A DNA stretch of 64,000 nt from Streptomyces fulvoviolaceus (GTDB lineage Bacteria > Actinomycetota > Actinomycetes > Streptomycetales > Streptomycetaceae). The stretch is taken from positions 1 through 64,000 of the forward strand of contig NZ_JOEY01000005.1 of NCBI RefSeq assembly GCF_000718165.1, in the 5' to 3' direction. Below the pieces are notes generated by a model, which worked only from the letters and a program-made list of their open reading frames with translations, made no database searches and was not told the DNA's origin. Position 1 is the first letter of the stretch; the number at the start of each line of letters is the position of its first letter. This document shows, piece by piece, positions 1-64,000 of the stretch. The translations under genes and the position numbers were made by a program.

Positions 1-174
1 GCCGGGGGGTGTCCGCCCGCAGCGGCGGGCGTCCATCACCGAGCACAAACCCAGCAAACAGCACCGCCCGACCGAGGACGGACACCCCCCGGCACGGCCC
101 CGACCCACCACACAACCGAACGCGCTACACCCACCCCCACCACACCCGCACAGGCGCCGCAGGCATCCGCACCG
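1..174. other. Gene-free left edge with a long inverted repeat
   Basis: I see no convincing gene here. The first 15 bases (gccggggggtgtccg) are repeated as a perfect reverse complement at 79-93, so a single strand could form a 15-bp stem around a 63-base loop. It may be the tail or terminator of a gene lying outside the window. Confidence 0.4.
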
Positions 175-984
175 TCACTCCCCCGGCCACGCCGGCGCCC
201 GCTTCTCGTTGAACGCCGCCACGCCCTCCGCCCGATCCCCGGAGAACGCCACCGACCGCCACGCCGCGTCCTCGACCTCCAGCCCGGCCCGCAGGTCCAG
301 CCCATGCCCCAACCGCAACGCCCGCTTCGCCGCCCGCAACCCGACAGGCGAATTCGCCGCGATCCGGGACGCCAGCGCCAGCGCCGACTCCCGGTCCCGC
401 CCCGCCTCCACCAGCTGGTCCACCAGCCCCAGCTCCCGCGCCTCCTCAGCCTCCACCCGCCGCGCGGTGAAGATCAGTTCGGCAGCCCGGGCGGCCCCCA
501 CCCGCCGAGGCAGCAGCTGCGTACCGCCACCCCCGGGAATCACCCCCACCGACACCTCCGGCAGCCCCACCACAGCCGTACGGTCCGCCACGATCAGGTC
601 GCAGGACAGGGCAAGCTCGAACCCACCCCCCAGCGCGAACCCGTGCACCGCCGCGATCGTCGGCACCGGCAGCTCCAGCACCCCGGTGTACGCCCCCCGC
701 GCCACCGGCCGCTGCCGCACCAGATCGGCGTCACTGAACGAGTTCCGCTCCTTCAGATCCGCCCCGACGCAGAACGCCCGCTCATGCGTCGAGGTCACCA
801 CGACCACCCGCACACCCTTGTCGTCCCCCAGCGCGGAGCACGCCGCGGCCACCGACCGGGCCATCTCCGTCGAGACCGCGTTCATGGCCTTGGGCCGGTC
901 GAGGGCCAGCTCCGCGACATGCCCGTCAGCCCCGTCCACGTGTCGCCGTACCAGCACGAACTCCCCGAACCGCTCCTCGCTCAT
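175..984 (-). CDS. Enoyl-CoA hydratase/isomerase family protein
   Basis: This is a 269-residue crotonase-fold enzyme, the usual length for a single-domain enoyl-CoA hydratase. The oxyanion-hole segment AFCVGADLKER is near residue 70-80. Both glutamates used by true hydratases are present, one in GGGFELALSCD (about residue 120) and one in PEVSVGVIPGGGGTQ (about residue 140), so hydration of a 2-enoyl-CoA in acyl-CoA breakdown is plausible; the exact substrate cannot be read. I chose the ATG at 984 because GGGAGGG lies about five bases upstream; an in-frame start at 1014 would lie upstream of that site. It is divergent from the next gene, and a GTTAAC-type repeat lies in its leader. Confidence 0.85.
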   Translation of the reverse strand: MSEERFGEFVLVRRHVDGADGHVAELALDRPKAMNAVSTEMARSVAAACSALGDDKGVRVVVVTSTHERAFCVGADLKERNSFSDADLVRQRPVARGAYTGVLELPVPTIAAVHGFALGGGFELALSCDLIVADRTAVVGLPEVSVGVIPGGGGTQLLPRRVGAARAAELIFTARRVEAEEARELGLVDQLVEAGRDRESALALASRIAANSPVGLRAAKRALRLGHGLDLRAGLEVEDAAWRSVAFSGDRAEGVAAFNEKRAPAWPGE

Positions 985-996
985 GACACCCTCCCG

Positions 997-1012
997 GTTA
1001 ACGCGGGTTAAC
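997..1012. promoter_or_regulatory. Candidate operator, paired GTTAAC boxes
   Basis: Two copies of the self-complementary hexamer GTTAAC are separated by GCGG just upstream of the enoyl-CoA hydratase start. The position, 13 bases in front of the ATG, would suit a repressor site. The binding protein is unknown, and the assignment is inference from symmetry alone. Confidence 0.35.
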
Positions 1013-1200
1013 AAACAGCACTGGCCCGATCATCGCAGCCGAGCCCCACAGGGGGAAGCGCGACGGCCGGTTCCCGCCCCGCCGCCCGACACCCCGTTCG
1101 GGTGAACATCCCGCCCAACTCCTGCCGCACCGCCCATGACAGCGCATAACGTGCGCTCCGCCACGGCGCGCAGGGGGCGCAGGCGCACAGGGGAGGGGTC

Positions 1201-1839
1201 GTGAGGACGTTGACGATGACCGAGACACCGACGGCGGCGAGGCCGGACGGGGACACCACCGCCGCCGGGCCCCGTCTCTTCGGCCCGCGAGGCCGCCACC
1301 GCAGGCCCCGCCCCCGCAAGGTGCTGCTCGCCGCAGGCGGCCTGGCCCTGGCGGCCGGGGCCCTGAGCCTCGTACGACTGACACCCGACACGGGCGTCGG
1401 CGGTCTCGGCACCGCGGAGGCGGAGGACCGCGAGAACCCGGGGACCGGCACCGACACCACGGACCGGGCGACCAACGCCGCCGCGACCGTCGGCACCATC
1501 CCCAAGGTCAGCCCTTCGGCGACCTCCGTCATGGGCGGTACGTCCGCGACACCGACCGCGGGCGTCTCCCTCGCCCCCACCCCGTCGGCGACCGCCGCGC
1601 CACCCACACCCACGGCAGTCGCCACGACGATCCCCGAAGCGCCGAACACCCCGGCCCCCACCACCACGCCCCACCCACCGACGACGAGCACCGCACCCCA
1701 GCCCGCGCCCACCGCGGGCCGGACCACGCCCCCACCCGCACCCCAGCCCAGCCACCCCGGCCGGCCCGCCCCGAACGACCCGGACCTGTGCGTGCCGATC
1801 ATCGGCCTCTGCGTGAACGGACTCGCCCAGAACAGCTGA
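1201..1839 (+). CDS. Hypothetical single-pass membrane protein with Thr/Pro-rich stalk
   Basis: I do not recognise a named family. The 212-residue product starts with a basic, disordered stretch, followed by one hydrophobic segment at about residues 40-58 (KVLLAAGGLALAAGALSLV). The rest is a long Thr/Pro/Ala-rich outer stalk, which fits an exported or cell-wall-spanning protein. The C-terminus carries two cysteines in DLCVPIIGLCVNG, a possible disulfide loop. The GTG start has GGGGAGGGG a few bases upstream; an ATG five codons later is an alternative. The reverse strand is also open here, but its product is an arginine/glycine-rich composition artefact. Confidence 0.6.
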   Translation: MRTLTMTETPTAARPDGDTTAAGPRLFGPRGRHRRPRPRKVLLAAGGLALAAGALSLVRLTPDTGVGGLGTAEAEDRENPGTGTDTTDRATNAAATVGTIPKVSPSATSVMGGTSATPTAGVSLAPTPSATAAPPTPTAVATTIPEAPNTPAPTTTPHPPTTSTAPQPAPTAGRTTPPPAPQPSHPGRPAPNDPDLCVPIIGLCVNGLAQNS

Positions 1840-1848
1840 CGGCGACAG

Positions 1849-3012
1849 CTAGGAGGCCGCCGCGTCCCGCCGCGTCAGCAGCCACGGCTCGACCACGCCG
1901 AGCCCACGCACCGGCCGCTGCCACATCGGCTGCAGCGCGAAGCGGTACGTCGGCGGCTCCTCGCCCTCCTTCTCCGCGGTGGCGGCGGCCTCGGCGGCCG
2001 CGGCCTCGGAGGCGGGCGCCTCGCCGGTACGGATCAGCTCCTCCGCGAAGGCGCTGTCGACGAGAACGGCATCGCGGGGGGCTATGGAGGTGAGCCGGGA
2101 GGCCAGGTTCACGGTCGTACCGAAGACATCGCCCATACGAGTGGTCACCGTGCCGAACGCGATACCGACCCGCAGCTCGGGCATCGTCTCGTCGTTCGCC
2201 ATCGTCTCGATGAGCCGCAGCGCGATCTCCGCGGCGACGCCCGCGTCGTCGGCGCTGTACAGCACCTCGTCGCCGAGCGTCTTGACCAGCCGTCCGCCGC
2301 GCGCGGCGACGAGGTCGGCGGCCGTGGTCTCGAAGGCCTCGACGAGTTCGCCGAGTTCCTCCTCCTCCATACGACGGGTCAGCCGCGTGAATCCGACGAG
2401 GTCGGCAAAGCCCACGCAGAGCCGCCGGTCGACCATCTCCTCGTCGTCGGCGGCCTGCACGACCCGGCCGGCCGAGGCGGCGAGCTGGCGCCGCCAGACG
2501 TAGACGAGGAACTCCTCCAGCTCGGGCAGGAGCAGCTCGATGATCGGGTACGTCACCTCGGTGCGGGTCATTCCCGGCTCGGGCGGCTCGGTCAGGCCCT
2601 CCAGGAAGGAGTCGATCTGCCACTCGGCCAGCCGGGCGGTGGTCTGCCCCGTGGACCGCGCCACCTGCACGGCCATCGCCTCGCTCAGCAGCCCCGCCTC
2701 GACGAGACCGGCGAGCCGGCGCAACGCGAGGACGTCCGCCTCCGTGAACGCCTTGGCCTGGCCGACGTCGGCGAAGCCCATGGCCCGCCAGAAGCGGGTG
2801 GCGAGCTCCATGGAGACACCGGCGGTGCGGGCCGCCTGAAAGGGGGTGTAGCGCCGCTCGGCGCCGAGGATGAGCTGCTCGAGACGCACGGCGAGCGGGT
2901 GGTCGCCGGGGTCGGTGGCCTGGGGGTCCCCCCGCTCGAGCGAATTCGAGAGTGGGGGAGGGTCAACCCGGCCGTCCGCGCCCGTGCCGGAGCCCGTGTC
3001 GTCGACGGTCAC
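1849..3012 (-). CDS. cya: Class III adenylate/guanylate cyclase
   Basis: The 387-residue protein has a catalytic cyclase homology domain from about residue 200 to 340. The first metal-binding aspartate lies in LCVGFADLVGFT and the second in TLGDEVLYSADD; GTTVNLASRLT follows, as in bacterial class III cyclases that make cAMP from ATP. The N-terminal ~190 residues are a helical regulatory region with no clear membrane segment, so a cytoplasmic enzyme is likely. The start is GTG with GGAAGGGCAG upstream. Its position two genes from pccB matches cya in S. coelicolor as I recall it, where cAMP affects germination and development; that role is carried over from the family. Confidence 0.88.
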   Translation of the reverse strand: MTVDDTGSGTGADGRVDPPPLSNSLERGDPQATDPGDHPLAVRLEQLILGAERRYTPFQAARTAGVSMELATRFWRAMGFADVGQAKAFTEADVLALRRLAGLVEAGLLSEAMAVQVARSTGQTTARLAEWQIDSFLEGLTEPPEPGMTRTEVTYPIIELLLPELEEFLVYVWRRQLAASAGRVVQAADDEEMVDRRLCVGFADLVGFTRLTRRMEEEELGELVEAFETTAADLVAARGGRLVKTLGDEVLYSADDAGVAAEIALRLIETMANDETMPELRVGIAFGTVTTRMGDVFGTTVNLASRLTSIAPRDAVLVDSAFAEELIRTGEAPASEAAAAEAAATAEKEGEEPPTYRFALQPMWQRPVRGLGVVEPWLLTRRDAAAS

Positions 3013-3138
3013 GCCTGCTGCCCTTCCGATCTGCCGCGGTCAGGTATCGACCGGCCTTTACTCTACGGCAGCTGTGCCGTAGCTCACTCCCGAGAGGGGG
3101 TGGCTGATGTTGCCGGTTGGCTGCGGACCGGTGGGAGC

Positions 3139-3187
3139 TTGTCGCGCCCCGCGGCGGAGCCGCTGATGTCGCGGCCCCGCGCCCCTT
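3139..3187 (+). repeat. Short dispersed intergenic repeat (GCGGAGCCGC family)
   Basis: The segment has the pattern TTGTCGCGCCCC-GCGGCGGAGCCGC-spacer-CCCCGCGCCCCTT. Closely related copies occur near 22475, 35174, 51745 and, inverted, 55370. The GCGGCGGAGCCGC core is nearly self-complementary. It lies between cya and birA, both on the minus strand, outside coding sequence. Confidence 0.7.
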
Positions 3188-3200
3188 GGGTGCGTCCACT

Positions 3201-4064
3201 TCACGCCGGTCGCAAGTGGACGATGTCTCCCGCGCCCACCGGGGCCTGCACGCCGTCCTCCGTGGCGATCACCAGCCTGCCGTCGCCGTCGATCGCCACC
3301 GCCTCTCCTACCAGCGACCGTTCTCCGGGCAGCTCAGCCCGCACCACCCTCCCCAGCGTCGCGCAGCCCGCCGCATACGTCTCCTGCAGACCGCTCCGCG
3401 CCGGGTCACCTTCGACGGACCGCCACTTCTCGTACCACTGCTCCAAGGACCTGAGCACCCCGCGCAGCAAGGGATCCCGGTCCGTGCTCACCGCGCCGGC
3501 CAGTGCCAGCGACCCCGCCTGCGGGACCGGCAGCTCGTCCTCCCGGAGGGTGACGTTGATGCCGACGCCGACGACCACCCCGTCGTCGCCCGCCCGCTCC
3601 GCGAGGATGCCGCCGGTCTTGCGCTCCGCGCCGCCCACGGTCACCAGCAGGTCGTTGGGCCACTTGAGTGCCGTATCGACTCCGGCCGCCCGCGACAGCC
3701 CCGTCGCCACCGCAACCCCGGTGAGCAGCGGCAGCCACCCCCACCGCGCCACCGGCACCTCGCTCGGCGTCAGCAGGACGGAGAAGAAGAGCCCCGAGCG
3801 GGCCGGAGCGGTCCACTGCCGATCGAGCCGCCCGCGTCCCGCGCTCTGCTCCTCGGCGACGAGGACCGCGCCCTCGGTCGCCTTGCCCTCGCCCGCCAGG
3901 GCCACCAGGTCGGAGTTGGTGGAGCCGGTGCTCTGCACGACCTCCACCCCGGACCACAGCCCGCCCTCCCGCACGAGCGCCCGGCGTAGGGCGGCGGCGT
4001 TGAGGGGCGGCCGGTCGAGGTCGGACCAACGACTGTTGTCTCCTGAAACATCTCGCGGCGTCAT
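3201..4064 (-). CDS. birA: Biotin--[acetyl-CoA-carboxylase] ligase (BirA)
   Basis: The 287-residue enzyme activates biotin with ATP and attaches it to the carrier lysine of acyl-CoA carboxylases. The biotin/adenylate loop appears as QSAGRGRLDRQW, preceded by STGSTNSDL, and ALKWPNDLLV is the conserved ligase motif. KTGGILAE and GVGINV follow. There is no N-terminal helix-turn-helix, so it should be a monofunctional ligase and not a repressor. I start at the ATG at 4064 (MTPRDV) because further extension upstream reads into promoter sequence. It is divergent from pccB and within 5 kb of the biotinylated subunit AccA2, its obvious substrate. Confidence 0.93.
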   Translation of the reverse strand: MTPRDVSGDNSRWSDLDRPPLNAAALRRALVREGGLWSGVEVVQSTGSTNSDLVALAGEGKATEGAVLVAEEQSAGRGRLDRQWTAPARSGLFFSVLLTPSEVPVARWGWLPLLTGVAVATGLSRAAGVDTALKWPNDLLVTVGGAERKTGGILAERAGDDGVVVGVGINVTLREDELPVPQAGSLALAGAVSTDRDPLLRGVLRSLEQWYEKWRSVEGDPARSGLQETYAAGCATLGRVVRAELPGERSLVGEAVAIDGDGRLVIATEDGVQAPVGAGDIVHLRPA

Positions 4065-4174
4065 GCAAGCCACCCTAGGTGTGTGAAACGCCGCACTGCC
4101 GACAGGTAGGCACGCCACTACTCTACGGATGAGTAACCGTCCCCCCTTTTGAGCAGGCAGGGAGCCGTATCCCG
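4065..4174. promoter_or_regulatory. Divergent promoter region birA / pccB
   Basis: This 110-base spacer must carry both promoters. TACTC-tacggat-GAGTA at 4119-4135 is a small inverted repeat close to the pccB start and may be an operator. I cannot fix the -10 and -35 boxes with confidence. Confidence 0.4.
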
Positions 4175-5767
4175 ATGTCCGAGCCGGAAGAGATCGACAT
4201 CCACACCACCGCGGGCAAGCTCGCGGACCTTCAGCGTCGCATCGACGAAGCGACGCACGCCGGCTCCGCACGCGCCGTCGAAAAGCAGCACGCCAAGGGC
4301 AAGTTGACGGCGCGTGAGCGCATCGACCTCCTCCTCGACGAGGGCTCCTTCGTCGAGTTCGACGAGTTCGCCCGGCACCGCTCGACGGACTTCGGCCTGG
4401 AGAACAACCGCCCGTACGGAGATGGCGTGGTGACCGGCTACGGCACGGTCGACGGCCGCCCGGTCGCCGTGTTCTCCCAGGACTTCACGGTCTTCGGCGG
4501 GGCCCTGGGCGAGGTCTACGGCCAGAAGATCGTGAAGGTCATGGACTTCGCGCTGAAGACCGGCTGTCCGGTCATCGGCATCAACGACTCGGGTGGTGCG
4601 CGGATCCAGGAGGGTGTGGCCTCCCTCGGGGCGTACGGCGAGATCTTCCGCCGCAACACCCACGCGAGCGGCGTCATCCCCCAGATCTCGCTCGTCGTCG
4701 GCCCGTGCGCGGGCGGCGCGGTCTACTCCCCCGCGATCACCGACTTCACGGTGATGGTCGACCAGACCTCGCACATGTTCATCACCGGCCCGGACGTCAT
4801 CAAGACGGTCACCGGCGAGGACGTCGGCTTCGAGGAGCTGGGCGGCGCCCGGACCCACAACTCGGTGTCCGGCGTGGCGCACCACATGGCCGGCGACGAG
4901 AAGGACGCCGTCGAGTACGTCAAGCAGCTGCTGTCGTACCTGCCGTCCAACAACCTCTCCGAGGCCCCGGCCTTCCCGGAGGAGGCGGACCTCGCCGTCA
5001 CGGACGAGGACCGCGAGCTGGACACGATCGTGCCGGACAGCGCGAACCAGCCGTACGACATGCACACGGTGATCGAACACATCCTGGACGACGCCGAGTT
5101 CTTCGAGACCCAGCCGCTGTACGCGCCGAACATCCTCACCGGCTTCGGCCGCGTCGAGGGCGCCCCGGTCGGCATAGTCGCCAACCAGCCGATGCAGTTC
5201 GCGGGCTGCCTGGACATCACGGCGTCCGAGAAGGCCGCGCGCTTCGTCCGCACCTGCGACGCCTTCAACATCCCGGTGATCACCTTCGTGGACGTCCCGG
5301 GCTTCCTCCCGGGTGTCGACCAGGAGCACGACGGCATCATCCGCCGCGGCGCCAAGCTGATCTACGCCTACGCGGAAGCCACCGTCCCCCTCATCACGAT
5401 CATCACCCGCAAGGCCTTCGGCGGCGCCTACGACGTCATGGGCTCCAAGCACCTCGGCGCCGACATCAACCTGGCCTGGCCGACCGCCCAGATCGCCGTG
5501 ATGGGCGCCCAGGGCGCGGTCAACATTCTGCACCGCCGCACGATCGCCGAGGCGGAGACCAACGGAGACCTCGAAGCGACCCGCGCCCGGCTCATCCAGG
5601 AGTACGAGGACGCCCTCCTCAACCCCTACATCGCGGCCGAGCGCGGCTACATCGACTCCGTGATCATGCCGTCGGAGACCCGTCGGCACGTCGTCCGCGG
5701 CCTGCGCCAGCTCCGCACCAAGCGCGAGTCCCTGCCCCCGAAGAAGCACGGCAACATCCCCCTCTAG
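4175..5767 (+). CDS. pccB: Propionyl/acyl-CoA carboxylase beta subunit (carboxyltransferase)
   Basis: The 530-residue protein has the two crotonase-like halves of acyl-CoA carboxylase carboxyltransferases. The acyl-CoA site appears as [15 protein letters not shown] (about residue 140), and the carboxybiotin site as [19 protein letters not shown] (about residue 415). It transfers CO2 from carboxybiotin to propionyl- or acetyl-CoA, giving methylmalonyl- or malonyl-CoA for fatty acids and polyketides. The ATG has GGGAG about ten bases upstream. The epsilon subunit gene follows after eight bases, so they are surely co-transcribed; the biotin-bearing alpha subunit is encoded 3 kb downstream. Substrate preference is set by one residue and I do not assign it firmly. 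Confidence 0.95.
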
Positions 5768-5775
5768 GAGCCGCC

Positions 5776-5985
5776 ATGACGATCAAGGTCGTACGGGGCA
5801 ACCCCACCCCGGAGGAGCTCGCCGCCGCCCTCGCGGTGGTCCGAGCCCGCGCCGCGGCGGCATCCGCCGCGCCGCCCGGCGCCCCGAAGCCGCAGGACGG
5901 GTGGTCGGACCCGTCCCGCATCGCCGCACACCGCCTGCCCCAACCGGGGCCGACGGCCTGGACGCGCAGTTACTGGCCGGGTTAG
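5776..5985 (+). CDS. pccE: Acyl-CoA carboxylase epsilon subunit
   Basis: This 69-residue protein begins MTIKVVRGNPTPEELAAAL, the hallmark of actinobacterial carboxylase epsilon subunits, and ends in a Trp-rich tail (TAWTRSYWPG). Known homologues bind the beta hexamer and stimulate the alpha-beta complex. It starts eight bases after pccB with AGGAG in front of the ATG. Its last four bases overlap the end of the convergent esterase gene, with TAG on one strand and TAA on the other sharing sequence. Confidence 0.92.
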   Translation: MTIKVVRGNPTPEELAAALAVVRARAAAASAAPPGAPKPQDGWSDPSRIAAHRLPQPGPTAWTRSYWPG

Positions 5986-7094
5986 AGGGCGAGTGACAGC
6001 GCTTCGGCCATCACCTGGTATCCGAGATCGTTCGGGTGCAGGTGATCGCCGAAGTCGTACGACGGGTGCAGCCGGTCCGGGTCCTCCGGATCGGCCAGCA
6101 CCCGGTGCAGGTCCACCACGGCGTCGTACTCCCCCGCGCACCGGATCCACTCGTTGACCTCGTGGCTCACCTTGGCCGCGTGCTCACCCCAGTGGTCCGA
6201 GCCCCCGAAGGGCAGCAACGTCGCCCCCACGACCCTCAGCCCCCTTGCCTGCCGTATCAACTCCCGGTACCCGGCGACGATTTCGTCCGCCTCCACCACC
6301 GGCGCCGGCTTGTACGTCGGTTGCTCGTCGGTCTCGCTGAAGCCGATGTCGTTGAGCCCGAGGAGCACGACAAGGGTGTCCACGCCCGGGTGGTCGAGGA
6401 CGTCCCGCCCGAGACGGTGGACGCCCTTCTCGCCGTACCACGCGGAGTCGTTGAGCAGCAGATTCCCGCCGATGCCCGCATTGAGCACAGGCCGCCCGGT
6501 GCGGACGGCGAGCGCGTCCGACCACCGGCGATCGGCCCCCACCGTGGACCCGAACCCGTCGGTGACGGAGTCGCCGAACAACGCGATCCCGTCCGCGCGG
6601 CCGGAGTCCGTCTCGACGGCGGCGAGGAAGTACCAGGACTCGGTCGCCGCGTCGAAGCCCTCTCCCGTCACGTCCTCCGACAGGTCCCCCTCCCCGCGAC
6701 AGCTGGTCGTGAAGGCCTGCGCGTGGAAGGTCGCGGGTCCGGTCACCGCCTCGAAGTACAGCGTGACCGTCACCGACTCCCCTGCCGCCACGGCGAGTTC
6801 GACCGCGTCGCTCACCAGGTGCCCACGTGCCGGGATCTCGCCCGGGAAGGTGAGCCGCCGGACGGAACCCGGCTCCACGGCGGCCCCCGCGGCCGTACGG
6901 CCCACGCTCGCGCCCGCGACCCGGACCGCCGAGCCGCCGTACGCGTTCGAGAGCCGCACCCGCACCCGCCCACCGCCCGCCGACAACCGCACGACCTGGC
7001 GGACGGACTGGCGCCAGAAGCCCTGCCGGGACCAGTTGGGGGTGAAGCCTTCGCCGGGGAGCTGAGGTGAGGCGGTCCAAGCGGTGGTGAACAC
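5982..7094 (-). CDS. SGNH/GDSL hydrolase with N-terminal accessory domain
   Basis: The 370-residue protein has all four SGNH blocks in its C-terminal half: FGDSVTDGFGS with the nucleophile serine near residue 175, the glycine block in GIGGNLLLND, the asparagine block in LLGLNDIGFS, and the Asp/His pair in DHLHPNDLGYQ near the end. The N-terminal ~160 residues form a beta-rich domain often seen in carbohydrate-associated esterases. No signal peptide is evident, so it is probably cytoplasmic despite this architecture. The GTG start has GAGGAG ten bases upstream. An esterase or lipase acting on acyl sugars is likely; the substrate is not known. Confidence 0.85.
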   Translation of the reverse strand: MFTTAWTASPQLPGEGFTPNWSRQGFWRQSVRQVVRLSAGGGRVRVRLSNAYGGSAVRVAGASVGRTAAGAAVEPGSVRRLTFPGEIPARGHLVSDAVELAVAAGESVTVTLYFEAVTGPATFHAQAFTTSCRGEGDLSEDVTGEGFDAATESWYFLAAVETDSGRADGIALFGDSVTDGFGSTVGADRRWSDALAVRTGRPVLNAGIGGNLLLNDSAWYGEKGVHRLGRDVLDHPGVDTLVVLLGLNDIGFSETDEQPTYKPAPVVEADEIVAGYRELIRQARGLRVVGATLLPFGGSDHWGEHAAKVSHEVNEWIRCAGEYDAVVDLHRVLADPEDPDRLHPSYDFGDHLHPNDLGYQVMAEALSLAL

Positions 7095-7150
7095 GGCACG
7101 TACTCCTCATCATCGACCACTAATGGAACCACGGTACCATTTAGAGAAGT

Positions 7151-7166
7151 TGAGTACGCGTACTCA
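7151..7166. promoter_or_regulatory. 16-bp perfect palindrome, candidate operator
   Basis: TGAGTACGCGTACTCA is identical to its own reverse complement over 16 bases. It sits in the divergent region between the esterase (57 bases from its start) and the small membrane protein gene (35 bases before its ATG), so it could control either or both. It differs from the CTACGCGCGTAG nucleoside-gene palindrome elsewhere in the window. Confidence 0.55.
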
Positions 7167-7201
7167 GGCGCCGCGCGAGGGCACGCCCGCACGCTGGAGG
7201 A

Positions 7202-7330
7202 ATGCTGTGGTCCGACCCCGAGAACGAGCCGCCCAAGGAACTGCGCGACATGCAGAACATGTTGCGGAGACTGGGCGTTCTCATGGCGTTGGCCATGCTG
7301 CTGGCGATGATCGTGCTCGGTGTGAAATGA
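7202..7330 (+). CDS. Small membrane protein, MmpB-like (42 aa)
   Basis: The gene is very short but convincing. The translation starts [18 protein letters not shown], has a short amphipathic stretch, then one transmembrane helix rich in Leu, Met and Ala, and ends LGVK. CTGGAGGA precedes the ATG. The position between the carboxylase epsilon gene and maf is, from memory, where Streptomyces genomes carry a small protein called morphogenic membrane protein MmpB. I give that name as a likely but unverified match. It is followed 31 bases later by maf. Confidence 0.75.
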
Positions 7331-7361
7331 GAGCCGCCGGAAGCGCCGATACCCTGGCCGC

Positions 7362-7982
7362 ATGACTGATCAGCCGCGCCGCCGACTCGTCCTCGCCTCG
7401 CAGTCCCCCGCCCGGCTCAACCTGCTGCGGCAGGCCGGACTCGCCCCCGAGGTGCTCGTGAGCGGCGTCGACGAGGACGCCGTCTCCGCCCCCACGCCCG
7501 CCGAGCTGGCGCTCGCCCTCGCCGAGGCGAAGGCCTCCGTGGTGGCCGCGAAGCCCCGGGTCAAGGGCGCACTGGTGATCGGCTGCGACTCGGTGCTCGA
7601 CCTGGACGGCGAGGCGCTCGGCAAGCCCGCGGACGCCGAGGAGGCCACCGCCCGCTGGAAGGCCATGCGCGGCCGGGCCGGGACACTCCAGACCGGCCAC
7701 TGCATCTACGACACCGCCACCAACCGGTATGTCTCCGGCGTCGCCTCCACCGTCGTCCGCTTCGGCGAGCCCACCGACGAGGAGATCGCCGCGTACGTCG
7801 CCTCCGGCGAACCCCTCTATGTCGCCGGGGCGTTCACCCTGGACGGCCGCTCGGCCCCGTTCATCGAGGGCATCGACGGCGACCACGGCAACGTGATCGG
7901 CATCAGCCTGCCCCTGGTGCGGCGACTGCTGGCCGAACTGGGCGTCGGCATCACGGAGTTGTGGGCGCCGGCGGAGACGTGA
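7362..7982 (+). CDS. maf: Maf-like nucleotide pyrophosphatase
   Basis: The 206-residue protein begins with the Maf signature [19 protein letters not shown] and contains [16 protein letters not shown] and [20 protein letters not shown]. Maf proteins hydrolyse non-canonical or canonical nucleoside triphosphates to monophosphates and have been linked to control of septation. It acts in the cytosol. No ribosome site is seen; TACCCT lies six bases before the ATG, so the message may be leaderless. Its 3' end overlaps the convergent membrane-protein gene by 32 bases. Confidence 0.92.
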
Positions 7983-8436
7983 GCGGGGAGCCGCCGTCGC
8001 CGCCCTGCGGAGCGGTGTCCTCGGGCTCCGCGGCGGCGGGCGCCTCCTGACCGTCGTACGTCATCAGCAGCAGCACGATCAGCGCCAGTACGACCACCAT
8101 GAACAGGAACTCGGGCCAGCCCAGCAGCCCCCACGCGAACGCGCCCAGCAGGCCGTGCACCACGGCGACGCTGATCAGCAGGATGCGGCCGAAGCCGGCC
8201 GGGCGGCGGTTCCGCAGGGCCACCAGGAGCGCGACCAGGCCGCACAGGGCGAAGTAGAGGCCGAAGACGATGCCGCCGGCCTTCGACGACGTGGACATCA
8301 TGTCCGGGTCGAGGCCGGCGAGGGACATGTCCTGGCGGTCGACGACGATCCCCAGGAACCAGTTGAGCGCGGCGACGCCGAGCGCCTCGACGAAGAGTAC
8401 GACCGCCACAACCCACGCCACCGGTCTGCGCACCAC
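7951..8436 (-). CDS. Hypothetical four-helix membrane protein
   Basis: The 161-residue product has about four hydrophobic helices, starting with [19 protein letters not shown], and an acidic Pro/Ala-rich cytoplasmic tail. I do not recognise a functional family. The start is GTG (MVRRPVAW). The 3' end runs 32 bases into maf on the other strand. The position between maf and accA2 is consistent with a conserved Streptomyces membrane protein of unknown role. Confidence 0.75.
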
Positions 8437-8819
8437 CGGTCCCCACCCACTTCCGAGCTTTCGAGTGCCGTCCGAGCAGGACTGCAGTTACCCCAAGTAC
8501 GTTCGAGACATCCTGAACGCTACTAACGGGTAAACCGCGGGACAAGGGTTCTACGGGGGGCAAAGAATCGTTGGGCCATTCGTAGGGACTCCACAAAGAA
8601 ACGGAGTGGTCCGCAGCACGCTCTCACAGAGACCTTGACCACAGAGGAGGGCTAGGGTTTCTCGGAGGAGTCCTGCGTACCGAGGTGCGACAAGGGATTT
8701 CGCGGGTGGAGCAGGCCTCGCATCACGCTCCGTGTGGGCAAGCTCACCACTGGGGATGGGTCGATGCGCCGTGTCGGCAGTCCCTAAACTCGGCTTGTTT
8801 CAAGGAGGGAGCCTCAATC
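8437..8819. other. 383-bp leader region upstream of accA2
   Basis: No gene is evident. The part from about 8500 to 8600 is less G+C rich than its surroundings and probably carries the promoters of accA2 and of the divergent membrane protein. CAAGGAGGGAG at 8801-8811 is a strong ribosome site for accA2. An upstream in-frame open stretch back to 8685 is not coding-like. Confidence 0.6.
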
Positions 8820-10592
<1,773 letters not shown>

Positions 10593-10612
10593 TCGCAGCT
10601 CTTACGACATCC

Positions 10613-10661
10613 CGAAGCGCCCGGCGGACCAGAGCAGTTGGTCCGCCGGGCGCTTCGTTTT
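10613..10661 (+). terminator. Terminator after accA2
   Basis: An 18-bp perfect stem (10613-10630 with 10640-10657) with a 9-base loop is followed by GTTTT. It lies 20 bases after the accA2 stop and before a convergent gene, so it can serve both directions. Confidence 0.9.
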
Positions 10662-10693
10662 CCCCGTCCCCCGTGACGGCGGTCTTCTCGGGG

Positions 10694-11395
10694 CTACTCG
10701 GCCCTCACCCACCCGGTGCCGTGGCGGGTGAAGGCCAGGCCCGCGTAGCCGAAGGCGATGGCCGGCATCAGGAAGGACAGGGCGACCAGGGGCGCCACAC
10801 CGCTGATGTACGCGAGCACGTTGAGCGGCATGGACAGGATCAGCAGCCAGGCGGCCCAGGCCGGGATCACCCGGCCCCTCAGCAGGGCGACACCGAGCAG
10901 GATCGCGCCGACGACGTGGGCGGCGATGAAGTAGAAGAGCGGTGCGTTCACCACGGCCAGCCCCTGCGTGCCGTCCGCCACCTTCACCATGACGTCCTGG
11001 CTCACGCCCTTGTCGAACGCGCCGAGTGCCACGGTGTCGAGCGACGGGGTCATGCTGACCGCGATCAGGCCGGTACCGAAGAGGACCGAACCCCACAGGC
11101 CCAGTTTGGGTGAGCGTGCCGTGGCCAGGAGGCCCACGGCGACGAGTCCCGGGACGAGAAGCAGCGTGCCCACCATCCAGAACCACGCGGACAGTTCGGT
11201 GGCTCCCTGGTGCGCGGCGATGGTCCGGGCGATCTCCTTGCTGGAGTCGCTCGTGTCGTACGGGAGCACGAGGCTCGCCGCGGCGAACAGCACCGGCGCG
11301 AGCGCGGCCGCGATGGCGGCGAGGAGGCGGGCGGTGCCGGTCCCGGCGGTCGCCGCACTGTCGGCCGTCGGCGCGCGTGACGGAGTGGTGGTCAT
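10694..11395 (-). CDS. Hypothetical multi-pass membrane protein
   Basis: The 233-residue protein has about six hydrophobic helices, for example AAIAAALAPVLFAAASLVLP near the start and AILLGVALLRGRVIPAWAAW later. Its pattern resembles DUF4386-like or general actinobacterial membrane proteins with no known activity. The ATG at 11395 has GAGGGGG about seven bases upstream; an extension to 11503 would read into a GCGGAGCCGC repeat and is unlikely to be real. Confidence 0.7.
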   Translation of the reverse strand: MTTTPSRAPTADSAATAGTGTARLLAAIAAALAPVLFAAASLVLPYDTSDSSKEIARTIAAHQGATELSAWFWMVGTLLLVPGLVAVGLLATARSPKLGLWGSVLFGTGLIAVSMTPSLDTVALGAFDKGVSQDVMVKVADGTQGLAVVNAPLFYFIAAHVVGAILLGVALLRGRVIPAWAAWLLILSMPLNVLAYISGVAPLVALSFLMPAIAFGYAGLAFTRHGTGWVRAE

Positions 11396-11516
11396 GAGAG
11401 TCCCCCTCGGCGCCGGCCCCGCGGCGGAGCCGCTTGCGCCTTCTGCCAGTGAAGCGAGGGGCCGGGCCGAGGACCATCCGTCAATTCTGACGTGTCGCGA
11501 CATAGCGCGGTTTGGG

Positions 11517-12437
11517 TCAGTCCGTGAGCAGTCCGAGATCGCGCCCCCGGCGCAGCAGCGCCGCCGTGTGTCCGGCCTCCAACTTCCGGTGCAGGGAGGC
11601 GATGTAGCCCCGCACGGTGGTCGGCGAGAGCCTCATGCGCCGGGCCGTCTCCGTCGCCGTACGGCCGTTGTGGAGGTGGACGAGCGTGCGGTGCTCCTGC
11701 TCGGTGATGCCGAAGAGGCGGGCGACGGCGCGGGCGCGGGAGAGGTCGCGGAGCAGGAGCAGGGCGGGGACGGCCGGGACGTACCGGACCTCGATGTGGC
11801 GTGCGATGAAGGAGACGGCTTCGGCGAGCCGGGGGTCGTCGCGCAGCACGGCCAGGAGGTCGGCGGCGACGGCGTTGAGGGGGCGGGGGCGGCCGGTGTC
11901 GTCGAGGGTCGCGACGCCCAGAGTGTGGCCGCCGATCAGGTCCAGGGCGACGCCATGCAGGCATTCGCCCCCACCGCACGGGTGCGGCGGGGGCGGGGCT
12001 TCCGTGATACCTGAGGCCGGAAGTCCAGGTTTTGACGCCCTCGCCTGCCCGAACGCGGGCGATTTCGGTCCGCGCCGGTATCCGGCACCACCCTGGGTTC
12101 CTGCTTCACGGGCCCTCGCCGCTCCCCGGGGGGAGTTGGTCTTACGTGGGCCTCCACAGGCGTTACTTTCCGCCCGCCCGGCGGTAGGTCCGCCAACTTG
12201 GTTGTCGGACAACGTGACACTATCGCCGCCACACTCCACACCCATGCCAACAGGCGGCAGATTCATCGGAGTTGAGGACGATCCGCGCACGGGTTCGATT
12301 TCGGATGACGTCCAGGTCATGACCAGCTCCAGCAGCTCGGTTAGGGTCCGCCCCCACAGCTCCTCCGGCCGGGCGGCGTCCTTCAGGGCGCGGGTCAGCT
12401 CCAGCACACGACGCGCATCCGCACCGCTGATCTCCAT
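11517..12437 (-). pseudogene. LuxR-family regulator gene interrupted by transposon remnant
   Basis: The C-terminal ~65 residues form a clear LuxR helix-turn-helix (TEQEHRTLVHLHNGRT, then LSPTTVRGYIASLHRKL). The N-terminus from the ATG at 12437 (MEISGADARRVLELTRAL, with GGGAGAGAG upstream) is also typical of a Streptomyces LuxR family. Between them, about 110 residues are Gly/Pro/Arg-rich and unlike any regulator; this stretch is the tail of a tnpB element. It stays open by chance, so a hybrid protein could be made, but the sensory middle domain is lost. Most likely non-functional; possibly a surviving DNA-binding fragment. Confidence 0.65.
11960..12260 (-). mobile_element. Remnant 3' end of an IS200/IS605-type TnpB element
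   Basis: One reading frame on the minus strand gives a stretch containing RKVTPVEAHVRPTPPGERR and VKQEPRVV, which I recognise as the low-complexity tail encoded at the end of many Streptomyces tnpB genes, a region that also encodes the guide (omega) RNA. It is followed by a G/C hairpin at about 11968-12000 (CGCCCCCACCGCAC against its complement), as at TnpB element right ends. The catalytic part of tnpB is absent. Borders are approximate. Identification rests on remembered sequence resemblance. Confidence 0.55.
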
Positions 12438-12527
12438 CGCTCTCTCCCGGCGCTGCTCTCGCCCGAGAAGGCCCCGTTGGGATGCTTCTGCCATCCCTTG
12501 AGAAGAAGGTACGGCTTACGGCGGTCC

Positions 12528-12563
12528 CGTGAAGCCTCCTTACGTACCCTCGGAGGCTTTACG
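12528..12563 (-). terminator. Hairpin between deoR-like gene and the LuxR gene
   Basis: CGTGAAGCCTCC pairs with GGAGGCTTTACG across a 12-base loop, with one wobble pair. It lies after the DeoR-family gene in its transcription direction and is probably its terminator, although no strong T run follows. Confidence 0.6.
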
Positions 12564-12598
12564 GTGCGGGGTCGAATCCTCAAGCGGCGCCGGAGGTT

Positions 12599-13564
12599 TC
12601 AGCGACGCCGGAGGTCCGCCACCCGGGCCCGTTCGGAGCCCTGGGCCGGCTCACCGAGGACGGTGGCCGCCCGCAACCCCGGTCCCGCACCCGGGACCTG
12701 CCCACGCCGGGGTCCCGGGACAGGGACGTCCCGGCGCTGTTGCTGCCGCGCCGGGACCTGATCACCCCCCACCGCGTTTCCCGACGCCCCGGCCACGGCG
12801 ATCTGCACCCCCTGGTCGGCGAGGGCCTGGAGCTCGGTGGCCGCGCGGTCGTCGTGACCGGGCGGTTCATCGGTCACCAGGCGGGTGATGAGATCCGTCG
12901 GCACGGTCTGGAACATGGTGTCCGTGCCGAGCTTGGTGTGGTCGGCGAGGACCACGACCTCGGCGGCGGCCTGGACCAGCGCCCGGTCGACGGAGGCCGA
13001 CAGCATGTTGGACGTGGAGAGTCCGCGCTCGGCGGTCAGCCCGCTCCCGGAGAGGAAGGCCCGGGAGACCCGCAGCCCCTGGAGGGACTGCTCGGCACCG
13101 GAGCCGACCAGGGCGTAGTTGGAACCGCGCAGGGTGCCGCCGGTCATCACGACTTCCACCCGGTTGGCATGGGCCAACGCCTGAGCCACCAGCAGTGAGT
13201 TGGTGACGACGGTCAGCCCGGGCACCCGCGCGAGCCGGCGAGCCAGCTCCTGCGTGGTGGTTCCCGCCCCGACCACGATGGCCTCGCCCTCTTCGACGAA
13301 GCTGGCGGCGAGATCGGCGATGGCCGTCTTCTCGGCGGTCGCGAGATGCGATTTCTGCGGAAAGCCGGACTCCCGCGTGAACCCGCCCGGCAATACCGCA
13401 CCGCCGTGCCGGCGGTCGAGGAGTCCTTCTGCCTCCAGTGCGCGCACGTCCCGCCGTACGGTCACTTCGGAGGTCTGGACGACGCGGGCGAGCTCACGGA
13501 GCGACACGGCCCCGTTAGCTCGCACCATTTCGAGGATCAATTGGCGACGTTCTGCAGCGAACAC
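12599..13564 (-). CDS. DeoR-family transcriptional regulator
   Basis: The 321-residue protein starts with a DeoR winged helix (RRQLILEMVRANGAVSLREL, then TSEVTVRRDVRALEAEGLL) and continues with the phosphosugar-sensing domain (GAGTTTQELARRL, TNSLLVAQAL, and VVLADHTKLGTDTMF). Such proteins repress sugar or nucleoside genes and are released by a phosphorylated sugar. The last ~60 residues are an unusual Gln/Pro/Arg-rich tail. The start is GTG with no clear ribosome site. It neighbours deoxyribose and nucleoside genes, but its own upstream region lacks the CTACGCGCGTAG palindrome found before those genes. Confidence 0.85.
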   Translation of the reverse strand: MFAAERRQLILEMVRANGAVSLRELARVVQTSEVTVRRDVRALEAEGLLDRRHGGAVLPGGFTRESGFPQKSHLATAEKTAIADLAASFVEEGEAIVVGAGTTTQELARRLARVPGLTVVTNSLLVAQALAHANRVEVVMTGGTLRGSNYALVGSGAEQSLQGLRVSRAFLSGSGLTAERGLSTSNMLSASVDRALVQAAAEVVVLADHTKLGTDTMFQTVPTDLITRLVTDEPPGHDDRAATELQALADQGVQIAVAGASGNAVGGDQVPARQQQRRDVPVPGPRRGQVPGAGPGLRAATVLGEPAQGSERARVADLRRR

Positions 13565-13730
13565 GAAACTGACAGTAACGCCAACGACCGTCTGCTTTCA
13601 GCTGTTTGCGCCGAATAGCAGAAGTTGTTCGCACAGGAGGACGGGAAGTGGTATAGGGCCTACGCCCGCCGACTATGCCGCACGAATGCTCGACAACTCC
13701 CCGTGACCAGCGGGGAATCGCTTTCGGCCG

Positions 13731-15179
13731 TCAGACCTCGCCGGTCTCCTTACGCGTGTGCAACTGCCGTGCCACCTCGGCGATCGACCCCGAAAGGGAG
13801 GGGTAAACGGTGAACGCGTTCGCGATCTGTTCGACCGTCAGATTGTTGTCGACGGCGATCGACATGGGGTGGATGAGTTCCGAGGCGCGAGGCGACACGA
13901 CCACACCGCCGACGACGATCCCGGTGCCGGGCCGGCAGAAGATCTTGACGAAACCGTCCCGGATGCCCTGCATCTTGGCGCGCGGGTTGCGCAGCAGCGG
14001 CAGCTTCACCACCCGGGCGTCGATCTTCCCGGCATCCACATCCGCCTGCGTGTAGCCGACGGTGGCGATCTCGGGATCGGTGAAGACGTTGGAGGAGACC
14101 GTCTTGAGGTTCAGCGGAGCCACGGCGTCGCCCAGGAAGTGGTACATGGCGATACGCCCCTGCATGGCGGCCACGGACGCGAGGGCGAAGACGCCGGTCA
14201 CGTCACCGGCGGCGTACACGCCCGGAGCGGAGGTCCTGGAGACCTTGTCGGTCCAGATGTGGCCGGACTCGCGCAGCTTGACGCCGGCCTCCTCCAGGCC
14301 CATGCCCTCGGAGTTCGGGATGGCACCGACGGCCATGAGGCAGTGGCTGCCGGTGATGACCCGGCCGTCGGCGAGGGTGACCTCGACCTTGTCGCCCACG
14401 CGCTTGGCGGACTGGGCGCGGGAGCGGGCCATGACGTTCATGCCGCGGCGCCGGAAGACGTCCTCCAGGACGGCCGCGGCGTCCGGGTCCTCGCCGGGCA
14501 GGACGCGGTCGCGCGAGGACACGAGGGTGACCTTGGAGCCGAGGGCCTGGTAGGCGCCGGCGAACTCGGCGCCGGTGACACCGGAACCCACCACGATGAG
14601 CTCCTCGGGGAGCTCGGTGAGGTCGTAGACCTGGGTCCAGTTGAGGATCCGCTCACCGTCGGGCTGGGCGTCGGGCAGCTCACGGGGATGCCCACCGGTG
14701 GCGATGAGCACGGCATCCGCGACGAGAGTCTCCTCACTCCCGTCGACGGCCCGCACGACGACCTTCCGCGAGCCGTCGAGGGCCTGCATGCCCTCGAGGC
14801 GCCCACGCCCCCGCAGCACACGGGCACCGGCACGCGTGACGGAGGCGGTGATGTCGTGGGACTGGGCGAGCGCCAGCCGCTTCACACGACGATTGACCTT
14901 GCCGAGATCGACTCCCACCACCCTGGCGGCCTGCTCCATAGGTGGAGTGTCATCGGCGACGATGATCCCCAGCTCTTCGTACGACGAATCGAAGGTGGTC
15001 ATCACCTCGGCCGTAGCGATAAGGGTCTTCGACGGCACGCAGTCGGTCAGGACCGATGCTCCGCCCAGACCGTCGCAGTCGACGACGGTCACCTCCGCGC
15101 CGAGTTGGGCGGCCACCAGGGCCGCCTCGTATCCGCCGGGTCCGCCACCGATGATCACGATCCGAGTCACGTACTCCAT
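13731..15179 (-). CDS. lpdA: LpdA-type NAD(P)H:quinone oxidoreductase (annotated elsewhere as dihydrolipoamide dehydrogenase)
   Basis: The 482-residue flavoprotein has the FAD motif VIIGGGPGGYEAALVAAQLG, an NAD(P) motif VVGSGVTGAEFAGAYQALGS near residue 190, and the FAD-closing segment PGVYAAGDVTG. The redox centre reads GGASVLTDCVPSKTL: the first cysteine of the CxxxxC pair is replaced, leaving one cysteine, and the C-terminal HPHPTxxE active site is replaced by TVYPSLSGS. It therefore cannot act as a normal lipoamide dehydrogenase. The same pattern is known for Mycobacterium LpdA (Rv3303c), a quinone reductase. ATG at 15179; a GTG four codons later is possible. Confidence 0.85.
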   Translation of the reverse strand: MEYVTRIVIIGGGPGGYEAALVAAQLGAEVTVVDCDGLGGASVLTDCVPSKTLIATAEVMTTFDSSYEELGIIVADDTPPMEQAARVVGVDLGKVNRRVKRLALAQSHDITASVTRAGARVLRGRGRLEGMQALDGSRKVVVRAVDGSEETLVADAVLIATGGHPRELPDAQPDGERILNWTQVYDLTELPEELIVVGSGVTGAEFAGAYQALGSKVTLVSSRDRVLPGEDPDAAAVLEDVFRRRGMNVMARSRAQSAKRVGDKVEVTLADGRVITGSHCLMAVGAIPNSEGMGLEEAGVKLRESGHIWTDKVSRTSAPGVYAAGDVTGVFALASVAAMQGRIAMYHFLGDAVAPLNLKTVSSNVFTDPEIATVGYTQADVDAGKIDARVVKLPLLRNPRAKMQGIRDGFVKIFCRPGTGIVVGGVVVSPRASELIHPMSIAVDNNLTVEQIANAFTVYPSLSGSIAEVARQLHTRKETGEV

Positions 15180-15276
15180 TGTCCCGCACAGGACGAGGTG
15201 CTAGCGCCTGGGGGCCGCCCCGAGATAGCACTGTTACAGGAGGGACGGCCGATTCGGCTGCCGTACCCTCGGACGC

Positions 15277-15714
15277 ATGTCGCTCTACGCCGCCTACGCC
15301 GGCAACCTCGACGCGCGGCTCATGACCCGCCGCGCTCCGTACTCGCCGATGCGTGCCACCGGCTGGCTGAACGGATGGCGGCTGACCTTCGGCGGCGAGC
15401 ACCTGGGCTGGGAGGGCGCACTGGCGACCCTGGTGGAGGAGCCCGGTTCCCAGGTCTTCGTGGCGCTCTACGATCTCGCCCCGCTCGACGAGGAGTCGAT
15501 GGACCGCTGGGAGGGCGTGGGCCTGGAGATCTACCGCCGGATGCGGGTGCGCGTCCACACGATGGAGGGCGAGGAGCAGGCGTGGGTGTACGTCCTGAAC
15601 GGCTACGAGGGCGGCCTGCCCTCGGCCCGCTACCTGGGCGAGATCGCGGACGCGGCGGAGTCGGCGGGCGCCCCGCACGACTATGTGATGGAACTGCGCA
15701 AGCGCCCGTGCTGA
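15277..15714 (+). CDS. Gamma-glutamylcyclotransferase family protein
   Basis: The 145-residue protein begins MSLYAAYAGNLDARLM, the substrate-loop motif (YxxYGSN-like) of the gamma-glutamylcyclotransferase fold, and contains LYDLAPLDEESMDRWEGVG with the expected acidic residues and YLGEIADAAE. Family members cyclise gamma-glutamyl amines to 5-oxoproline, though many bacterial members are uncharacterised. TACCCT lies seven bases before the ATG and there is no ribosome site, so the message may be leaderless. It is divergent from lpdA. Confidence 0.8.
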   Translation: MSLYAAYAGNLDARLMTRRAPYSPMRATGWLNGWRLTFGGEHLGWEGALATLVEEPGSQVFVALYDLAPLDEESMDRWEGVGLEIYRRMRVRVHTMEGEEQAWVYVLNGYEGGLPSARYLGEIADAAESAGAPHDYVMELRKRPC

Positions 15715-15796
15715 ACGAGCACCCCTGAGGCCCCGTCCGCCCCGCTCTTGGTTGGAAACGACAAGACAACGATCCCCATCCCGTGGGCTCTGTCAT

Positions 15797-15808
15797 CTAC
15801 GCGCGTAG
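15797..15808. promoter_or_regulatory. Nucleoside-regulon operator CTACGCGCGTAG (punA)
   Basis: This is a perfect 12-bp palindrome 25 bases before the GTG start of the purine nucleoside phosphorylase gene. A -10-like TACGCT follows at 15821-15826, so a bound protein would cover the -35 side of the promoter. The same site precedes deoC, add and the nucleoside transporter genes. Confidence 0.8.
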
Positions 15809-15833
15809 GCCCTGACCGGCTACGCTCATCCGC

Positions 15834-16670
15834 GTGAACGCATCTCTTCTTCCGGACGACATCCAGGGCGCCACCCCCAATGAGCCACGGGTCGCCGCCG
15901 ACGCCGCCGCCGCGCGCCTGCGCGAACTGACCGGCGCCGAGACCCACGACGTCGCCCTCGTGATGGGCTCCGGCTGGGCGCCGGCCGTGGACGCCCTCGG
16001 CGCTCCCGACGCCGAGTTCGAGGTCACCGAGCTGCCCGGTTTCCCGCCGCCGGCGGTGGAGGGACACGGCGGCAAGATCCGCTCGTACAAGATCGGCAAC
16101 AAGCGGGCCCTGGTCTTCCTCGGCCGTACGCACTACTACGAGGGTCGCGGTGTCGCCGCCGTCGCACACGGCGTCCGCACCGCCGTCGCCGCCGGCTGCA
16201 AGACGATGGTGTTGACGAACGGCTGTGGCGGTCTCCGCGAGGGCATGCGCCCCGGCCAGCCGGTCCTGATCAGCGACCACATCAACCTGACCGCCGCGTC
16301 TCCGATCATCGGCGCGAACTTCGTCGACCTCACCGACCTCTACTCCCCGCGTCTGCGCGCCCTGTGCAAGGAGATCGACGCGACGCTGGAGGAGGGTGTC
16401 TACGCCCAGTTCCCCGGCCCGCACTACGAGACTCCGGCCGAGATCCGCATGGCCCGCGTCATCGGGGCGGACCTGGTGGGCATGTCGACGGTCCTGGAAG
16501 CGATTGCTGCGCGTGAGGCGGGTGCCGAGGTTCTGGGTATCTCCCTGGTGACGAACCTGGCGGCGGGCATGACGGGCGAGCCGTTGAACCACGAGGAGGT
16601 CCTCCAGGCGGGCCGGGACAGCGCGACGCGCATGGGCTCGCTGCTGGCGCAGGTGCTGGACCGGCTGTAG
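15834..16670 (+). CDS. punA: Purine-nucleoside phosphorylase (trimeric class)
   Basis: The 278-residue enzyme belongs to the trimeric PunA/human-PNP class: [11 protein letters not shown] holds the phosphate-binding serine, GHGGKIRSY and [10 protein letters not shown] follow, and [14 protein letters not shown] and [16 protein letters not shown] form the purine and ribose pockets. It splits inosine and guanosine, and the deoxy forms, with phosphate to base plus (deoxy)ribose-1-phosphate. Streptomyces annotation often calls it deoD, but the fold class is not that of E. coli DeoD. No ribosome site precedes the GTG; TACGCT lies seven bases upstream, which fits a leaderless mRNA. The ribose-1-phosphate can pass to the mutase encoded next. 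Confidence 0.93.
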
Positions 16671-16686
16671 CCGAAGCGGAGTTTTT

Positions 16687-16872
16687 CGCCCCCGCCGCCC
16701 CTACCCGTCCCGTCCTTCTGGGGCTCCGCCCCAGACCCCGCTCCTCAAACGCCGGAGAGGCTGAGTTGTTTCAGCCCGTCCGGCGTTTGAGGACGAGGCC
16801 CTTTCAGGGCCGAAGCGGGGGTCTGGGGGCGGCAGCCCCCAGGGACGGGACGGGTAGGGGCGGCGGGGGCGA
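16687..16872. repeat. 186-bp snap-back intergenic repeat, copy 1
   Basis: The outer 29 bases at each end are perfect reverse complements (starting CGCCCCCGCCGCCCCTACCC), and inner segments pair again around TTCAGCCCG, so the entire element can fold into one long hairpin. A near-identical copy lies at 37540-37720. It fills the gap between punA and the mutase gene and contains no gene. Confidence 0.85.
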
Positions 16873-16933
16873 GAAAAGCCCGGCGCGAACCCCCACCCAC
16901 CTCCTCACACACCACACGAGAGGTTGACCCGAC

Positions 16934-18565
16934 GTGCACGACGATCTCATCGCACGAGCCAAGACATGGCTGGCCGAGGACCCCGACACGGACACCCGTG
17001 ACGAACTCGCCAAGCTCATCGAGGCCGGAGACGTCACCGAACTCGCCGCCCGCTTCAGCGGCACCCTCCAGTTCGGCACGGCGGGCCTGCGGGGCGAGCT
17101 CGGCGCCGGCCCCATGCGGATGAACCGCAGCGTCGTCATCCGCGCCGCGGCCGGTCTCGCCGCGTACCTCAAGAAGAAGGGCCAGACGGACGGCCTCGTC
17201 GTCATCGGCTACGACGCCCGCCACAAGTCCGCCGACTTCGCCCGCGACACCGCGGCCGTGATGACCGGCGCCGGCCTCAAGGCAGCGGTCCTCCCCCGCC
17301 CCCTCCCCACCCCCGTCCTCGCCTACGCCATAAGGCACCTCGGCGCGGTGGCCGGCGTAGAGGTCACCGCCAGTCACAACCCGCCCCGCGACAACGGCTA
17401 CAAGGTCTACCTCGGCGACGGCTCCCAGATCGTCCCGCCCGCCGACGCGGAGATCGCAGCGGAGATCGACGCGATCCGCAGCCTCAACGACGTCCCCCGC
17501 CCCACCACCGGCTGGGAAACCCTCGACGACAGCGTCCTCGACGCGTACCTGGCCCGCACGGACGCCGTACTGGCGGCGAACTCCCCCCGCACCGCCCGCA
17601 CCGTCTACACGGCCATGCACGGAGTCGGCAAGGAAACCCTCCTCGCGGCCTTCGCCCGAGCCGGCTTCCCGCAGCCCGTCCTCGTCACCGAACAGGCCGA
17701 CCCCGACCCGGACTTCCCCACCGTCGCCTTCCCCAACCCGGAAGAGCCCGGCGCGATGGACCTCGCCTTCGCGAAGGCGAGCGAGACGAACCCCGACCTG
17801 ATCATCGCCAACGACCCGGACGCGGACCGCTGCGCGGTGGCGGTGAAGACCGGCAACGACTGGCGCATGCTGAGGGGCGACGAAGTGGGGGCGCTCCTCG
17901 CCGTGCACCTCGTCCGCCGCGGCGCCCAGGGAACCTTCGCCGAGTCGATCGTCTCCTCCTCCCTCCTCGGCCGTATCGCCGAGAAGGCGAACCTCCCCTA
18001 CGAGGAGACCCTCACCGGCTTCAAGTGGATCGCCCGGGTGGACGGCCTCCGCTACGGCTACGAGGAGGCCCTCGGCTACTGCGTGGACCCCGAGGGCGTA
18101 CGCGACAAGGACGGCATCACGGCGGCCCTCCTCATCACGGAACTGGCCTCCGAGCTCAAACAAGACAATCGCACCCTCCTCGACCTCCTCGACGACATCG
18201 CGGTCGAGTACGGCCTGCACGCCACGGACCAGCTCTCCGCCCGCGTCGAGGACCTGTCGATCATCGCGAACGCGATGCAGCGGCTCCGCGAGCACCCCCC
18301 GACCGAGCTCGCCGGCCTGCCCATCACCCGCGCCGAGGACCTGACCCAGGGCACGGACAAGCTCCCGCCCACGGACGGCCTGCGCTACACCCTGGACGGC
18401 GCCCGCGTCATCGTCCGCCCCAGCGGCACGGAGCCGAAGCTCAAGTGCTACCTGGAGGTCGTCGTCCCGGTGCCCACGCACGCGGACCTGCCGACGGCCC
18501 GCACCACCGCGACCGACCTGCTGGAGTCGATCAAGCGAGACCTGTCGGCGGCAGCAGGCCTCTAA
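16934..18565 (+). CDS. Phosphohexomutase (phosphoglucomutase/phosphomannomutase family)
   Basis: The 543-residue protein has the four-domain alpha-D-phosphohexomutase architecture. The phosphoserine loop is VTASHNPPRDNGYKVY (about residue 145), the metal loop NDPDADRCAVA (about residue 293), and the phosphate-binding loop RPSGTEPKLKCYL near the C-terminus. It interconverts hexose-1- and -6-phosphates; because it follows a nucleoside phosphorylase it may instead move phosphate on ribose or deoxyribose, as PGM2-like enzymes do. The GTG start has GAGAGG upstream. A clear terminator follows. Confidence 0.9.
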   Translation: MHDDLIARAKTWLAEDPDTDTRDELAKLIEAGDVTELAARFSGTLQFGTAGLRGELGAGPMRMNRSVVIRAAAGLAAYLKKKGQTDGLVVIGYDARHKSADFARDTAAVMTGAGLKAAVLPRPLPTPVLAYAIRHLGAVAGVEVTASHNPPRDNGYKVYLGDGSQIVPPADAEIAAEIDAIRSLNDVPRPTTGWETLDDSVLDAYLARTDAVLAANSPRTARTVYTAMHGVGKETLLAAFARAGFPQPVLVTEQADPDPDFPTVAFPNPEEPGAMDLAFAKASETNPDLIIANDPDADRCAVAVKTGNDWRMLRGDEVGALLAVHLVRRGAQGTFAESIVSSSLLGRIAEKANLPYEETLTGFKWIARVDGLRYGYEEALGYCVDPEGVRDKDGITAALLITELASELKQDNRTLLDLLDDIAVEYGLHATDQLSARVEDLSIIANAMQRLREHPPTELAGLPITRAEDLTQGTDKLPPTDGLRYTLDGARVIVRPSGTEPKLKCYLEVVVPVPTHADLPTARTTATDLLESIKRDLSAAAGL

Positions 18566-18573
18566 GGCCCGAC

Positions 18574-18606
18574 GGGGTGCCCCTCCGTACGAGAGAGGGG
18601 CACCCC
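18574..18606 (+). terminator. Terminator after the phosphohexomutase gene
   Basis: GGGGTGCCCCTC and its exact complement form a 12-bp stem with a 9-base loop, starting eight bases after the stop codon. Confidence 0.85.
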
Positions 18607-18714
18607 ATCGGGTGATTTGCACACGACGGCTGACCCAGGCTCCCCGCCCCACCGCACCCCCCGGGCAACGGTGGACGGACACCGCACCACCGAGCCAGCC
18701 CTGGAGCCGTCACC

Positions 18715-19884
18715 GTGTCCTCGACCGCATTCCGGCCGACACCGAACGAAGCGACCACAGCCCCGAGCGAATCCGGCACAGGCTCCGCGCGCCCCCGCGT
18801 CCCCGCCCCCGTGCAAGCCCTCCTCGCCTACGTCGCCGTACGCACCACGGGCCTCCTGTTCCTCACCCTCTGGGCGCACCGCCAACACCACGGCGTGTGG
18901 CCGATCCTGGCGACACAGTGGGACTCGGACTGGTACCTGGGCATCGCCGACCACGGTTACGCACAAGAACTCGGCACCGCCGGAAGCAACCTGGCGTTCT
19001 TCCCGCTCTACCCGGTCCTGGTCAAGGCGGTCGCGGTAGTCACCCCCGGCACCCGCGCCACCACCGGCCTGTGCATCGCGGTCATCGCCTCGCTCATCGC
19101 GGCCCGGGGCATCTTCGCCGTCGGCGACCGCCTGTACGGCCCCCGTGTCGGCATCCTCCTCACCACCCTCTGGGCCGCGCTCCCGGTCGGCCTGGTGCAG
19201 TGGATGGGTTACACCGAGTCCCTGTTCACGGCGTGCGCGGCCTGGGCGCTGTACGCCGTGCTCACCCGCCGCTGGCTCTGGGCAGGATCGCTGGCCGTGC
19301 TCGCGGGCCTGACCCGCCCGACCGGCATCGCGGTGGCGGCCGCGGTCACCGTGACGGCGTTGCTCTCCCTGCGCCGCGGCTTCTCCGCACGAGCGCTCGC
19401 GGCCGCCGTCCTCGCCCCGCTCGGCTGGTGCGCGTACCTCGCCTGGGTGGGCCTGCGAGTGGGCCGCTGGGACGGCTACTTCGCCGAACAACGGTTGTGG
19501 AGCAACGAGATGGACGGCGGCATGCGGACCCTGCGGGAGATGCGCCACCTGTTGGCGAGGGACTCGACACCTCATCTGTTCCTGGTGATGGTGACGCTCG
19601 TGCTGATCGCCTCGGTGGCACTGTTCGCGCTGTCGGTGCGGGACCGCCAGCCCCTCGCCCTGCTGGTCTTCACCGGCGTACTGCTGGTCATCGTCCTGAG
19701 CAGCGGCGGCGTCTACTTCCCCCGCGCCCGGTACCTGCTCCCGGCCTTCCCGCTCCTGCTTCCCCTGGCCCTGCGCCTCTCCCGCGCCGCCCGCCGCCAC
19801 CGCGTCCTCGTCCTCACGGCAGCGGTGGCGAGCTCGGCGTACTGGGGCGCGCACATGGCCCTGGTGTGGCCGGGCGCGCCGTGA
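18715..19884 (+). CDS. PIG-V-like integral membrane mannosyltransferase
   Basis: The 389-residue protein has about nine to ten transmembrane helices. After the first helix it shows QWDSDWYLGIADHGY, and then NLAFFPLYPVLV, both characteristic of the PIG-V/GPI-mannosyltransferase-2-like family, whose acidic loop residues are catalytic. QWMGYTESLFTACAAWALYA is a further family motif. It probably transfers mannose from a polyprenyl-phosphate donor to an outer-surface acceptor; the acceptor is unknown. I start at GTG 18715 (MSSTAFRP). The ~35 N-terminal residues are disordered. The upstream terminator makes it a separate transcription unit. Confidence 0.75.
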   Translation: MSSTAFRPTPNEATTAPSESGTGSARPRVPAPVQALLAYVAVRTTGLLFLTLWAHRQHHGVWPILATQWDSDWYLGIADHGYAQELGTAGSNLAFFPLYPVLVKAVAVVTPGTRATTGLCIAVIASLIAARGIFAVGDRLYGPRVGILLTTLWAALPVGLVQWMGYTESLFTACAAWALYAVLTRRWLWAGSLAVLAGLTRPTGIAVAAAVTVTALLSLRRGFSARALAAAVLAPLGWCAYLAWVGLRVGRWDGYFAEQRLWSNEMDGGMRTLREMRHLLARDSTPHLFLVMVTLVLIASVALFALSVRDRQPLALLVFTGVLLVIVLSSGGVYFPRARYLLPAFPLLLPLALRLSRAARRHRVLVLTAAVASSAYWGAHMALVWPGAP

Positions 19885-19890
19885 TCGGGC

Positions 19891-21576
19891 CTACGGCAAC
19901 AGGAGCAGCGCCGCGGTCCAGGCCACGGCACCGAGGACTCCCAGCGGCCACAGCAACCGCCGCCGCTCCCCCTCGCCGCTCACCCCGAGCGGCCGGACAG
20001 CCGGGTCCTTCCACATCGCCGCGATCTCGGCGGCCGCCAGCTCATAGGGATGGATGAGCCCCGTCCGCCGCTCCAGCCACGGCCACCGGAAGCCGGTCAC
20101 CGACCACTCGTCGAACGAGGCCCGCCGGCTGTCGACCTTCAACTCGGTGCCCTTGCACTCGACGACCCGGATGTGGTCCCAGGCGATGTGCTGGGTGCGG
20201 CGCCAGCCGTTGAACCACAGCCCCTCGCTGTCGGCGGTGATCCGCCAGGCGACCCAGCGCGGCAGCAACAGGACACCGAGGATCCCGAAGAAGGCGCCCA
20301 CCAGATACCGCCACACGCCCGTCTCGCCCCAGAAGAAGCTGGCGCCCCACACCACGGTCACCGCGGCGCTCAGCCAGTCGGGCCACCCCGCGCGCCACCG
20401 CCGTACGCCCTTCCCGCCCAGCGTGTGCGAAGAACGCTCGGCGACGGCCTCGGCGGCCACGCGGCCCAGTTCCCGGTACTTCGCGTCGCGGGCCGCGAGG
20501 TACTTCTCCGACAGCAGCTCGCGCCGGACGAAGCCGTCGGACAGCGGCCGTACGGGCCCCGTCGACCGTTCGACGACGGGCGGCTCGTCCGGCTCCTCGG
20601 CGGCGCTGACGACCATCAACTCGGCGCCGTCGTAAGGAGCTCCGTACAGGACGGCCTCCCGGAGCGGGCCGGGTTCGTCGTCCGCGATCCGGTCGACGGC
20701 CTCCTCGACTTCCGCGTCGCTCAACTCGTCGTCGGAGTCGTCGGAGTCGTCGGAGTCCTCCTCGCCGTCCTCTCCGTCCTCGACGTCCGTCAGGGAGACG
20801 GTGAACAGGGGCCGCAGCGCCCCCACGTCGTCGGCGGCGAAGACCTCCGTGTCGTTGATCGCGCTCTCGTGCAGCAGCACCCGCAGCACGGGCGCCGGCG
20901 CGCGGCGCAGCGCGAGGGCGCGGCGGCGGCTCAGGAGCCCGGAGAGCAGGATCGTGAGACCGAGCCCGGCGACGAAGAAGCCCGTGGCAGCTGCCGCGTG
21001 GCGGTCGTCGCCGCCGTCGAAGGCACCGGAGAGGGCGGCCAGAGCCGCGCCCGCCGCGAGCACGACGAGCCCGAGTACGACGTAGAACCTGCCGCGCCGG
21101 AGCAGCGCGGCCGCCTCCGGGACCGGAGCGGTCACGCCCCCGGCCGCCGCGAGGGCCGCCTCCCGCTGCCGCTTCCGGGCGCCCAGCCGCAGGGTGGTGC
21201 TCCAGACGCAGCCCACCGCCAGCAGGACACCGCAGGGGGCCACCAGCCAGGACGGCTCCGGGAGCAGTACGACGACCATGACGATCTGCGCCACCGCCGC
21301 GATCCGTACGACCTCGGGCCGCACCAGCAGCCACACCACCAGCAGCGCGAGGAACGCCGCGGCGACGGGCGGCATCCCGGAGACGGCCAGCCCGCAGGCG
21401 GCGAGCAGAGCGAGGAGGGTGACGGCCGCGACGACACGCCCGCGTACCCGTACGGGAACCCAGCGCGGCGGCAGCTCCCGCGTCCAGAGGCCTGGCTGCT
21501 CACCGGCCCAGTGAAGACAGCCGTCGGGTATCGCGGAGGCGGGCAGCCGTCGCGGCTCCCGAAGCGTCGTACTCAT
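19891..21576 (-). CDS. Large membrane protein with PH-like domain
   Basis: The 561-residue protein has several hydrophobic helices near the N-terminus (VAAVTLLALLAACGLAVSG) and another set in the middle, an acidic low-complexity run of Asp/Ser/Glu near residues 275-290, and a C-terminal segment (RITADSEGLWFNGWRRTQHI, with WDHIRVVECKG) typical of bacterial PH domains (bPH). Function is unknown. It lies seven bases from the end of the convergent mannosyltransferase and is followed upstream by another PH-domain membrane gene on the same strand, so they may be related in role. Confidence 0.7.
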   Translation of the reverse strand: MSTTLREPRRLPASAIPDGCLHWAGEQPGLWTRELPPRWVPVRVRGRVVAAVTLLALLAACGLAVSGMPPVAAAFLALLVVWLLVRPEVVRIAAVAQIVMVVVLLPEPSWLVAPCGVLLAVGCVWSTTLRLGARKRQREAALAAAGGVTAPVPEAAALLRRGRFYVVLGLVVLAAGAALAALSGAFDGGDDRHAAAATGFFVAGLGLTILLSGLLSRRRALALRRAPAPVLRVLLHESAINDTEVFAADDVGALRPLFTVSLTDVEDGEDGEEDSDDSDDSDDELSDAEVEEAVDRIADDEPGPLREAVLYGAPYDGAELMVVSAAEEPDEPPVVERSTGPVRPLSDGFVRRELLSEKYLAARDAKYRELGRVAAEAVAERSSHTLGGKGVRRWRAGWPDWLSAAVTVVWGASFFWGETGVWRYLVGAFFGILGVLLLPRWVAWRITADSEGLWFNGWRRTQHIAWDHIRVVECKGTELKVDSRRASFDEWSVTGFRWPWLERRTGLIHPYELAAAEIAAMWKDPAVRPLGVSGEGERRRLLWPLGVLGAVAWTAALLLLP

Positions 21577-21704
21577 GGATTCCCAGACACTCGGACCACA
21601 AAGGTGGTTGCGGTCCTCGGTTCCGTGTCCGGGTGGGGGGCTGCCGTTACGGCCGAGGTGAGGGCCGCATCATGCCGGGCGAAGCTGTGAAAGGCGAGGG
21701 CCGG

Positions 21705-22385
21705 TCAGCCCACCGCGAGCAGCACCGCCAGCAGCACCGCTCCGGCCACCGCGGGCGCCGCGACCTCGTACGCCCAGCGCACGGTCACCTCGCCCTGGGA
21801 CGTCTCCGCCTTCGTGCGCATCTCCAGCAGCTCGCGCAGGTCGTCCATGATCCGGTCGGCCTCGGCGCGGGTGGGTCCGGCGTCGGGCACCGGCGTCCGC
21901 CCGCCGAACGTGTCGCCGCGCATCCCGCCGAACCCCCCGAACATGCCCCCGGGCGCCCGCCCGCGACCGCCGCCCGCGCTCTGCCTCGCCTGCTGGCGGG
22001 CCGCCTTCTTCCGTCCCCGCAGGGACACCGGAATGGCCCAGAGCTGGTACTTGGTTCCGGACTTGGCGAGCACCTCGTTCGAGTAGCCGGAGCGCAGCGT
22101 CTCGGTCTCGCCCCAGGGCAGGGTGATCACCCGGAACGGGTTGCGGATGCGCAGGCGGTCGTTGTTCGCGAAGACGGCGGGGCGCAGGGTGAAGGCGACC
22201 ACCAGCGGCACGACGAAGATCATCGTGGCGAGCGCGAGCCACGGTGTGTTGCCCGTCCCCGAGATCACCGCGTCGATGCCGAGCCAGCCGATGATGACCA
22301 GCAGCAGAAAGCCGCCGATCATGCCCGCGGGCGACCGGTAGATCCGGTCCTTGGACTCGGGTGACTGGTGATCCTGGGTCGTCAT
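21705..22385 (-). CDS. PH domain-containing membrane protein
   Basis: The 226-residue protein has an N-terminal pair of helices (MIGGFLLLVIIGWLGIDAVI and a second nearby), followed by a bPH_6-type domain: RPAVFANNDRLRIRNPFRVI, then LPWGETETLRSG and TKYQLWAIPVSLRGRK. A basic, glycine-rich linker follows, and a last hydrophobic helix ends the protein. Many actinobacteria carry this family without a known function. ATG start at 22385. It is divergent from deoC. Confidence 0.75.
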   Translation of the reverse strand: MTTQDHQSPESKDRIYRSPAGMIGGFLLLVIIGWLGIDAVISGTGNTPWLALATMIFVVPLVVAFTLRPAVFANNDRLRIRNPFRVITLPWGETETLRSGYSNEVLAKSGTKYQLWAIPVSLRGRKKAARQQARQSAGGGRGRAPGGMFGGFGGMRGDTFGGRTPVPDAGPTRAEADRIMDDLRELLEMRTKAETSQGEVTVRWAYEVAAPAVAGAVLLAVLLAVG

Positions 22386-22474
22386 GGCCCCGATTGTGCC
22401 GCACGCGTTTGGTGCTCAGCCGATCGCCCAGGCGCCGTAGGGGTGTGCGGGTGCGGGTGCGGGCACGTCGTGGT

Positions 22475-22527
22475 TGCTCGCGCCCCGCGGCGGAGCCGCT
22501 GATGTCACGGCCCCGCGCCCCTTCAGG
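22475..22527 (+). repeat. Short dispersed intergenic repeat (GCGGAGCCGC family)
   Basis: TTGCTCGCGCCCCGCGGCGG continues into AGCCGCTGATGTCACGGCCC and CGCGCCCCTTCAG. It is almost the same as the copy near 3139, including the GATGTC spacer. It lies upstream of deoC and ends about 55 bases before its operator. Confidence 0.7.
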
Positions 22528-22580
22528 TGGGCCGCCGTACCCTTTGTCCAGAGGAACCGTTCCGTCGGGGTGTACAGCCG

Positions 22581-22592
22581 CTACGCGCGTAG
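22581..22592. promoter_or_regulatory. Nucleoside-regulon operator CTACGCGCGTAG (deoC)
   Basis: The palindrome is perfect and ends one base before a -10-like TATGCT (22594-22599), which is itself six bases from the GTG start. Occupancy would block the promoter directly. Confidence 0.82.
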
Positions 22593-22605
22593 ATATGCTC
22601 GGCTG

Positions 22606-23571
22606 GTGACCATGCCCACCACTGCATCTCCCGCACACTCGCTTACGGACGTCGCCGCGTCCGACAGCACGCTGCGCCGCTTCCTCCACGGACTGCCCGG
22701 CGTGGACGCGGTCGGCCTGGAGGCGCGCGCCGCCTCGCTCGGCACCCGTTCCATCAAGACCACCGCGAAGGCGTACGCCATCGACCTCGCCATCTCGATG
22801 GTCGACCTGACGACGCTGGAAGGCGCGGACACCCCGGGCAAGGTCCGGGCGCTCGGCGCCAAGGCGGTCCGCCCCGATCCGACCGACCGTACGACCCCCG
22901 CCACGGCCGCGGTCTGCGTCTACCCGGACATGGTGACCGTGGCCAAGGAGGCCGTCGCCGGTTCCGGCGTCAAGGTCGCCTCCGTCGCCACCGCCTTCCC
23001 GGCCGGCCGCGCCGCCCTCGACGTCAAGCTGGCCGACGTGCGTGACGCCGTCGCCGCGGGCGCCGACGAGGTCGACATGGTCATCGACCGCGGGGCGTTC
23101 CTCGCGGGCCACTACATGAAGGTGTACGACGAGATCGTCGCCGTCCGCGAGACCTGCGGGACCTCCGCCCGTCTGAAGGTCATCTTCGAGACCGGCGAGC
23201 TGTCGACGTACGACAACATCCGCCGCGCGAGCTGGCTCGGCATGCTGGCCGGCGCGGACTTCATCAAGACGTCGACCGGCAAGGTCGCCGTCAACGCGAC
23301 CCCCCCGAACACCCTGTTGATGCTGGAAGCCGTACGCGACTTCCGCGCGCAGACCGGCATCCAGGTCGGCGTGAAGCCCGCAGGTGGCATCAGGACGACC
23401 AAGGACGCCATCAAGTTTCTCGTACTGGTCAACGAGACCGTCGGCGAGGACTGGCTGGACAACCACTGGTTCCGCTTCGGCGCCTCCTCGCTCCTGAACG
23501 ACCTGCTGATGCAGCGTCAGAAGCTGGCCACCGGCCGCTACTCCGGCCCCGACTACGTGACGGTGGACTGA
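22606..23571 (+). CDS. deoC: Deoxyribose-phosphate aldolase
   Basis: The 321-residue class I aldolase cleaves 2-deoxyribose-5-phosphate into glyceraldehyde-3-phosphate and acetaldehyde. The Schiff-base lysine lies in GADFIKTSTGK (about residue 225), and the second catalytic lysine in VGVKPAGGIRT. EVDMVIDRGAFLAG is also conserved. An extra ~60 N-terminal residues relative to E. coli DeoC is usual for this larger class. The GTG at 22606 fits a leaderless message; an ATG two codons later is an alternative. Five bases separate it from the aldehyde dehydrogenase gene, whose product can remove the acetaldehyde. Confidence 0.93.
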   Translation: MTMPTTASPAHSLTDVAASDSTLRRFLHGLPGVDAVGLEARAASLGTRSIKTTAKAYAIDLAISMVDLTTLEGADTPGKVRALGAKAVRPDPTDRTTPATAAVCVYPDMVTVAKEAVAGSGVKVASVATAFPAGRAALDVKLADVRDAVAAGADEVDMVIDRGAFLAGHYMKVYDEIVAVRETCGTSARLKVIFETGELSTYDNIRRASWLGMLAGADFIKTSTGKVAVNATPPNTLLMLEAVRDFRAQTGIQVGVKPAGGIRTTKDAIKFLVLVNETVGEDWLDNHWFRFGASSLLNDLLMQRQKLATGRYSGPDYVTVD

Positions 23572-23576
23572 TCACC

Positions 23577-25019
23577 ATGGCATCTGCATCCGCATTCGAG
23601 TACGCACCCGCACCCGAGTCCCGCTCGGTCGTCGACATCGCGCCCTCCCACGGCCTGTTCATCGACGGAGAGTTCACCGAGGCGGCGGACGGCAAGGTCT
23701 TCAAGGCCGTCTCGCCGTCCACCGAGGAGGTCCTCTCCGAGATCGCCCAGGCCGGCGAGGCGGACGTGGACCGAGCGGTCAAGGCCGCCCGCAAGGCCTT
23801 CGAGAAGTGGTCGGCGCTGCCCGGCTCCGAGCGCGCCAAGTACCTGTTCCGCATCGCCCGGATCATCCAGGAGCGCAGCCGCGAGCTCGCCGTACTGGAG
23901 ACCCTGGACAACGGAAAGCCGATCAAGGAGACGCGCGACGCCGATCTCCCCCTGGTCGCCGCGCACTTCTTCTACTACGCGGGCTGGGCCGACAAGCTCG
24001 ACCACGCCGGCTTCGGCGCCAACCCCAGGCCCCTCGGCGTGGCCGGCCAGGTCATCCCGTGGAACTTCCCGCTCCTGATGCTGGCGTGGAAGATCGCCCC
24101 GGCGCTGGCGACGGGCAACACGGTGGTGCTGAAGCCCGCCGAGACGACCCCGCTCTCCGCGCTCTTCTTCGCGGACATCTGCCGCCAGGCGGGCCTCCCC
24201 AAGGGCGTCGTCAACATCCTTCCGGGATACGGCGACACGGGCGCCGCGCTCATCGCGCACCCGGACGTCAACAAGGTGGCCTTCACCGGCTCCACGGCCG
24301 TCGGCAAGGAGATCGCCCGCACGGTCGCCGGCACCCGCAAGAAGCTCACCCTCGAGCTGGGCGGCAAGGGCGCGAACATCGTCTTCGACGACGCCCCGAT
24401 CGACCAGGCCGTCGAGGGCATCGTGAGCGGCATCTTCTTCAACCAGGGCCAGGTCTGCTGCGCGGGCAGCCGCCTCCTGGTCCAGGAGTCGATCCAGGAC
24501 GAGCTGCTGGAGTCGTTGAAGCGTCGCCTGTCGACCCTCCGCCTCGGCGACCCGCTGGACAAGAACACGGACATCGGCGCGATCAACTCCGCCGAGCAGC
24601 TGGCCCGGATCACCGCGCTCACCGAGCAGGGTGAGGCGGAGGGCGCCGAGCGCTGGTCCCCGGCGTGCGAACTCCCGTCCTCCGGCTACTGGTTCGCCCC
24701 GACGCTCTTCACGAACGTCACCCAGGCGCACACCATCGCCCGCGACGAGATCTTCGGCCCGGTGCTGTCCGTCCTCAGCTTCCGCACCCCGGACGAGGCC
24801 GTCGCCAAGGCCAACAACAGCCAGTACGGCCTGTCGGCGGGCATCTGGACGGAGAAGGGGTCGAGGATCCTCGCCGTCGCAGGCAAGCTCCGCGCAGGCG
24901 TCATCTGGTCCAACACGTTCAACAAGTTCGACCCCACCTCGCCGTTCGGCGGCTACAAGGAGTCGGGCTTCGGCCGCGAGGGCGGCCGCCACGGCCTGGA
25001 GGCGTACCTCGATGTCTGA
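23577..25019 (+). CDS. Aldehyde dehydrogenase (NAD-dependent)
   Basis: The 480-residue enzyme is of full family length. The catalytic cysteine lies in FFNQGQVCCAGSR (about residue 295) and the general-base glutamate in TLELGGKGANIVF (about residue 260). IPWNFPLLMLAWKIAPALA and FTGSTAVGKEIA mark the NAD-binding domain. It oxidises an aldehyde to an acid; being second in a deoC operon, acetaldehyde from deoxyribose breakdown is the likely substrate (inference). It overlaps the next gene by eight bases, which suggests coupled translation. Confidence 0.92.
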   Translation: MASASAFEYAPAPESRSVVDIAPSHGLFIDGEFTEAADGKVFKAVSPSTEEVLSEIAQAGEADVDRAVKAARKAFEKWSALPGSERAKYLFRIARIIQERSRELAVLETLDNGKPIKETRDADLPLVAAHFFYYAGWADKLDHAGFGANPRPLGVAGQVIPWNFPLLMLAWKIAPALATGNTVVLKPAETTPLSALFFADICRQAGLPKGVVNILPGYGDTGAALIAHPDVNKVAFTGSTAVGKEIARTVAGTRKKLTLELGGKGANIVFDDAPIDQAVEGIVSGIFFNQGQVCCAGSRLLVQESIQDELLESLKRRLSTLRLGDPLDKNTDIGAINSAEQLARITALTEQGEAEGAERWSPACELPSSGYWFAPTLFTNVTQAHTIARDEIFGPVLSVLSFRTPDEAVAKANNSQYGLSAGIWTEKGSRILAVAGKLRAGVIWSNTFNKFDPTSPFGGYKESGFGREGGRHGLEAYLDV

Positions 25020-25920
25020 AAAGTCCGAGCAGCAGCGACTCAGCGTCTTCAAGACCTACAAGCTGTACGTCGGCGGGAAGTTCCCGCGTTCCGAGAGCGG
25101 CCGGGTGTACGAGGTGACGGACTCGAAGGACAAGTGGCTGGCGAACGCGCCGCTCTCCTCCCGCAAGGACGCCCGTGACGCCGTGGTGGCGGCCCGCAAG
25201 GCGTTCGGCGGCTGGTCCGGCGCGACGGCGTACAACCGGGGCCAGATCCTCTACCGCGTCGCGGAGATGCTGGAGGGCCGCCGCGAACAGTTCACGCGCG
25301 AAGTGGCCGACGCCGAGGGCCTGTCCAAGTCGAAGGCCACGGCGGTCGTGGACGCCACGATCGACCGCTGGGTCTGGTACGCGGGCTGGACCGACAAGAT
25401 CGCCCAGGTGGTCGGCGGCGGCAACCCGGTCGCGGGCCCGTTCTTCAACCTCTCCTCCCCCGAGCCGACAGGCGTGGTGGCCGTGCTGGCCCCGCAGGAG
25501 TCGTCCTTCCTGGGCCTCGTCTCGGTCCTCGCCCCGGTGATCGCGACCGGCAACACGGCGATCGTCATCGCGAGCGAGAAGTCCCCGCTCCCGGCCCTGT
25601 CCCTGGGCGAGGTCCTGGCGACCTCGGACGTCCCGGGCGGTGTCGTCAACGTCCTCTCCGGCCGTACGGCGGAGATCGCGACGCCCCTGGCCTCCCACCA
25701 GGACGTCAACGCGATCGACCTGGCCGGCGCGGACGACGTGCTGGCGAAGGAACTGGAGATCGCGGCGGCGGACAACCTGAAGCGCGTTCTCCGTCCACAG
25801 CCTGTGGACAACGTCGACTGGTCGACGACTCCCGGCCTCGACCGCATGACGGCGTTCCTGGAGACGAAAACGGTCTGGCACCCGACGGGTTCGCTGGGAG
25901 CGTCGGGTTCGGCGTACTGA
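25012..25920 (+). CDS. Short aldehyde dehydrogenase paralogue lacking the catalytic domain
   Basis: The 302-residue protein aligns with the N-terminal NAD-binding part of aldehyde dehydrogenases: KDARDAVVAARKAFGGWSGA, GQILYRVAEMLEGRR, and an equivalent of the cofactor loop in GVVAVLAPQESSFLGLVSV. It ends where the catalytic domain should begin, so the catalytic cysteine and the GQxC motif are absent. The frame is clean, the codon use matches its neighbour, and the start overlaps the previous gene as ATGTCTGA, so this looks like a deliberate partner and not a decayed copy. A structural or regulatory role in a hetero-oligomer is possible. Confidence 0.85.
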   Translation: MSEKSEQQRLSVFKTYKLYVGGKFPRSESGRVYEVTDSKDKWLANAPLSSRKDARDAVVAARKAFGGWSGATAYNRGQILYRVAEMLEGRREQFTREVADAEGLSKSKATAVVDATIDRWVWYAGWTDKIAQVVGGGNPVAGPFFNLSSPEPTGVVAVLAPQESSFLGLVSVLAPVIATGNTAIVIASEKSPLPALSLGEVLATSDVPGGVVNVLSGRTAEIATPLASHQDVNAIDLAGADDVLAKELEIAAADNLKRVLRPQPVDNVDWSTTPGLDRMTAFLETKTVWHPTGSLGASGSAY

Positions 25921-25946
25921 GGACAGCGGCCGCAGGCCGCGTCTTC

Positions 25947-25977
25947 AGGGGCGCGGGGAACTGCGCGACCAGCCACG
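25947..25977 (-). repeat. Short intergenic repeat, variant B
   Basis: AGGGGCGCGGGGAACTGCGC continues into GACCAGCCACGG. Its reverse complement matches the segment at 40166-40198. It shares both ends with the GCGGAGCCGC family but has AGTTCCCC in place of the central palindrome. Confidence 0.6.
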
Positions 25978-26028
25978 GCGAACCCGCACACGGCAACGGT
26001 CAGCAGTTCCCCGAACAGCCCCCGCACC

Positions 26029-26424
26029 TCAACCCCCCACCACCCCCAGCGCCTGCCCCACAACCGGAATGCTCCCGATCGACTGCGCCTGCGCGACGGG
26101 CCCGGTCAGCATCTGCGAAGCAACCGGCTGGAAGTCGGCGAGCTGCGTGCCGACGCCGTTGTCGAGGGGGTCCACACCCGTCCCGGCGAGCGGGTTCGGC
26201 TTGAGCCCGGCGACCGGCCCGGTGACGTAGCCGACCGTGGTGGTGAGGCCCTGGAGACCGGCCTGCGGGTCGATCTTGCCCAGCGAGGTCGGCCGGGTGC
26301 GCATCACATCGACGACCGGTTCCGTGTCCGCGGCGGCCATCCCTGCGCCTGCGCCGAGTGCCACTCCCGCGGTCGCGAGGGCGACCAACGCGCGCTGGGC
26401 GGTCGGGTTCTCGTGTCGGGCCAT
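26029..26424 (-). CDS. Small secreted protein of unknown function
   Basis: The 131-residue product has a Sec signal peptide (ALVALATAGVALGAGAGMAA followed by ADTEP). The mature part is rich in Gly, Pro, Leu and Val, with PVAGLKPNPLAGTGVDPL and ending LGVVGG. I start at the ATG at 26424 because GAAGGTGG lies eight bases upstream; an ATG seven codons earlier has no ribosome site. A protein of similar design is encoded at 32606-32959. I do not recognise a function; a cell-wall or aerial-growth role would be a guess. Confidence 0.65.
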   Translation of the reverse strand: MARHENPTAQRALVALATAGVALGAGAGMAAADTEPVVDVMRTRPTSLGKIDPQAGLQGLTTTVGYVTGPVAGLKPNPLAGTGVDPLDNGVGTQLADFQPVASQMLTGPVAQAQSIGSIPVVGQALGVVGG

Positions 26425-26553
26425 CGTTTCTGCCACCTTCTCCATGCGCTGAGTAATCAGGACGACACGAAGGGTAGTTGAGGTGTGACGCGCGCTTCAA
26501 AGCCGACCCGCGGGGTCGTTGAACAGCAGGTGAATGCCTCACACTGGTGTCCC

Positions 26554-27189
26554 GTGAGTTCCCAACCACCCATACCGACGCGAGTCGTGCTGCTCTGCGG
26601 CCCCTCCGGCTCCGGCAAGTCCCTCCTCGCGGCCCGTTCCGGCCTTCCGGTCCTGCGGCTCGACGACTTCTACAAGGAGGGCGCCGACCCGACGCTGCCG
26701 CTGGTGACGGGGAGCTCCGACATCGACTGGGACCACCCGGAGTCGTGGGACGCGGACGTCGCCGTGACGGCGATCGTGGAACTCTGCCGCACAGGCCGTA
26801 CGAAGGTCCCGGTCTACGACATCTCCCTCAGCGCCCGCACCGGCGAGGAGTCGGTCGACGTGGGGCGGACCCCGCTGTTCATCGCGGAGGGCATCTTCGC
26901 CGCCGAGATCGTCACGCGCTGCCAGGAGCTGGGTGTCCTGGCGGACGCCCTGTGTCTGAGCCGCGGCCCGGTGCGGACCTTCCGCCGCCGCTTCCTGCGC
27001 GACCTCAAGGAGGGCCGCAAGTCGGTCCCGTTCCTGCTCCGCCGCGGCTGGCGCCTGATGCGCCTGGAACGCTCGATCATCGCCCGCCAGACCGCGCTGG
27101 GCGCTCACCGCTGCGACAAGGACGAGGCGCTCGGCCGCCTCGCCTCGGCTGCGGCGGGCCGCCGCCCGGCCGCGACTCCGGCGGCCTGA
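26554..27189 (+). CDS. Uridine kinase-like P-loop protein
   Basis: The 211-residue protein has the Walker A motif LLCGPSGSGKSLLA right at the start, followed by LRLDDFYKEGADPTLPLV, which matches the uridine kinase substrate loop, and WDHPESWDADV. FIAEGIFAAEIV and the Arg-rich RTFRRRFLRDLKEGR lid complete the fold. It may phosphorylate uridine or cytidine, a salvage role that would fit the neighbourhood, but ATP-binding uridine-kinase-like proteins of this type are poorly tested. The GTG at 26554 has no ribosome site. It is divergent from the small secreted protein gene. Confidence 0.8.
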   Translation: MSSQPPIPTRVVLLCGPSGSGKSLLAARSGLPVLRLDDFYKEGADPTLPLVTGSSDIDWDHPESWDADVAVTAIVELCRTGRTKVPVYDISLSARTGEESVDVGRTPLFIAEGIFAAEIVTRCQELGVLADALCLSRGPVRTFRRRFLRDLKEGRKSVPFLLRRGWRLMRLERSIIARQTALGAHRCDKDEALGRLASAAAGRRPAATPAA

Positions 27190-27249
27190 ACGATCTCGGC
27201 GCCTTCTCCGTCGTAGGACCGGAAAAGGGTCCCCGCGGAGAGGAATCCC

Positions 27250-27584
27250 ATGACAACTGCCCTTCGGACCGGGCGATGGCTGGTCATGACGGTCGCACTG
27301 CCGACGGCGGCGGCGGATGCACCTCGGACGGCGAGGCCTCGGCCTCCTGCTCGGGCGTGGTGACGTACGAGAACCGCGACCATCCGCCCACCGACAAGGC
27401 CGGCTTCACCGTGGGCGAGCGGCTGGGCACCGCCACGATCGTGGCGTGCGACGACAGCCCGGAGGACGGCGAGGGCCGTCCCGAGGGAAAGACCAGCGCG
27501 TACGCCGTCGAGGGCGCGGACCCCGCCGAGGCCATTGCCGTCGGTGACACGCCCCACGCGGCGAGGCTCATCGAGATGCACTGA
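27250..27584 (+). pseudogene. Putative lipoprotein gene with frameshift in the signal peptide
   Basis: The start is well formed: GAGAGGAATCCC precedes ATG, and the product begins MTTALRTGRWLVMTVALP, a lipoprotein-type signal peptide. The frame then shifts by one base inside a GCGGCGGCGG run. The other frame continues GCTSDGEASASCSGVVTYEN, with the lipobox cysteine, through TDKAGFTVGERLGTATIVAC, to a stop at 27584. Adding one base to the run restores a single ~110-residue lipoprotein. It may be a pseudogene, a slippage-controlled gene or a sequencing error. Function is unknown. Confidence 0.65.
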
Positions 27585-27638
27585 CCGCACACGAAAGCGG
27601 GACTGGACGGACCCCCCGGCCCTCCAGCCCCGCTTCTT

Positions 27639-27702
27639 GGTGCTCCCCCGTTGTGGTGCTTCCCCCCGGTGGTGCTTCCCCCGTGTGGTGCTCCCCCGTT
27701 GG
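27639..27702 (+). repeat. Four tandem 16-bp C-rich repeats
   Basis: Four adjacent units have the pattern GGTGCTYCCCCCGTTGT with small changes. Similar TTCCCCCGTG strings recur within the N-terminal part of sigQ near 28280-28325. The array lies between the convergent lipoprotein and sigQ genes. Confidence 0.8.
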
Positions 27703-27745
27703 TCCCCCCGGACCCCCGTTGGTCCCCCGTACTACCCCCCAACCC

Positions 27746-28489
27746 TCAGGCGACAAGCTCCCCGAAGGCGCTTTCCTCGTCACGGCCGAAGCTGAGGACC
27801 TCGTCCTCGCGCAGCCGGCGGAGCGACCGCCAGATGCTGGACTTCACCGTGCCGACACTGATGTCGAGGATCTCGGCGATCTCCGGGTCCGTGCGGCCCT
27901 CGTAGTAACGGAGGACCAGCATCGTGCGCTGGAGTTCCGGCAGCCGGGCCAGCGCCTGCCACAGGACCGCGCGCAGTTCCGTGCCGCGCATCGCGTCCGT
28001 GTCGCCGGGCGTCTCCGGCAGTTCCTCGGTCGGGTATTCGTTCAGCTTGCGGCGGCGCCACGCGCTGATGTGCAGGTTGGTCATGGTGCGGCGGAGGTAT
28101 CCGCCGACCGCCGCCTTGTCACTGATCCGGTCCCACGCCTTGTACGTCGAGAACAGCGCGCTCTGCAGCAGGTCCTCGGCCTCGAAGCGGTCACCGGTGA
28201 GGTGATAGGCGGTTGCGTACAGGGAGGCGCGGCGCTCCTGGACGTAGGCGGTGAACTCCGCCTCCGACAGGGAACGCCGTTCCCCCGTGCCCTCCCCGTA
28301 CGCTGCTCCCCCGTGCGTTTCCCCCGTGCGAGCGTCAACCACCGTCATGTACGCGGTGTGCTGACGCCCGGTGCCGCGAGCGCACCCCCGCCCGCTCACG
28401 GCACCGGACTTCTCTGAACCCCGGCCCCCGTTCACGTCGTGAAGACGCGTGATCACTGCGCTTGCGCTCGTGCTGTGCAGCGTGTTCAT
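27746..28489 (-). CDS. sigQ: RNA polymerase sigma factor SigQ (ECF-type)
   Basis: The 247-residue protein has sigma region 2 (LYATAYHLTGDRFEAEDLLQ, about residue 90) and region 4 (LPELQRTMLVLRYYEGRTDP then DISVGTVKSSIWRSLRRL). The N-terminal ~75 residues are extra and partly repeat-derived; internal starts exist, such as an ATG at MTVVDARTG. The ATG at 28489 has GGGGGG upstream. It is divergent from afsQ1. In S. coelicolor sigQ occupies the same place and is tied to AfsQ1 control of antibiotic production; that link is established there and inferred here. No anti-sigma gene is adjacent. Confidence 0.9.
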   Translation of the reverse strand: MNTLHSTSASAVITRLHDVNGGRGSEKSGAVSGRGCARGTGRQHTAYMTVVDARTGETHGGAAYGEGTGERRSLSEAEFTAYVQERRASLYATAYHLTGDRFEAEDLLQSALFSTYKAWDRISDKAAVGGYLRRTMTNLHISAWRRRKLNEYPTEELPETPGDTDAMRGTELRAVLWQALARLPELQRTMLVLRYYEGRTDPEIAEILDISVGTVKSSIWRSLRRLREDEVLSFGRDEESAFGELVA

Positions 28490-28596
28490 CTCGCGCCCCC
28501 CGTCGTGGACTTCCGGTGTTCGGCTTGCTCAGGCGGTGTTTCCTTGCCTGTGCCGAAAAGCTTGCCCGGGCCACTTCATGGCCGTGTCCGCCGACT

Positions 28597-28627
28597 GTCA
28601 CAGACCTGTCACAGGGGTCTGTGACAG
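28597..28627. promoter_or_regulatory. Likely AfsQ1-binding site in the sigQ-afsQ1 spacer
   Basis: GTCAC-agacct-GTCAC is a direct repeat with 11-base periodicity, the arrangement known for AfsQ1 boxes (GTNAC, six bases, GTNAC-like). Its second half also forms a perfect inverted repeat CTGTCACAG-gggt-CTGTGACAG (28606-28627). The site lies 108 bases upstream of the sigQ start and about 125 before afsQ1. Confidence 0.75.
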
Positions 28628-28752
28628 CGGCCGCACAGCGGACCCACGGATGGGTGCCGTAGGGACGGACGCAGGCACGTACATGGGCGGTTGCACGGGC
28701 CGACCTGCCTCACAGGTCGAACACCACCCCCTCCATGGGCCAGAATGAGCCC

Positions 28753-29430
28753 GTGCCTTCCCTGTTGCTGATCGAGGACGACGACGCCATCCGTACGGCC
28801 CTGGAGCTGAGCCTTACGCGCCAGGGTCACCGGGTTGCCACCGCTGCCACCGGCGAGGACGGCCTGAAGCTGCTGCGTGAGCAGCGGCCGGACCTGATCG
28901 TGCTGGACGTGATGCTGCCCGGTATCGACGGGTTCGAGGTGTGCCGGCGCATCCGGCGCACGGACCAGTTGCCGATCATTCTGCTGACCGCGCGCAGCGA
29001 CGACATCGACATCGTCGTCGGGCTGGAGTCCGGCGCGGACGACTATGTCGTCAAACCCGTGCAGGGGCGGGTGCTCGACGCCCGGATCCGGGCCGTGCTC
29101 CGGCGCGGGGAGCGGGAGTCGAACGACGCGGCGGCCTTCGGCTCGCTCGTCATCGACCGCGCGGCGATGACCGTGACGAAGAACGGCGAGGACCTGCAGC
29201 TCACCCCGACCGAGCTGCGGCTCCTCCTGGAGCTGAGCCGGCGGCCGGGCCAGGCGCTGTCCCGGCAGCAGTTGCTGCGACTGGTGTGGGAGCACGACTA
29301 CCTCGGTGACTCGCGGCTGGTGGACGCGTGTGTCCAGCGGCTGCGCGCCAAGGTCGAGGACGTGCCGTCGTCCCCGACGCTGATCCGTACCGTCCGTGGC
29401 GTGGGCTACCGGCTGGACACGCCTCAGTGA
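28753..29430 (+). CDS. afsQ1: Response regulator AfsQ1
   Basis: The 225-residue OmpR-type regulator begins VPSLLLIEDDDAIRTALE, has the phospho-acceptor aspartate in LIVLDVMLPGIDGFEVCRR (about residue 52), the conserved lysine in DDYVVKPVQGR, and a winged-helix C-terminus (LTPTELRLLLEL and RTVRGVGYRL). I chose GTG 28753 since it yields the standard length and starts exactly at the receiver domain. It shares four bases with afsQ2 (GTGA). Known homologues respond to nitrogen status and regulate antibiotic cluster activators and nitrogen genes. Confidence 0.95.
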   Translation: MPSLLLIEDDDAIRTALELSLTRQGHRVATAATGEDGLKLLREQRPDLIVLDVMLPGIDGFEVCRRIRRTDQLPIILLTARSDDIDIVVGLESGADDYVVKPVQGRVLDARIRAVLRRGERESNDAAAFGSLVIDRAAMTVTKNGEDLQLTPTELRLLLELSRRPGQALSRQQLLRLVWEHDYLGDSRLVDACVQRLRAKVEDVPSSPTLIRTVRGVGYRLDTPQ

Positions 29431-30992
29431 CCGAAGCACAAGGGGGGCTCCGCGGCTGGTTCGCGGAGCGTAAGGGAGTGTGGTCGCGGCTGCGGTTCAC
29501 CAGTCTGCGACTGCGTCTCGTGGTCGTCTTCGGGCTCGTCGCCCTCACCGCCGCGGTGTCCGCGTCCGGGATCGCCTACTGGCTCAACCGCGAGGCCGTG
29601 CTCACCCGTACCCAGGACGCGGTGCTGCGCGACTTCCAGCAGGAGATGCAGAACCGCGCGGGCGCGCTGCCCGAGACCCCGACGCAGGACGAACTCCAGC
29701 AGGCCGCGGGTCAGATGGCCAACAGCAGCCAGCGCTTCAGCGTGCTGCTCGTCTCCGCGGACGCGAACGGCAAGGCGGTCTACGGCAACTCCGGCGGCCT
29801 GGACGGCTTCACGCTGCAGGACGTGCCAGGGTCGTTGCGCGAGGCGGTGAACGAGAAGCAGAAGGTCGACTCGGCCAACAAGTCCGCCTTCCACCTGTAC
29901 TGGCAGCGGATCGTCGACCACGACACCCCGTATCTCGTGGCCGGCACGAAGGTGATCGGCGGCGGCCCGACCGGCTACATGCTCAAGTCGCTGGAGCCGG
30001 AGGAGAAGGACCTCAACTCCCTTGCCTGGTCGCTCGGTATCGCCACCGGCCTCGCGCTGATCGGCTCCGCGCTGCTCGCGCAGGCCGCCGCGACGACCGT
30101 ACTGAAGCCGGTGCACCGGCTCGGGGTGGCCGCGCGCAGGCTCGGCGAGGGCAAGCTGGACACCCGCCTCAGGGTGTCCGGGACCGACGAACTCGCGGAC
30201 CTGTCAAGGACGTTCAACTACGCGGCCGAGGCGCTGGAGAAACGGGTCGACGACATGGCCTCACGGGACGAGGCGTCCCGGCGGTTCGTGGCGGACATGA
30301 GCCATGAACTCCGTACGCCACTCACCGCGATCACCGCCGTGACGGAGATCCTGGAGGAGGAGCTGGAGGCGGAGTCCGGGTCGATGGACCCGATGATCGA
30401 GCCCGCCGTACGGCTGGTGGTCAGCGAGACCCGTCGGCTCAACGACCTCGTCGAAAACCTCATGGAGGTCACCCGCTTCGACGCGGGCACCGCGCGGCTC
30501 GTCCTGGACGACGTCGACGTCGCCGACCAGATCACCGCGTGCATGGACGCGCGGGCCTGGCTGGACGCGGTCGACCTGGACGCCGAGCGCGGCATCCACG
30601 CCCGTCTGGACCCACGCCGCCTGGACGTCATACTGGCCAACCTCGTCGGCAACGCGCTCAAGCACGGGGGGTCGCCGGTGCGGGTCAGGGTGGGTGGCGC
30701 GGCCGACGAGGTCGTCATCGAGGTGCGCGACCACGGCCCCGGCATCCCCGAGGACGTCCTCCCGCACGTCTTCGACCGCTTCTACAAGGCGAGCGCGTCC
30801 CGCCCCCGCTCCGAGGGCAGCGGGCTCGGCCTCTCCATCGCCCTGGAGAACGCCCACATCCACGGCGGCGAGATCACCGCCGCCAACTCCCCGGAGGGCG
30901 GCGCGGTGTTCACGCTGCGGCTGCCGCGGGACGTGTCGGACCTGGTGGACGAGGCCGACGACAAGGGTCGGAAGGGCAAGGGGGACGCCTGA
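29427..30992 (+). CDS. afsQ2: Sensor histidine kinase AfsQ2
   Basis: The 521-residue kinase has a first membrane helix around residues 22-45 (LVVVFGLVALTAAVSAS), an outer sensing domain of ~150 residues, a second helix near residue 205, and a HAMP linker. The phospho-accepting histidine lies in FVADMSHELRTPLTAI; the N box is NLVGNALKHGG and the G boxes are DHGPGIPED and GSGLGLSIALENAH. It phosphorylates AfsQ1. The GTG start overlaps the afsQ1 stop, and its own stop overlaps the start of the lipoprotein gene, so the three are translationally coupled. Confidence 0.94.
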   Translation: MTEAQGGLRGWFAERKGVWSRLRFTSLRLRLVVVFGLVALTAAVSASGIAYWLNREAVLTRTQDAVLRDFQQEMQNRAGALPETPTQDELQQAAGQMANSSQRFSVLLVSADANGKAVYGNSGGLDGFTLQDVPGSLREAVNEKQKVDSANKSAFHLYWQRIVDHDTPYLVAGTKVIGGGPTGYMLKSLEPEEKDLNSLAWSLGIATGLALIGSALLAQAAATTVLKPVHRLGVAARRLGEGKLDTRLRVSGTDELADLSRTFNYAAEALEKRVDDMASRDEASRRFVADMSHELRTPLTAITAVTEILEEELEAESGSMDPMIEPAVRLVVSETRRLNDLVENLMEVTRFDAGTARLVLDDVDVADQITACMDARAWLDAVDLDAERGIHARLDPRRLDVILANLVGNALKHGGSPVRVRVGGAADEVVIEVRDHGPGIPEDVLPHVFDRFYKASASRPRSEGSGLGLSIALENAHIHGGEITAANSPEGGAVFTLRLPRDVSDLVDEADDKGRKGKGDA

Positions 30993-31591
30993 TGAACGTA
31001 CGCCGCCTGCTGGCGCTCCCCGTGCTCGCCGCGCTGCTCACCGGGTGCGGCATCCGGGCCACCGAGGTGCCGACGGACTTCGGCCCCGCGCCCTCCCGGG
31101 TGCGCTGCTCGCTGTCCGAGCCGGAGGTCTCCACGCAGGCCTCGCGCGGGCTGCCGGTGCAGGTGTTCCTGCTGTGCGGCTCGTCGCTGGTGGCCGTCGA
31201 CCGGACCGTGCGCGTCGCGGACGGTACGGCGGACTCCGAGCGGCGCGTCCTGGTGGCCCAGGGGCTGCTGGACCAGCTCGCGGAGTCGCCGTCGGCCGCC
31301 GAGAAGGAGGCGGGCTACTCGACGTACGTGCGCGGCGGCATGAACGTGAGCGGGCCGCGCCCCGGGGACCCCGAGGACACGCTGCGGCTGAGCACCTCGC
31401 CCGGGGACCTGTCCTCCTACGCGCTCGCCCAGATCGTCTGCACCTTCTCCGACTCGGCGGCCGCCGAGGGCGACGGCTCCGTCATCCTCGGCGGGCCGGA
31501 CATCACCCCGCTGCGCAGCTACGAGTGCACGGACGAGGTCCGCTCCGACCCCGACAAGCGGCCGTCGTCGAGCGAGGTGGCGGGCGGCTGA
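30992..31591 (+). CDS. afsQ3: Lipoprotein of the afsQ operon
   Basis: The 199-residue product has a lipoprotein signal peptide with lipobox LLTGCGIRA, so it should be anchored on the outer membrane face. The mature part has three or four cysteines (RVRCSLSE, FLLCGSS, QIVCTFS, SYECTDE) that could pair, and the VLVAQGLLDQLAESPSAAEKEAGYSTYV region resembles the GerMN-like or sensor lipoprotein domain near AfsQ2. It overlaps afsQ2 as ATGA. In S. coelicolor the equivalent gene is sometimes called afsQ3, and a role in signal sensing by AfsQ2 is a reasonable inference. Confidence 0.85.
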   Translation: MNVRRLLALPVLAALLTGCGIRATEVPTDFGPAPSRVRCSLSEPEVSTQASRGLPVQVFLLCGSSLVAVDRTVRVADGTADSERRVLVAQGLLDQLAESPSAAEKEAGYSTYVRGGMNVSGPRPGDPEDTLRLSTSPGDLSSYALAQIVCTFSDSAAAEGDGSVILGGPDITPLRSYECTDEVRSDPDKRPSSSEVAGG

Positions 31592-31673
31592 CGCACGGGT
31601 GTGGCGAAAGCCTCATCGAGGTGTCGGGAGGTGAGCCGGAACCGATCGTGCCGGTGGCCGCGTCTAGGGGGTC

Positions 31674-32225
31674 GTGCAGCGTCAAGGTTCCGTCGGCGGC
31701 AGCGCCGCGATCCGCATCCGTGTGACAGGAGGTGTCCTCCTCGTCGCACACCTCGCGTTCGTCGCCTGGTTCACGCTGCGTCCACTGGACGTCCCCTGGG
31801 TGGTGCCCGCCAATCTGCATCCGCTGGCCGGCATCCGCGCCGACCTGGCGCTCGGGTGGCCCGAGGCGGCCCGGCGCATCGGTGAGGGGTTCGCGCTGCT
31901 CGCGCCGCTCGGCGCCCTGCTCCCGATGGCCCACGGCAGGCTCGCCGCCTCCCCGCTGGGCTCGCTCCTGCGGACGACCGCTGCCGGCGCCCTGGTCTCG
32001 CTGGCCATCGAGCTCCTGCAGACCGGCGTGCCCGGTCAGGTCGTCGACATCGACTCCCTGCTCCTCAACACGGTGGGCGTGGCCCTCGCGCACGCGGTCT
32101 GCGTGCCCGCCGCCCGCGTCTGGCTCCGCCGCAGGACCTACCGCCGGCTGCGCACCACCGTCCGCCAGGAGGACCCGGCTCAGGGTCGGACCCCGACGAT
32201 TCCCAGGGTCGGGATCGCACCGTAG
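31674..32225 (+). CDS. VanZ family membrane protein
   Basis: The 183-residue protein has four to five transmembrane helices with the VanZ-like pattern: FTLRPLDVPWVVPANLHPL after helix one and IELLQTGVPGQVVDIDSLLL, where conserved acidic residues and ExxQ...R/D.xDxxxN occur. VanZ proteins give low-level resistance to teicoplanin or act in other envelope processes; the role here is unknown. The GTG start follows a weak GGGGG ribosome site. It is preceded by the afsQ lipoprotein and followed by a PspC gene. Confidence 0.8.
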   Translation: MQRQGSVGGSAAIRIRVTGGVLLVAHLAFVAWFTLRPLDVPWVVPANLHPLAGIRADLALGWPEAARRIGEGFALLAPLGALLPMAHGRLAASPLGSLLRTTAAGALVSLAIELLQTGVPGQVVDIDSLLLNTVGVALAHAVCVPAARVWLRRRTYRRLRTTVRQEDPAQGRTPTIPRVGIAP

Positions 32226-32318
32226 AGCGACGCTTTGTTCCCTTCGTCTCCGTAGCGTTGAAGACAGATGAGGCAGCCACACGGGAGGCCTCACCCTGAC
32301 GCTCACGAAGGAGCCGCA

Positions 32319-32522
32319 ATGTCCCGCCTTGCCCGCCCCACCAACGGCCGCATGATCGGCGGAGTGTGTGCCGCGCTGGCACGGCGCTTCGGCACCTCCG
32401 CCACCACGATGCGAGTGATCTTCGTCGTCTCGTGCCTGCTGCCGGGCCCGCAGTTCCTGCTCTACATCGCGCTGTGGATCCTGTTCCCCTCCGAGGAGAA
32501 GACGGCACAGACGGCCTGGTAA
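32319..32522 (+). CDS. PspC domain membrane protein (67 aa)
   Basis: The small protein is a lone PspC domain: MSRLARPTNGRMIGGVCAAL, an amphipathic segment (ARRFGTSATTMRVIFV), and a hydrophobic end with ALWILFPSEE. I start at the ATG at 32319, which follows GAAGGAGCCGCA. PspC domains take part in phage-shock or envelope-stress responses and membrane signalling. A strong bidirectional terminator follows. Confidence 0.88.
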   Translation: MSRLARPTNGRMIGGVCAALARRFGTSATTMRVIFVVSCLLPGPQFLLYIALWILFPSEEKTAQTAW

Positions 32523-32540
32523 GCGCCCGGTTACGCGTAC

Positions 32541-32584
32541 GCCGGTGGGGCGCACCCCGTGTCCAAGGGGTGCGCCCCACCGGC
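32541..32584. terminator. Bidirectional terminator
   Basis: An 18-bp perfect stem (GCCGGTGGGGCGCACCCC and its complement) has an 8-base loop. It lies between the convergent PspC gene and the small secreted protein gene. Confidence 0.9.
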
Positions 32585-32605
32585 GCGTGCTTCAGACGGC
32601 GGGCG

Positions 32606-32959
32606 TCAGCCGAGCGGAACGCCGTTCACGGGCAGGCCGTGCGTGGGCAGACCCTGCACCGGCAGACCGCCGAGCAGACCGGCGACCGGTGCGGTCGGGC
32701 CCTCGGCGAGCACCTTCTGGGCGACCGGCTGCGCGGCGGCCAGGCTGGTGGTGAGGGCCGGCTGGGCCTGCGCCACCGCCTCGCCGGCACCCGGGAGCGC
32801 CTGGGCGAGGTTCTCCGCCGGGAGGCCCTGGGTGACGGTGCCGAGCGCCTGGGTGGCGTCCGGCACGGCCGGGGCGGCGTTCGCGGCACCCGCACCGGTG
32901 GCGGCGAAGGCGGCACCGAGAGCGGCGACACCGAGGGTCTTGGCAGCAGACTGCTTCAT
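32606..32959 (-). CDS. Small secreted Ala/Pro/Leu-rich protein
   Basis: The 117-residue product has a signal peptide (KTLGVAALGAAFAATGAGAA, then NAAPAV). The mature chain is rich in Ala, Gln, Pro and Leu and ends in short repeats (LPVQGLPTHGLPVNGVPLG). The ATG follows CGAGGACGC. It resembles the gene at 26029-26424 in size, export and composition. I do not recognise the function. Confidence 0.7.
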   Translation of the reverse strand: MKQSAAKTLGVAALGAAFAATGAGAANAAPAVPDATQALGTVTQGLPAENLAQALPGAGEAVAQAQPALTTSLAAAQPVAQKVLAEGPTAPVAGLLGGLPVQGLPTHGLPVNGVPLG

Positions 32960-33098
32960 GAAATGCGTCCTCGAAATGGGGTGACGGGGATGTGAGCGGT
33001 CCACGACCGTAAACATGTGCAGGTCCCCGCCGCAAACATCGAAATGCGGACGGATTGTGAATACCCGTCCGCATTCCATAACCGCCACCCCGACCGAA

Positions 33099-34262
33099 TC
33101 AGCCTTCCGAATCCACAGAACCGCTGGTGGAAGCGGTTTGCTGGAACAGCCATTCGGACTTCAGCTCGGCATATCCAGGCTTGATGACGTCATTGATCAT
33201 CGCCAGTCGTTCATCGAAAGGAATGAACGCTGATTTCATCGCATTGACGGAGAACCACTGGAGATCTTCGAGCGTGTAACCGAACGCCTCGACAAGGTGC
33301 TCGAATTCCCGGCTCATGCTGGTCCCGGACATCAGCCGGTTGTCGGTGTTCACGGTCGCCCGGAAGTGCAGCCGCCGCAGCAGCCCGATCGGGTGCTCGG
33401 CGTACGAGGATGCCGCCCCGGTCTGGAGGTTGGAACTGGGGCACAGCTCGAGCGGGATGCGCTTGTCCCGTACGTACGAGGCGAGCCGGCCGAGCTTGAC
33501 CGAGCCGTCCTCGTGGACCTGGATGTCGTCGATGATGCGCACGCCGTGCCCCAGCCGGTCGGCGCCGCACCACTGCAGGGCCTGCCAGATGGACGGCAGC
33601 CCGAAGGCCTCGCCGGCGTGGATGGTGAAGTGGTTGTTCTCGCGCTTGAGGTACTCGAACGCGTCGAGGTGCCGGGTGGGCGGGTAACCGGCCTCGGCGC
33701 CCGCGATGTCGAAGCCGACGACACCCAGGTCCCGGTAGCGGTTGGCCAGTTCGGCGATCTCCAGGGCGCGGGCCGCGTGCCGCATGGCGGTGAGCAGGGC
33801 ACCGACGCGGATGCGCTGGCCGTTCTCCCGCGCACGCCGCTCGCCTTCCCGGAAGCCCTCGTTGACGGCCTCGACGACCTCTTCGAGGGCCAGGCCCTTT
33901 TCGAGGTGCTGCTCGGGGGCGTACCGCACCTCGGCGTAGACGACGCCGTCCTCGGCGAGGTCCTCGGCGCACTCGGCGGCGACCCGGACGAGGGCGTCGC
34001 GGGTCTGCATGACGCCGACGGTGTGGGAGAAGGTCTCCAAGTACCGTTCCAGGGAACCGGAGTCGGCGGCTTCACGGAACCAGACGCCGAGCTTGTCCGG
34101 GTCGTTGTCGGGGAGCTGGGAGTAGCCCGTCTCGCGGGCCAGGTCGACGATCGTGCCGGGGCGCAGCCCGCCGTCGAGGTGGTCGTGCAGCAGAACCTTG
34201 GGCGCCCGGCGGATCTGGTCCGAGCTCGGGGAGGCCCCCGTCCGGTCAGTCTGGCTCGTCAT
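33099..34262 (-). CDS. add: Adenosine deaminase
   Basis: The 387-residue enzyme deaminates adenosine and deoxyadenosine to inosine and deoxyinosine. Zinc and substrate residues are seen in [15 protein letters not shown] (about residue 25), [13 protein letters not shown], and [12 protein letters not shown]; the late [12 protein letters not shown] replaces the more usual NTDDP. Products feed the purine phosphorylase encoded 17 kb away. The ATG has no ribosome site; TAGAGT lies six bases before it, which fits a leaderless mRNA. The nucleoside palindrome sits directly upstream of that box. Confidence 0.94.
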
Positions 34263-34278
34263 TCACGCACTCTAACGC

Positions 34279-34290
34279 CTACGCGCGTAG
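34279..34290. promoter_or_regulatory. Nucleoside-regulon operator CTACGCGCGTAG (add)
   Basis: A perfect palindrome lies 17 bases before the add start. On the minus strand it is followed after four bases by TAGAGT, the likely -10 box, so binding would cover the promoter core. Confidence 0.82.
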
Positions 34291-34375
34291 ATCGCCTGTT
34301 GTACGAATCCGTCGATACGTAATGGTGACCGCCCCGCCCGATGTCGTACACCCACGCTTCTGACACTGTTCTGTC

Positions 34376-35128
34376 ATGGCACAGCAAGCGACGCCGGTTC
34401 GCAGGGCCCGACTGGGCAGGACACTCGGCCCGGAGCCGGCGGCGGTGAGCGGGGTGGTGCTGCTGCTCCCCGGCGGCGACGAGACCTCCACGCGTAAGCC
34501 GTCCGCTCTGGGGACGTCGGCCATCCGGGCGTTGGGACGTCGGCTGGCCCGGGCGGGCAGCGAGGAGGGCCTGGCCACGCATGTCGTGCACTACCGGTAT
34601 CGCGGGTGGAACGGCAGTGAGGCGCATCTGGCGCACGATGCGTCATGGGCCGCGGACGAGGTCGTACGACGCTATGGAGACGTTCCCGTGTGTCTGGTCG
34701 GCGTCGACATGGGCGGACGGGCGGCGCTGCGCGCCGGTGGGCACGAGGCCGTCAACTCCGTGGTCGCCATTGCCCCTTGGCTGCCGGAGGAGGATGTGGC
34801 CGCACCGCCCGAACCGGTGAAGCAGCTTGTGGGGCGGCGGGTGCTGGTGGTGCACGGGACCAATGACGAGCGTACGGATCCGGAGTTGTCGTTTCGGCTG
34901 GCCACTCGGGCGAAGAAGGCGAACCGGGAGGTGTGCCGGTTCGAAGTGCACTCCGATGGACACGGATTGCACCAGCACCGTGGTGAAGTCATCGCTCTTG
35001 CCGAGGACTTCGTGATGGGGGCGTTGTTCGGGCGCGCGTTGTCCCGGCCTGTCGAGGATGCGTTGGCGGCTCCGCCGCCTTTGGGGTTGCGGATGCCGCT
35101 TGCCTCCGGCTTCGGGCGTCGACGGTAG
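34376..35128 (+). CDS. Alpha/beta hydrolase fold protein
   Basis: The 250-residue protein has the central hydrolase elbow as CLVGVDMGGRAAL, in which the usual GxSxG serine is aspartate. A catalytic-acid candidate lies in VLVVHGTNDERTDP and a histidine in SDGHGLHQHRGEV. An aspartate nucleophile is known from haloalkane dehalogenases and epoxide hydrolases; otherwise the protein may have lost hydrolase activity. The substrate is unknown. It is divergent from add, with an ATG at 34376 and no good ribosome site. Confidence 0.75.
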   Translation: MAQQATPVRRARLGRTLGPEPAAVSGVVLLLPGGDETSTRKPSALGTSAIRALGRRLARAGSEEGLATHVVHYRYRGWNGSEAHLAHDASWAADEVVRRYGDVPVCLVGVDMGGRAALRAGGHEAVNSVVAIAPWLPEEDVAAPPEPVKQLVGRRVLVVHGTNDERTDPELSFRLATRAKKANREVCRFEVHSDGHGLHQHRGEVIALAEDFVMGALFGRALSRPVEDALAAPPPLGLRMPLASGFGRRR

Positions 35129-35173
35129 GTCCGGGGGCTTTGGGTTGGGTTCGGGCTGCGGGTGGGTGGGGGC

Positions 35174-35223
35174 TTGTCGCGCCCACGCGGCGGAGCCGCA
35201 CATCGATACAGCCTCGCGCCCCT
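35174..35223 (+). repeat. Short dispersed intergenic repeat (GCGGAGCCGC family)
   Basis: CTTGTCGCGCCCACGCGGCG continues into GAGCCGCACATCGATACAGC and CTCGCGCCCCTGG. It is closest to the copies near 51745 and 55370, which share the ATCGA-ACA spacer. It lies between two convergent genes. Confidence 0.7.
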
Positions 35224-35235
35224 GGGGACGCGCCC

Positions 35236-36189
35236 CTAGGTAGGCAGCAGGTTCCCCCTTCTCGAGAGCAGGAACTTCTTGAAGGCGGCCACCGGGGGTG
35301 TGTCCGGGTGGCCGTCCAGCCAGGCCACGCCGATCTCGCGTGCCGCCTTTGGGGCCGTGACCGTCAGCTCCACAACTCCCGGGCGGGGGAAGGCGGGTGG
35401 GGGAAGGAGCGCGACCCCCAGCCCTGCCGCCACCAGGCCCCGCAACGTCTCCGCCTCCTCTCCCTCGAAGGCGATGCGGGGTTTGAAGCCGGCCTCCTTG
35501 CAGAGGTCGTCGGTGATGCGGCGGAGGCCGTAGCCGGGTTCGAGGGTGACGAAGGCTTCGTCGGCGGCCTCGGCCAGGCGGATGCGGCGGCGGGTGGCGA
35601 GGGGGTGGTCGGTGGGGACGACCAGGCGGAGTTTCTGTTCGTCGAGGCGGCGGGCCACGAGGTCGGGGGCGTCCGGGACCGGGGAGGTGAGGCAGAGGTC
35701 GAGCTCGCCTGCGCGGAGCTTCTCCAGCATCGCCTCGCCGTAGTTCTGGACGAGGCTGAAGCGGACGCGGGGGTGGTCGACGCGGAAGGCCTGGATGAGG
35801 CCCGGGACCGTCTCCGCGCCCATGGTGTGCAGGAAGCCGAAGGCGACCTTGCCGGTGGCGGGGTCGGCGTCGGCGCGGACCTCGTCGGCGGCACGCTCGA
35901 TCTCGGCGAGGGCGCGTTCCACGGAGCCGAGGAAGGTGCGTCCGGCGGGAGTGAGGGAGACGGTGCGGCCGATGCGGGCGAACAGGTCGACGCCGAGATC
36001 CTGTTCGAGGCGGACCATGGCGCGGGACAGGGTGGACTGCGGGACGTCCATCTCCTGCGCGGCACGGGTGACGTGCTCGGTGCGGGCGACACCGGCGAAG
36101 TAGGCGAGCCGCGGGGCCAGCAACATCACCATGTCTTCTGTGTCACTGGATGGTGACAGGCGAGGCTGTGAGCTGTGTTGATGCACCAT
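35236..36189 (-). CDS. LysR-family transcriptional regulator
   Basis: The 317-residue protein has an N-terminal LysR helix-turn-helix (TRAAQEMDVPQSTLSRAMVR, then LEQDLGVDLFARIGRTVSLT) and a type-2 periplasmic-like effector domain (VAFGFLHTMGAETVPGLI and GLGVALLPPPAF). I start at ATG 36189; an ATG at 36141 (MVMLLAPRLAYF) is also possible. It is divergent from the MFS transporter gene with a 63-base spacer, a layout that suggests it controls that exporter. Confidence 0.88.
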   Translation of the reverse strand: MVHQHSSQPRLSPSSDTEDMVMLLAPRLAYFAGVARTEHVTRAAQEMDVPQSTLSRAMVRLEQDLGVDLFARIGRTVSLTPAGRTFLGSVERALAEIERAADEVRADADPATGKVAFGFLHTMGAETVPGLIQAFRVDHPRVRFSLVQNYGEAMLEKLRAGELDLCLTSPVPDAPDLVARRLDEQKLRLVVPTDHPLATRRRIRLAEAADEAFVTLEPGYGLRRITDDLCKEAGFKPRIAFEGEEAETLRGLVAAGLGVALLPPPAFPRPGVVELTVTAPKAAREIGVAWLDGHPDTPPVAAFKKFLLSRRGNLLPT

Positions 36190-36252
36190 GGGAACGATTA
36201 TGGCGAATCCATGCATTGGACGGATGACCAGGGGCGTACGTAGTTTCGTGGC

Positions 36253-37530
36253 ATGTCTCCCGCCAGTACCGGGGCGTCCACGATCGTGGGCGCCGCATCG
36301 TCTGTTCCTGCCTCCGACTCCCGTATGGCCCCGGGCGGGCCCGGCTACCGCCGGATGAGCTTCGCCCTCTTCCTCGCCGGTGTCGCGACCTTCGCGCTCC
36401 TGTACTCCACGCAGGCCCTTCTCCCGCTGATCTCCGGCGAGTTCGGGGTGGCGGCGAGCGAGGCGAGCTGGACGGTGGCGGCGGCGACCGGTGGACTGGC
36501 GCTCTTCGTGCTGCCGATGAGCGCCCTGTCGGAGCGCTTCGGCCGCCGTACGGTGATGACGGCCTCGCTGGCGGTCGCGGTGACGGTCGGCCTGCTGGTC
36601 CCCTTCGCTCCGTCGCTGCCGGCCCTGGTCGCGCTGCGGGCGGTGCAGGGTGCGGCGCTGGCGGGTCTTCCCGCCTCCGCGACGGCGTATCTGGCGGAGG
36701 AGGTCCGCCCGAAGGCCCTGGTCACGGCGATCGGTCTGTTCGTCGCGGGCAACAGCGTCGGCGGGATGAGCGGCCGGGTCATCACCGGGTGGGTCGCGCA
36801 GGAGTGGGGCTGGCGGGTCGCCGTCGCGGTGATCGGCGTGCTCGCGGTGGCGTGCGCGGTGGCCTTCCGGCTGCTGCTGCCGGCTCCGCGTCACTTCAGG
36901 ACGGGCTCGCTGCGGCCGCGGGTGCTGCTCCACACGGTCCGCGAGCACCTCGCGAACCCGCTGCTGTGCCGGCTGTACGCCATCGGCGCCCTGTTCATGA
37001 CGGTCTTCGGCGGCGTCTACACGGTCATCGGCTACCGGCTGACCGAGGCCCCCTTCGGGCTCCCCCAGGGCATCATCGGCTCGATCTTCCTGGTCTACCT
37101 CGTGGGCACGGTGTCGGCGTCCACCGCCGGGCGCCTGGTGGGCCGCCTCGGCCGCCGGGGCGCGCTGTACGCGGCGGGCGGTACGACGGCGACGGGCCTG
37201 GTGTTGTCCCTGGCGGACTCGCTCCCCTTGGTCCTGCTGGGCCTGGTCCTCATCACCGGCGGGTTCTTCGCGGGGCACGCGGTGGCGTCCTCGGCGGTCA
37301 GCAAGACGGCGACGACGGGGCGGGCGCAGGCCTCGGCGCTGTACCAGTCCGCGTACTACGTCGGGTCGAGCGCGGGCAGCACGGTGGGGGCGGTCGCGTT
37401 CCACGCGGGTGGTTGGGGCGGGACGGTGAGCGTCGGCCTGCTGGCGGTGCTGGGCGTCGTGACGATCACCGTCTTCGGGACGCGTGCGGCACGGGTCGCG
37501 GCGCGGCGGAACCCTGTGCCGGTCCACTGA
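36253..37530 (+). CDS. MFS transporter
   Basis: The 425-residue protein has twelve predicted helices. The A motif between helices 2 and 3 appears as SALSERFGRRTVMTASL, and RAVQGAALAGLPASA marks helix 4. The related sequence LVGRLGRRGALYAAGG recurs in the second half, as expected. It resembles YnfM-type drug or metabolite exporters. The N-terminal ~30 residues are disordered. It is divergent from a LysR regulator that probably controls it. The substrate is unknown. Confidence 0.87.
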   Translation: MSPASTGASTIVGAASSVPASDSRMAPGGPGYRRMSFALFLAGVATFALLYSTQALLPLISGEFGVAASEASWTVAAATGGLALFVLPMSALSERFGRRTVMTASLAVAVTVGLLVPFAPSLPALVALRAVQGAALAGLPASATAYLAEEVRPKALVTAIGLFVAGNSVGGMSGRVITGWVAQEWGWRVAVAVIGVLAVACAVAFRLLLPAPRHFRTGSLRPRVLLHTVREHLANPLLCRLYAIGALFMTVFGGVYTVIGYRLTEAPFGLPQGIIGSIFLVYLVGTVSASTAGRLVGRLGRRGALYAAGGTTATGLVLSLADSLPLVLLGLVLITGGFFAGHAVASSAVSKTATTGRAQASALYQSAYYVGSSAGSTVGAVAFHAGGWGGTVSVGLLAVLGVVTITVFGTRAARVAARRNPVPVH

Positions 37531-37539
37531 CGTCTTCTT

Positions 37540-37720
37540 CGCCCCCGCCGCCCCTACCCGTCCCATCCTTCTGGGGCTCCGCCCCAGACCCCGCTCCTCA
37601 AACGCCGGAGAGGCTGAGTTCTTTCAGCCCGTCCGGCGTTTGAGGACGAGGCCCCTTCAGGGCCGAAGCGGGGGTCTGGGGGCGCAGCCCCCAGGGACGG
37701 GACGGGTAGGGGCGGCGGGG
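37540..37720. repeat. 181-bp snap-back intergenic repeat, copy 2
   Basis: This copy nearly equals the element at 16687-16872 in sequence and orientation, with a few single-base differences and small gaps. Its ends are reverse complements, and inner arms CTCAAACGCCGG and CCGGCGTTTGAG also pair. It lies directly after the MFS gene and may work as a terminator or protein-binding element. Confidence 0.85.
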
Positions 37721-37797
37721 AGTGCCCTGCGCTAGCTTCGAACGTGCTGGGCGCAAAGACGCGTGCGGACAGGAACGGCCACAGGGGTGGGTGGACG

Positions 37798-38817
37798 ATG
37801 ACCGACGGTACGGCTACGACGACAGACCTCGACGTCAGGCTGGAGAAACACCGGACCGAGCTGACGGGGTACTGCTACCGCATGCTCGGCTCCTCGTTCG
37901 AGGCCGAGGACGCGGTGCAGGACACGATGGTCCGCGCCTGGCGAAGCTACGAGAAGTTCGAGGGACGGTCGAGCCTCCGTTCCTGGCTGTACCGCATCGC
38001 GACGAACGTCTGCCTGGACATGCTCACGGCGGGCAACAAGCGCGCCCGGCCCGTGGACCTCTCCGAGTCCACCCCGCTCGCCCAGGCCGCCCTCTCCCCT
38101 CGCCCGGACCACACCTGGCTGGAGCCGATGCCGGACGCCCGCATCCTGCCGACCGTCGAGGACCCGGCGGAGGCGGCCGTCGCCAAGGAGTCCGTGCGGC
38201 TCGCCTTCATGGCCGCCCTGCAGCAACTGCCGCCCAAGCAGCGGGCGGTGCTGATCCTGCGCGAGGTGCTGGCCTGGCGGGCCAGCGAGGTCGCCGAACT
38301 GCTCGACACCTCGGTCGCGTCGGTCAACAGCGCGCTGCAGCGGGCCCGGGCGACGCTCGCCGAGCGCGAGAAGGACAAGGCGGCGGGAGCGGCCGTGTCC
38401 GACCCGCTGGACGAGGAGCAGCAGAAGCTCCTGGACCGCTATGTCGCGGCCTTCGAGGGGTACGACATGACCGCGCTGACGGCCCTGCTGCACGAGGACG
38501 CCGTCATGTCGATGCCGCCGTTCGACCTGTGGCTGACCGGGCACGAGGACATCACGGGCTTCATGACGACGCTGGGCGCCCCCTGCGAGGGTTCGCGCCT
38601 GGTGCCGGTCCAGGTCAACGGACTGCCGGGGTTCGCCCAGTACAAGCCGGACCCCGAGGAGGGCGGCTTCACTCCGTGGGCGGTTCAGATCCTGGAGATC
38701 TCAGACGGCCGGCTCACCGGGTTCCACTTCTTCCTCGACACGAAGCGGTGGTTCCCGCTCTTCGGCCTGCCCCTCCATCTCGAAGCGGAGACCGACCAGA
38801 TCGAGGAGGGCGGGTAG
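37798..38817 (+). CDS. ECF sigma factor of the SigG/TIGR02960 type with SnoaL-like C-terminus
   Basis: The 339-residue protein has sigma region 2 (LTGYCYRMLGSSFEAEDAVQ and RSWLYRIATNVCLDML) and region 4 (LPPKQRAVLILREVLAWRAS). The last ~130 residues (LLDRYVAAFEGYDMTALTAL, then LLHEDAVMSMPPF) match the SnoaL-like domain of this ECF group, known to modulate activity without a separate anti-sigma factor. I start at ATG 37798; a GTG at 37744 would add 18 residues. Its last 117 bases overlap the STAS gene on the other strand. Confidence 0.87.
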   Translation: MTDGTATTTDLDVRLEKHRTELTGYCYRMLGSSFEAEDAVQDTMVRAWRSYEKFEGRSSLRSWLYRIATNVCLDMLTAGNKRARPVDLSESTPLAQAALSPRPDHTWLEPMPDARILPTVEDPAEAAVAKESVRLAFMAALQQLPPKQRAVLILREVLAWRASEVAELLDTSVASVNSALQRARATLAEREKDKAAGAAVSDPLDEEQQKLLDRYVAAFEGYDMTALTALLHEDAVMSMPPFDLWLTGHEDITGFMTTLGAPCEGSRLVPVQVNGLPGFAQYKPDPEEGGFTPWAVQILEISDGRLTGFHFFLDTKRWFPLFGLPLHLEAETDQIEEGG

Positions 38818-39045
38818 CGCCGGGTCGGGGTCGCGCAGTCTGATCCGGCCCCCGGCCCGCCGGGCCGCGAGCTGCAACCGGGCCAGCAGGTCCACGGCGC
38901 CGATGCCGGGCGGCCCGAGACCGGCGACGTCGCACACCAGGACCCCGGCCCCGGTGGCCTCCAGCCGCGCCCGCACGTCGTCACACAGCCCCTGCACCTC
39001 TTCCCGGGTGACGGGGCCGACCAGCACGAGTACGGCAGGTGTCAT
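38701..39045 (-). CDS. STAS domain protein
   Basis: The 114-residue protein has the STAS fold pattern: VLVLVGPVTREEVQGLCDDV, then GVLVCDVAGLGPPGIGAVDL and LARLQLAARRAGGRIRLRD. The usual phosphorylated serine region reads GPPGIGAVD with no serine, so control by phosphorylation as in classic anti-anti-sigma factors is unlikely. The C-terminus is a Glu/Pro-rich tail which is encoded antisense to the end of the neighbouring sigma gene. ATG at 39045; an in-frame ATG at 39087 would add 14 residues. Confidence 0.75.
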   Translation of the reverse strand: MTPAVLVLVGPVTREEVQGLCDDVRARLEATGAGVLVCDVAGLGPPGIGAVDLLARLQLAARRAGGRIRLRDPDPALPALLDLVGLRFEMEGQAEEREPPLRVEEEVEPGEPAV

Positions 39046-39204
39046 GGCGTCCACGAGCGGTAGACCGGACGGACGGGCGTAACTCATCGGCCAGGCAGGA
39101 TCACATTGACCTGGGCGCCGCCTTCCCCCGAGGGTTGGCTGTATGCCCCACGGATCAGCACCGCCCTGGATACCGCACGCACTCCTCACCTTTGAGGAGG
39201 CTCC

Positions 39205-40125
39205 GTGCAAGGAGTGCTGACCGGGTTCGCGGTCATCGCCGTCGTCATCGGCGTCGGCTATGTCATCGGCCTCCGCGGTCACCTCGGCGAGCACGGCCGC
39301 GAGGTGCTGACCAAGCTCGCCTTCCACGTCGCGTCCCCGGCCCTGCTGTTCACGACGCTCGCCCGGGCCGACCTGTCGGTGATCTTCTCCAGCCGCCTGC
39401 TCGTGACCGCGCTGAGCACTGCAGCGGCGGCGGGCGTCTTCGTCGCTGTGGGTGCCGTACGCGGCTGGGGCGTGGGCCGTACGACGATCGGCGCGCTGTG
39501 CTCCAGTTACGTCAACTCCGGCAACCTCGGCATCCCGATCGCCGTGTACGTGCTGGGCGACGCCTCGCTGGTGGCACCGGTGCTGCTGTTCCAGCTCCTC
39601 CTGCTCACTCCGATCGCGCTGACGATCCTCGACCTGTCGGGCCGGGACGGGAAGCTCCCGCTGTGGCAGCGGCTGCTCACGCCGCTGCGCAACCCGATCG
39701 CGCTGGGCTCACTGGCCGGCGTCGCGGTCTCGGGGTCCGGTGTCCACGTGCCGTCCGCCGTCATGGACCCCGTGACCCTGATCGGCAACATGTCCGTCCC
39801 CGCGGTCCTGCTCGCCTTCGGCATCTCCCTGTGCGGCAGCACGATGCCGGGCCGGGGCGCGGACCGCCAACTGGTCCTGCTCTCCGTCGCGTTGAAGTCG
39901 GTGGGCCAGCCCGCGGTCGCCTGGGCCCTGGCGGCGGGGGTCTTCGGCCTGCACGGGGCCCCGCTCCTCGACGTGGTGGTGACGTCGGCGCTGCCGGCCG
40001 CGCAGAACCTGTACACGTACGCGTCGAGTTATGGGGTGGGCGAGCGGCTGGCCCGGGACTCGATCCTGGTGTCGACGGTGTTGGCGGTACCGGTGCTGGT
40101 GGTGGTCGCGGCGCTGCTCGGCTAG
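39205..40125 (+). CDS. AEC family transporter
   Basis: The 306-residue protein has about ten helices of the auxin-efflux-carrier/malate-permease type, with LCSSYVNSGNLGIPIAVYVL near residue 100 (the conserved asparagine-glycine stretch) and AAQNLYTYASSYGVGERLAR near residue 265, where a helix break is typical. It is probably a secondary transporter of small organic anions. The GTG start has GAGGAGG upstream. Confidence 0.85.
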   Translation: MQGVLTGFAVIAVVIGVGYVIGLRGHLGEHGREVLTKLAFHVASPALLFTTLARADLSVIFSSRLLVTALSTAAAAGVFVAVGAVRGWGVGRTTIGALCSSYVNSGNLGIPIAVYVLGDASLVAPVLLFQLLLLTPIALTILDLSGRDGKLPLWQRLLTPLRNPIALGSLAGVAVSGSGVHVPSAVMDPVTLIGNMSVPAVLLAFGISLCGSTMPGRGADRQLVLLSVALKSVGQPAVAWALAAGVFGLHGAPLLDVVVTSALPAAQNLYTYASSYGVGERLARDSILVSTVLAVPVLVVVAALLG

Positions 40126-40165
40126 GCGCTGAGCGGGGGGGCACGGGTTGAACCTGCGGGCTGGT

Positions 40166-40198
40166 GGGGGCTGGTCGCGCAGTTCCCCGCGCCCCCTA
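40166..40198 (+). repeat. Short intergenic repeat, variant B
   Basis: GGGGGCTGGTCGCGCAGTTC continues into CCCGCGCCCCC. The reverse complement occurs at 25947-25977. The variant lacks the central GCGGAGCCGC of the longer family. It is followed by a run of CCCTCG hexamers at 40257-40297 with no gene in it. Confidence 0.6.
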
Positions 40199-40304
40199 GG
40201 GCACTGTCGTACCCCGCCCGACTTCGCCAAGACCGCTCAGGCTCAGGCCCAACCCCCGCCCTCGCCCCCGCCCTCGCCCTCGCCCTCGCCCTCGCCAAGC
40301 AGAA

Positions 40305-40332
40305 AGGGCCGGACCCCGAAAGGTCCGGCCCT
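40305..40332. terminator. Terminator after deoA
   Basis: AGGGCCGGACC pairs perfectly with GGTCCGGCCCT across a six-base loop. It lies 13 bases beyond the deoA stop in the deoA direction and also faces the AEC transporter. Confidence 0.85.
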
Positions 40333-40344
40333 CACTCACCCGCC

Positions 40345-41628
40345 TCAGGCGATCCGCTCCAGCACCACCGGCGACGCGGTGAAGTCGGTGCCCGCCGCTG
40401 CGATGTCGTAGGACCCCTCCACCGCCTGCAGCGCGTACTCGAAGCGGTCCGGGGTGTCCGTGTGGAGGGTCAGCAGGGGCTGGCCCTCGGTCACCGTGTC
40501 GCCCGGCTTGGCGTGCATCTCGACGCCGGCGCCCGCCTGCACCGGGTCCTCCTTGCGGGCGCGGCCGGCGCCCAGGCGCCAGGCGGCGATGCCGATGTCG
40601 TAGGCGTCGAGGCGGGTCAGGACGCCCGAGGCGCCCGCCTTCACCACGTGCTGCTCACGGGCCACCGGCAGCTCGGCGTCCGGGTCGCCGCCCTGGGCCG
40701 CGATCATCCGGCGCCAGACGTCCATCGCCGAGCCGTCGGCCAGGGCCTTGGCCGGGTCGGCGTCCTTCACGCCGGCCGCGTCGAGCATCTCGCGGGCCAG
40801 GGCGATGGTCAGCTCCACCACATCGGAAGGGCCGCCGCCGGCCAGTACCTCGACCGACTCACGGACCTCCAGGGCGTTGCCCGCCGTCAGGCCCAGCGGG
40901 GTCGACATGTCCGTCAGGAGCGCGACCGTCTTCACGCCGTGGTCGGTGCCGAGGCCCACCATCGTGGACGCCAACTCCCGTGCGTCCTCGATGGTCTTCA
41001 TGAAGGCGCCCGTGCCGACCTTCACGTCCAGGACCAGGGAGCCGGTGCCCTCCGCGATCTTCTTCGACATGATCGACGAGGCGATCAGGGGGATCGCCTC
41101 GACCGTGCCGGTCACGTCCCGGAGCGCGTACAGCTTCTTGTCCGCGGGGGCCAGGCCGTCGCCCGCCGCGCAGATCACCGCGCCCGTGGTGTCGAGGACG
41201 TGCAGCATCTCCTCGTTGGAGAGCAGCGCGCGCCAGCCCGGGATCGACTCCAGCTTGTCCAGCGTGCCGCCGGTGTGGCCGAGGCCCCGGCCGGACAGCT
41301 GGGGAACAGCGGCACCGCAGGCCGCGACCAGCGGGGCCAGCGGGAGGGTGATCTTGTCACCGACGCCACCCGTGGAGTGCTTGTCCGCGGTCGGGCGGGA
41401 CAGCGAGGAGAACTCCATGCGCTCGCCGGAGGCGATCATCGCGGCCGTCCAGCGGGCGATCTCACTGCGGTTCATGCCGTTGAGCAGGATGGCCATGTTC
41501 AGGGCGGCCATCTGGTAGTCGGCGACCTCCCCACGCGTGTACGCGTCGATGACCCAGTCGATCTGCTCGTCGCTGAGCTCACCGCGGTCCCGCTTGGTGC
41601 GGATGACGGAGATGGCGTCCATGCCCAT
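40345..41628 (-). CDS. deoA: Thymidine phosphorylase
   Basis: The 427-residue enzyme converts thymidine and phosphate to thymine and deoxyribose-1-phosphate. The phosphate and substrate residues lie in ADKHSTGGVGDKITLPL (about residue 85) and SGRGLGHTGGTLDKLES (about residue 117), with SSIMSKKIAEGTG near residue 190. The ATG at 41628 has GGAAGGAAAG about five bases upstream. It is the last gene of the transporter operon, 82 bases after cdd, with a hairpin in the gap. Deoxyribose-1-phosphate can enter the DeoC route after mutase action. Confidence 0.94.
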   Translation of the reverse strand: MGMDAISVIRTKRDRGELSDEQIDWVIDAYTRGEVADYQMAALNMAILLNGMNRSEIARWTAAMIASGERMEFSSLSRPTADKHSTGGVGDKITLPLAPLVAACGAAVPQLSGRGLGHTGGTLDKLESIPGWRALLSNEEMLHVLDTTGAVICAAGDGLAPADKKLYALRDVTGTVEAIPLIASSIMSKKIAEGTGSLVLDVKVGTGAFMKTIEDARELASTMVGLGTDHGVKTVALLTDMSTPLGLTAGNALEVRESVEVLAGGGPSDVVELTIALAREMLDAAGVKDADPAKALADGSAMDVWRRMIAAQGGDPDAELPVAREQHVVKAGASGVLTRLDAYDIGIAAWRLGAGRARKEDPVQAGAGVEMHAKPGDTVTEGQPLLTLHTDTPDRFEYALQAVEGSYDIAAAGTDFTASPVVLERIA

Positions 41629-41660
41629 GGCTTTCCTTCCGGACGTTCAAAGAAATCGCA

Positions 41661-41702
41661 CGGCCCCCCTGAGTCTCTGGTACGAGCAACTCAGAGGGGC
41701 CG
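41661..41702 (-). terminator. Intercistronic hairpin between cdd and deoA
   Basis: CGGCCCCCCTGAGT pairs with ACTCAGAGGGGCCG across a 14-base loop, with one mismatch. Read toward deoA it is followed by GATTTCTTTG, so it may partly terminate transcription or protect the upstream message. Confidence 0.6.
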
Positions 41703-41710
41703 CACGGGAG

Positions 41711-42148
41711 TTACTTGGTGAGATGCCCCGGCCCGAAGGCCTGCGGCAGCATCTCCGACAGCGGCAGGATCCCCGCCGGGGTCTCCAGGAGCAGACCCGG
41801 GCCGCCGAACTCGTACAGCAGCTGCCGGCAGCGGCCGCACGGGACGAGGATCTCGCCCCTGCCGTCGACGCAGGTGAAGTGCGTCAGCCGGCCGCCGCCG
41901 GTGTTCTGCAGCTCCGAGACCAGTCCGCACTCGGCGCACAGGCCGATTCCGTACGAGGCGTTCTCGACGTTGCAGCCGGAGACCGTACGGCCGTCGTCGA
42001 CCAGGGCCGCCACGCCGACCGGGTAGCCGGAGTACGGGGCGTACGCCCGGGACATGGCGTCCCGGGCCACCGACCGCAGCTTCTCCCAGTCGACCGCGGA
42101 GACCGCGGAGACCTCAGAGACCCCGGAACCGGACTCGGGCGAGGTCAC
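41711..42148 (-). CDS. cdd: Cytidine deaminase
   Basis: The 145-residue enzyme turns cytidine and deoxycytidine into uridine and deoxyuridine. The catalytic and zinc motifs are CNVENASYG, CAECG and PCGRCRQ. AYAPYSGYPVGVAA precedes them. The GTG start at 42148 overlaps the permease stop as GTGA, so translation is coupled to uptake. The N-terminal ~18 residues (rich in Ser and Glu) are an extension compared with short homologues; a later start is possible. Confidence 0.92.
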   Translation of the reverse strand: MTSPESGSGVSEVSAVSAVDWEKLRSVARDAMSRAYAPYSGYPVGVAALVDDGRTVSGCNVENASYGIGLCAECGLVSELQNTGGGRLTHFTCVDGRGEILVPCGRCRQLLYEFGGPGLLLETPAGILPLSEMLPQAFGPGHLTK

Positions 42149-43407
42149 TTCCCTTGTCCCTTCCGATACGGCATACCGTCCGCCTTCGGCATCCGCAGTC
42201 GCTGCGCGGAGAGCGAGAGCACCAGCAGGGTGATGACGTACGGCGTGGCGGTGACGACCTGGTTCGGGACCTCGTTCGTGGTGGCGTACCACACGAACAT
42301 CAGGGCCGAGATGGCGGCGGTGACGGCGGCGGGGACGTACTTCTTCTTCCACGCCAGGTAGAGCACGCCGACGAGCAGCAGGATCGCGAGCAGCAGGATC
42401 AGCGCGTGGACGTTGGTCACGCCACCGCGCAGCTTGAGGCTGTCGGTGTAGCCGAACAGGCCCGCGCCGAGGGCGAGTCCGCCCGGCATCCAGTTGCCGA
42501 AGATCATCGCGGCGAGGCCGATGTAGCCGCGGCCTGCCGTCTGGCCGTCGAGGTACACGTTGGACGCCACGATCGACAGGAAGGCGCCGCCGAGGCCGGC
42601 GAAGCCGCCGGAGATGATCACGGCGAGGTACTTGTACTTGATGACGTTGACGCCGAGGGACTCGGCCGCGATCGGGTTCTCACCGCAGGACCGCAGGCGC
42701 AGGCCGAAGGACGTGCGCCACAGCACGTACCAGGTGGCGGGTACGAGGGCCACCGCGATGACGGTGAGCGGCGACAGGTCGGTGATCAGACCGCCGACCA
42801 GGCCGGCGATGTCGGAGATCAGGAACCAGTGCTTGTCGTTGAGGGTCTCCAGCCAGCTGGACAGGCCCGGAACGTCGAAGGTGCCGAGCGACTCGATCGG
42901 CGGGGACTGCTTGGAGGAGCCCTGCGGGGCCTCCTCGAAGGTGAACTTCGACAGGTAGCGGGTGGTGCCCAGCGCCAGGATGTTCAGGGCCACACCGGAG
43001 ACGATGTGGTTGACGTTGAAGGTCACGGTGGCGATGGCGTGCAGGACGGCGCCGAGCGCGCCGCCGACGATGCCGACGAGGACGCCGGTCCAGGGGCCCC
43101 ACTGATAGCCGGCCCAGGCGCCGAACCAGGTGCCGAGGATCATCATGCCCTCGAGGCCGATGTTGACGACGCCTGCGCGCTCGGCCCACAGACCGCCGAG
43201 GCCCGCGAGGCCGATCGGCACGGCGGAGCGCAGTGCGGTCGACATCTGGCCGGTCGAGGTGATGCCGTCCGCACCGGTGATCAGACGGACGACGGACGTC
43301 AGGATCAGCACGCCCGAGATGATCAGCAGGAGGACGGGGAGCGAGATCCGGCGGCTGCCCTTGCCGGGCTGCTTCGCGAGCGCCTTGGCGATGGTCGCGG
43401 TGCTCAT
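42145..43407 (-). CDS. Nucleoside ABC transporter permease (YufQ-like)
   Basis: The 420-residue protein has about ten helices and the BPD_transp_2 motif GLWAERAGVVNIGLEGMMIL (about residue 80), typical of the second permease in Bmp-type nucleoside importers. EAPQGSSKQSPP marks a periplasmic-side loop and GENPIAAESLGVNV the cytoplasmic coupling region. It overlaps the first permease as ATGA and cdd as GTGA. Substrates are inferred from the salvage genes in the same operon. Confidence 0.9.
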   Translation of the reverse strand: MSTATIAKALAKQPGKGSRRISLPVLLLIISGVLILTSVVRLITGADGITSTGQMSTALRSAVPIGLAGLGGLWAERAGVVNIGLEGMMILGTWFGAWAGYQWGPWTGVLVGIVGGALGAVLHAIATVTFNVNHIVSGVALNILALGTTRYLSKFTFEEAPQGSSKQSPPIESLGTFDVPGLSSWLETLNDKHWFLISDIAGLVGGLITDLSPLTVIAVALVPATWYVLWRTSFGLRLRSCGENPIAAESLGVNVIKYKYLAVIISGGFAGLGGAFLSIVASNVYLDGQTAGRGYIGLAAMIFGNWMPGGLALGAGLFGYTDSLKLRGGVTNVHALILLLAILLLVGVLYLAWKKKYVPAAVTAAISALMFVWYATTNEVPNQVVTATPYVITLLVLSLSAQRLRMPKADGMPYRKGQGK

Positions 43408-44528
43408 CAGACCGCCACCTCCTTCTTGGTGTTCTGGGCGGCGGCCGCGGCCAGTTCCTCACCGACGCGCTTCTGCTGGCGGCGCAGACCCCAGGAGCGG
43501 ACGACCTCGTAGGAGATGACGACCGCGAACACGATCAGGCCCTGCATGATCGTCGCGATCTCCTTCTCGTACGGCGTCGGGATCGCGTAGTCGAGAGCGG
43601 GGGACGCCTTGTCGAGGAAGGCCCACAGCAGGGCGGCGAGTGCGATGCCGCCGGGGTTGTTGCGGCCGAGCAGGGCGATGCCGATGGCGGTGAAGCCGAG
43701 TCCGGCCGGGAAGCTGAGGCTGTAGGTGTGGGCGTCGCCCAGGAGCAGCGGGAGGCCGGAGATGCCGGCGACCCCGCCGGAGATGAGCATCGCGGTGAGG
43801 ACCATGCGCTTGGCGTTGACGCCGGAGGCCGCGGCGGCGGTCTCGGACTCGCCGGTGGCGCGCAGGTCGAAGCCGAAGCGGGTGCGGTTGAGGACGACCC
43901 AGTAGGCGATGCCGACGGCGACGGCGAGGAAGACCAGGCCGTAGATCTCGCCGACGTCGGCGCCCAGGTCGATGCCGGGGACCCAGCCGGACTCCTTCAT
44001 CACGCCGGTCGTGACGTTGTCGCCGACCAGCACACCGAAGTTGTCGCGGAGGCTGAGGTAGCCGATGACGCTGGTGGCGATCGCGTTCAGCATGATCGTC
44101 GAGACGACCTCGCTGACACCCCGGGTGACCTTCAGGACGCCCGCGACGCCGGCCCACATGGCGCCGGTGAGGGCACCGACGAGCAGCAGCAGCGGGATCT
44201 GGAGGAAGGACGGCAGCGCCACGTGCGCGCCGACCACGGCGGTCATGAAGGCGCCCAGGCGGTACTGGCCGTCGACGCCGATGTTGAAGAGGTTCATACG
44301 GAAGCCGAGGGCGACCGCGAGCGCGGCGATGTAGTACATCGACGCCTGGTTGATGATCAGTACCTGCACGTCGGAGAACCCGGCCTGCTCGATCATCAGG
44401 CTGTACGGCTCGATCGGGTTCTTGCCGGAGGCGATCAGCACGACCGAGGTCAGCAGGATCGCCGCGACGAGCGCCATGACCGGTCCGGCCACGGCGAGGA
44501 GCACGCGCTCCTTGTCGAACTTCTTCAT
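43407..44528 (-). CDS. Nucleoside ABC transporter permease (YufP-like)
   Basis: The 373-residue protein has nine to ten helices, with ALGFRMNLFNIGVDGQYRLG (about residue 80), the motif of the first permease of this class, and ATGESETAAAASGVNAKRMV as the ATPase-contact loop. It overlaps both neighbours by four bases (ATGA). With the ATPase and the other permease it should form the membrane part of a nucleoside importer. Confidence 0.9.
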   Translation of the reverse strand: MKKFDKERVLLAVAGPVMALVAAILLTSVVLIASGKNPIEPYSLMIEQAGFSDVQVLIINQASMYYIAALAVALGFRMNLFNIGVDGQYRLGAFMTAVVGAHVALPSFLQIPLLLLVGALTGAMWAGVAGVLKVTRGVSEVVSTIMLNAIATSVIGYLSLRDNFGVLVGDNVTTGVMKESGWVPGIDLGADVGEIYGLVFLAVAVGIAYWVVLNRTRFGFDLRATGESETAAAASGVNAKRMVLTAMLISGGVAGISGLPLLLGDAHTYSLSFPAGLGFTAIGIALLGRNNPGGIALAALLWAFLDKASPALDYAIPTPYEKEIATIMQGLIVFAVVISYEVVRSWGLRRQQKRVGEELAAAAAQNTKKEVAV

Positions 44529-46189
44529 CGGGCCTCGTCCTCCGGGGCGGCTTCTGCGCCTTCTACATCGCCGTCTTCTACGTGCTCCAGGTGACCGGAC
44601 GCGGCACCGGTCATGGCCGAGCCCAGTTCCTCGGGAGTGATGGTGGCGGGGTCCGCGTCGGCGACCAGCCTGCCGTCGTAGATCACCCGCAGGGTGTCCG
44701 ACAGGCCGATCAGCTCGTCCAGGTCCGCGGAGATCAGCAGGACGGCCAGACCCTCGCGGCGGGCCTCGCGGATCCGGTCCCAGATCTGCGCCTGCGCGCC
44801 GACGTCCACACCGCGGGTGGGGTGGGCGGCGATCAGGAACTTCGGGTTGTGGCTCATCTCGCGGCCGACGATCAGCTTCTGCTGGTTGCCGCCGGAGAGG
44901 GAGGCCGCGGTGACGTCGATGCCGGGGGTGCGGACGTCGTACTGCTCGACGATCCGGCGCGTGTCCTCCTGGGCGCCCTTCGGGTTCAGCCAGAAGCCCT
45001 TGGCGTTGGGCGTCTCGGTGACGTGGCCGAGGATGCGGTTCTCCCAGAGGGGGGCCTCCAGGAGCAGGCCCTGGCGGTGGCGGTCCTCGGGGATGTAGCC
45101 GACGCCGGACTCGCGGCGCCTGCGGGTGGGCCAGGGGGTGATGTCCTCGCCGAGGAAGGCGATCGTGCCGGAGTCGGCGTTCTTGGTGCCGATCAGGGCG
45201 TCGATGAGTTCGGTCTGGCCGTTGCCCTCGACGCCGGCGATGCCCATGACCTCGCCGGCGTGGATGGTGAAGGTGACGTCGTCGAGGACCTTCTTGACCT
45301 CGGCGCGGTTCACCTCGTCCATGAGCAGACCGGCGGACGACTCACCGAGCGACACCGCGCCCGAGGAGTAGACGGTGAGGCCCGCGACGCCGATGACGGG
45401 CTTGTCGGTGACCGTCGACTCGGCGGTCTCCGGGGTGGGCAGCTCGCTGCCGACCATCATCTCGGCGAGCTGGCGCGGCGTGGTCTCGGCGGGGACGGCG
45501 GTGCCGACCGTCGTGCCGCGGCGAATCACGGTGATCTCGTCGGCCACCGACAGGACCTCGCCGAGCTTGTGCGAGATGAAGATGACCGAGAGGCCCTCGG
45601 ACTTGAGCTCGCGCAGGTTGGCGAAGAGCGCGTCGACCTCCTGCGGGACGAGGACGGCGGTCGGCTCGTCGAGGATCAGGATGCGGGCGCCGCGGTAGAG
45701 GACCTTGAGGATCTCCACGCGCTGGCGGTCGGCGACGCCGAGGTCCTCGACCAGGGCGTCGGGGCGGACGCCGAGGCCGTAGCGGTCGGAGATCTCCTTG
45801 ATCTTCCTGCGGGCGCCGCCGCCGATGCCGTACAGCTTCTCGCTGCCCAGCACCACGTTCTCCAGGACCGTGAGGTTGTCGGCGAGCATGAAGTGCTGGT
45901 GGACCATGCCGATGCCGCGGACGATGGCGTCGGCGGGGCTGGAGAAGGTCACCTTGTCGCCGTCGACCGCGATGGTGCCCTCGTCCGGCTTCTGCATGCC
46001 GTAGAGGATCTTCATCAGGGTCGACTTGCCGGCGCCGTTCTCACCGACGAGGGCGTGCACGGTGCCCTTTCGGACAGACAGGTGGATGTCGTGGTTGGCG
46101 ACGACACCCGGGAACCGCTTGGTGATCCCCGCCAGCTCGACCGCGATCGTCGACTGATCGGTGAGCGGAGGGCTGCTGGTCGCGTCGAT
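44525..46189 (-). CDS. Nucleoside ABC transporter ATP-binding protein, apparent ATC start
   Basis: The ~554-residue protein has two fused ABC domains, as in YufO/RbsA-type transporters: first Walker A GENGAGKSTLMK, Walker B ILILDEPTAVLVP, and in the second half AGVEGNGQTELI with LSGGNQQKLIVG. The nearest standard start in frame, GTG at 46060, would begin only a few residues before Walker A and would remove the first beta strands (VELAGITKRFPGVVANHDI). Upstream there is no in-frame ATG, GTG or TTG; instead AAGGAGA is followed after about eight bases by ATC-GAC-GCG. I therefore place the start at this ATC, with the caveat that a sequence error could hide a normal codon. Confidence 0.85.
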   Translation of the reverse strand: MDATSSPPLTDQSTIAVELAGITKRFPGVVANHDIHLSVRKGTVHALVGENGAGKSTLMKILYGMQKPDEGTIAVDGDKVTFSSPADAIVRGIGMVHQHFMLADNLTVLENVVLGSEKLYGIGGGARRKIKEISDRYGLGVRPDALVEDLGVADRQRVEILKVLYRGARILILDEPTAVLVPQEVDALFANLRELKSEGLSVIFISHKLGEVLSVADEITVIRRGTTVGTAVPAETTPRQLAEMMVGSELPTPETAESTVTDKPVIGVAGLTVYSSGAVSLGESSAGLLMDEVNRAEVKKVLDDVTFTIHAGEVMGIAGVEGNGQTELIDALIGTKNADSGTIAFLGEDITPWPTRRRRESGVGYIPEDRHRQGLLLEAPLWENRILGHVTETPNAKGFWLNPKGAQEDTRRIVEQYDVRTPGIDVTAASLSGGNQQKLIVGREMSHNPKFLIAAHPTRGVDVGAQAQIWDRIREARREGLAVLLISADLDELIGLSDTLRVIYDGRLVADADPATITPEELGSAMTGAASGHLEHVEDGDVEGAEAAPEDEAR

Positions 46190-46218
46190 GGCGCACTCTC
46201 CTTGGGAAAGGGGCCACT

Positions 46219-46230
46219 CTACGCGCGTAG
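46219..46230. promoter_or_regulatory. Nucleoside-regulon operator CTACGCGCGTAG (transporter operon)
   Basis: A perfect palindrome is found 29 bases upstream of the ATPase start. Read on the minus strand its last bases run into TAGAGT, a -10-like box, so operator and promoter overlap. It gives the ATPase-permease-cdd-deoA operon its own switch, apart from the Bmp genes. Confidence 0.82.
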
Positions 46231-46306
46231 CGCCCCTGCTTTAAATAGTGCCCGGACCTGATCGGTTCTTTTCGAGAGCCGATCTGTTCCGAGCATTGTG
46301 CCGCTC

Positions 46307-46345
46307 GAACGGGGCGTGAGAAGCCATCCTCCTCACACCCCGTTC
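46307..46345 (-). terminator. Hairpin after the first bmp gene
   Basis: GAACGGGGCGTGAG pairs with CTCACACCCCGTTC with a single mismatch. It lies about 70 bases past the stop of the bmp gene and upstream of the ATPase operon promoter. It probably terminates the bmp transcript. Confidence 0.65.
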
Positions 46346-46413
46346 CGTGGCCGTAACGCTGCCATTACAGGGCCTTTTTGGCCAAGCCCCGTACCGGCTT
46401 CGTGACCGGAAGG

Positions 46414-47463
46414 TCAGGAGGTCTTCACCGTGATGGAGCCGTCCTTGATGCCTTCCTCGGCCTTCTTGATCGCGTCCTGGATCGCGGTGTTGTCCGCGAA
46501 GGTCGGGTTGGAGTTCGACAGGCTCACGCCGCCGTTGTCCAGGCTGCCGCGGATCTCACCGGTCTCCGGCTTGCCGTCCTTGACGGACTTGGCCAGCTCG
46601 TAGACAGCGCCCTCGACGTTCTTCATGGCCGAGGTGAGGATCGAGTCCTTGTACGCGGCCAGCGCGGTCTGCTTGTACTGGTCCGAGTCGACGCCGATCG
46701 CCCAGATCTTGTGCGCGGCGGCGGCCTTGATGACGCCCTGGCCGGAGAGACCGGCGGCCGCGTAGACCACGTCGGCGCCGTCGTCGATCTGACCCTCGGC
46801 CGCGCTCTCGCCCTTGTCCGGGCTGGAGAAGCCACCCTCGGCGGCGGTCTCGGTCAGGTACTGCGACTGGACCTTGACGCCCTTCTTGGTGTCCTCGACG
46901 CCCTGCTTGAAGCCGGCCTCGAACTTGTGGATGAGCGGGACGTCCACGCCGCCGACGAAGCCGACGGTGTTGGTCTTGGTGGCCTTGGCGGCGGCGACGC
47001 CGGCGAGGTAGGAGGCCTGCTCCTCGTGGAAGACGAGGTTGGCGACGTTCTTCTCCGTGAAGGAGTTGTCGTCGACGATGCCGAAGGTGGTGTCCGGGTA
47101 CTTGGAGGCGACCTCCTTGACGGCCGGCGCGTACGCGAAGCCGACGCCGATCACCGGGTTGTAGCCCTGCTTGGCGAGGGTCTCCAGACGCTGGGTCTTG
47201 TCCGCGTCGGACTCGCCGTCCTGCGGCTCGACGGCGGTGGACTTGTAGCCGAACTCCTTGTCGGCCTTGTCCAGGCCGGCGGTCGCGGCGTCGTTGAAGG
47301 ACTGGTCACCCTTGCCACCGACGTCGTACGCCAGGGCGAGGCCAAGGTTCTTGTCGCTGTCACTGCTGCTGGACTCGCTGGACGAGCTGCCGCAGGCGGA
47401 CACGGTCAGTGCAAGGGCTGCGGCAGCAACGCCTGCAACCGTGAAACGGGACACCCGGCGCAT
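46414..47463 (-). CDS. Bmp-family nucleoside-binding lipoprotein 1
   Basis: The 349-residue protein has a lipoprotein signal (VAAAALALTVSACGSSSS), then a Ser/Asp linker and a Bmp domain: LGLALAYDVGGKGDQSFNDA, VGFVGGVDVPLIHKFEAGF and AIGVDSDQYKQTALAAYKDS. It should be the extracytoplasmic receptor for the nearby nucleoside importer, as in BmpA/PnrA and YufN. ATG at 47463 with AAAGGAG nine bases upstream. It has its own palindrome upstream. It is about two-thirds alike, by eye, with the second Bmp protein. Confidence 0.92.
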   Translation of the reverse strand: MRRVSRFTVAGVAAAALALTVSACGSSSSESSSSDSDKNLGLALAYDVGGKGDQSFNDAATAGLDKADKEFGYKSTAVEPQDGESDADKTQRLETLAKQGYNPVIGVGFAYAPAVKEVASKYPDTTFGIVDDNSFTEKNVANLVFHEEQASYLAGVAAAKATKTNTVGFVGGVDVPLIHKFEAGFKQGVEDTKKGVKVQSQYLTETAAEGGFSSPDKGESAAEGQIDDGADVVYAAAGLSGQGVIKAAAAHKIWAIGVDSDQYKQTALAAYKDSILTSAMKNVEGAVYELAKSVKDGKPETGEIRGSLDNGGVSLSNSNPTFADNTAIQDAIKKAEEGIKDGSITVKTS

Positions 47464-47518
47464 GGAACGAGACTCCTTTGTGCAAGCGCCCAAACCAGGC
47501 GCTGGTTCCGCCGCAGCG

Positions 47519-47530
47519 TAACGCGCGTAG
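47519..47530. promoter_or_regulatory. Nucleoside-regulon operator, one substitution (bmp1)
   Basis: TAACGCGCGTAG on the plus strand reads CTACGCGCGTTA in the direction of the gene; one end deviates from the perfect palindrome. It is continued by TACGCT-like sequence, a possible -10. It lies 56 bases before the bmp1 start. Confidence 0.75.
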
Positions 47531-47606
47531 ACCAGACGGAAAACCCCAACTGTCCGGTCCGTTATCGAGCTGTGGCCACAGTTGTAGGCACAGAGTACGG
47601 ACAGCA

Positions 47607-47637
47607 GTACGCCCCTTGCAGGAGGCAAGGGGCGTAC
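47607..47637. terminator. Terminator-like hairpin between the bmp genes
   Basis: GTACGCCCCTTGC pairs perfectly with GCAAGGGGCGTAC across a five-base loop. It lies about 100 bases beyond the end of the second bmp gene and upstream of the bmp1 promoter, separating the two units. Confidence 0.75.
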
Positions 47638-47737
47638 AGCTGCAACGATGCCCTGGTGGGCGTATGAAAGGCGGAATTCAGGCGTCCGTCGTTGTTACGT
47701 GGTCTTGACCCCGACTACAAGATCTTGACCGTGACGA

Positions 47738-48817
47738 CTACGAGGTCTTGACCGTGACCTTGCCGTCGATGATCTCCTGCTTGGCCGCGTCGACCGCCGC
47801 GACGACGTCCGTCATCGCCTTGTACTTCGGGTTGGAGTCGGCGAAACCGACACCGCCGGTCTTCAGGGTGCCGCGCTGGACACCGCTGAGCGGCTTGCCC
47901 TCGTAGACGGACTTGGCGAGGTCGTAGACCGCGCCGCCGACGTTCTTGAGCGCCGAGCCGAGGATGTAGTCCTTGTACTTGGCCAGCGCGCTCTGGCTGT
48001 ACTGGTCGGAGTCGACGCCGATGGCCCACACCTTCTTGGCGGCGGCCTCGGAGATCACGCCCTGACCGGACAGGCCGGCCGCGTGGTAGATGACGTCGGC
48101 GCCCTTCTCGATCTGGCCGCTGGCCGCCTCCTTGCCCTTGTCCGGGCTGGAGAAGCCGCCCTCCTGGGGCGTCTCGGTCAGGTACTGCGACTCGATGGTG
48201 ATGCTCGGGTCGACGGACTTGACGCCCTGCTCGAAGCCCGCACCGAACTTGTGGATGAGCGGGATGTCCACACCGCCGATGAAGCCGACGTGCTTCTTCT
48301 TGGTGGCCTTGGCGGCGGCGACGCCGGCGAGGTAGGAGGCCTGCTCCTCGCTGAAGACCATGTCGGCGACGTTGGTCGCCTTGACCGTCTCGTCGTCGAT
48401 GATGCCGAAGGTGACGTTGGGGTACTTGGTGGCGACCTCCTTGACGGCGGTCGCGTAGATGTAGCCGACACCGATCACCGGGTTGTAGCCGGCCTTGGCC
48501 AGCTGCTCCAGGCGCTGCACCTTGTCGGCGTCGGACTCGCCGTCCTGCGGCTCGATGTCCGTGCCGCCGAACCCGAACTCCTTGTCGGCCTTCTCGAAGC
48601 CGGCGTAGGCGGCGTCGTTGAACGACTGGTCGCCCTTGCCGCCGATGTCGTACGCCAGGCCGATCCCCTTGCCCGAGTACTTGCCGGACGCCGACGACGA
48701 CGCGTCGTCGCTGCCCGCGTCCTTGCTGGAGCCGCCGCAGCCGACGGCCGTGAGTGCGATGACCGCGACGGCCACCACAGCTTGGGAGAACCTCGTCCTC
48801 CTGGATATCTGACGCAC
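47738..48817 (-). CDS. Bmp-family nucleoside-binding lipoprotein 2
   Basis: The 359-residue protein has a lipoprotein signal (AVVAVAVIALTAVGCGGSSK) and a Bmp domain almost colinear with its neighbour: IGLAYDIGGKGDQSFNDAAY, VGFIGGVDIPLIHKFGAGF and AIGVDSDQYSQSALAKYKDY. I choose the GTG at 48817 (VRQISRRTRF), eight bases after GAAGGGG. Two tandem receptors for one transporter may widen the nucleoside range. It has its own operator and a terminator, so the two receptors can be expressed independently. Confidence 0.92.
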   Translation of the reverse strand: MRQISRRTRFSQAVVAVAVIALTAVGCGGSSKDAGSDDASSSASGKYSGKGIGLAYDIGGKGDQSFNDAAYAGFEKADKEFGFGGTDIEPQDGESDADKVQRLEQLAKAGYNPVIGVGYIYATAVKEVATKYPNVTFGIIDDETVKATNVADMVFSEEQASYLAGVAAAKATKKKHVGFIGGVDIPLIHKFGAGFEQGVKSVDPSITIESQYLTETPQEGGFSSPDKGKEAASGQIEKGADVIYHAAGLSGQGVISEAAAKKVWAIGVDSDQYSQSALAKYKDYILGSALKNVGGAVYDLAKSVYEGKPLSGVQRGTLKTGGVGFADSNPKYKAMTDVVAAVDAAKQEIIDGKVTVKTS

Positions 48818-48902
48818 AGCAAGCACCCCTTCGTCCCCACGGATCCGTCGCCGGTCCGCTCTTCCCCAAGTCGCCGCCGAGGGCAGCGATTTCGGCGCAC
48901 AG

Positions 48903-48914
48903 TAACGCGCGTAG
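48903..48914. promoter_or_regulatory. Nucleoside-regulon operator, one substitution (bmp2)
   Basis: TAACGCGCGTAG, read CTACGCGCGTTA toward the gene, is the same variant as at bmp1. TACTGT follows directly and may be the -10 box. It lies 86 bases before the start. Confidence 0.75.
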
Positions 48915-49014
48915 AAGGGTTGGGGAACGGGGTAACTCATGGCCGTTATCGATTCGTGCCGACACCGGGTTACGACCGTGCGCAACCGGTTACGTCCGGG
49001 TGACACAAGGGGAC

Positions 49015-49042
49015 GAAGGGGCGCCAAACGGGGCGCCCCTTC
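49015..49042 (-). terminator. Hairpin beyond the amidohydrolase gene
   Basis: GAAGGGGCGCC pairs perfectly with GGCGCCCCTTC across six bases. It lies on the far side of the MITE from the amidohydrolase gene, so it may have been that gene's original terminator before the insertion. Confidence 0.65.
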
Positions 49043-49067
49043 ACGAGTTCTTTTCGCTACGGCCTCA

Positions 49068-49219
49068 GAGCCTGTGTCACATCCCCGGCCGGATCAGCGC
49101 ACGTCGTCTGGTGCGTGCGATCGCAAGGCGCCGGAGCGCCCTCGTGGCGGGCGTTTCGGCAACGCCGCGAGCGTGCGTGCCAGGCGGCGGGCGCCCGGCC
49201 GGGGATGTGACTCAGGCTC
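49068..49219. mobile_element. 152-bp MITE with 25-bp terminal inverted repeats and TCA duplication
   Basis: The ends (49068-49092 and 49195-49219) are reverse complements over 25 bases with one mismatch, starting GAGCCTGTGTCACATCCCCG. Each side is flanked by TCA, a three-base target duplication. The 102-base interior is G+C rich and carries no gene. The ends resemble those of Streptomyces IS5-type elements as I recall them; the parent element is not in the window. Confidence 0.85.
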
Positions 49220-50440
49220 TCAGGAGACGGCGTCGATGAACGCGGCCGCCGTGAACAGTTCCACGCCGACCGTGATGGCCGATTCGTCGGCGTCGAAGTC
49301 GCCCTGGTGGAGGTCGCGCCCACCGCGTTCGCCGGGGGTGCGGACGCCGAGGCGGGCCATGGCGCCGGGCACGTGCTCCAGGTACCAGGAGAAGTCCTCG
49401 CCGCCGAGGCTCTGCTCGGTGCCCTCGACGGAGTCGGTCCCGCGGCGGGCGATCATCGCCTCGCGCACCAGCTCGGTGACGACCGGGTCGTTGACGACGG
49501 GCGGGACACCGCGCACGTAGGTGATCTCCGACTTGGCCCGGTGCAGATTGGCGACCTCGTCGATCGCGGCGACGACGATGTCGGGCGCCTGCCGCCACGC
49601 CTCGATGTCGAGGCAGCGCACGGTGCCGGAGAGCTCGGCGTGCTGCGGGATGACATTCGGGGCGTGGCCCGACTCGATCCGGCCCCAGGTCACCGCGACC
49701 CCGCTGCGGGTGTCGACGCGCCGGGCGACGAGCGCGGGCACGTCGGTGACGACACGGGCGGCGGCCGTCACCAGGTCGGTGGTCAGGTGGGGGCGCGCGG
49801 TGTGCCCGCCGGGCCCGTCCAGGGAGATCTCCAGCCGGTCGCAGGCGGAGGTGATGGCGCCCTGCCGCAGGCCGATCTTCCCGGCGTCGACCTTGGGGTC
49901 GCAGTGCACGGCGATGATCCGCCCCACCCCGTCGAGCACCCCGCACTCGATGGCGTCGGCGGCGCCGCCGGGCAGCACCTCCTCGGCGGGCTGGAACAGC
50001 AGCCGCACGGGCCGCGGCAGCAGGCCCCGGCTGTGGAGGTCGGCCAGCACGAGTCCGGCGCCCAGCACCACGGTGGTGTGTACGTCGTGCCCGCAGGCGT
50101 GGGCCCGGTCCGGCACGGTGGAGCGGTACGGGCACTCACTCTTCGTGTCCGGGATGGGCAGGGCGTCGATGTCGGCGCGGAGGGCGAGCATGGGCCGCTC
50201 CCCGTCCCAGTCACCGATGTCACAGACGAGGCCGGTCCCGACGGCGAGTACGCGCGGCTTCAGGCCGGCCTTCTCGAGCCGTTCCTTGATCGCCGCGGTG
50301 GTGCGGAACTCCTGGTTGCCGAGCTCCGGGTGCATGTGCAAGTCACGCCGGAACGCGACGAGTTCGGCACGCAGCCCCTCGGGCAGCGTGCCGGGAAGCA
50401 CGGCTTCCCCGGGGAGATCGGCCTCGGGCTCTTGGGACAT
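49220..50440 (-). CDS. M20-family amidohydrolase/peptidase
   Basis: The 406-residue metallohydrolase has the M20D pattern: FRRDLHMHPELGNQEFRT, LRADIDALPIPDT, the metal-binding ACGHDVHTT, LLFQPAEEVLPGGAADAIE and a late HQGDFDADE. Members cleave N-acyl amino acids or related amides, for example hippurate or indole-acetyl conjugates. The ATG at 50440 has GAGGGT twelve bases upstream; a GTG four codons earlier is possible. The stop codon TGA coincides with the target duplication of the adjoining MITE, so the element inserted exactly at the end of the gene without changing the protein. Confidence 0.88.
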   Translation of the reverse strand: MSQEPEADLPGEAVLPGTLPEGLRAELVAFRRDLHMHPELGNQEFRTTAAIKERLEKAGLKPRVLAVGTGLVCDIGDWDGERPMLALRADIDALPIPDTKSECPYRSTVPDRAHACGHDVHTTVVLGAGLVLADLHSRGLLPRPVRLLFQPAEEVLPGGAADAIECGVLDGVGRIIAVHCDPKVDAGKIGLRQGAITSACDRLEISLDGPGGHTARPHLTTDLVTAAARVVTDVPALVARRVDTRSGVAVTWGRIESGHAPNVIPQHAELSGTVRCLDIEAWRQAPDIVVAAIDEVANLHRAKSEITYVRGVPPVVNDPVVTELVREAMIARRGTDSVEGTEQSLGGEDFSWYLEHVPGAMARLGVRTPGERGGRDLHQGDFDADESAITVGVELFTAAAFIDAVS

Positions 50441-50761
50441 CAGTTGCGTCACCCTCTGAAGGGTAGGACGCCCGGGTAGCCAACTGACCCTCGATCAACA
50501 AAAGTTCAGCCCGTTAGGGGAAGAAAATCTGGCCGCCGGACGCATATGTATCGGTTGGGATGGGTAAACTCACTCAATTTTCGCTCGAGTGGATCTTGAG
50601 TTGGATCTTGAGCAGCTCACCCGTCCTCTCCTCCACGGATACCACGCCCCGCACGACCACGTCGGTTCTGTTCATCTGTCGGGATCCCGGAACCGTCACC
50701 GCCGGGCGACGGTTCGGTGACCCTGTGTACACGGAGTGCGCGGTGTGGGCACGCTGCCCCT
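50441..50761. other. 321-bp spacer, promoters only
   Basis: No gene is evident. The segment 50500-50610 is less G+C rich, and TGGATCTTGAG occurs twice in a row at about 50589-50612. Promoters for the amidohydrolase and the small membrane protein must lie here; I cannot place them exactly. Confidence 0.5.
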
Positions 50762-51019
50762 ATGACGATCCCTTTGGCGGACGGCCGGCTGGCCTGTGGC
50801 TGTGGCGAGGACCAGATCCCCTGGATGCTGGCGAAATTCGGGTTCCTGGGGATGGCGGGGCTGGTCCTGGCGGGCCTGGTCGTGATGATCCTGGCGGGCT
50901 GGGTGCTGGCCTCGGCGGTGTCTCTCGTCACATGGTGGCGGCATCCGCCGGTGACGACCGAGGAAACTCCACAAGGCTCTTTGGACGGCTTCACCTGGAG
51001 GAGCGAGGAGCCCCGCTAG
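50762..51019 (+). CDS. Small membrane protein (85 aa)
   Basis: The product has a short N-terminus with two cysteines (LACGCGEDQ), then a long hydrophobic region (FLGMAGLVLAGLVVMILAGW and onward) that makes one or two helices, followed by a polar tail. Function is unknown. The ATG at 50762 has no clear ribosome site. One base separates its stop from the next start, so it is probably co-transcribed with the methyltransferase. Confidence 0.65.
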   Translation: MTIPLADGRLACGCGEDQIPWMLAKFGFLGMAGLVLAGLVVMILAGWVLASAVSLVTWWRHPPVTTEETPQGSLDGFTWRSEEPR

Positions 51020-51020
51020 G

Positions 51021-51704
51021 GTGCGGTCCGTGACCGCCGAGACCCCTGATTTCATACGGGCCACCCGTACCTCGTACGACACGATCGCCGACGCCTACAC
51101 CGAGCAGTTCCCGGATCATCTGGCCGACAGCCCCCTGGAGCGCTCCCTGCTCGGTGCCTTCGCCGAGATGGTGAGCGCGAACGCGAACGACGGGGCTCCG
51201 GCCCCTGTCGCCGACCTGGGCAGCGGACCCGGATACGTCACCGCGCGCCTGCACGCCCTGGGCCTGCCGGTCTTCGGGGTCGACGTCTCGCCCCGGATGG
51301 TGGAGCTGGCCCGCCGGGCCCATCCCGACCTGCGGTTCCACGTGGGGTCGATGACGTCCCTGGACCTGCCGGCCGGGACACTGGGCGGGATCGTGGCCCT
51401 CTACTCGATCATCCATGTGCCGGACGAGCACCTGCCGGCGGCGTTCGCGGAGTTCCACCGGGTGCTGGTGCCCGGTGGCCACGTCCTGATCATGTTCCAG
51501 TTCGACGAGACCGCGGACCGCATGCACCTGGCCGAGCGCTTCGGGCACGAGATCTCGCTCGACTACTACTGGCGTACGCCGGAGGCCGTGGCCGAGCGCC
51601 TCGCCGAGGCGGGGTTCCAGCTCCAGGCCCGGATCCTGCGCGAGCCGCGGGGAGAGGAGAAGATGCCGCGCGGCATCCTTCTCGCCCACAAGGAGCTCCG
51701 CTGA
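51021..51704 (+). CDS. Class I SAM-dependent methyltransferase
   Basis: The 227-residue protein has motif I VADLGSGPGYVTARLHALG (about residue 65), the acidic end of strand two in VFGVDVSPRMVELAR, and motif post-I VALYSIIHVPDEHLPAAF. It belongs to the Methyltransf_11/25 type, with no visible target specificity. A GTG at 51021 has GAGGAG ten bases upstream; GTG at 51030 is an alternative with AGGGTG. Confidence 0.85.
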   Translation: MRSVTAETPDFIRATRTSYDTIADAYTEQFPDHLADSPLERSLLGAFAEMVSANANDGAPAPVADLGSGPGYVTARLHALGLPVFGVDVSPRMVELARRAHPDLRFHVGSMTSLDLPAGTLGGIVALYSIIHVPDEHLPAAFAEFHRVLVPGGHVLIMFQFDETADRMHLAERFGHEISLDYYWRTPEAVAERLAEAGFQLQARILREPRGEEKMPRGILLAHKELR

Positions 51705-51742
51705 GCGCTCCGCTGGTTATGCGGTTCGTTTGCCGCGGGCCG

Positions 51743-51803
51743 GTGGGGGCTGGTCGCGCCCACGCGGCGGAGCCGCATATCGACACAGCCCCGCGCCCCT
51801 GAA
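51743..51803 (+). repeat. Short dispersed intergenic repeat (GCGGAGCCGC family)
   Basis: GTGGGGGCTGGTCGCGCCCA continues into CGCGGCGGAGCCGCATATCG and ACACAGCCCCGCGCCCCTGA. An inverted copy lies at 55368-55421. It separates the methyltransferase from the convergent polysaccharide cluster. Confidence 0.75.
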
Positions 51804-51839
51804 GGGGCCCGGTTCCGCAGCCGACTTCACCAGGCCCGC

Positions 51840-52907
51840 TCAGACCGCGCTCACCGCCGACAACCGGTGCACGTCCCGCGCCGTCCCCGTCACCCCCGAC
51901 AGGAACCCCTGCGCCCGCGGTGAGGCGTTCTGGGTCAGCCAGGCGGGGTCGATGTCGCAGACCGCGACGCGGACCTCCGTGCCGGAGAGGGCGAGCGGGA
52001 GGGTGTGGACGACGGTCGACGGAAAGCTGAGGATCGTACGGCCGATCGGGCCACGGCGGGCGATCAGCTCCAGCGGAAGGTCCGGACGGACGATCTCCAG
52101 GCCCGACTCCACGGCCAGCCGGTGGAGCTTTTCGGTGCTCTCCCTGCGGTGGGCGAAGTAGCGGGTGGCGCCGTGCGCCTTGGCGAGGGTCTGGACGGCC
52201 TCCAGGTAGCGGTCCGCGTCCACCACGCCGGTCTCCACCAGCGAGGTGCCCACCATGTCGGCGCCCTTGGTGATGCGGGGCGGGCCGAAGCGGGAGCGGG
52301 TCCAGGCGAAGGCGTTCGCGGTGACGGTCACGCCGGCCGGGGTCTCCTCCATCGGCATGGAGGAGAAGATCTCCACCCGGCGCTTCTCGCTGGGGGTGAG
52401 GCGGCGGCGGGCCGAGGAGGACACCGGGGCGAAGAGCAGGTCCCGCGGGCCCGGGCGGCCGCCCTTGCGGTGCCAGCGGACGAGGCGTTCGCCGCGGGCG
52501 AGTTGGGCTACGAACTCCATCGTGGCCGTGCCGTCGTCGACGACGACCAGGTCACGGGCCTTGGTGATGGTCAGCAGGAGCTGTACGTAGCGGGAGAAGG
52601 GGTCGCCCAGGACGACCCGGTCCGCCCTGCGAAGCCTCCCGGTCAGGCCGCCGATCGTCTGGAACGGTGCCGCCGGGCCACCCCTGGCCTCCTCCCAGCG
52701 GACCGTGTGCCCCTCTTCCCGGGCCAGCTCGGCCATCCGGCGGAGCTGGCCGCGGGTCATGGGGTCGGTCGGGGACAGCACGACGAGGGTGAGCTCCGCG
52801 CCGGGCGCATGGGCGTGCGCCCACTCCAGCACGTTCAGGAGCTGTACCGGGCTCTCGACGAACGCGAGAGTGGTGTGGCGGCCGGCGGATCCGGCGCGGC
52901 GGCTCAT
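51840..52907 (-). CDS. Glycosyltransferase-like protein of the sugar-acid cluster
   Basis: The 355-residue protein begins with a Rossmann-like strand (TTLAFVESPVQLLNVLEWAH), which resembles the CxxPxQ start of GT52 lipooligosaccharide sialyltransferases. VVLGDPFSRYVQLLL and LVVVDDGTATMEFV fit the same fold, and RYFAHRRESTEKLHRL may hold the histidine motif. I read it as a transferase using a CMP-activated nonulosonic acid, because it lies next to the NeuB and NeuA genes on the same strand. Family assignment is tentative. Confidence 0.6.
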   Translation of the reverse strand: MSRRAGSAGRHTTLAFVESPVQLLNVLEWAHAHAPGAELTLVVLSPTDPMTRGQLRRMAELAREEGHTVRWEEARGGPAAPFQTIGGLTGRLRRADRVVLGDPFSRYVQLLLTITKARDLVVVDDGTATMEFVAQLARGERLVRWHRKGGRPGPRDLLFAPVSSSARRRLTPSEKRRVEIFSSMPMEETPAGVTVTANAFAWTRSRFGPPRITKGADMVGTSLVETGVVDADRYLEAVQTLAKAHGATRYFAHRRESTEKLHRLAVESGLEIVRPDLPLELIARRGPIGRTILSFPSTVVHTLPLALSGTEVRVAVCDIDPAWLTQNASPRAQGFLSGVTGTARDVHRLSAVSAV

Positions 52908-52939
52908 CGACGTAGGACCGTCCCCTGGGTCGTTCTGGC

Positions 52940-53878
52940 TCAGACCGATACCGGCTCGCCCGCGGCGGCGGCGATCTCCGCCTCGGCGATGACGCCCGTG
53001 ACGCGGCGCAGCTTCTTCATCGGGCCGAGCTCGGAGTCGTAGACCTTCTTGACGCCGTCACCGAGGGAGGCCTCGATGGTGCGGATGTCGCGGACGAGGC
53101 GGGTGAGGCCGCCCGGCTCGACGGAGGCGGCCTGGTCGGAGCCCCACATCGCGCGGTCGAGGGTGATGTGGCGCTCGACGAAGGTGGCGCCGAGGGCGAC
53201 CGCGGCGAGGGTGGTCTGCAGGCCGGTCTCGTGGCCGGAGTAGCCGATCGGGACGTTCGGGTACTCGGCCTGGAGGGTGTTGATGACGCGGAGGTTGAGC
53301 TCCTCGGCCTTCGCCGGGTAGGTCGAAGTGGCGTGGCAGAGCAGGATGTTGTCGCTGCCCAGGACCTCGACCGCGTGGCGGATCTGCTTCGGCGTCGACA
53401 TGCCGGTGGAGAGGATGACCGTACGGTTCGTGCCGCGCAGGGCGCGCAGCAGCTCGTCGTCGGTCAGGGAGGCGGAGGCCACCTTGTGGGCGGGGACGTC
53501 GAACTTCTCCAGGAAGGCGACGGCCTCGGTGTCCCACGGGGAGGCGAACCAGTCGATGTTCTTGCTCTTGGCGTAGTCGTCGATCTGGCGGTACTCGTCC
53601 TCACCGAACTCCACGCGGTGGCGGTAGTCGATGTAGGTCATGCGGCCCCAGGGGGTGTCGCGCTCGATGTCCCACTGGTCGCGCGGGGTGCAGATCTCCG
53701 GGGTGCGCTTCTGGAACTTCACGGCGTCGCAGCCGGCCTCGGCGGCCGCGTCGATCAGCTTGAAGGCGTTCTCGAGCTCGCCGTTGTGGTTGATGCCGAT
53801 CTCACCGACGACGTAGACGGGGTGACCCGGGCCGGCGGTCTTCGAACCGAACGTGCGCAGACGGGAGTTGGTGCTCAT
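52940..53878 (-). CDS. neuB: NeuB-like nonulosonic acid synthase without SAF domain
   Basis: The 312-residue enzyme has the NeuB barrel: VVGEIGINHNGELENAFKLI, AVKFQKRTPEICTPRDQW, VILSTGMSTPKQI, LLCHATSTYPAKAEELNLR and IGYSGHETG. It condenses phosphoenolpyruvate with a six-carbon sugar. Usual NeuB proteins have ~345 residues with a C-terminal SAF (antifreeze-like) domain; here the chain stops before it. With the fused phosphatase next door, a route through Kdn-9-phosphate from mannose-6-phosphate is possible. ATG at 53878, 14 bases after the next gene. Confidence 0.88.
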   Translation of the reverse strand: MSTNSRLRTFGSKTAGPGHPVYVVGEIGINHNGELENAFKLIDAAAEAGCDAVKFQKRTPEICTPRDQWDIERDTPWGRMTYIDYRHRVEFGEDEYRQIDDYAKSKNIDWFASPWDTEAVAFLEKFDVPAHKVASASLTDDELLRALRGTNRTVILSTGMSTPKQIRHAVEVLGSDNILLCHATSTYPAKAEELNLRVINTLQAEYPNVPIGYSGHETGLQTTLAAVALGATFVERHITLDRAMWGSDQAASVEPGGLTRLVRDIRTIEASLGDGVKKVYDSELGPMKKLRRVTGVIAEAEIAAAAGEPVSV

Positions 53879-53892
53879 GACAGCGGGTTTCC

Positions 53893-55164
53893 TTACTTGG
53901 TGAGGGAGTCGAGAGAGGGGCCGAGGATCCAGCTGGCGATCTCTCGGATCGCGCCGTCACCGCCGGGGAGGGTGGTGACCGCACGTGCGGCGCCGCGTAC
54001 GACGTCGTGGGCGCTCGCGACCGCCACGGGCCAGCCCACGAGGGCGAAGCACGGGAGGTCGTTGACGTCGTTGCCGACGTAGAGCACGCGCTCCGGCGCG
54101 ATGCCCTGCTCCTCGCACCACTGCTTGAGTGCGAGGTCCTTCCGGTCGATGCCGTGCAGCACGGGAATCTGCAGCTTCCGTGCGCGGGCGGCGACGACCG
54201 GGTTCTGCTCCGTGGACAGGATCAGCATCTTCTGGCCCGACTTGCGCAGGGCCGCGATGCCGAGTCCGTCTCCGCGGTGCACGGAGACGAACTCCTTTCC
54301 ATCGGCGTCGATCAGCACCCGGTCGTCTGTCTGGGTGCCGTCGAAGTCCAGTACGACCGCGTCGATGTCGGCGACGGTCGGCAGCGAACCGCGGCGGTCC
54401 GCGTCGAACAGGGGGGCCAGCGCGCGGGCGCGGGCCAGGTCGTGCGGGTCGTCGATCTCCAGCACGCGGGCGGGGTCCGTGCGGACCAGCTCGGTGCGGC
54501 CGAAGAAGCGGTGCTGGTGCTTGCGGAAGCCGGGCCCGGCCATCGCGTAGGCGGCGCCGGTCTCCAGGAGGTCCTGGGGGCGGTCCTGGCGGCGGGGGCG
54601 GAAGGACTTGTCGTGGTTGACGCCGTAGCCGCCGCCGGTGGCCGCGTCGGCCTCCGCGACGGTGCCCGGGGCGGCGGCTGCGTCGGCCCCCGCGTCGCGC
54701 CAGATGAACCCGTGGAAGGGGGCCACGGTCACGGCCGTGTCGGCGCCGTTCTCGACGACCGCGGCGGCCACCCCGTCGATGTCCTCGCGGACGATGAAGG
54801 GGCTGGTGCACTGCACGAACACCACCACGTCGACCACCGCTCCGTGCAGGGCCTCGTGGGTGTCCATGGCGTGCAGGACCGCGGCCTCGGAGGTCGCGGT
54901 GTCCCCGGCGATGGCGGCGGGCCGCAGCACGACCTCGGCGCCGGCCTCGCGGGCCGCGGCGGCGATGGCCTGGTCGTCGGTGGAGACGACCACATCCGTC
55001 ACCAGGCGGGTAGCGCGGCACTCGCGCACGGCACGGGCCACCAGGGGCACACCGCCCACGGAGGCGAGGTTCTTCGCGGGCACGCCCTTGGAGCCGCCGC
55101 GCGCGGGGATCACCGCGAGCACCCGGCGCACCGAAGCGCCTTGGCCCGCTTGCGGGTTGGACAT
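53893..55164 (-). CDS. neuA: CMP-sugar-acid synthetase fused to KdsC-like phosphatase
   Basis: The 423-residue protein has two domains. Residues ~12-245 are a cytidylyltransferase: VLAVIPARGGSKGVPAKNLA, VVVSTDDQAIAAAA and FVQCTSPFIVREDIDGV. Residues ~260-415 are a HAD phosphatase of the KdsC type: AVVLDFDGTQTDDRVLI, MLILSTEQNPVVAARA, and VLYVGNDVNDLPC. It would activate a nonulosonic acid with CTP and dephosphorylate its 9-phosphate. The ATG at 55164 has AAGGAG eight bases upstream. Such a fusion is known in some organisms; the exact sugar (Kdn or neuraminate) is inferred. Confidence 0.9.
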   Translation of the reverse strand: MSNPQAGQGASVRRVLAVIPARGGSKGVPAKNLASVGGVPLVARAVRECRATRLVTDVVVSTDDQAIAAAAREAGAEVVLRPAAIAGDTATSEAAVLHAMDTHEALHGAVVDVVVFVQCTSPFIVREDIDGVAAAVVENGADTAVTVAPFHGFIWRDAGADAAAAPGTVAEADAATGGGYGVNHDKSFRPRRQDRPQDLLETGAAYAMAGPGFRKHQHRFFGRTELVRTDPARVLEIDDPHDLARARALAPLFDADRRGSLPTVADIDAVVLDFDGTQTDDRVLIDADGKEFVSVHRGDGLGIAALRKSGQKMLILSTEQNPVVAARARKLQIPVLHGIDRKDLALKQWCEEQGIAPERVLYVGNDVNDLPCFALVGWPVAVASAHDVVRGAARAVTTLPGGDGAIREIASWILGPSLDSLTK

Positions 55165-55475
55165 GGGCTGTACTCCTTGGGCTCCTTGCGGAGGAATCGG
55201 GGCGGGCACGGCTTGCGTGCCGGTGGGGGGCGGGGTACCGGGGACCTGCGGCGCGGTGGCCGGGCCGGGGGCGCCTGCGGCTTGTTCGCCGGTCGGGGCC
55301 GACAGGCCTACGGCCGCCCGCGCGCCCACCGGCTCGGGCGCAGCCGGTGTCGGGGCGGCGCAGCCGCCCTCAAGGGGCGCGGGGCTGTGTCGATATGCGG
55401 CTCCGCCGCGGGGCGCGACCTGCCCGGACAGCGCCGCACCCGCCCGACGACCCGCTTCGGCACTCTCAAAGGCGC
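55165..55475. other. 311-bp spacer with inverted short repeat
   Basis: The stretch is open in one frame and would encode a Pro/Ala/Gly-rich chain, but I judge it as composition effect. At 55368-55421 it contains an inverted GCGGAGCCGC-family repeat (AAGGGGCGCGGGGCTGTGTC and onward). The ribosome site of the cytidylyltransferase lies at its end. Confidence 0.6.
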
Positions 55476-56846
55476 TCACAGCTCCCCCATCCGCCGGATC
55501 ACCGGAGCCACTCGCTGCACCCCGTGCCGGTACGCCCCCCGGGCCGCCCGGCGCACGATCTGCCGGACCGGGCCCGGCTCCTTGTCGGCGGCGGGGGCGC
55601 CGGGCAGCGGGCTGCCGTCGGGGCCGAGGTGGTGGCGGGCGAGGAGGCCGGGCAGATAGCCGGGCGCGGTCGCGGGTGTGTAGTACGGGGTCAGCGGGGG
55701 CAGCCCGGGCGAGCCGAGCAGCTTGGCGATGCGCTCGCGCGCCCCGTCGAAGGCGGTCGCGTACGAGCCTCCCCCAGAGGGGGGACCCCCAGCCGCCACG
55801 CCCTGCCGGGCCACCCACTCCTCGTCCGGCGCCGGCCGGTGCCCGGCGTCGAGCTGGTCCCAGGAGGCGAGGCACCCGGAGCCGACGAAGTGGTGGTTGC
55901 CGAGCACTTCGCGCACGCCGAGGTCGGTCAGGACGACCGTCGGGACACTGCGGTGCAGCGACTCCAGGGCGGCCGTCGAGCTGATGGTGACCAGCAGGTC
56001 GGTCCGGTCGAGGACCTCTCCCATGTGCCCGTACACGAGGCGGAAGTTGGGCGGCAGGTCGAGCTTCTGCGCCAGCTTCTGGTAGGGCAACTCCTCGATG
56101 TGCGTGGTGTGTTCGCCGGGCTTGGAGCGCAGCTTGAGCAGCACCTCGCGCTCCGGGTGCAGCCGTGCGTGCTTGACCAGCCGCTCCAGCAGGTACGTAC
56201 GGTCCTTGCGGCTGACCGGCACCGAGGGCTGGGCCGCGAAGACCACCGTGTAGGGGTCGTGCTCGCCCTCGTAGGAGGCCCCGCCGAGGAACGGCAGCGC
56301 CACCTCCGTGACCCCGGAGCTGTCGGCGCCCACCCCGTCGTAGACCGCCTGGAAACGCTCCGCGTCCTGGCGGGAGTTGGCGAGGACGAGGTCGGCTCCG
56401 TGCCGCAGGAGCAGACCGTCGGCGAGCTTCTCGTAGACGACGCCGACATAGCCGGTGACGACGACGGGACGCTTCTCGCGGCCCTCCCACACGCGCTTGA
56501 GGCCGTGCAGCATCGCCTGGACGCCGCCGCCGACGAGCGCGAGCACGACGATGTCGTACGACTCCTCGGCCATGGCGCGCAGGAACTCGACGGCCGTGAC
56601 CTCGCGCAGGGAGTCGGCGTGCACCCCCACCTCCGCCAGCTGGCGCGGAGTGGGTGTGGCCCGGCCGCGCAGCAGGAATCCGTCCAGGGCGGGGCCGACT
56701 TGCGCGTCGTCGCGCGGTCCGGCTTCCATGGACGGACCGGTCGAGCCGGGAGCGATCCGGCCCGCGGTCAGGGCACCCCATTTCCAGCGGGTGTCGGAGT
56801 CCGCGAGGACGGCGATTCGTAGGGGCTTCGTTGTACTTGGCGGCAC
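55476..56846 (-). CDS. DUF6716-type putative glycosyltransferase
   Basis: The 456-residue protein begins LRIAVLADSDTRWKWGALTA and has a GT-B-like layout, with VVVTGYVGVVYEKLADGLLL, ADLVLANSRQDAERFQAVYD, and near the end DLLVTISSTAALESLHRSVP. These match, from memory, the DUF6716 family found in sugar-acid polymer clusters of actinobacteria. It probably builds or modifies the polymer. GTG at 56846 (VPPSTTKPL) is chosen as the best start; an in-frame start at 56867 exists. It is divergent from the GT2 gene. Confidence 0.7.
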   Translation of the reverse strand: MPPSTTKPLRIAVLADSDTRWKWGALTAGRIAPGSTGPSMEAGPRDDAQVGPALDGFLLRGRATPTPRQLAEVGVHADSLREVTAVEFLRAMAEESYDIVVLALVGGGVQAMLHGLKRVWEGREKRPVVVTGYVGVVYEKLADGLLLRHGADLVLANSRQDAERFQAVYDGVGADSSGVTEVALPFLGGASYEGEHDPYTVVFAAQPSVPVSRKDRTYLLERLVKHARLHPEREVLLKLRSKPGEHTTHIEELPYQKLAQKLDLPPNFRLVYGHMGEVLDRTDLLVTISSTAALESLHRSVPTVVLTDLGVREVLGNHHFVGSGCLASWDQLDAGHRPAPDEEWVARQGVAAGGPPSGGGSYATAFDGARERIAKLLGSPGLPPLTPYYTPATAPGYLPGLLARHHLGPDGSPLPGAPAADKEPGPVRQIVRRAARGAYRHGVQRVAPVIRRMGEL

Positions 56847-57044
56847 AACGAAGACGCTAGGAAGCAATTTCTAGGTGCGGCCGAACCGCGAATCAACGAA
56901 AAGTTAACAACAGCCCACCGAGAGCCGAACTGGCCCGTGAAAGAGCTGGAAGTACACGTGGTGCACTATTCCGACACATGGAGTTCACCCCCCGTATGTT
57001 CACCGGAAAGTTCTCCAGCCGGGCCCGCTCCTAGTGTTTGTCGG

Positions 57045-58031
57045 GTGCCAAAGCTTTCCGTGATCGTGCCGTTCTACAACGTCCAGCAATACGCACCCGA
57101 GACCCTCAGAAGCCTTCGGCGAAACGCCCGGAGCGACTTCGAGTTCATCCTGGTCGACGATAAGTCGACAGATGAAACCCCGGCCATTCTCGAACGGGCT
57201 GCCGAGGAACTTTCGGACATCGCCCAGGTGAGACACATTCGCCATGAGAAGAACGGGGGGCTCGCCACCGCGCGCAACACCGGCCTGGACGCGGCGAGCG
57301 GGGAGTACCTGACGTTCCTGGACGGCGACGACTGGCTCGCCCCGGGCTACTTCGCCGAACTGGTCTCCTCCATCGAGGAGTTGGGCTGCGACTTCGTCCG
57401 TACCGACCACGTACAGGCGACCGCGCGTGCCCGGACCGTGCACCGGGCCCCGGTCGGGCTGCGCGGCCAGGTGCTGAACCCGCGCGAGGCGATCCTGCCC
57501 GCCGACCGCACGACCTCCGTGGACTACGCCTACGCCTGGGCCGGCGCCTACCACCGCCGGCTGCTCGACAAGGGCCTGCTGCACTTCACGGACGGGCTGC
57601 GGACGGCCGAGGACCGGCCGTGGATCTGGAAGCTGCACCGCGAGGCGGAGTCGTTCGCCGTGGTGAGCCTGCTGGGCGTGTTCTACCGGCGCGGGGTGGC
57701 CTCGTCGCTCACCCAGATCGGCGACGCCCGCCAGCTGGACTTCATCCGCGCCTTCGACCAGGTCGTCGAGGAGACGGCGACCGACCCGGACGCCGACAAG
57801 CTGCTGCCCAAGGCGGTGCGCACCTACTGCGCGATCATCGCCCACCACCTCGCCGACGAGTCCAAGTGGGAGCCGGCCGTGGCCAAGCAGCTGCGGGCGA
57901 TGAGCGCGGCGGCCATAAAGCGCATGCCCCAGGAAGCGCTCGGCGACGTCCTGGACACCATGGACTTCAGCCGCTCCTCCAAGCTGCGGCGGCTGCGGCG
58001 CCGCGTCACGACAGCGAAGGCGGCCGCCTGA
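57045..58031 (+). CDS. Family 2 glycosyltransferase
   Basis: The 328-residue protein begins VPKLSVIVPFYNVQQYAPET, followed by FILVDDKSTDETPAIL and EYLTFLDGDDWLAPGYFAEL, the nucleotide and metal-binding (DxD) motifs of GT2, fold GT-A. RTAEDRPWIWKLHRE is the catalytic region. It has no membrane helices. TAGTGT lies eight bases before the GTG and no ribosome site is seen, which fits a leaderless message. It shares one base with the next start (TGATG). Confidence 0.85.
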   Translation: MPKLSVIVPFYNVQQYAPETLRSLRRNARSDFEFILVDDKSTDETPAILERAAEELSDIAQVRHIRHEKNGGLATARNTGLDAASGEYLTFLDGDDWLAPGYFAELVSSIEELGCDFVRTDHVQATARARTVHRAPVGLRGQVLNPREAILPADRTTSVDYAYAWAGAYHRRLLDKGLLHFTDGLRTAEDRPWIWKLHREAESFAVVSLLGVFYRRGVASSLTQIGDARQLDFIRAFDQVVEETATDPDADKLLPKAVRTYCAIIAHHLADESKWEPAVAKQLRAMSAAAIKRMPQEALGDVLDTMDFSRSSKLRRLRRRVTTAKAAA

Positions 58032-59386
58032 TGACCCTTACCAACCCCCGTACCAGCCCTCGTACGACTCAGATCTTCTGCGCCTCGACGCTGTACGGCG
58101 CCGCCACCCTCGCCGCCGCGATCGACTCCGACCTCTTCGCGGAGGCGGAGCGCCGGGTGCTGCTGGTGTTCAACAACTCCGCGACGCCGGAGACGACCCC
58201 GGCCATCGACGAGATGCCGGGCTTCGAGCCGCTGCGCGACCACTTCGACGCGGTGCTCTCCTGGAACGAGGCCATCCGCCCCTTCCACCCCGGCGCGTGG
58301 ACCCCCCGCCCCGACGACATCCCGCTCTTCGAGCGCTACCTGCGGCTGCTGTGGGGCCTGGGCGACGACCGCGTCGAACTCGTCCTCGAGTCCATCCAGG
58401 TCACCCCGGCCCTGACCGTGGCCCAGCTGTTCACCGGCGCCCCGGTCGACGTCTACGCCGACGGACTGATGAGCTACGGCCCCACCCGCAACAAGCTGGA
58501 CCCGCTGGTCGGCACGCGCGTCCGCCGCCTGCTGCACCTGGACCTGGTGCCGGGCCTCACGCCGATGCTGCTGACCGAGTTCGAGGTGCCCGCGCAGGTC
58601 GTGCCGACGCCGGCGTTCCTGAAGGTGATGGGCGAACTCACCGTATCCGTACCGGAGTTGCCCGTCCTGCCCGACGAATCGGCGCTCCTGCTCGGCCAGT
58701 ACCTGTCCGCGCTGAACATCCTCTCCGCCAAGGAGGAGGAGGACCTGCACGTGCGGATGATGCGCGGGGCGGTAGAGCGGGGCCACCGCACGATCGTCTT
58801 CAAGCCGCACCCCACCGCGCCCGCCCGCTACAGCCGCGCCCTGGAGACCGAGGCCGAGAAGCTCGGCGTCGATCTCACCGTCCTGGACACACCCGTGCTC
58901 GCCGAGGTGCTGTTCGAGCAGGCCCGGCCCGCACTGGTCGTCGGCTGCTTCTCGACGGCACTGTTCACGGCTTCCGTGTTCTACGAGCTCCCGGTCGCCC
59001 GCATCGGCACGGAGCCGCTCCTGGAGCGTCTGACGCCCTACCAGAACAGCAACCGCGTCCCGGCCGTCCTGGCCGACGCGGTGCTGCCGGACCTGGAGGG
59101 GCGCGAGGGCGAGGACACGATCCCCGCAGACGACCTGAACGGCCTGGTCACCGCGGTCGGGTTCACCATGCAGCCGCAGATGCACCACGCCCTGCGCCCG
59201 GCGGCGGAACGCTACCTCTCGAAGCACTTCGCCCCGCGCACCCAGCGCTACTTCAAGCGCAAGCGCCTCACCTCGCTCGGCCTGCCCGGCGGGATCCCGG
59301 AACGCCTGGCGTTCCTTCCCCGCAACGCGACGGCACGGCGGGTGGTGCGGCGGGCCAAGGCCCTGAAGAAGGCCGTGAAGCGCTGA
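58031..59386 (+). CDS. Polysialyltransferase-family (PF07388-like) glycosyltransferase
   Basis: The 451-residue protein has the two motifs of bacterial polysialyltransferases: the HP motif in TIVFKPHPTAPARYS (about residue 260) and the S motif in ALVVGCFSTALFTASVFYEL (about residue 300). It begins QIFCASTLYGAATLAAAIDS. The family makes alpha-2,8- or similar sialic acid chains from CMP-sialic acid, so it may polymerise the nonulosonic acid made by the NeuB/NeuA pair. The C-terminus is strongly basic. Its stop codon lies inside a short tandem repeat. Confidence 0.8.
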   Translation: MTLTNPRTSPRTTQIFCASTLYGAATLAAAIDSDLFAEAERRVLLVFNNSATPETTPAIDEMPGFEPLRDHFDAVLSWNEAIRPFHPGAWTPRPDDIPLFERYLRLLWGLGDDRVELVLESIQVTPALTVAQLFTGAPVDVYADGLMSYGPTRNKLDPLVGTRVRRLLHLDLVPGLTPMLLTEFEVPAQVVPTPAFLKVMGELTVSVPELPVLPDESALLLGQYLSALNILSAKEEEDLHVRMMRGAVERGHRTIVFKPHPTAPARYSRALETEAEKLGVDLTVLDTPVLAEVLFEQARPALVVGCFSTALFTASVFYELPVARIGTEPLLERLTPYQNSNRVPAVLADAVLPDLEGREGEDTIPADDLNGLVTAVGFTMQPQMHHALRPAAERYLSKHFAPRTQRYFKRKRLTSLGLPGGIPERLAFLPRNATARRVVRRAKALKKAVKR

Positions 59387-59441
59387 GGGAAAAGGTCGCC
59401 GTGAAACGCTGACCGAAAGGGTCGCCGTGAAGCGCCGAGCG
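59372..59441 (+). repeat. Tandem 26-bp repeat across the polysialyltransferase stop
   Basis: Two full 26-base units (GCCGTGAAGCGCTGAGGGAA plus AAGGTC) and a third partial unit follow one another with few changes. The first includes the codons for the last residues (AVKR) and the stop. They appear to be duplicates of the gene's end. Confidence 0.8.
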
Positions 59442-59493
59442 AACCATAAGTGAACACGGCGGGCCTGGAACATGGCCCTCCAGTGGCCCTCCG

Positions 59494-59530
59494 GAAAAGG
59501 CCAGGTCATACCCTGTGATCTGGCCTTTTC
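59494..59530. terminator. Terminator after the polysialyltransferase gene
   Basis: GAAAAGGCCAGGTCA pairs with TGATCTGGCCTTTTC with one G-T pair across a seven-base loop. The A and T runs at the base allow function in both directions. Confidence 0.85.
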
Positions 59531-59582
59531 AATGTTTTGCAGAGCCTGGGACAAGCCGTGACCGCGGCCCTACCATCGCCGG

Positions 59583-60425
59583 ATGCGTATCCACCAGCTC
59601 GATGAAGCCAACGCCCGCATGCTGGCCCACGCACCATCCGTTCGGCCGGTTGCCACCAGCGACATCATCCGCACCCACCGCAAGAAGCACCCGTACCGGG
59701 GCTTCGCCGAGATCGACTCCCCCTATTGCCCGCCCTTCGTCATGTTCTGCGTGAACGACGACGCGGTCGCCCTCGACACCCTGTGGAACGGGCAGTTCGG
59801 CTACGAGCCCGGCAGCCTCGCCACCTGGGCCCGCCTTGCCGCGAGGAGCGCGACGATCGCCGACGTCGGTGCGCATGTCGGGTACTTCTCGATGATCGCC
59901 GCGCTCGCCAACCCGAAGGCGAGGGTCCACGCGTTCGAGCCGGTGGACCAGATCCACGCCCGGCTGTCGGTGAACGTCCGGTCGAACGGCGTCCAGAACG
60001 TGAAGCTCTACCAGGCCGGGGTGTCCGGCAAGGCGGGCTGGGCCGACATCAGCGTCCGCTTCTCGGGGAATCTCCTCTCGACGGGATCGTCGTTGGAGCA
60101 CGCCGCCGACGACGCCCAGCTGAAGCGCATCCAGCTGCTCCCCCTCGACGAGGTGTTCGCCGACAGCAAGCTGGACCTCATGAAGATCGATGTCGAGGGC
60201 CACGAGATGTCGGTCCTGGAGGGGGCCCGGCAGGTCCTGAAGCGAGACCGGCCGACCGTGCTGCTCGAGGCACTGGTGGGCGCACCGCTGGACGGGCTCC
60301 TCGCCGAGTTCGACCCTCTCGGCTACGACTCCCACTGGGTCACCGAACACGACGGCTCGCTCGTTCCGTCGTCCGCGCCTCGCCCACGCAAGACGCGCAA
60401 TCTGTTGTTCGTGCCCCGCGGTTAG
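59583..60425 (+). CDS. FkbM-family methyltransferase
   Basis: The 280-residue protein has the FkbM domain: IADVGAHVGYFSMIAALA (SAM motif I, about residue 95), VHAFEPVDQIHARLSVNV, and LDLMKIDVEGHEMSVLEGA (about residue 200). Members methylate hydroxyls of sugars or natural products. Given the location it may O-methylate the wall polymer. TACCAT lies six bases before the ATG with no ribosome site, which fits a leaderless message. Confidence 0.88.
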   Translation: MRIHQLDEANARMLAHAPSVRPVATSDIIRTHRKKHPYRGFAEIDSPYCPPFVMFCVNDDAVALDTLWNGQFGYEPGSLATWARLAARSATIADVGAHVGYFSMIAALANPKARVHAFEPVDQIHARLSVNVRSNGVQNVKLYQAGVSGKAGWADISVRFSGNLLSTGSSLEHAADDAQLKRIQLLPLDEVFADSKLDLMKIDVEGHEMSVLEGARQVLKRDRPTVLLEALVGAPLDGLLAEFDPLGYDSHWVTEHDGSLVPSSAPRPRKTRNLLFVPRG

Positions 60426-60540
60426 AACGCGACGGTGTGCCCCGGATCACCCGGCCGGCGAAGGGGACCGTGGACTGGCCGCTATCCGGCCCCTGTCTTC
60501 GAACTCCCACCGTCCGCCCGATCACGGGACGTCAGGACAC

Positions 60541-60676
60541 CTAAATGATTCGGACTTGCCCATGAGTCCCCCGAGTTGGTCACGGGTCATGCCCTTGCGA
60601 GTACGCAGAATCTGCGGCCGCCGCCCGACACCAACGGGTCGGCGGCGTACGGGTCCGGATTACCCTCTGGAGACAT
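60541..60676 (-). pseudogene. Remnant of an XRE/DUF5753-type regulator
   Basis: From ATG 60676, preceded by AGGAG, the frame reads MSPEGNPDPYAADPLVSGGG, the usual beginning of Streptomyces XRE regulators of the DUF5753 class. The frame is then lost; another frame continues LRTRKGMTRDQLGGLMGKSE, the helix-turn-helix start, and stops after a few residues. The remaining ~230 residues are missing. It is a decayed fragment beside the TnpB element. Confidence 0.65.
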
Positions 60677-60797
60677 CACGGCCTTGTACTCCTAGCGCTG
60701 TTTCATCACTGCCACGGTACGGGGGAAGCCCGCTCCCGCGTGAGGGCATCGGCAGAGATGGGGGCCATACCCGAGGCGGTAGAAGAACGGCCGGTGG

Positions 60798-60834
60798 TTG
60801 ACTGCTCCCCTCCCTGAGGGAAGGGATTCCTGGC
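60798..60834 (-). mobile_element. Right end of the TnpB element
   Basis: After the tnpB stop the minus strand reads GAATCCCTTCCCTCAGGGAG, then GGGAGCAGTCAA, a short hairpin followed by the TCAA edge typical of IS200/IS605-type right ends. It is also the expected 3' end of the omega guide RNA, with guide sequence just beyond at lower coordinates. The border is approximate. Confidence 0.6.
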
Positions 60835-62031
60835 TCAGGCCGCCTCCCGGAGCAGCGCTCCGGGAGGTCTTACGCCCTCGACACCAGCCGGGTCCAGACC
60901 TGCCCGGAGAAGCATCACGCGCGCGGAGTTCTTGTCCCTGGACGAGACGGCTCCGCATGCGGTGCAGGTGTAGGTGCGTTCCGACAGCGGAAGGGCGTGC
61001 TTGGTTCTCGCTCCGCACCGTCCGCAGTCCATCGTGGTGTGGGCGGGATGCACCAGACGCACGTCCCGCCCGTGCTTGCGCCCCATCTCCAGTAGGGCCT
61101 TCTTCGTCGCGCCGATTGCGGCGTCCGCCGCCTTGCGCGCCATGCTCGTCTTCGCAAGGAACTTCGGCCTGAAGTCCTCCGCCGCGATCACGTCATGATC
61201 CCGCACGACGCGTTAGGCCCACTTACCGGCCGTGTCCTGTCGTTGCCGGGCGATCTTCTGGTAGGTCTTCGCCCGCCACCGTTTCGCTTCTCGGTAACCC
61301 TTCGACGCCGCCTGCCCCTTCTTCGGCTTGCGGCGGGCCATCATCCGGTCGTAGCGCGACAGCTTCGCCTTGGCCTTCTTGCCATGCTCGGGGTGGGAAA
61401 GGTCGTGGGCGTCCGAGGTAGTGGTCGCGATCTCCGCAACACCCCAGTCGACTCCGAGCGCCTGGCCGGTCGTTGGCAGCGGTTCGAGCAGGGCGGGGAC
61501 GACGAACGAGGCGTACCAGTCACCGGCAGCATCCCGATGCACACGTACGCTCGTCGGTTCGGCGGGCAGGTCACGGGACCATACGACGGTCAGGACGATC
61601 CCACCTGCCAGATGCAGCCGCCCGTCTTTGAGCCGGAAACCGCGCCGCGTGTAGTTCAGACTCGGGTCCGCCTCGTGCTTCTTCTTGTAACCAGGCGTCC
61701 CCGCCCGTCGTGCGACGGGGAGGCCCTCCTTGATGTCCTTCAGGGCCTTGGCGCGGGACTTGCCGAAGTCGCGGACGAGTTGCTGCTGCGGCACGCTGGC
61801 TCCCTCGGTCAGCCAGGGCGTGATCGCACGCGCCTCGGTCAGCATGCGATCCAGCCGAGCCGGACCGCACTCCTCTCCCTCCGCGTGGGCCTTCTTGGAG
61901 CGGGCCACGCACTCGTTCCAGACCCACCGGCCCCGCCCCCACTCCCGTAGGAGCATCGCCCGCGCGGTGGACGACACCCGCAGCCGGTACGTGTACCGGA
62001 CATGTCCCGCTCCATCCGTGTCCTTCGCCAC
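60835..62031 (-). pseudogene. tnpB: tnpB (RNA-guided nuclease of IS200/IS605 type) with in-frame stop
   Basis: From the GTG at 62031 (VAKDTDGAGHVRYTYRLRV, with AGGGGGCGG upstream) the frame gives a standard TnpB of ~398 codons: FGKSRAKALKDIKEGLP, RuvC-I aspartate in LGVDWGVAEIATT, RuvC-II glutamate in HDVIAAEDFRPKFLAK, zinc finger CGRCG...CTACG, and RuvC-III aspartate in SSRDKNSARVMLLRAG. A TAA at 61213-61215 breaks the chain between GKWA and RVVRDHDV, in the same frame. All catalytic residues remain, so one base change would restore it. There is no tnpA nearby. Confidence 0.85.
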
Positions 62032-62303
62032 CGTCGCACCGCCCCCTGACGATCGGTCCCGCCTCACCGGAATTACCCGGCCTCCACCGCTGGACCGTAT
62101 GTGTGACACCCGCACATCCGTCCCAGAATCCGCCACCACCCCAACCAGTGAAAAATGGAACAGGGGTTCACACCCCTCCTGCTCCGCCGCACCGGTGACA
62201 CGGGAGTATCTGCATACGGGGAACCGGACACGGCGACCCGCGCCCCGCCGTGGCGCGGCTTCGCCTCCGCGGAGGCGTCGCCGGCCACGACGGTCGCCAT
62301 CGG
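62032..62303. other. 272-bp spacer upstream of tnpB, probable left end
   Basis: No gene is evident. AGGGGT-tcac-ACCCCT at about 62163-62178 is a small hairpin that may mark the left end of the TnpB element. The region is less G+C rich around 62140-62165. Confidence 0.4.
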
Positions 62304-64000
62304 TCAGCCGCCCAGGATGACCCGCAAGTCGGCCGCGTTCGCCTCGGTGGCCTTCCACAGTTCCTGCTGGCGGCCGTGCACGTCGGCGACCGTCTTGGCG
62401 TGGTCGGCGAGGAGGTCCTTCGAGCGCTCCACCAGGCGGGCGGCGAGGTGGCGGTCGTGGACCGAGACACCCCACTCGGGCCGCTCGATGTCGCGCAGGA
62501 AGTACGCCATCTTCGGGTGCGAGATCAGGCTGATGATGGGCGTGCCGACGCCGAACGGGATCATGCCGGCGTGGCCGCGCATGCCGATCACCAGCTTGGT
62601 GCGGGCGTACAGGTCGCGGATCTCGTCGTTGTCGAAGTCGTACATCGGGATGACGGGCAGCGAGATGCCGTGCACGCGCCGCAGGTCGAAGGCGATCTTC
62701 TCGTCGTCGAGGGAGTGCGCCACGCACTTGACCTCGGCGAGCTCGCCCAAGTCCCGTACCGCCTGAGCCATTTGGGCCAGGAAGTAGTCGTAGTCGTGGC
62801 CGAAGCGCAGGCCCGCGCGGTCGTAGGCGGCGTTGATGAGGATGGTGTCGTCGCGCACGACCGGGTCCTGCCAGCCGGCCACCAGCTGGCGCATGACGGT
62901 GGTGGGGCAGGGCTGGAAGCGCACCTTGTCGTGCAGGCGGGCCGGGAGCATGCCCCGCACCTTCTCGATCGAACCGTGGTTGCGCAGGCCGAAGAAGGCG
63001 GAGCGCTCGACGAGTTGCTGCAGCGAGGAGCGGAAACGTCCCGCCCGGTAGGACTGGCCGTCGAAGGCGTTGAAGCCCACGGCGAAGACCGCGATCGGCA
63101 CGTCGATGCGGTTGAGGAGCTCGTCCGGGACGTTCCACTGCCAGGCGCTGTTGCCGTTGGGCATGGTGTCCGGGATGAACAGGCCGCCGCCGCCGATGAC
63201 CAGGCCGCGCCGGGCGTTGACGCGCTCCAGGGCCGCCTCGTCGAACAGGCGGTGGGCGTGCACGGAGTGCCAGCGGCGGTTGGTGGTGTCCGGGTTGAAG
63301 GCGAGGCGGACGGTCTCCGGGAGGAGCTTGTCGCCCGCGTTGCCCTGCCGGTCCATGTAGAAGGCGACGTGCGCGAGCTGCTCCTCGGCGGCGCCCTGCT
63401 CCTGGGCGGGCAGCCCGGAGGCGCGCTGCGCCCACAGGCGGCTGGAGCGGTGCGTGATGTCGACGGAGAGCCCGGCCGAGGCGTACTTGAGCGCCGCGGT
63501 GTTGTCGCCGTGCACCCAGGCCATCTGGGCGAGGCGGGCGTAGGCGGTGGCGGCCCGGTTGGGGGCGGCGGTGGCCAGCAGCAGCTGCGTCTTGGCCTCG
63601 TCGTAGCGCGAGACGCTCATCAGGGCGTGGCCGAGGACCTCGTGCGGCCAGGCCGCGTCCAGCGGGATGTCCACGCTGCTGAGGACGTCCACGGCGTCCT
63701 GGTAGTCGCCGGTCGAGATGTGCGCGGCGGCGACCTTGCGGGCGGCCTCTACGTCACCGGTGCGCCGGACGTGCGGGGTGCCGTAGTGGACGAGCAGGTC
63801 GTGGTGCAGGCCGCCCGAGCTGGCAAGGTAGGCCGCGTGGAACTCGGCGTCCTCCAGCTCGAACTCGCGCCAGCGGTCCTCGGCCTGCGTGTAGCCGGCC
63901 TCGCCGCCCTGCCAGGGCTTGTGGCGGCCGGTGAAGTGCAGGATCGCGGTGTCCTCGGGGACCGGGAGGTCGCCGGAGAGCCGCCGCTTGACGAAGTTGT
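62304..64000 (-). CDS. Glycosyltransferase-polysaccharide pyruvyl transferase fusion (partial)
   Basis: The frame stays open to the right edge, so the N-terminus is outside the window. Nearest the edge it reads AILHFTGRHKPWQGGE, the C-terminal motif of GT8-type glycosyltransferases. A helical TPR-like section follows (HEVLGHALMSVSRYDEAKTQ). From about 320 residues before the end it is a pyruvyl transferase domain: GNAGDKLLPETVRLAF, RGLVIGGGGLFIPD and VIGMRGHAGMIPFGVGTPII. It would add sugars and pyruvate ketals to the wall polymer. At least 565 residues are encoded here. Confidence 0.82.
   Translation of the reverse strand, partial: NFVKRRLSGDLPVPEDTAILHFTGRHKPWQGGEAGYTQAEDRWREFELEDAEFHAAYLASSGGLHHDLLVHYGTPHVRRTGDVEAARKVAAAHISTGDYQDAVDVLSSVDIPLDAAWPHEVLGHALMSVSRYDEAKTQLLLATAAPNRAATAYARLAQMAWVHGDNTAALKYASAGLSVDITHRSSRLWAQRASGLPAQEQGAAEEQLAHVAFYMDRQGNAGDKLLPETVRLAFNPDTTNRRWHSVHAHRLFDEAALERVNARRGLVIGGGGLFIPDTMPNGNSAWQWNVPDELLNRIDVPIAVFAVGFNAFDGQSYRAGRFRSSLQQLVERSAFFGLRNHGSIEKVRGMLPARLHDKVRFQPCPTTVMRQLVAGWQDPVVRDDTILINAAYDRAGLRFGHDYDYFLAQMAQAVRDLGELAEVKCVAHSLDDEKIAFDLRRVHGISLPVIPMYDFDNDEIRDLYARTKLVIGMRGHAGMIPFGVGTPIISLISHPKMAYFLRDIERPEWGVSVHDRHLAARLVERSKDLLADHAKTVADVHGRQQELWKATEANAADLRVILGG

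Follow-up and report, generated by a model that had tools for sequence, protein, structure and literature searches.

The 64-kb window, meaning the whole stretch of DNA analysed (64,000 nucleotides), carries a series of nucleoside uptake and salvage genes, and six promoters in it contain the palindrome CTACGCGCGTAG or a variant of it. The genes and the predicted operators are as follows.

12599–13564, minus strand: DeoR-family regulator linked to the cluster, with matches in 61/61 family genomes
15797–15808: exact CTACGCGCGTAG, predicted operator of the purine phosphorylase gene, 37 bp before the start codon and upstream of the -10 box TACGCT
15834–16670, plus strand: purine-nucleoside phosphorylase superfamily gene (PNP_UDP_1, PF01048)
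22581–22592: exact CTACGCGCGTAG, predicted deoC operator, followed by the -10 box TATGCT
22606–23571, plus strand: deoC, deoxyribose-phosphate aldolase (PF01791)
33099–34262, minus strand: add, adenosine deaminase (PF00962)
34279–34290: exact CTACGCGCGTAG, predicted add operator, with the minus-strand -10 box TAGAGT
40345–41628, minus strand: deoA, pyrimidine-nucleoside phosphorylase (PF00591, PF07831)
41711–42145 (ends approximate), minus strand: cdd, cytidine deaminase (PF00383)
42145–43407, minus strand: nucleoside ABC permease 2 (PF02653), with matches in 51/138 class genomes
43407–44528, minus strand: nucleoside ABC permease 1; the order is bmp-ATPase-permease-permease in other actinobacteria
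44525–46060, minus strand: nucleoside ABC transporter ATPase (PF00005), true start probably slightly upstream
46219–46230: exact CTACGCGCGTAG, predicted operator of the nucleoside ABC operon, its end overlapping the -10 box TAGAGT (CGCGTAGAGT)
46414–47463, minus strand: bmp1, Bmp/PnrA-type nucleoside-binding lipoprotein (PF02608), start judged by eye
47519–47530: TAACGCGCGTAG (gene sense CTACGCGCGTTA), predicted bmp1 operator, its end forming part of the -10 box TACGCT
47738–48805 (start approximate), minus strand: bmp2, second Bmp/PnrA-type lipoprotein (PF02608)
48903–48914: TAACGCGCGTAG (gene sense CTACGCGCGTTA), predicted bmp2 operator, its end forming part of the -10 box TACTGT

The four perfect copies are thus where the original prediction had placed them, before the phosphorylase gene, deoC, add and the ABC operon with cdd and deoA, but the two bmp copies, described there as carrying one substitution, each differ from CTACGCGCGTAG at two positions. 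The palindrome is real: between 0.002 and 0.0035 exact copies are expected in the window under order-1 to order-4 composition. All the window matches with at most two mismatches lie at the six named nucleoside genes, so that, as had been claimed, no copy precedes an unrelated gene; six is nevertheless an ordinary count for such loose sites (shuffled mean 4.08, at least six in 25 of 100 shuffles), and the significance of the palindrome comes from its exact copies (4 against about 0.003 expected) and its conservation. An extended 14-bp palindrome, TCTACGCGCGTAGA, was found in none of the 394 class genomes, including that of the present strain, which places the flanking T and A together outside the consensus.

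The -10-like boxes noted at the six sites are also as originally described, and the sites overlap or abut them, a pattern typical of repressor operators. It is very improbable that the palindrome instead serves an alternative sigma factor as a core promoter element. Its upstream half in gene sense, CTACGC, is usually kept while the downstream half decays, as judged by eye, which would suit such an element; however, the -10-like box lies 9 to 24 bp from the first base of the site, depending on which of the six window promoters is considered, and the symmetry of the core sites is perfect, which fits a dimeric protein.

Two outcomes had been named as refuting the prediction, many hits before unrelated genes at the frequency given by base composition and a lack of conservation in related Streptomyces promoters, and it withstands both. 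In the six Streptomyces genomes examined, the site is exact and at an identical distance in every case for the phosphorylase gene (37 bp), deoC (25 bp) and add (28 bp), and the ABC-operon site is exact in 4/4 genomes whose stretch was examined; in G018, whose ABC-operon stretch lies outside this comparison, no further exact copy is present. Three genomes (G402, G400 and G057) also have two copies of the TAACGCGCGTAG variant at their bmp genes. Several nucleoside genes of related genomes thus share one conserved upstream site, as expected of a functional purine or nucleoside regulon. Conservation extends to the whole family, as exact CTACGCGCGTAG occurs in 61/61 genus genomes and 60/61 family genomes sampled, against 10 of 265 other members of the class, although in several family genera there is a single exact copy per genome, which is no more than the reversed pattern yields in some genomes. 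The sole non-family genome with three exact copies (G088) has no evident nucleoside gene at these sites. Among 20 stretches with nucleoside ABC operons from outside the family, none has an exact or one-mismatch site, and no regulator was recognised among 21 unassigned ORFs neighbouring these operons.

The regulon had been described as compact and spread over 33 kb, which proves too narrow: its targets are spread over the whole genome, where 7 exact and 36 one-mismatch places were found. Sites with at most two mismatches are fewer than those of the reversed control pattern (305 vs 844). Of these, the 43 places with at most one mismatch were considered together with, among the 262 two-mismatch places, the two in the window and sixteen others (14 ACGCGCGTAG and 2 CTNCACGCGTAG); these sixteen are mostly in coding sequence, one (L098) being near another OppC-type operon. 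Five of the seven exact places precede nucleoside genes, in support of the predicted role as operator of a nucleoside uptake and salvage regulon, and the other two precede a HAD-type hydrolase gene and a gene for a secreted-looking protein of unassigned function. Fifteen of the 43 places fall in the promoters, 14 in all, of genes clearly concerned with nucleic acids, nucleosides or purines, 20 are inside coding sequence or before genes without evident link, and for eight the link of the downstream gene to nucleosides is unclear. Beyond the window genes, exact or one-mismatch sites are also found before a second adenosine deaminase gene, genes for 5'-nucleotidase-type enzymes and ExeM/NucH-like nucleases, a purine permease gene and purS, as well as purN in other genera. 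Consistently, 20 exact sites taken from other family genomes include six before purN, three before the second add, four before the gene of an LFDN-type protein and one before a 5'-nucleotidase gene. In the partly available literature, the motif string is present in two unrelated papers.

The first regulator to be considered is the DeoR-family protein encoded in the window, which we take, from gene order, to be of the SCO4920 type. That it reads the palindrome without controlling itself is improbable. Apart from its matches in all family genomes, its gene lies beside the phosphorylase gene in the nine genomes whose cluster stretches were examined, and its helix-turn-helix region hardly varies among 36 loci. 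However, a site with at most two mismatches is present within 260 bp in 0/46 of the family DeoR promoters, in line with what had been noted for the window gene, and a half-site in 2/46; these promoters conserve a different element. Moreover, the recognition helix SEVTVRRD is also found in the homologues of another family (4/4 loci), in genomes that lack the exact palindrome, so that helix and site do not go together, and the promoters of these homologues have, by eye, GATCG-type repeats. Two other regulators were discarded: a small XRE protein encoded beside an exact site (L026) has no match at 1e-5 in four site-bearing genomes (G461, G472, G476 and G486), and a MarR gene that follows the purine permease gene has a promoter without the site (by eye and by a weight-matrix scan of L045).

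The original prediction had also raised the possibility of a LacI-, GntR- or DeoR-type gene elsewhere with the site in its own promoter. An orphan LacI-family gene adjoining glnR (contig C2, 330314–331336) answers in part to this description, as it has one half-site, the full palindrome being mostly absent. It is very probably the orthologue of S. coelicolor SCO4158, and its product is, judging from sequence, the best candidate repressor. The protein has an N-terminal LacI helix-turn-helix and a C-terminal periplasmic-binding-type sensor domain (PF00356 and PF13377, both above cut-offs). In SCO4158-type promoters, CGCGTAGACT, which is one half-site fused to the -10 box, is invariant in 80/80 loci (76 distinct promoters), and no other position is invariant among 40 upstream positions; the copy in the present genome is the same. 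The -10 box TAGACT accounts for part of this invariance, several positions further upstream are also more than 90% conserved, and most of the 80 promoters have a degenerate left half of the site. Among 13126 windows of 40 bp from these loci, promoters included, 94 contain CGCGTAG. The promoters of L272 and L305 have CTGCACGCGTAG at the CGCGTAGACT position. At the ABC operon, half-site and -10 box are fused in the same way (CGCGTAGAGT). LacI operators are palindromes with a central CG step; the present palindrome has this step, and the SCO4158-type gene carries its half-site.

Two LacI groups are common to three divergent family genomes. Group A has the half-site just before the start in 3/3 members, whereas group B, whose neighbour is presumably a hisC-like gene, has an upstream-side half-site in 0/3. 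We consider it unlikely, but worth serious attention, that operator and regulon are as described while the repressor belongs to a non-LacI family (GntR, TetR, MarR, IclR, ROK or others) or is a LacI protein of the L242 type; the half-site of the SCO4158-type gene would then mark a mere further target, or CGCGTAGACT would be a favoured promoter form. The regulator survey was confined to the LacI family (46 genes out of 95 located in six genomes), and sequence does not distinguish a target gene from a regulator that controls itself. Furthermore, CGCGTAGACT also lies upstream of one LacI gene outside group A, L242 of G461, and so does not set that group apart. L242 is nevertheless the lone exception, 42 of 43 LacI loci outside group A having no upstream-side half-site while group A has it in 3/3 and 80/80 cases, and no other DNA-binding regulator gene was recognised directly behind any site among the assignable neighbours of the 43 places.

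The SCO4158-type protein, which we favour, shares with PurR and CytR of Escherichia coli its LacI-family membership and a predicted control of nucleoside uptake and salvage or purine synthesis genes. PurR and CytR operators are palindromes with a central CG. The protein scores, however, far below the curated NCBIfam equivalog cut-offs of PurR (180.2 bits vs 501) and CytR (167.2 vs 436), and below that of RbsR (NF047341; 185.5 vs 382), the operator differs from that of E. coli PurR, ACGCAAACGTTTGCGT, and the present regulon includes secreted-looking nucleases and nucleotidases and single purine synthesis genes (purS, purN). XdhR is a TetR-family protein. In the accessible text on S. coelicolor, it is a Streptomyces purine salvage repressor of the xdh operon but, unlike the system proposed here, has ppGpp as its signal and xdh and act genes as its targets (PMC6627660). 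UriR, AdeR and HpxR likewise place nucleoside utilisation under LacI-family control, but as local regulators, according to the part of the source available (PMC4052901), whereas the present sites are dispersed genome-wide; our LacI protein scores below the UriR cut-off.

Like SCO4158 itself, the candidate is a LacI-family protein encoded behind GlnR: the GlnR domain was confirmed in L181, and the present genome has a 96% identical protein. The published accounts of SCO4158, as far as accessible, assign it no target, operator or regulon and report a raised level in glucose; it might regulate glnR and is abundant under phosphate limitation (PMC9739823, in part). As scavenging should be on under phosphate limitation, such a repressor would have to be inducible. 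S. coelicolor contains nucleases and the add product SCO4901, jointly, in larger amounts than S. lividans does, again from partly available text. No description of the operator or regulon was found in the literature accessible to us, RegPrecise, preprints and subscription journals being outside its scope.

On balance, we think it rather probable that CTACGCGCGTAG serves as operator for a single dimeric repressor, most likely the SCO4158 orthologue, of a family-wide nucleic-acid foraging regulon. This regulon would comprise secreted-looking nucleases and nucleotidases, nucleoside and purine uptake, deamination, phosphorolysis and deoxyribose cleavage, together with single pieces of purine synthesis. 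With sites that run into the -10 box or border on it, a bound dimer would block RNA polymerase; a product of nucleoside breakdown would release it, and the SCO4158-type gene would weakly control itself through its own single half-site.

The broader proposal makes this orphan LacI protein the master repressor by which all Streptomycetaceae would govern their use of DNA and RNA as food, beginning with secreted nucleases, passing by way of nucleotidases and nucleoside import and ending with deoxyribose cleavage, while purine synthesis is adjusted; it is read from sequence and in our view has a little under an even chance of being right. When antibiotics begin to be made, or near that time, some of a Streptomyces colony undergoes lysis. 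Recycling of nucleic acids after this lysis has been suggested (PMC7244524, seen in part), and a conserved operator linking nucleases to nucleoside salvage, together with a named candidate regulator, makes the control of this recycling directly testable. If the proposal is true, SCO4158 would gain targets, and nitrogen control, cell lysis and nucleic-acid recycling would be coupled through the LacI protein beside GlnR.

The 12-bp palindrome CTACGCGCGTAG, putative operator of nucleoside uptake and salvage genes, is present in the window in four exact copies, as originally noted. The two sites preceding the Bmp lipoprotein genes, which had been described as one-substitution copies, are each TAACGCGCGTAG, two bases off.

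15797: exact CTACGCGCGTAG, before the PNP_UDP_1 purine phosphorylase gene (PNP)
22581: exact CTACGCGCGTAG, before deoC
34279: exact CTACGCGCGTAG, before add
46219: exact CTACGCGCGTAG, before the nucleoside ABC operon with cdd and deoA
47519: TAACGCGCGTAG, two mismatches to CTACGCGCGTAG, before bmp1 (Bmp lipoprotein)
48903: TAACGCGCGTAG, two mismatches to CTACGCGCGTAG, before bmp2 (Bmp lipoprotein)

The exact copies are unusual, since four are seen against an expectation of 0.002-0.0035 under order-1 to order-4 composition models, and no other 12-bp palindrome is present more than twice in the window. The claimed absence of copies at unrelated genes in the window was confirmed, all six sites lying at nucleoside or Bmp genes and no further match with up to two mismatches being found; six matches of this looseness are in themselves ordinary (4.08 on average in shuffled sequence, with six or more in 25 of 100 shuffles). 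The window also contains, by eye, an OrfB/TnpB-type transposase-like piece with a zinc-ribbon motif (60835-61206), a similar piece being found at L339:15295-16608.

In gene sense, the -10-like box reported within or just beyond each site was found in all six cases. The site runs into the box at the ABC operon (CTACGCGCG-TAGAGT), bmp1 and bmp2 read CTACGCGCGT-TACGCT and CTACGCGCGT-TACTGT, and the boxes lie further downstream at deoC (TATGCT), add (TAGAGT) and PNP (TACGCT). The distance between site and box varies from 9 to 24 bp, as suits an operator rather than a sigma-factor element, and, as the sites overlap or adjoin the -10 box, a protein bound there should repress. In one-sided variants the decayed half is usually, by eye, the gene-proximal one, purS being an exception.

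Exact copies are present in all 61 genus genomes, this one included (2 to 7 each; reversed control pattern, 0 to 3), and in 60 of 61 family genomes, representing 16 of 17 genera. In some family genera there is a single copy per genome, which does not exceed the number of reversed-pattern matches in some genomes, so that the count alone is not telling there. Across a class sample, copies are found in 31/31 genus members vs 10/265 others, nine of these ten having one copy; at the sites of the outsider with three (G088), no nucleoside gene was seen. The expected conservation in related Streptomyces promoters is borne out by position, the site-to-start distance being exactly 37 bp at PNP, 25 bp at deoC and 28 bp at add in 6/6 genomes each (this one and five fetched Streptomyces clusters). 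The ABC-operon site is exact in the four genomes covering that stretch (this one, G402, G400 and G057), all of which have the bmp variant. The ABC operon of G018 has no exact site, since the only three exact copies of that genome are at add, deoC and PNP. Beyond the genus the spacing changes, with the exact PNP site of G476 52 bp from the aligned start; G455 has an exact site before add and a one-mismatch form at PNP, and in G460, the only member of the family sample with no exact copy, deoC is preceded by CTACTCGCGTAG and PNP by TAACGCGCGTAG. Many distant actinobacteria largely retain the order M20 amidohydrolase-bmp-ATPase-permease-permease-cdd-deoA-add (L118-L137), but not the operator: none of 20 nucleoside operons outside the family has a site with up to one mismatch, and no regulator was recognised among the neighbouring ORFs read.

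The regulon had been thought compact, over 33 kb; its sites proved to be genome-wide, including purS, nuclease and 5'-nucleotidase-type promoters. Over the 11.58 Mb of the genome, 7 places match exactly and 36 with one mismatch, and the surroundings of all 43 were inspected, gene starts being judged by eye. Fifteen places correspond to 14 promoters whose genes clearly concern nucleic acids, nucleosides or purines: PNP, deoC, add, the ABC operon and a second add; a Xan_ur-type purine permease for uptake; three 5'-nucleotidase or cyclic-nucleotide phosphodiesterase-type genes; a GmrSD_C/HNH-type gene; the gene of an Exo_endo_phos protein; two ExeM/NucH-like nucleases, scoring below the NCBI cut-off, one with two sites; and purS, for purine synthesis. 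The sites of the second add and of the HNH-type gene overlap first codons, and several of the proteins appear secreted, as read from their N-termini. At eight places a link is possible at most (PhoX, two LFDN-type genes with three places, two OppC-first operons, a carbon-nitrogen hydrolase and a HAD hydrolase), and the other 20 are in coding sequence or at genes without evident link. Among 20 exact sites fetched from other family genomes, picked for lying outside the main run of sites, the next gene is purN in six (all Formyl_trans_N), an LFDN-type gene in four, the second add in three, and a 5'-nucleotidase gene, a HAD gene and PNP itself in one each; four are without evident link.

Some of these loci deserve separate description. 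In the second adenosine deaminase gene, the exact palindrome lies within codons 3 to 7 (MTATRVD or MTATRVE) and is kept in seven genomes (L031:4001, L088, L092, L095, L138, L139, L157). The LFDN-type family looks secreted, with the pattern [IV]LFDN..[AG]ETAGNADWIISTSQPDP (L032, L038, L144, L145, L150, L152), and its genes lie repeatedly downstream of the palindrome and, in one case, of two copies spaced by 23 bp; the members searched gave no informative Pfam or NCBIfam assignment, and the protein is possibly a new nucleic-acid-degrading or nucleic-acid-binding one. Palindrome variants are upstream of or near three OppC-type peptide ABC transporter operons (L028/L115, L046, L098). The site at one ExeM/NucH-like nuclease gene lies between it and a divergently oriented gene for a NIT-domain histidine kinase (L027:1-2082), and a small XRE gene is linked to a HAD-type hydrolase gene that an exact palindrome precedes (L026:7998-8332, L155).

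Which protein could read the site? An 83-aa XRE protein beside an exact site was rejected, as it has no match in four site-bearing family genomes (G461, G472, G476, G486). The cluster-linked DeoR gene (window 12599-13564, minus strand) has a protein match in 61/61 family genomes, and DeoR is nevertheless disfavoured as the reader. Its promoter had been noted to lack the site, and indeed none of 46 family DeoR promoters has one with up to two mismatches in 260 bp (half-site, i.e., one arm, in 2/46); homologues with an identical recognition helix are present in genomes lacking exact sites (four loci read); and a different element is conserved. This element, around AACTTCTGTTAATTGGTGCAAACTGCTGAAA, is strongly conserved and directly precedes a TTACTGT -10 box (window 13564-13760; L188-L217); probably either DeoR itself or another regulator uses it as an operator.

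LacI operators have a central CG. As the palindrome has one too, LacI genes were surveyed: 95 genes in six family genomes, with 46 loci fetched (30 + 16) and 36 proteins read. Two orthologue groups are common to the divergent genomes G472, G461 and G285, and in one of them, group A, the half-site CGCGTAG is directly before the start in 3/3 members. Among the remaining 43 loci, a half-site lies on the upstream side (within 350 bp) only at L242 (G461:C123:71184-71321, minus strand). This different LacI gene, also with CGCGTAGACT upstream, may be another target, or its protein may likewise read the half-site. When named genomes were scanned for group A and the best 80 of at least 576 loci taken, CGCGTAGACT, the half-site fused to the -10 box TAGACT, was found in 80/80. 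Over the 76 distinct promoters among these best 80, the ten CGCGTAGACT positions are invariant, and of the other positions of the 40 upstream none is, several exceeding 90%; two species have CTGCACGCGTAG at this position. The idea of a LacI-type gene with the site in its own promoter is thus retained for the half-site, the full palindrome being mostly absent there.

From the S. coelicolor gene order, the group A gene was expected near a 5'-nucleotidase gene on contig C2 of this genome, where it was found.

C2:330314-331336: group A gene, near the 5'-nucleotidase gene, protein 80% identical to that of G285
C2:329394-330065: GlnR-type protein gene, directly upstream, 96% identical to the L181 GlnR

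The promoter of the group A gene carries CCATCCGCGTAGACT. By profile, the nearest solved relatives of the group A protein are CcpA, RbsR and PurR, and it reaches none of their curated cut-offs. At L181 the group A gene is likewise behind a GlnR-domain protein and, as the LacI regulator SCO4158 is downstream of glnR/SCO4159 (PMC9739823), group A is very probably SCO4158.

SCO4158 is abundant under phosphate limitation (PMC9739823), and on glucose it goes up and the DeoR protein SCO4920 down. The available portions of published accounts give no targets for it, and the principal comparative analysis of LacI regulons has no mention of it in its main text. Compared with S. lividans, S. coelicolor has far higher levels of nucleases together with the adenosine deaminase SCO4901 (PMC7244524), a pattern consistent with co-regulation, though no demonstration of it. 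The available part of a review of Streptomyces purine metabolism names XdhR and describes no regulon of this kind (PMC6627660). Finally, a genome-wide nucleoside and nucleic-acid regulon is well supported, and that an SCO4158-type repressor would read its palindrome is, on sequence evidence, a specific, testable prediction.
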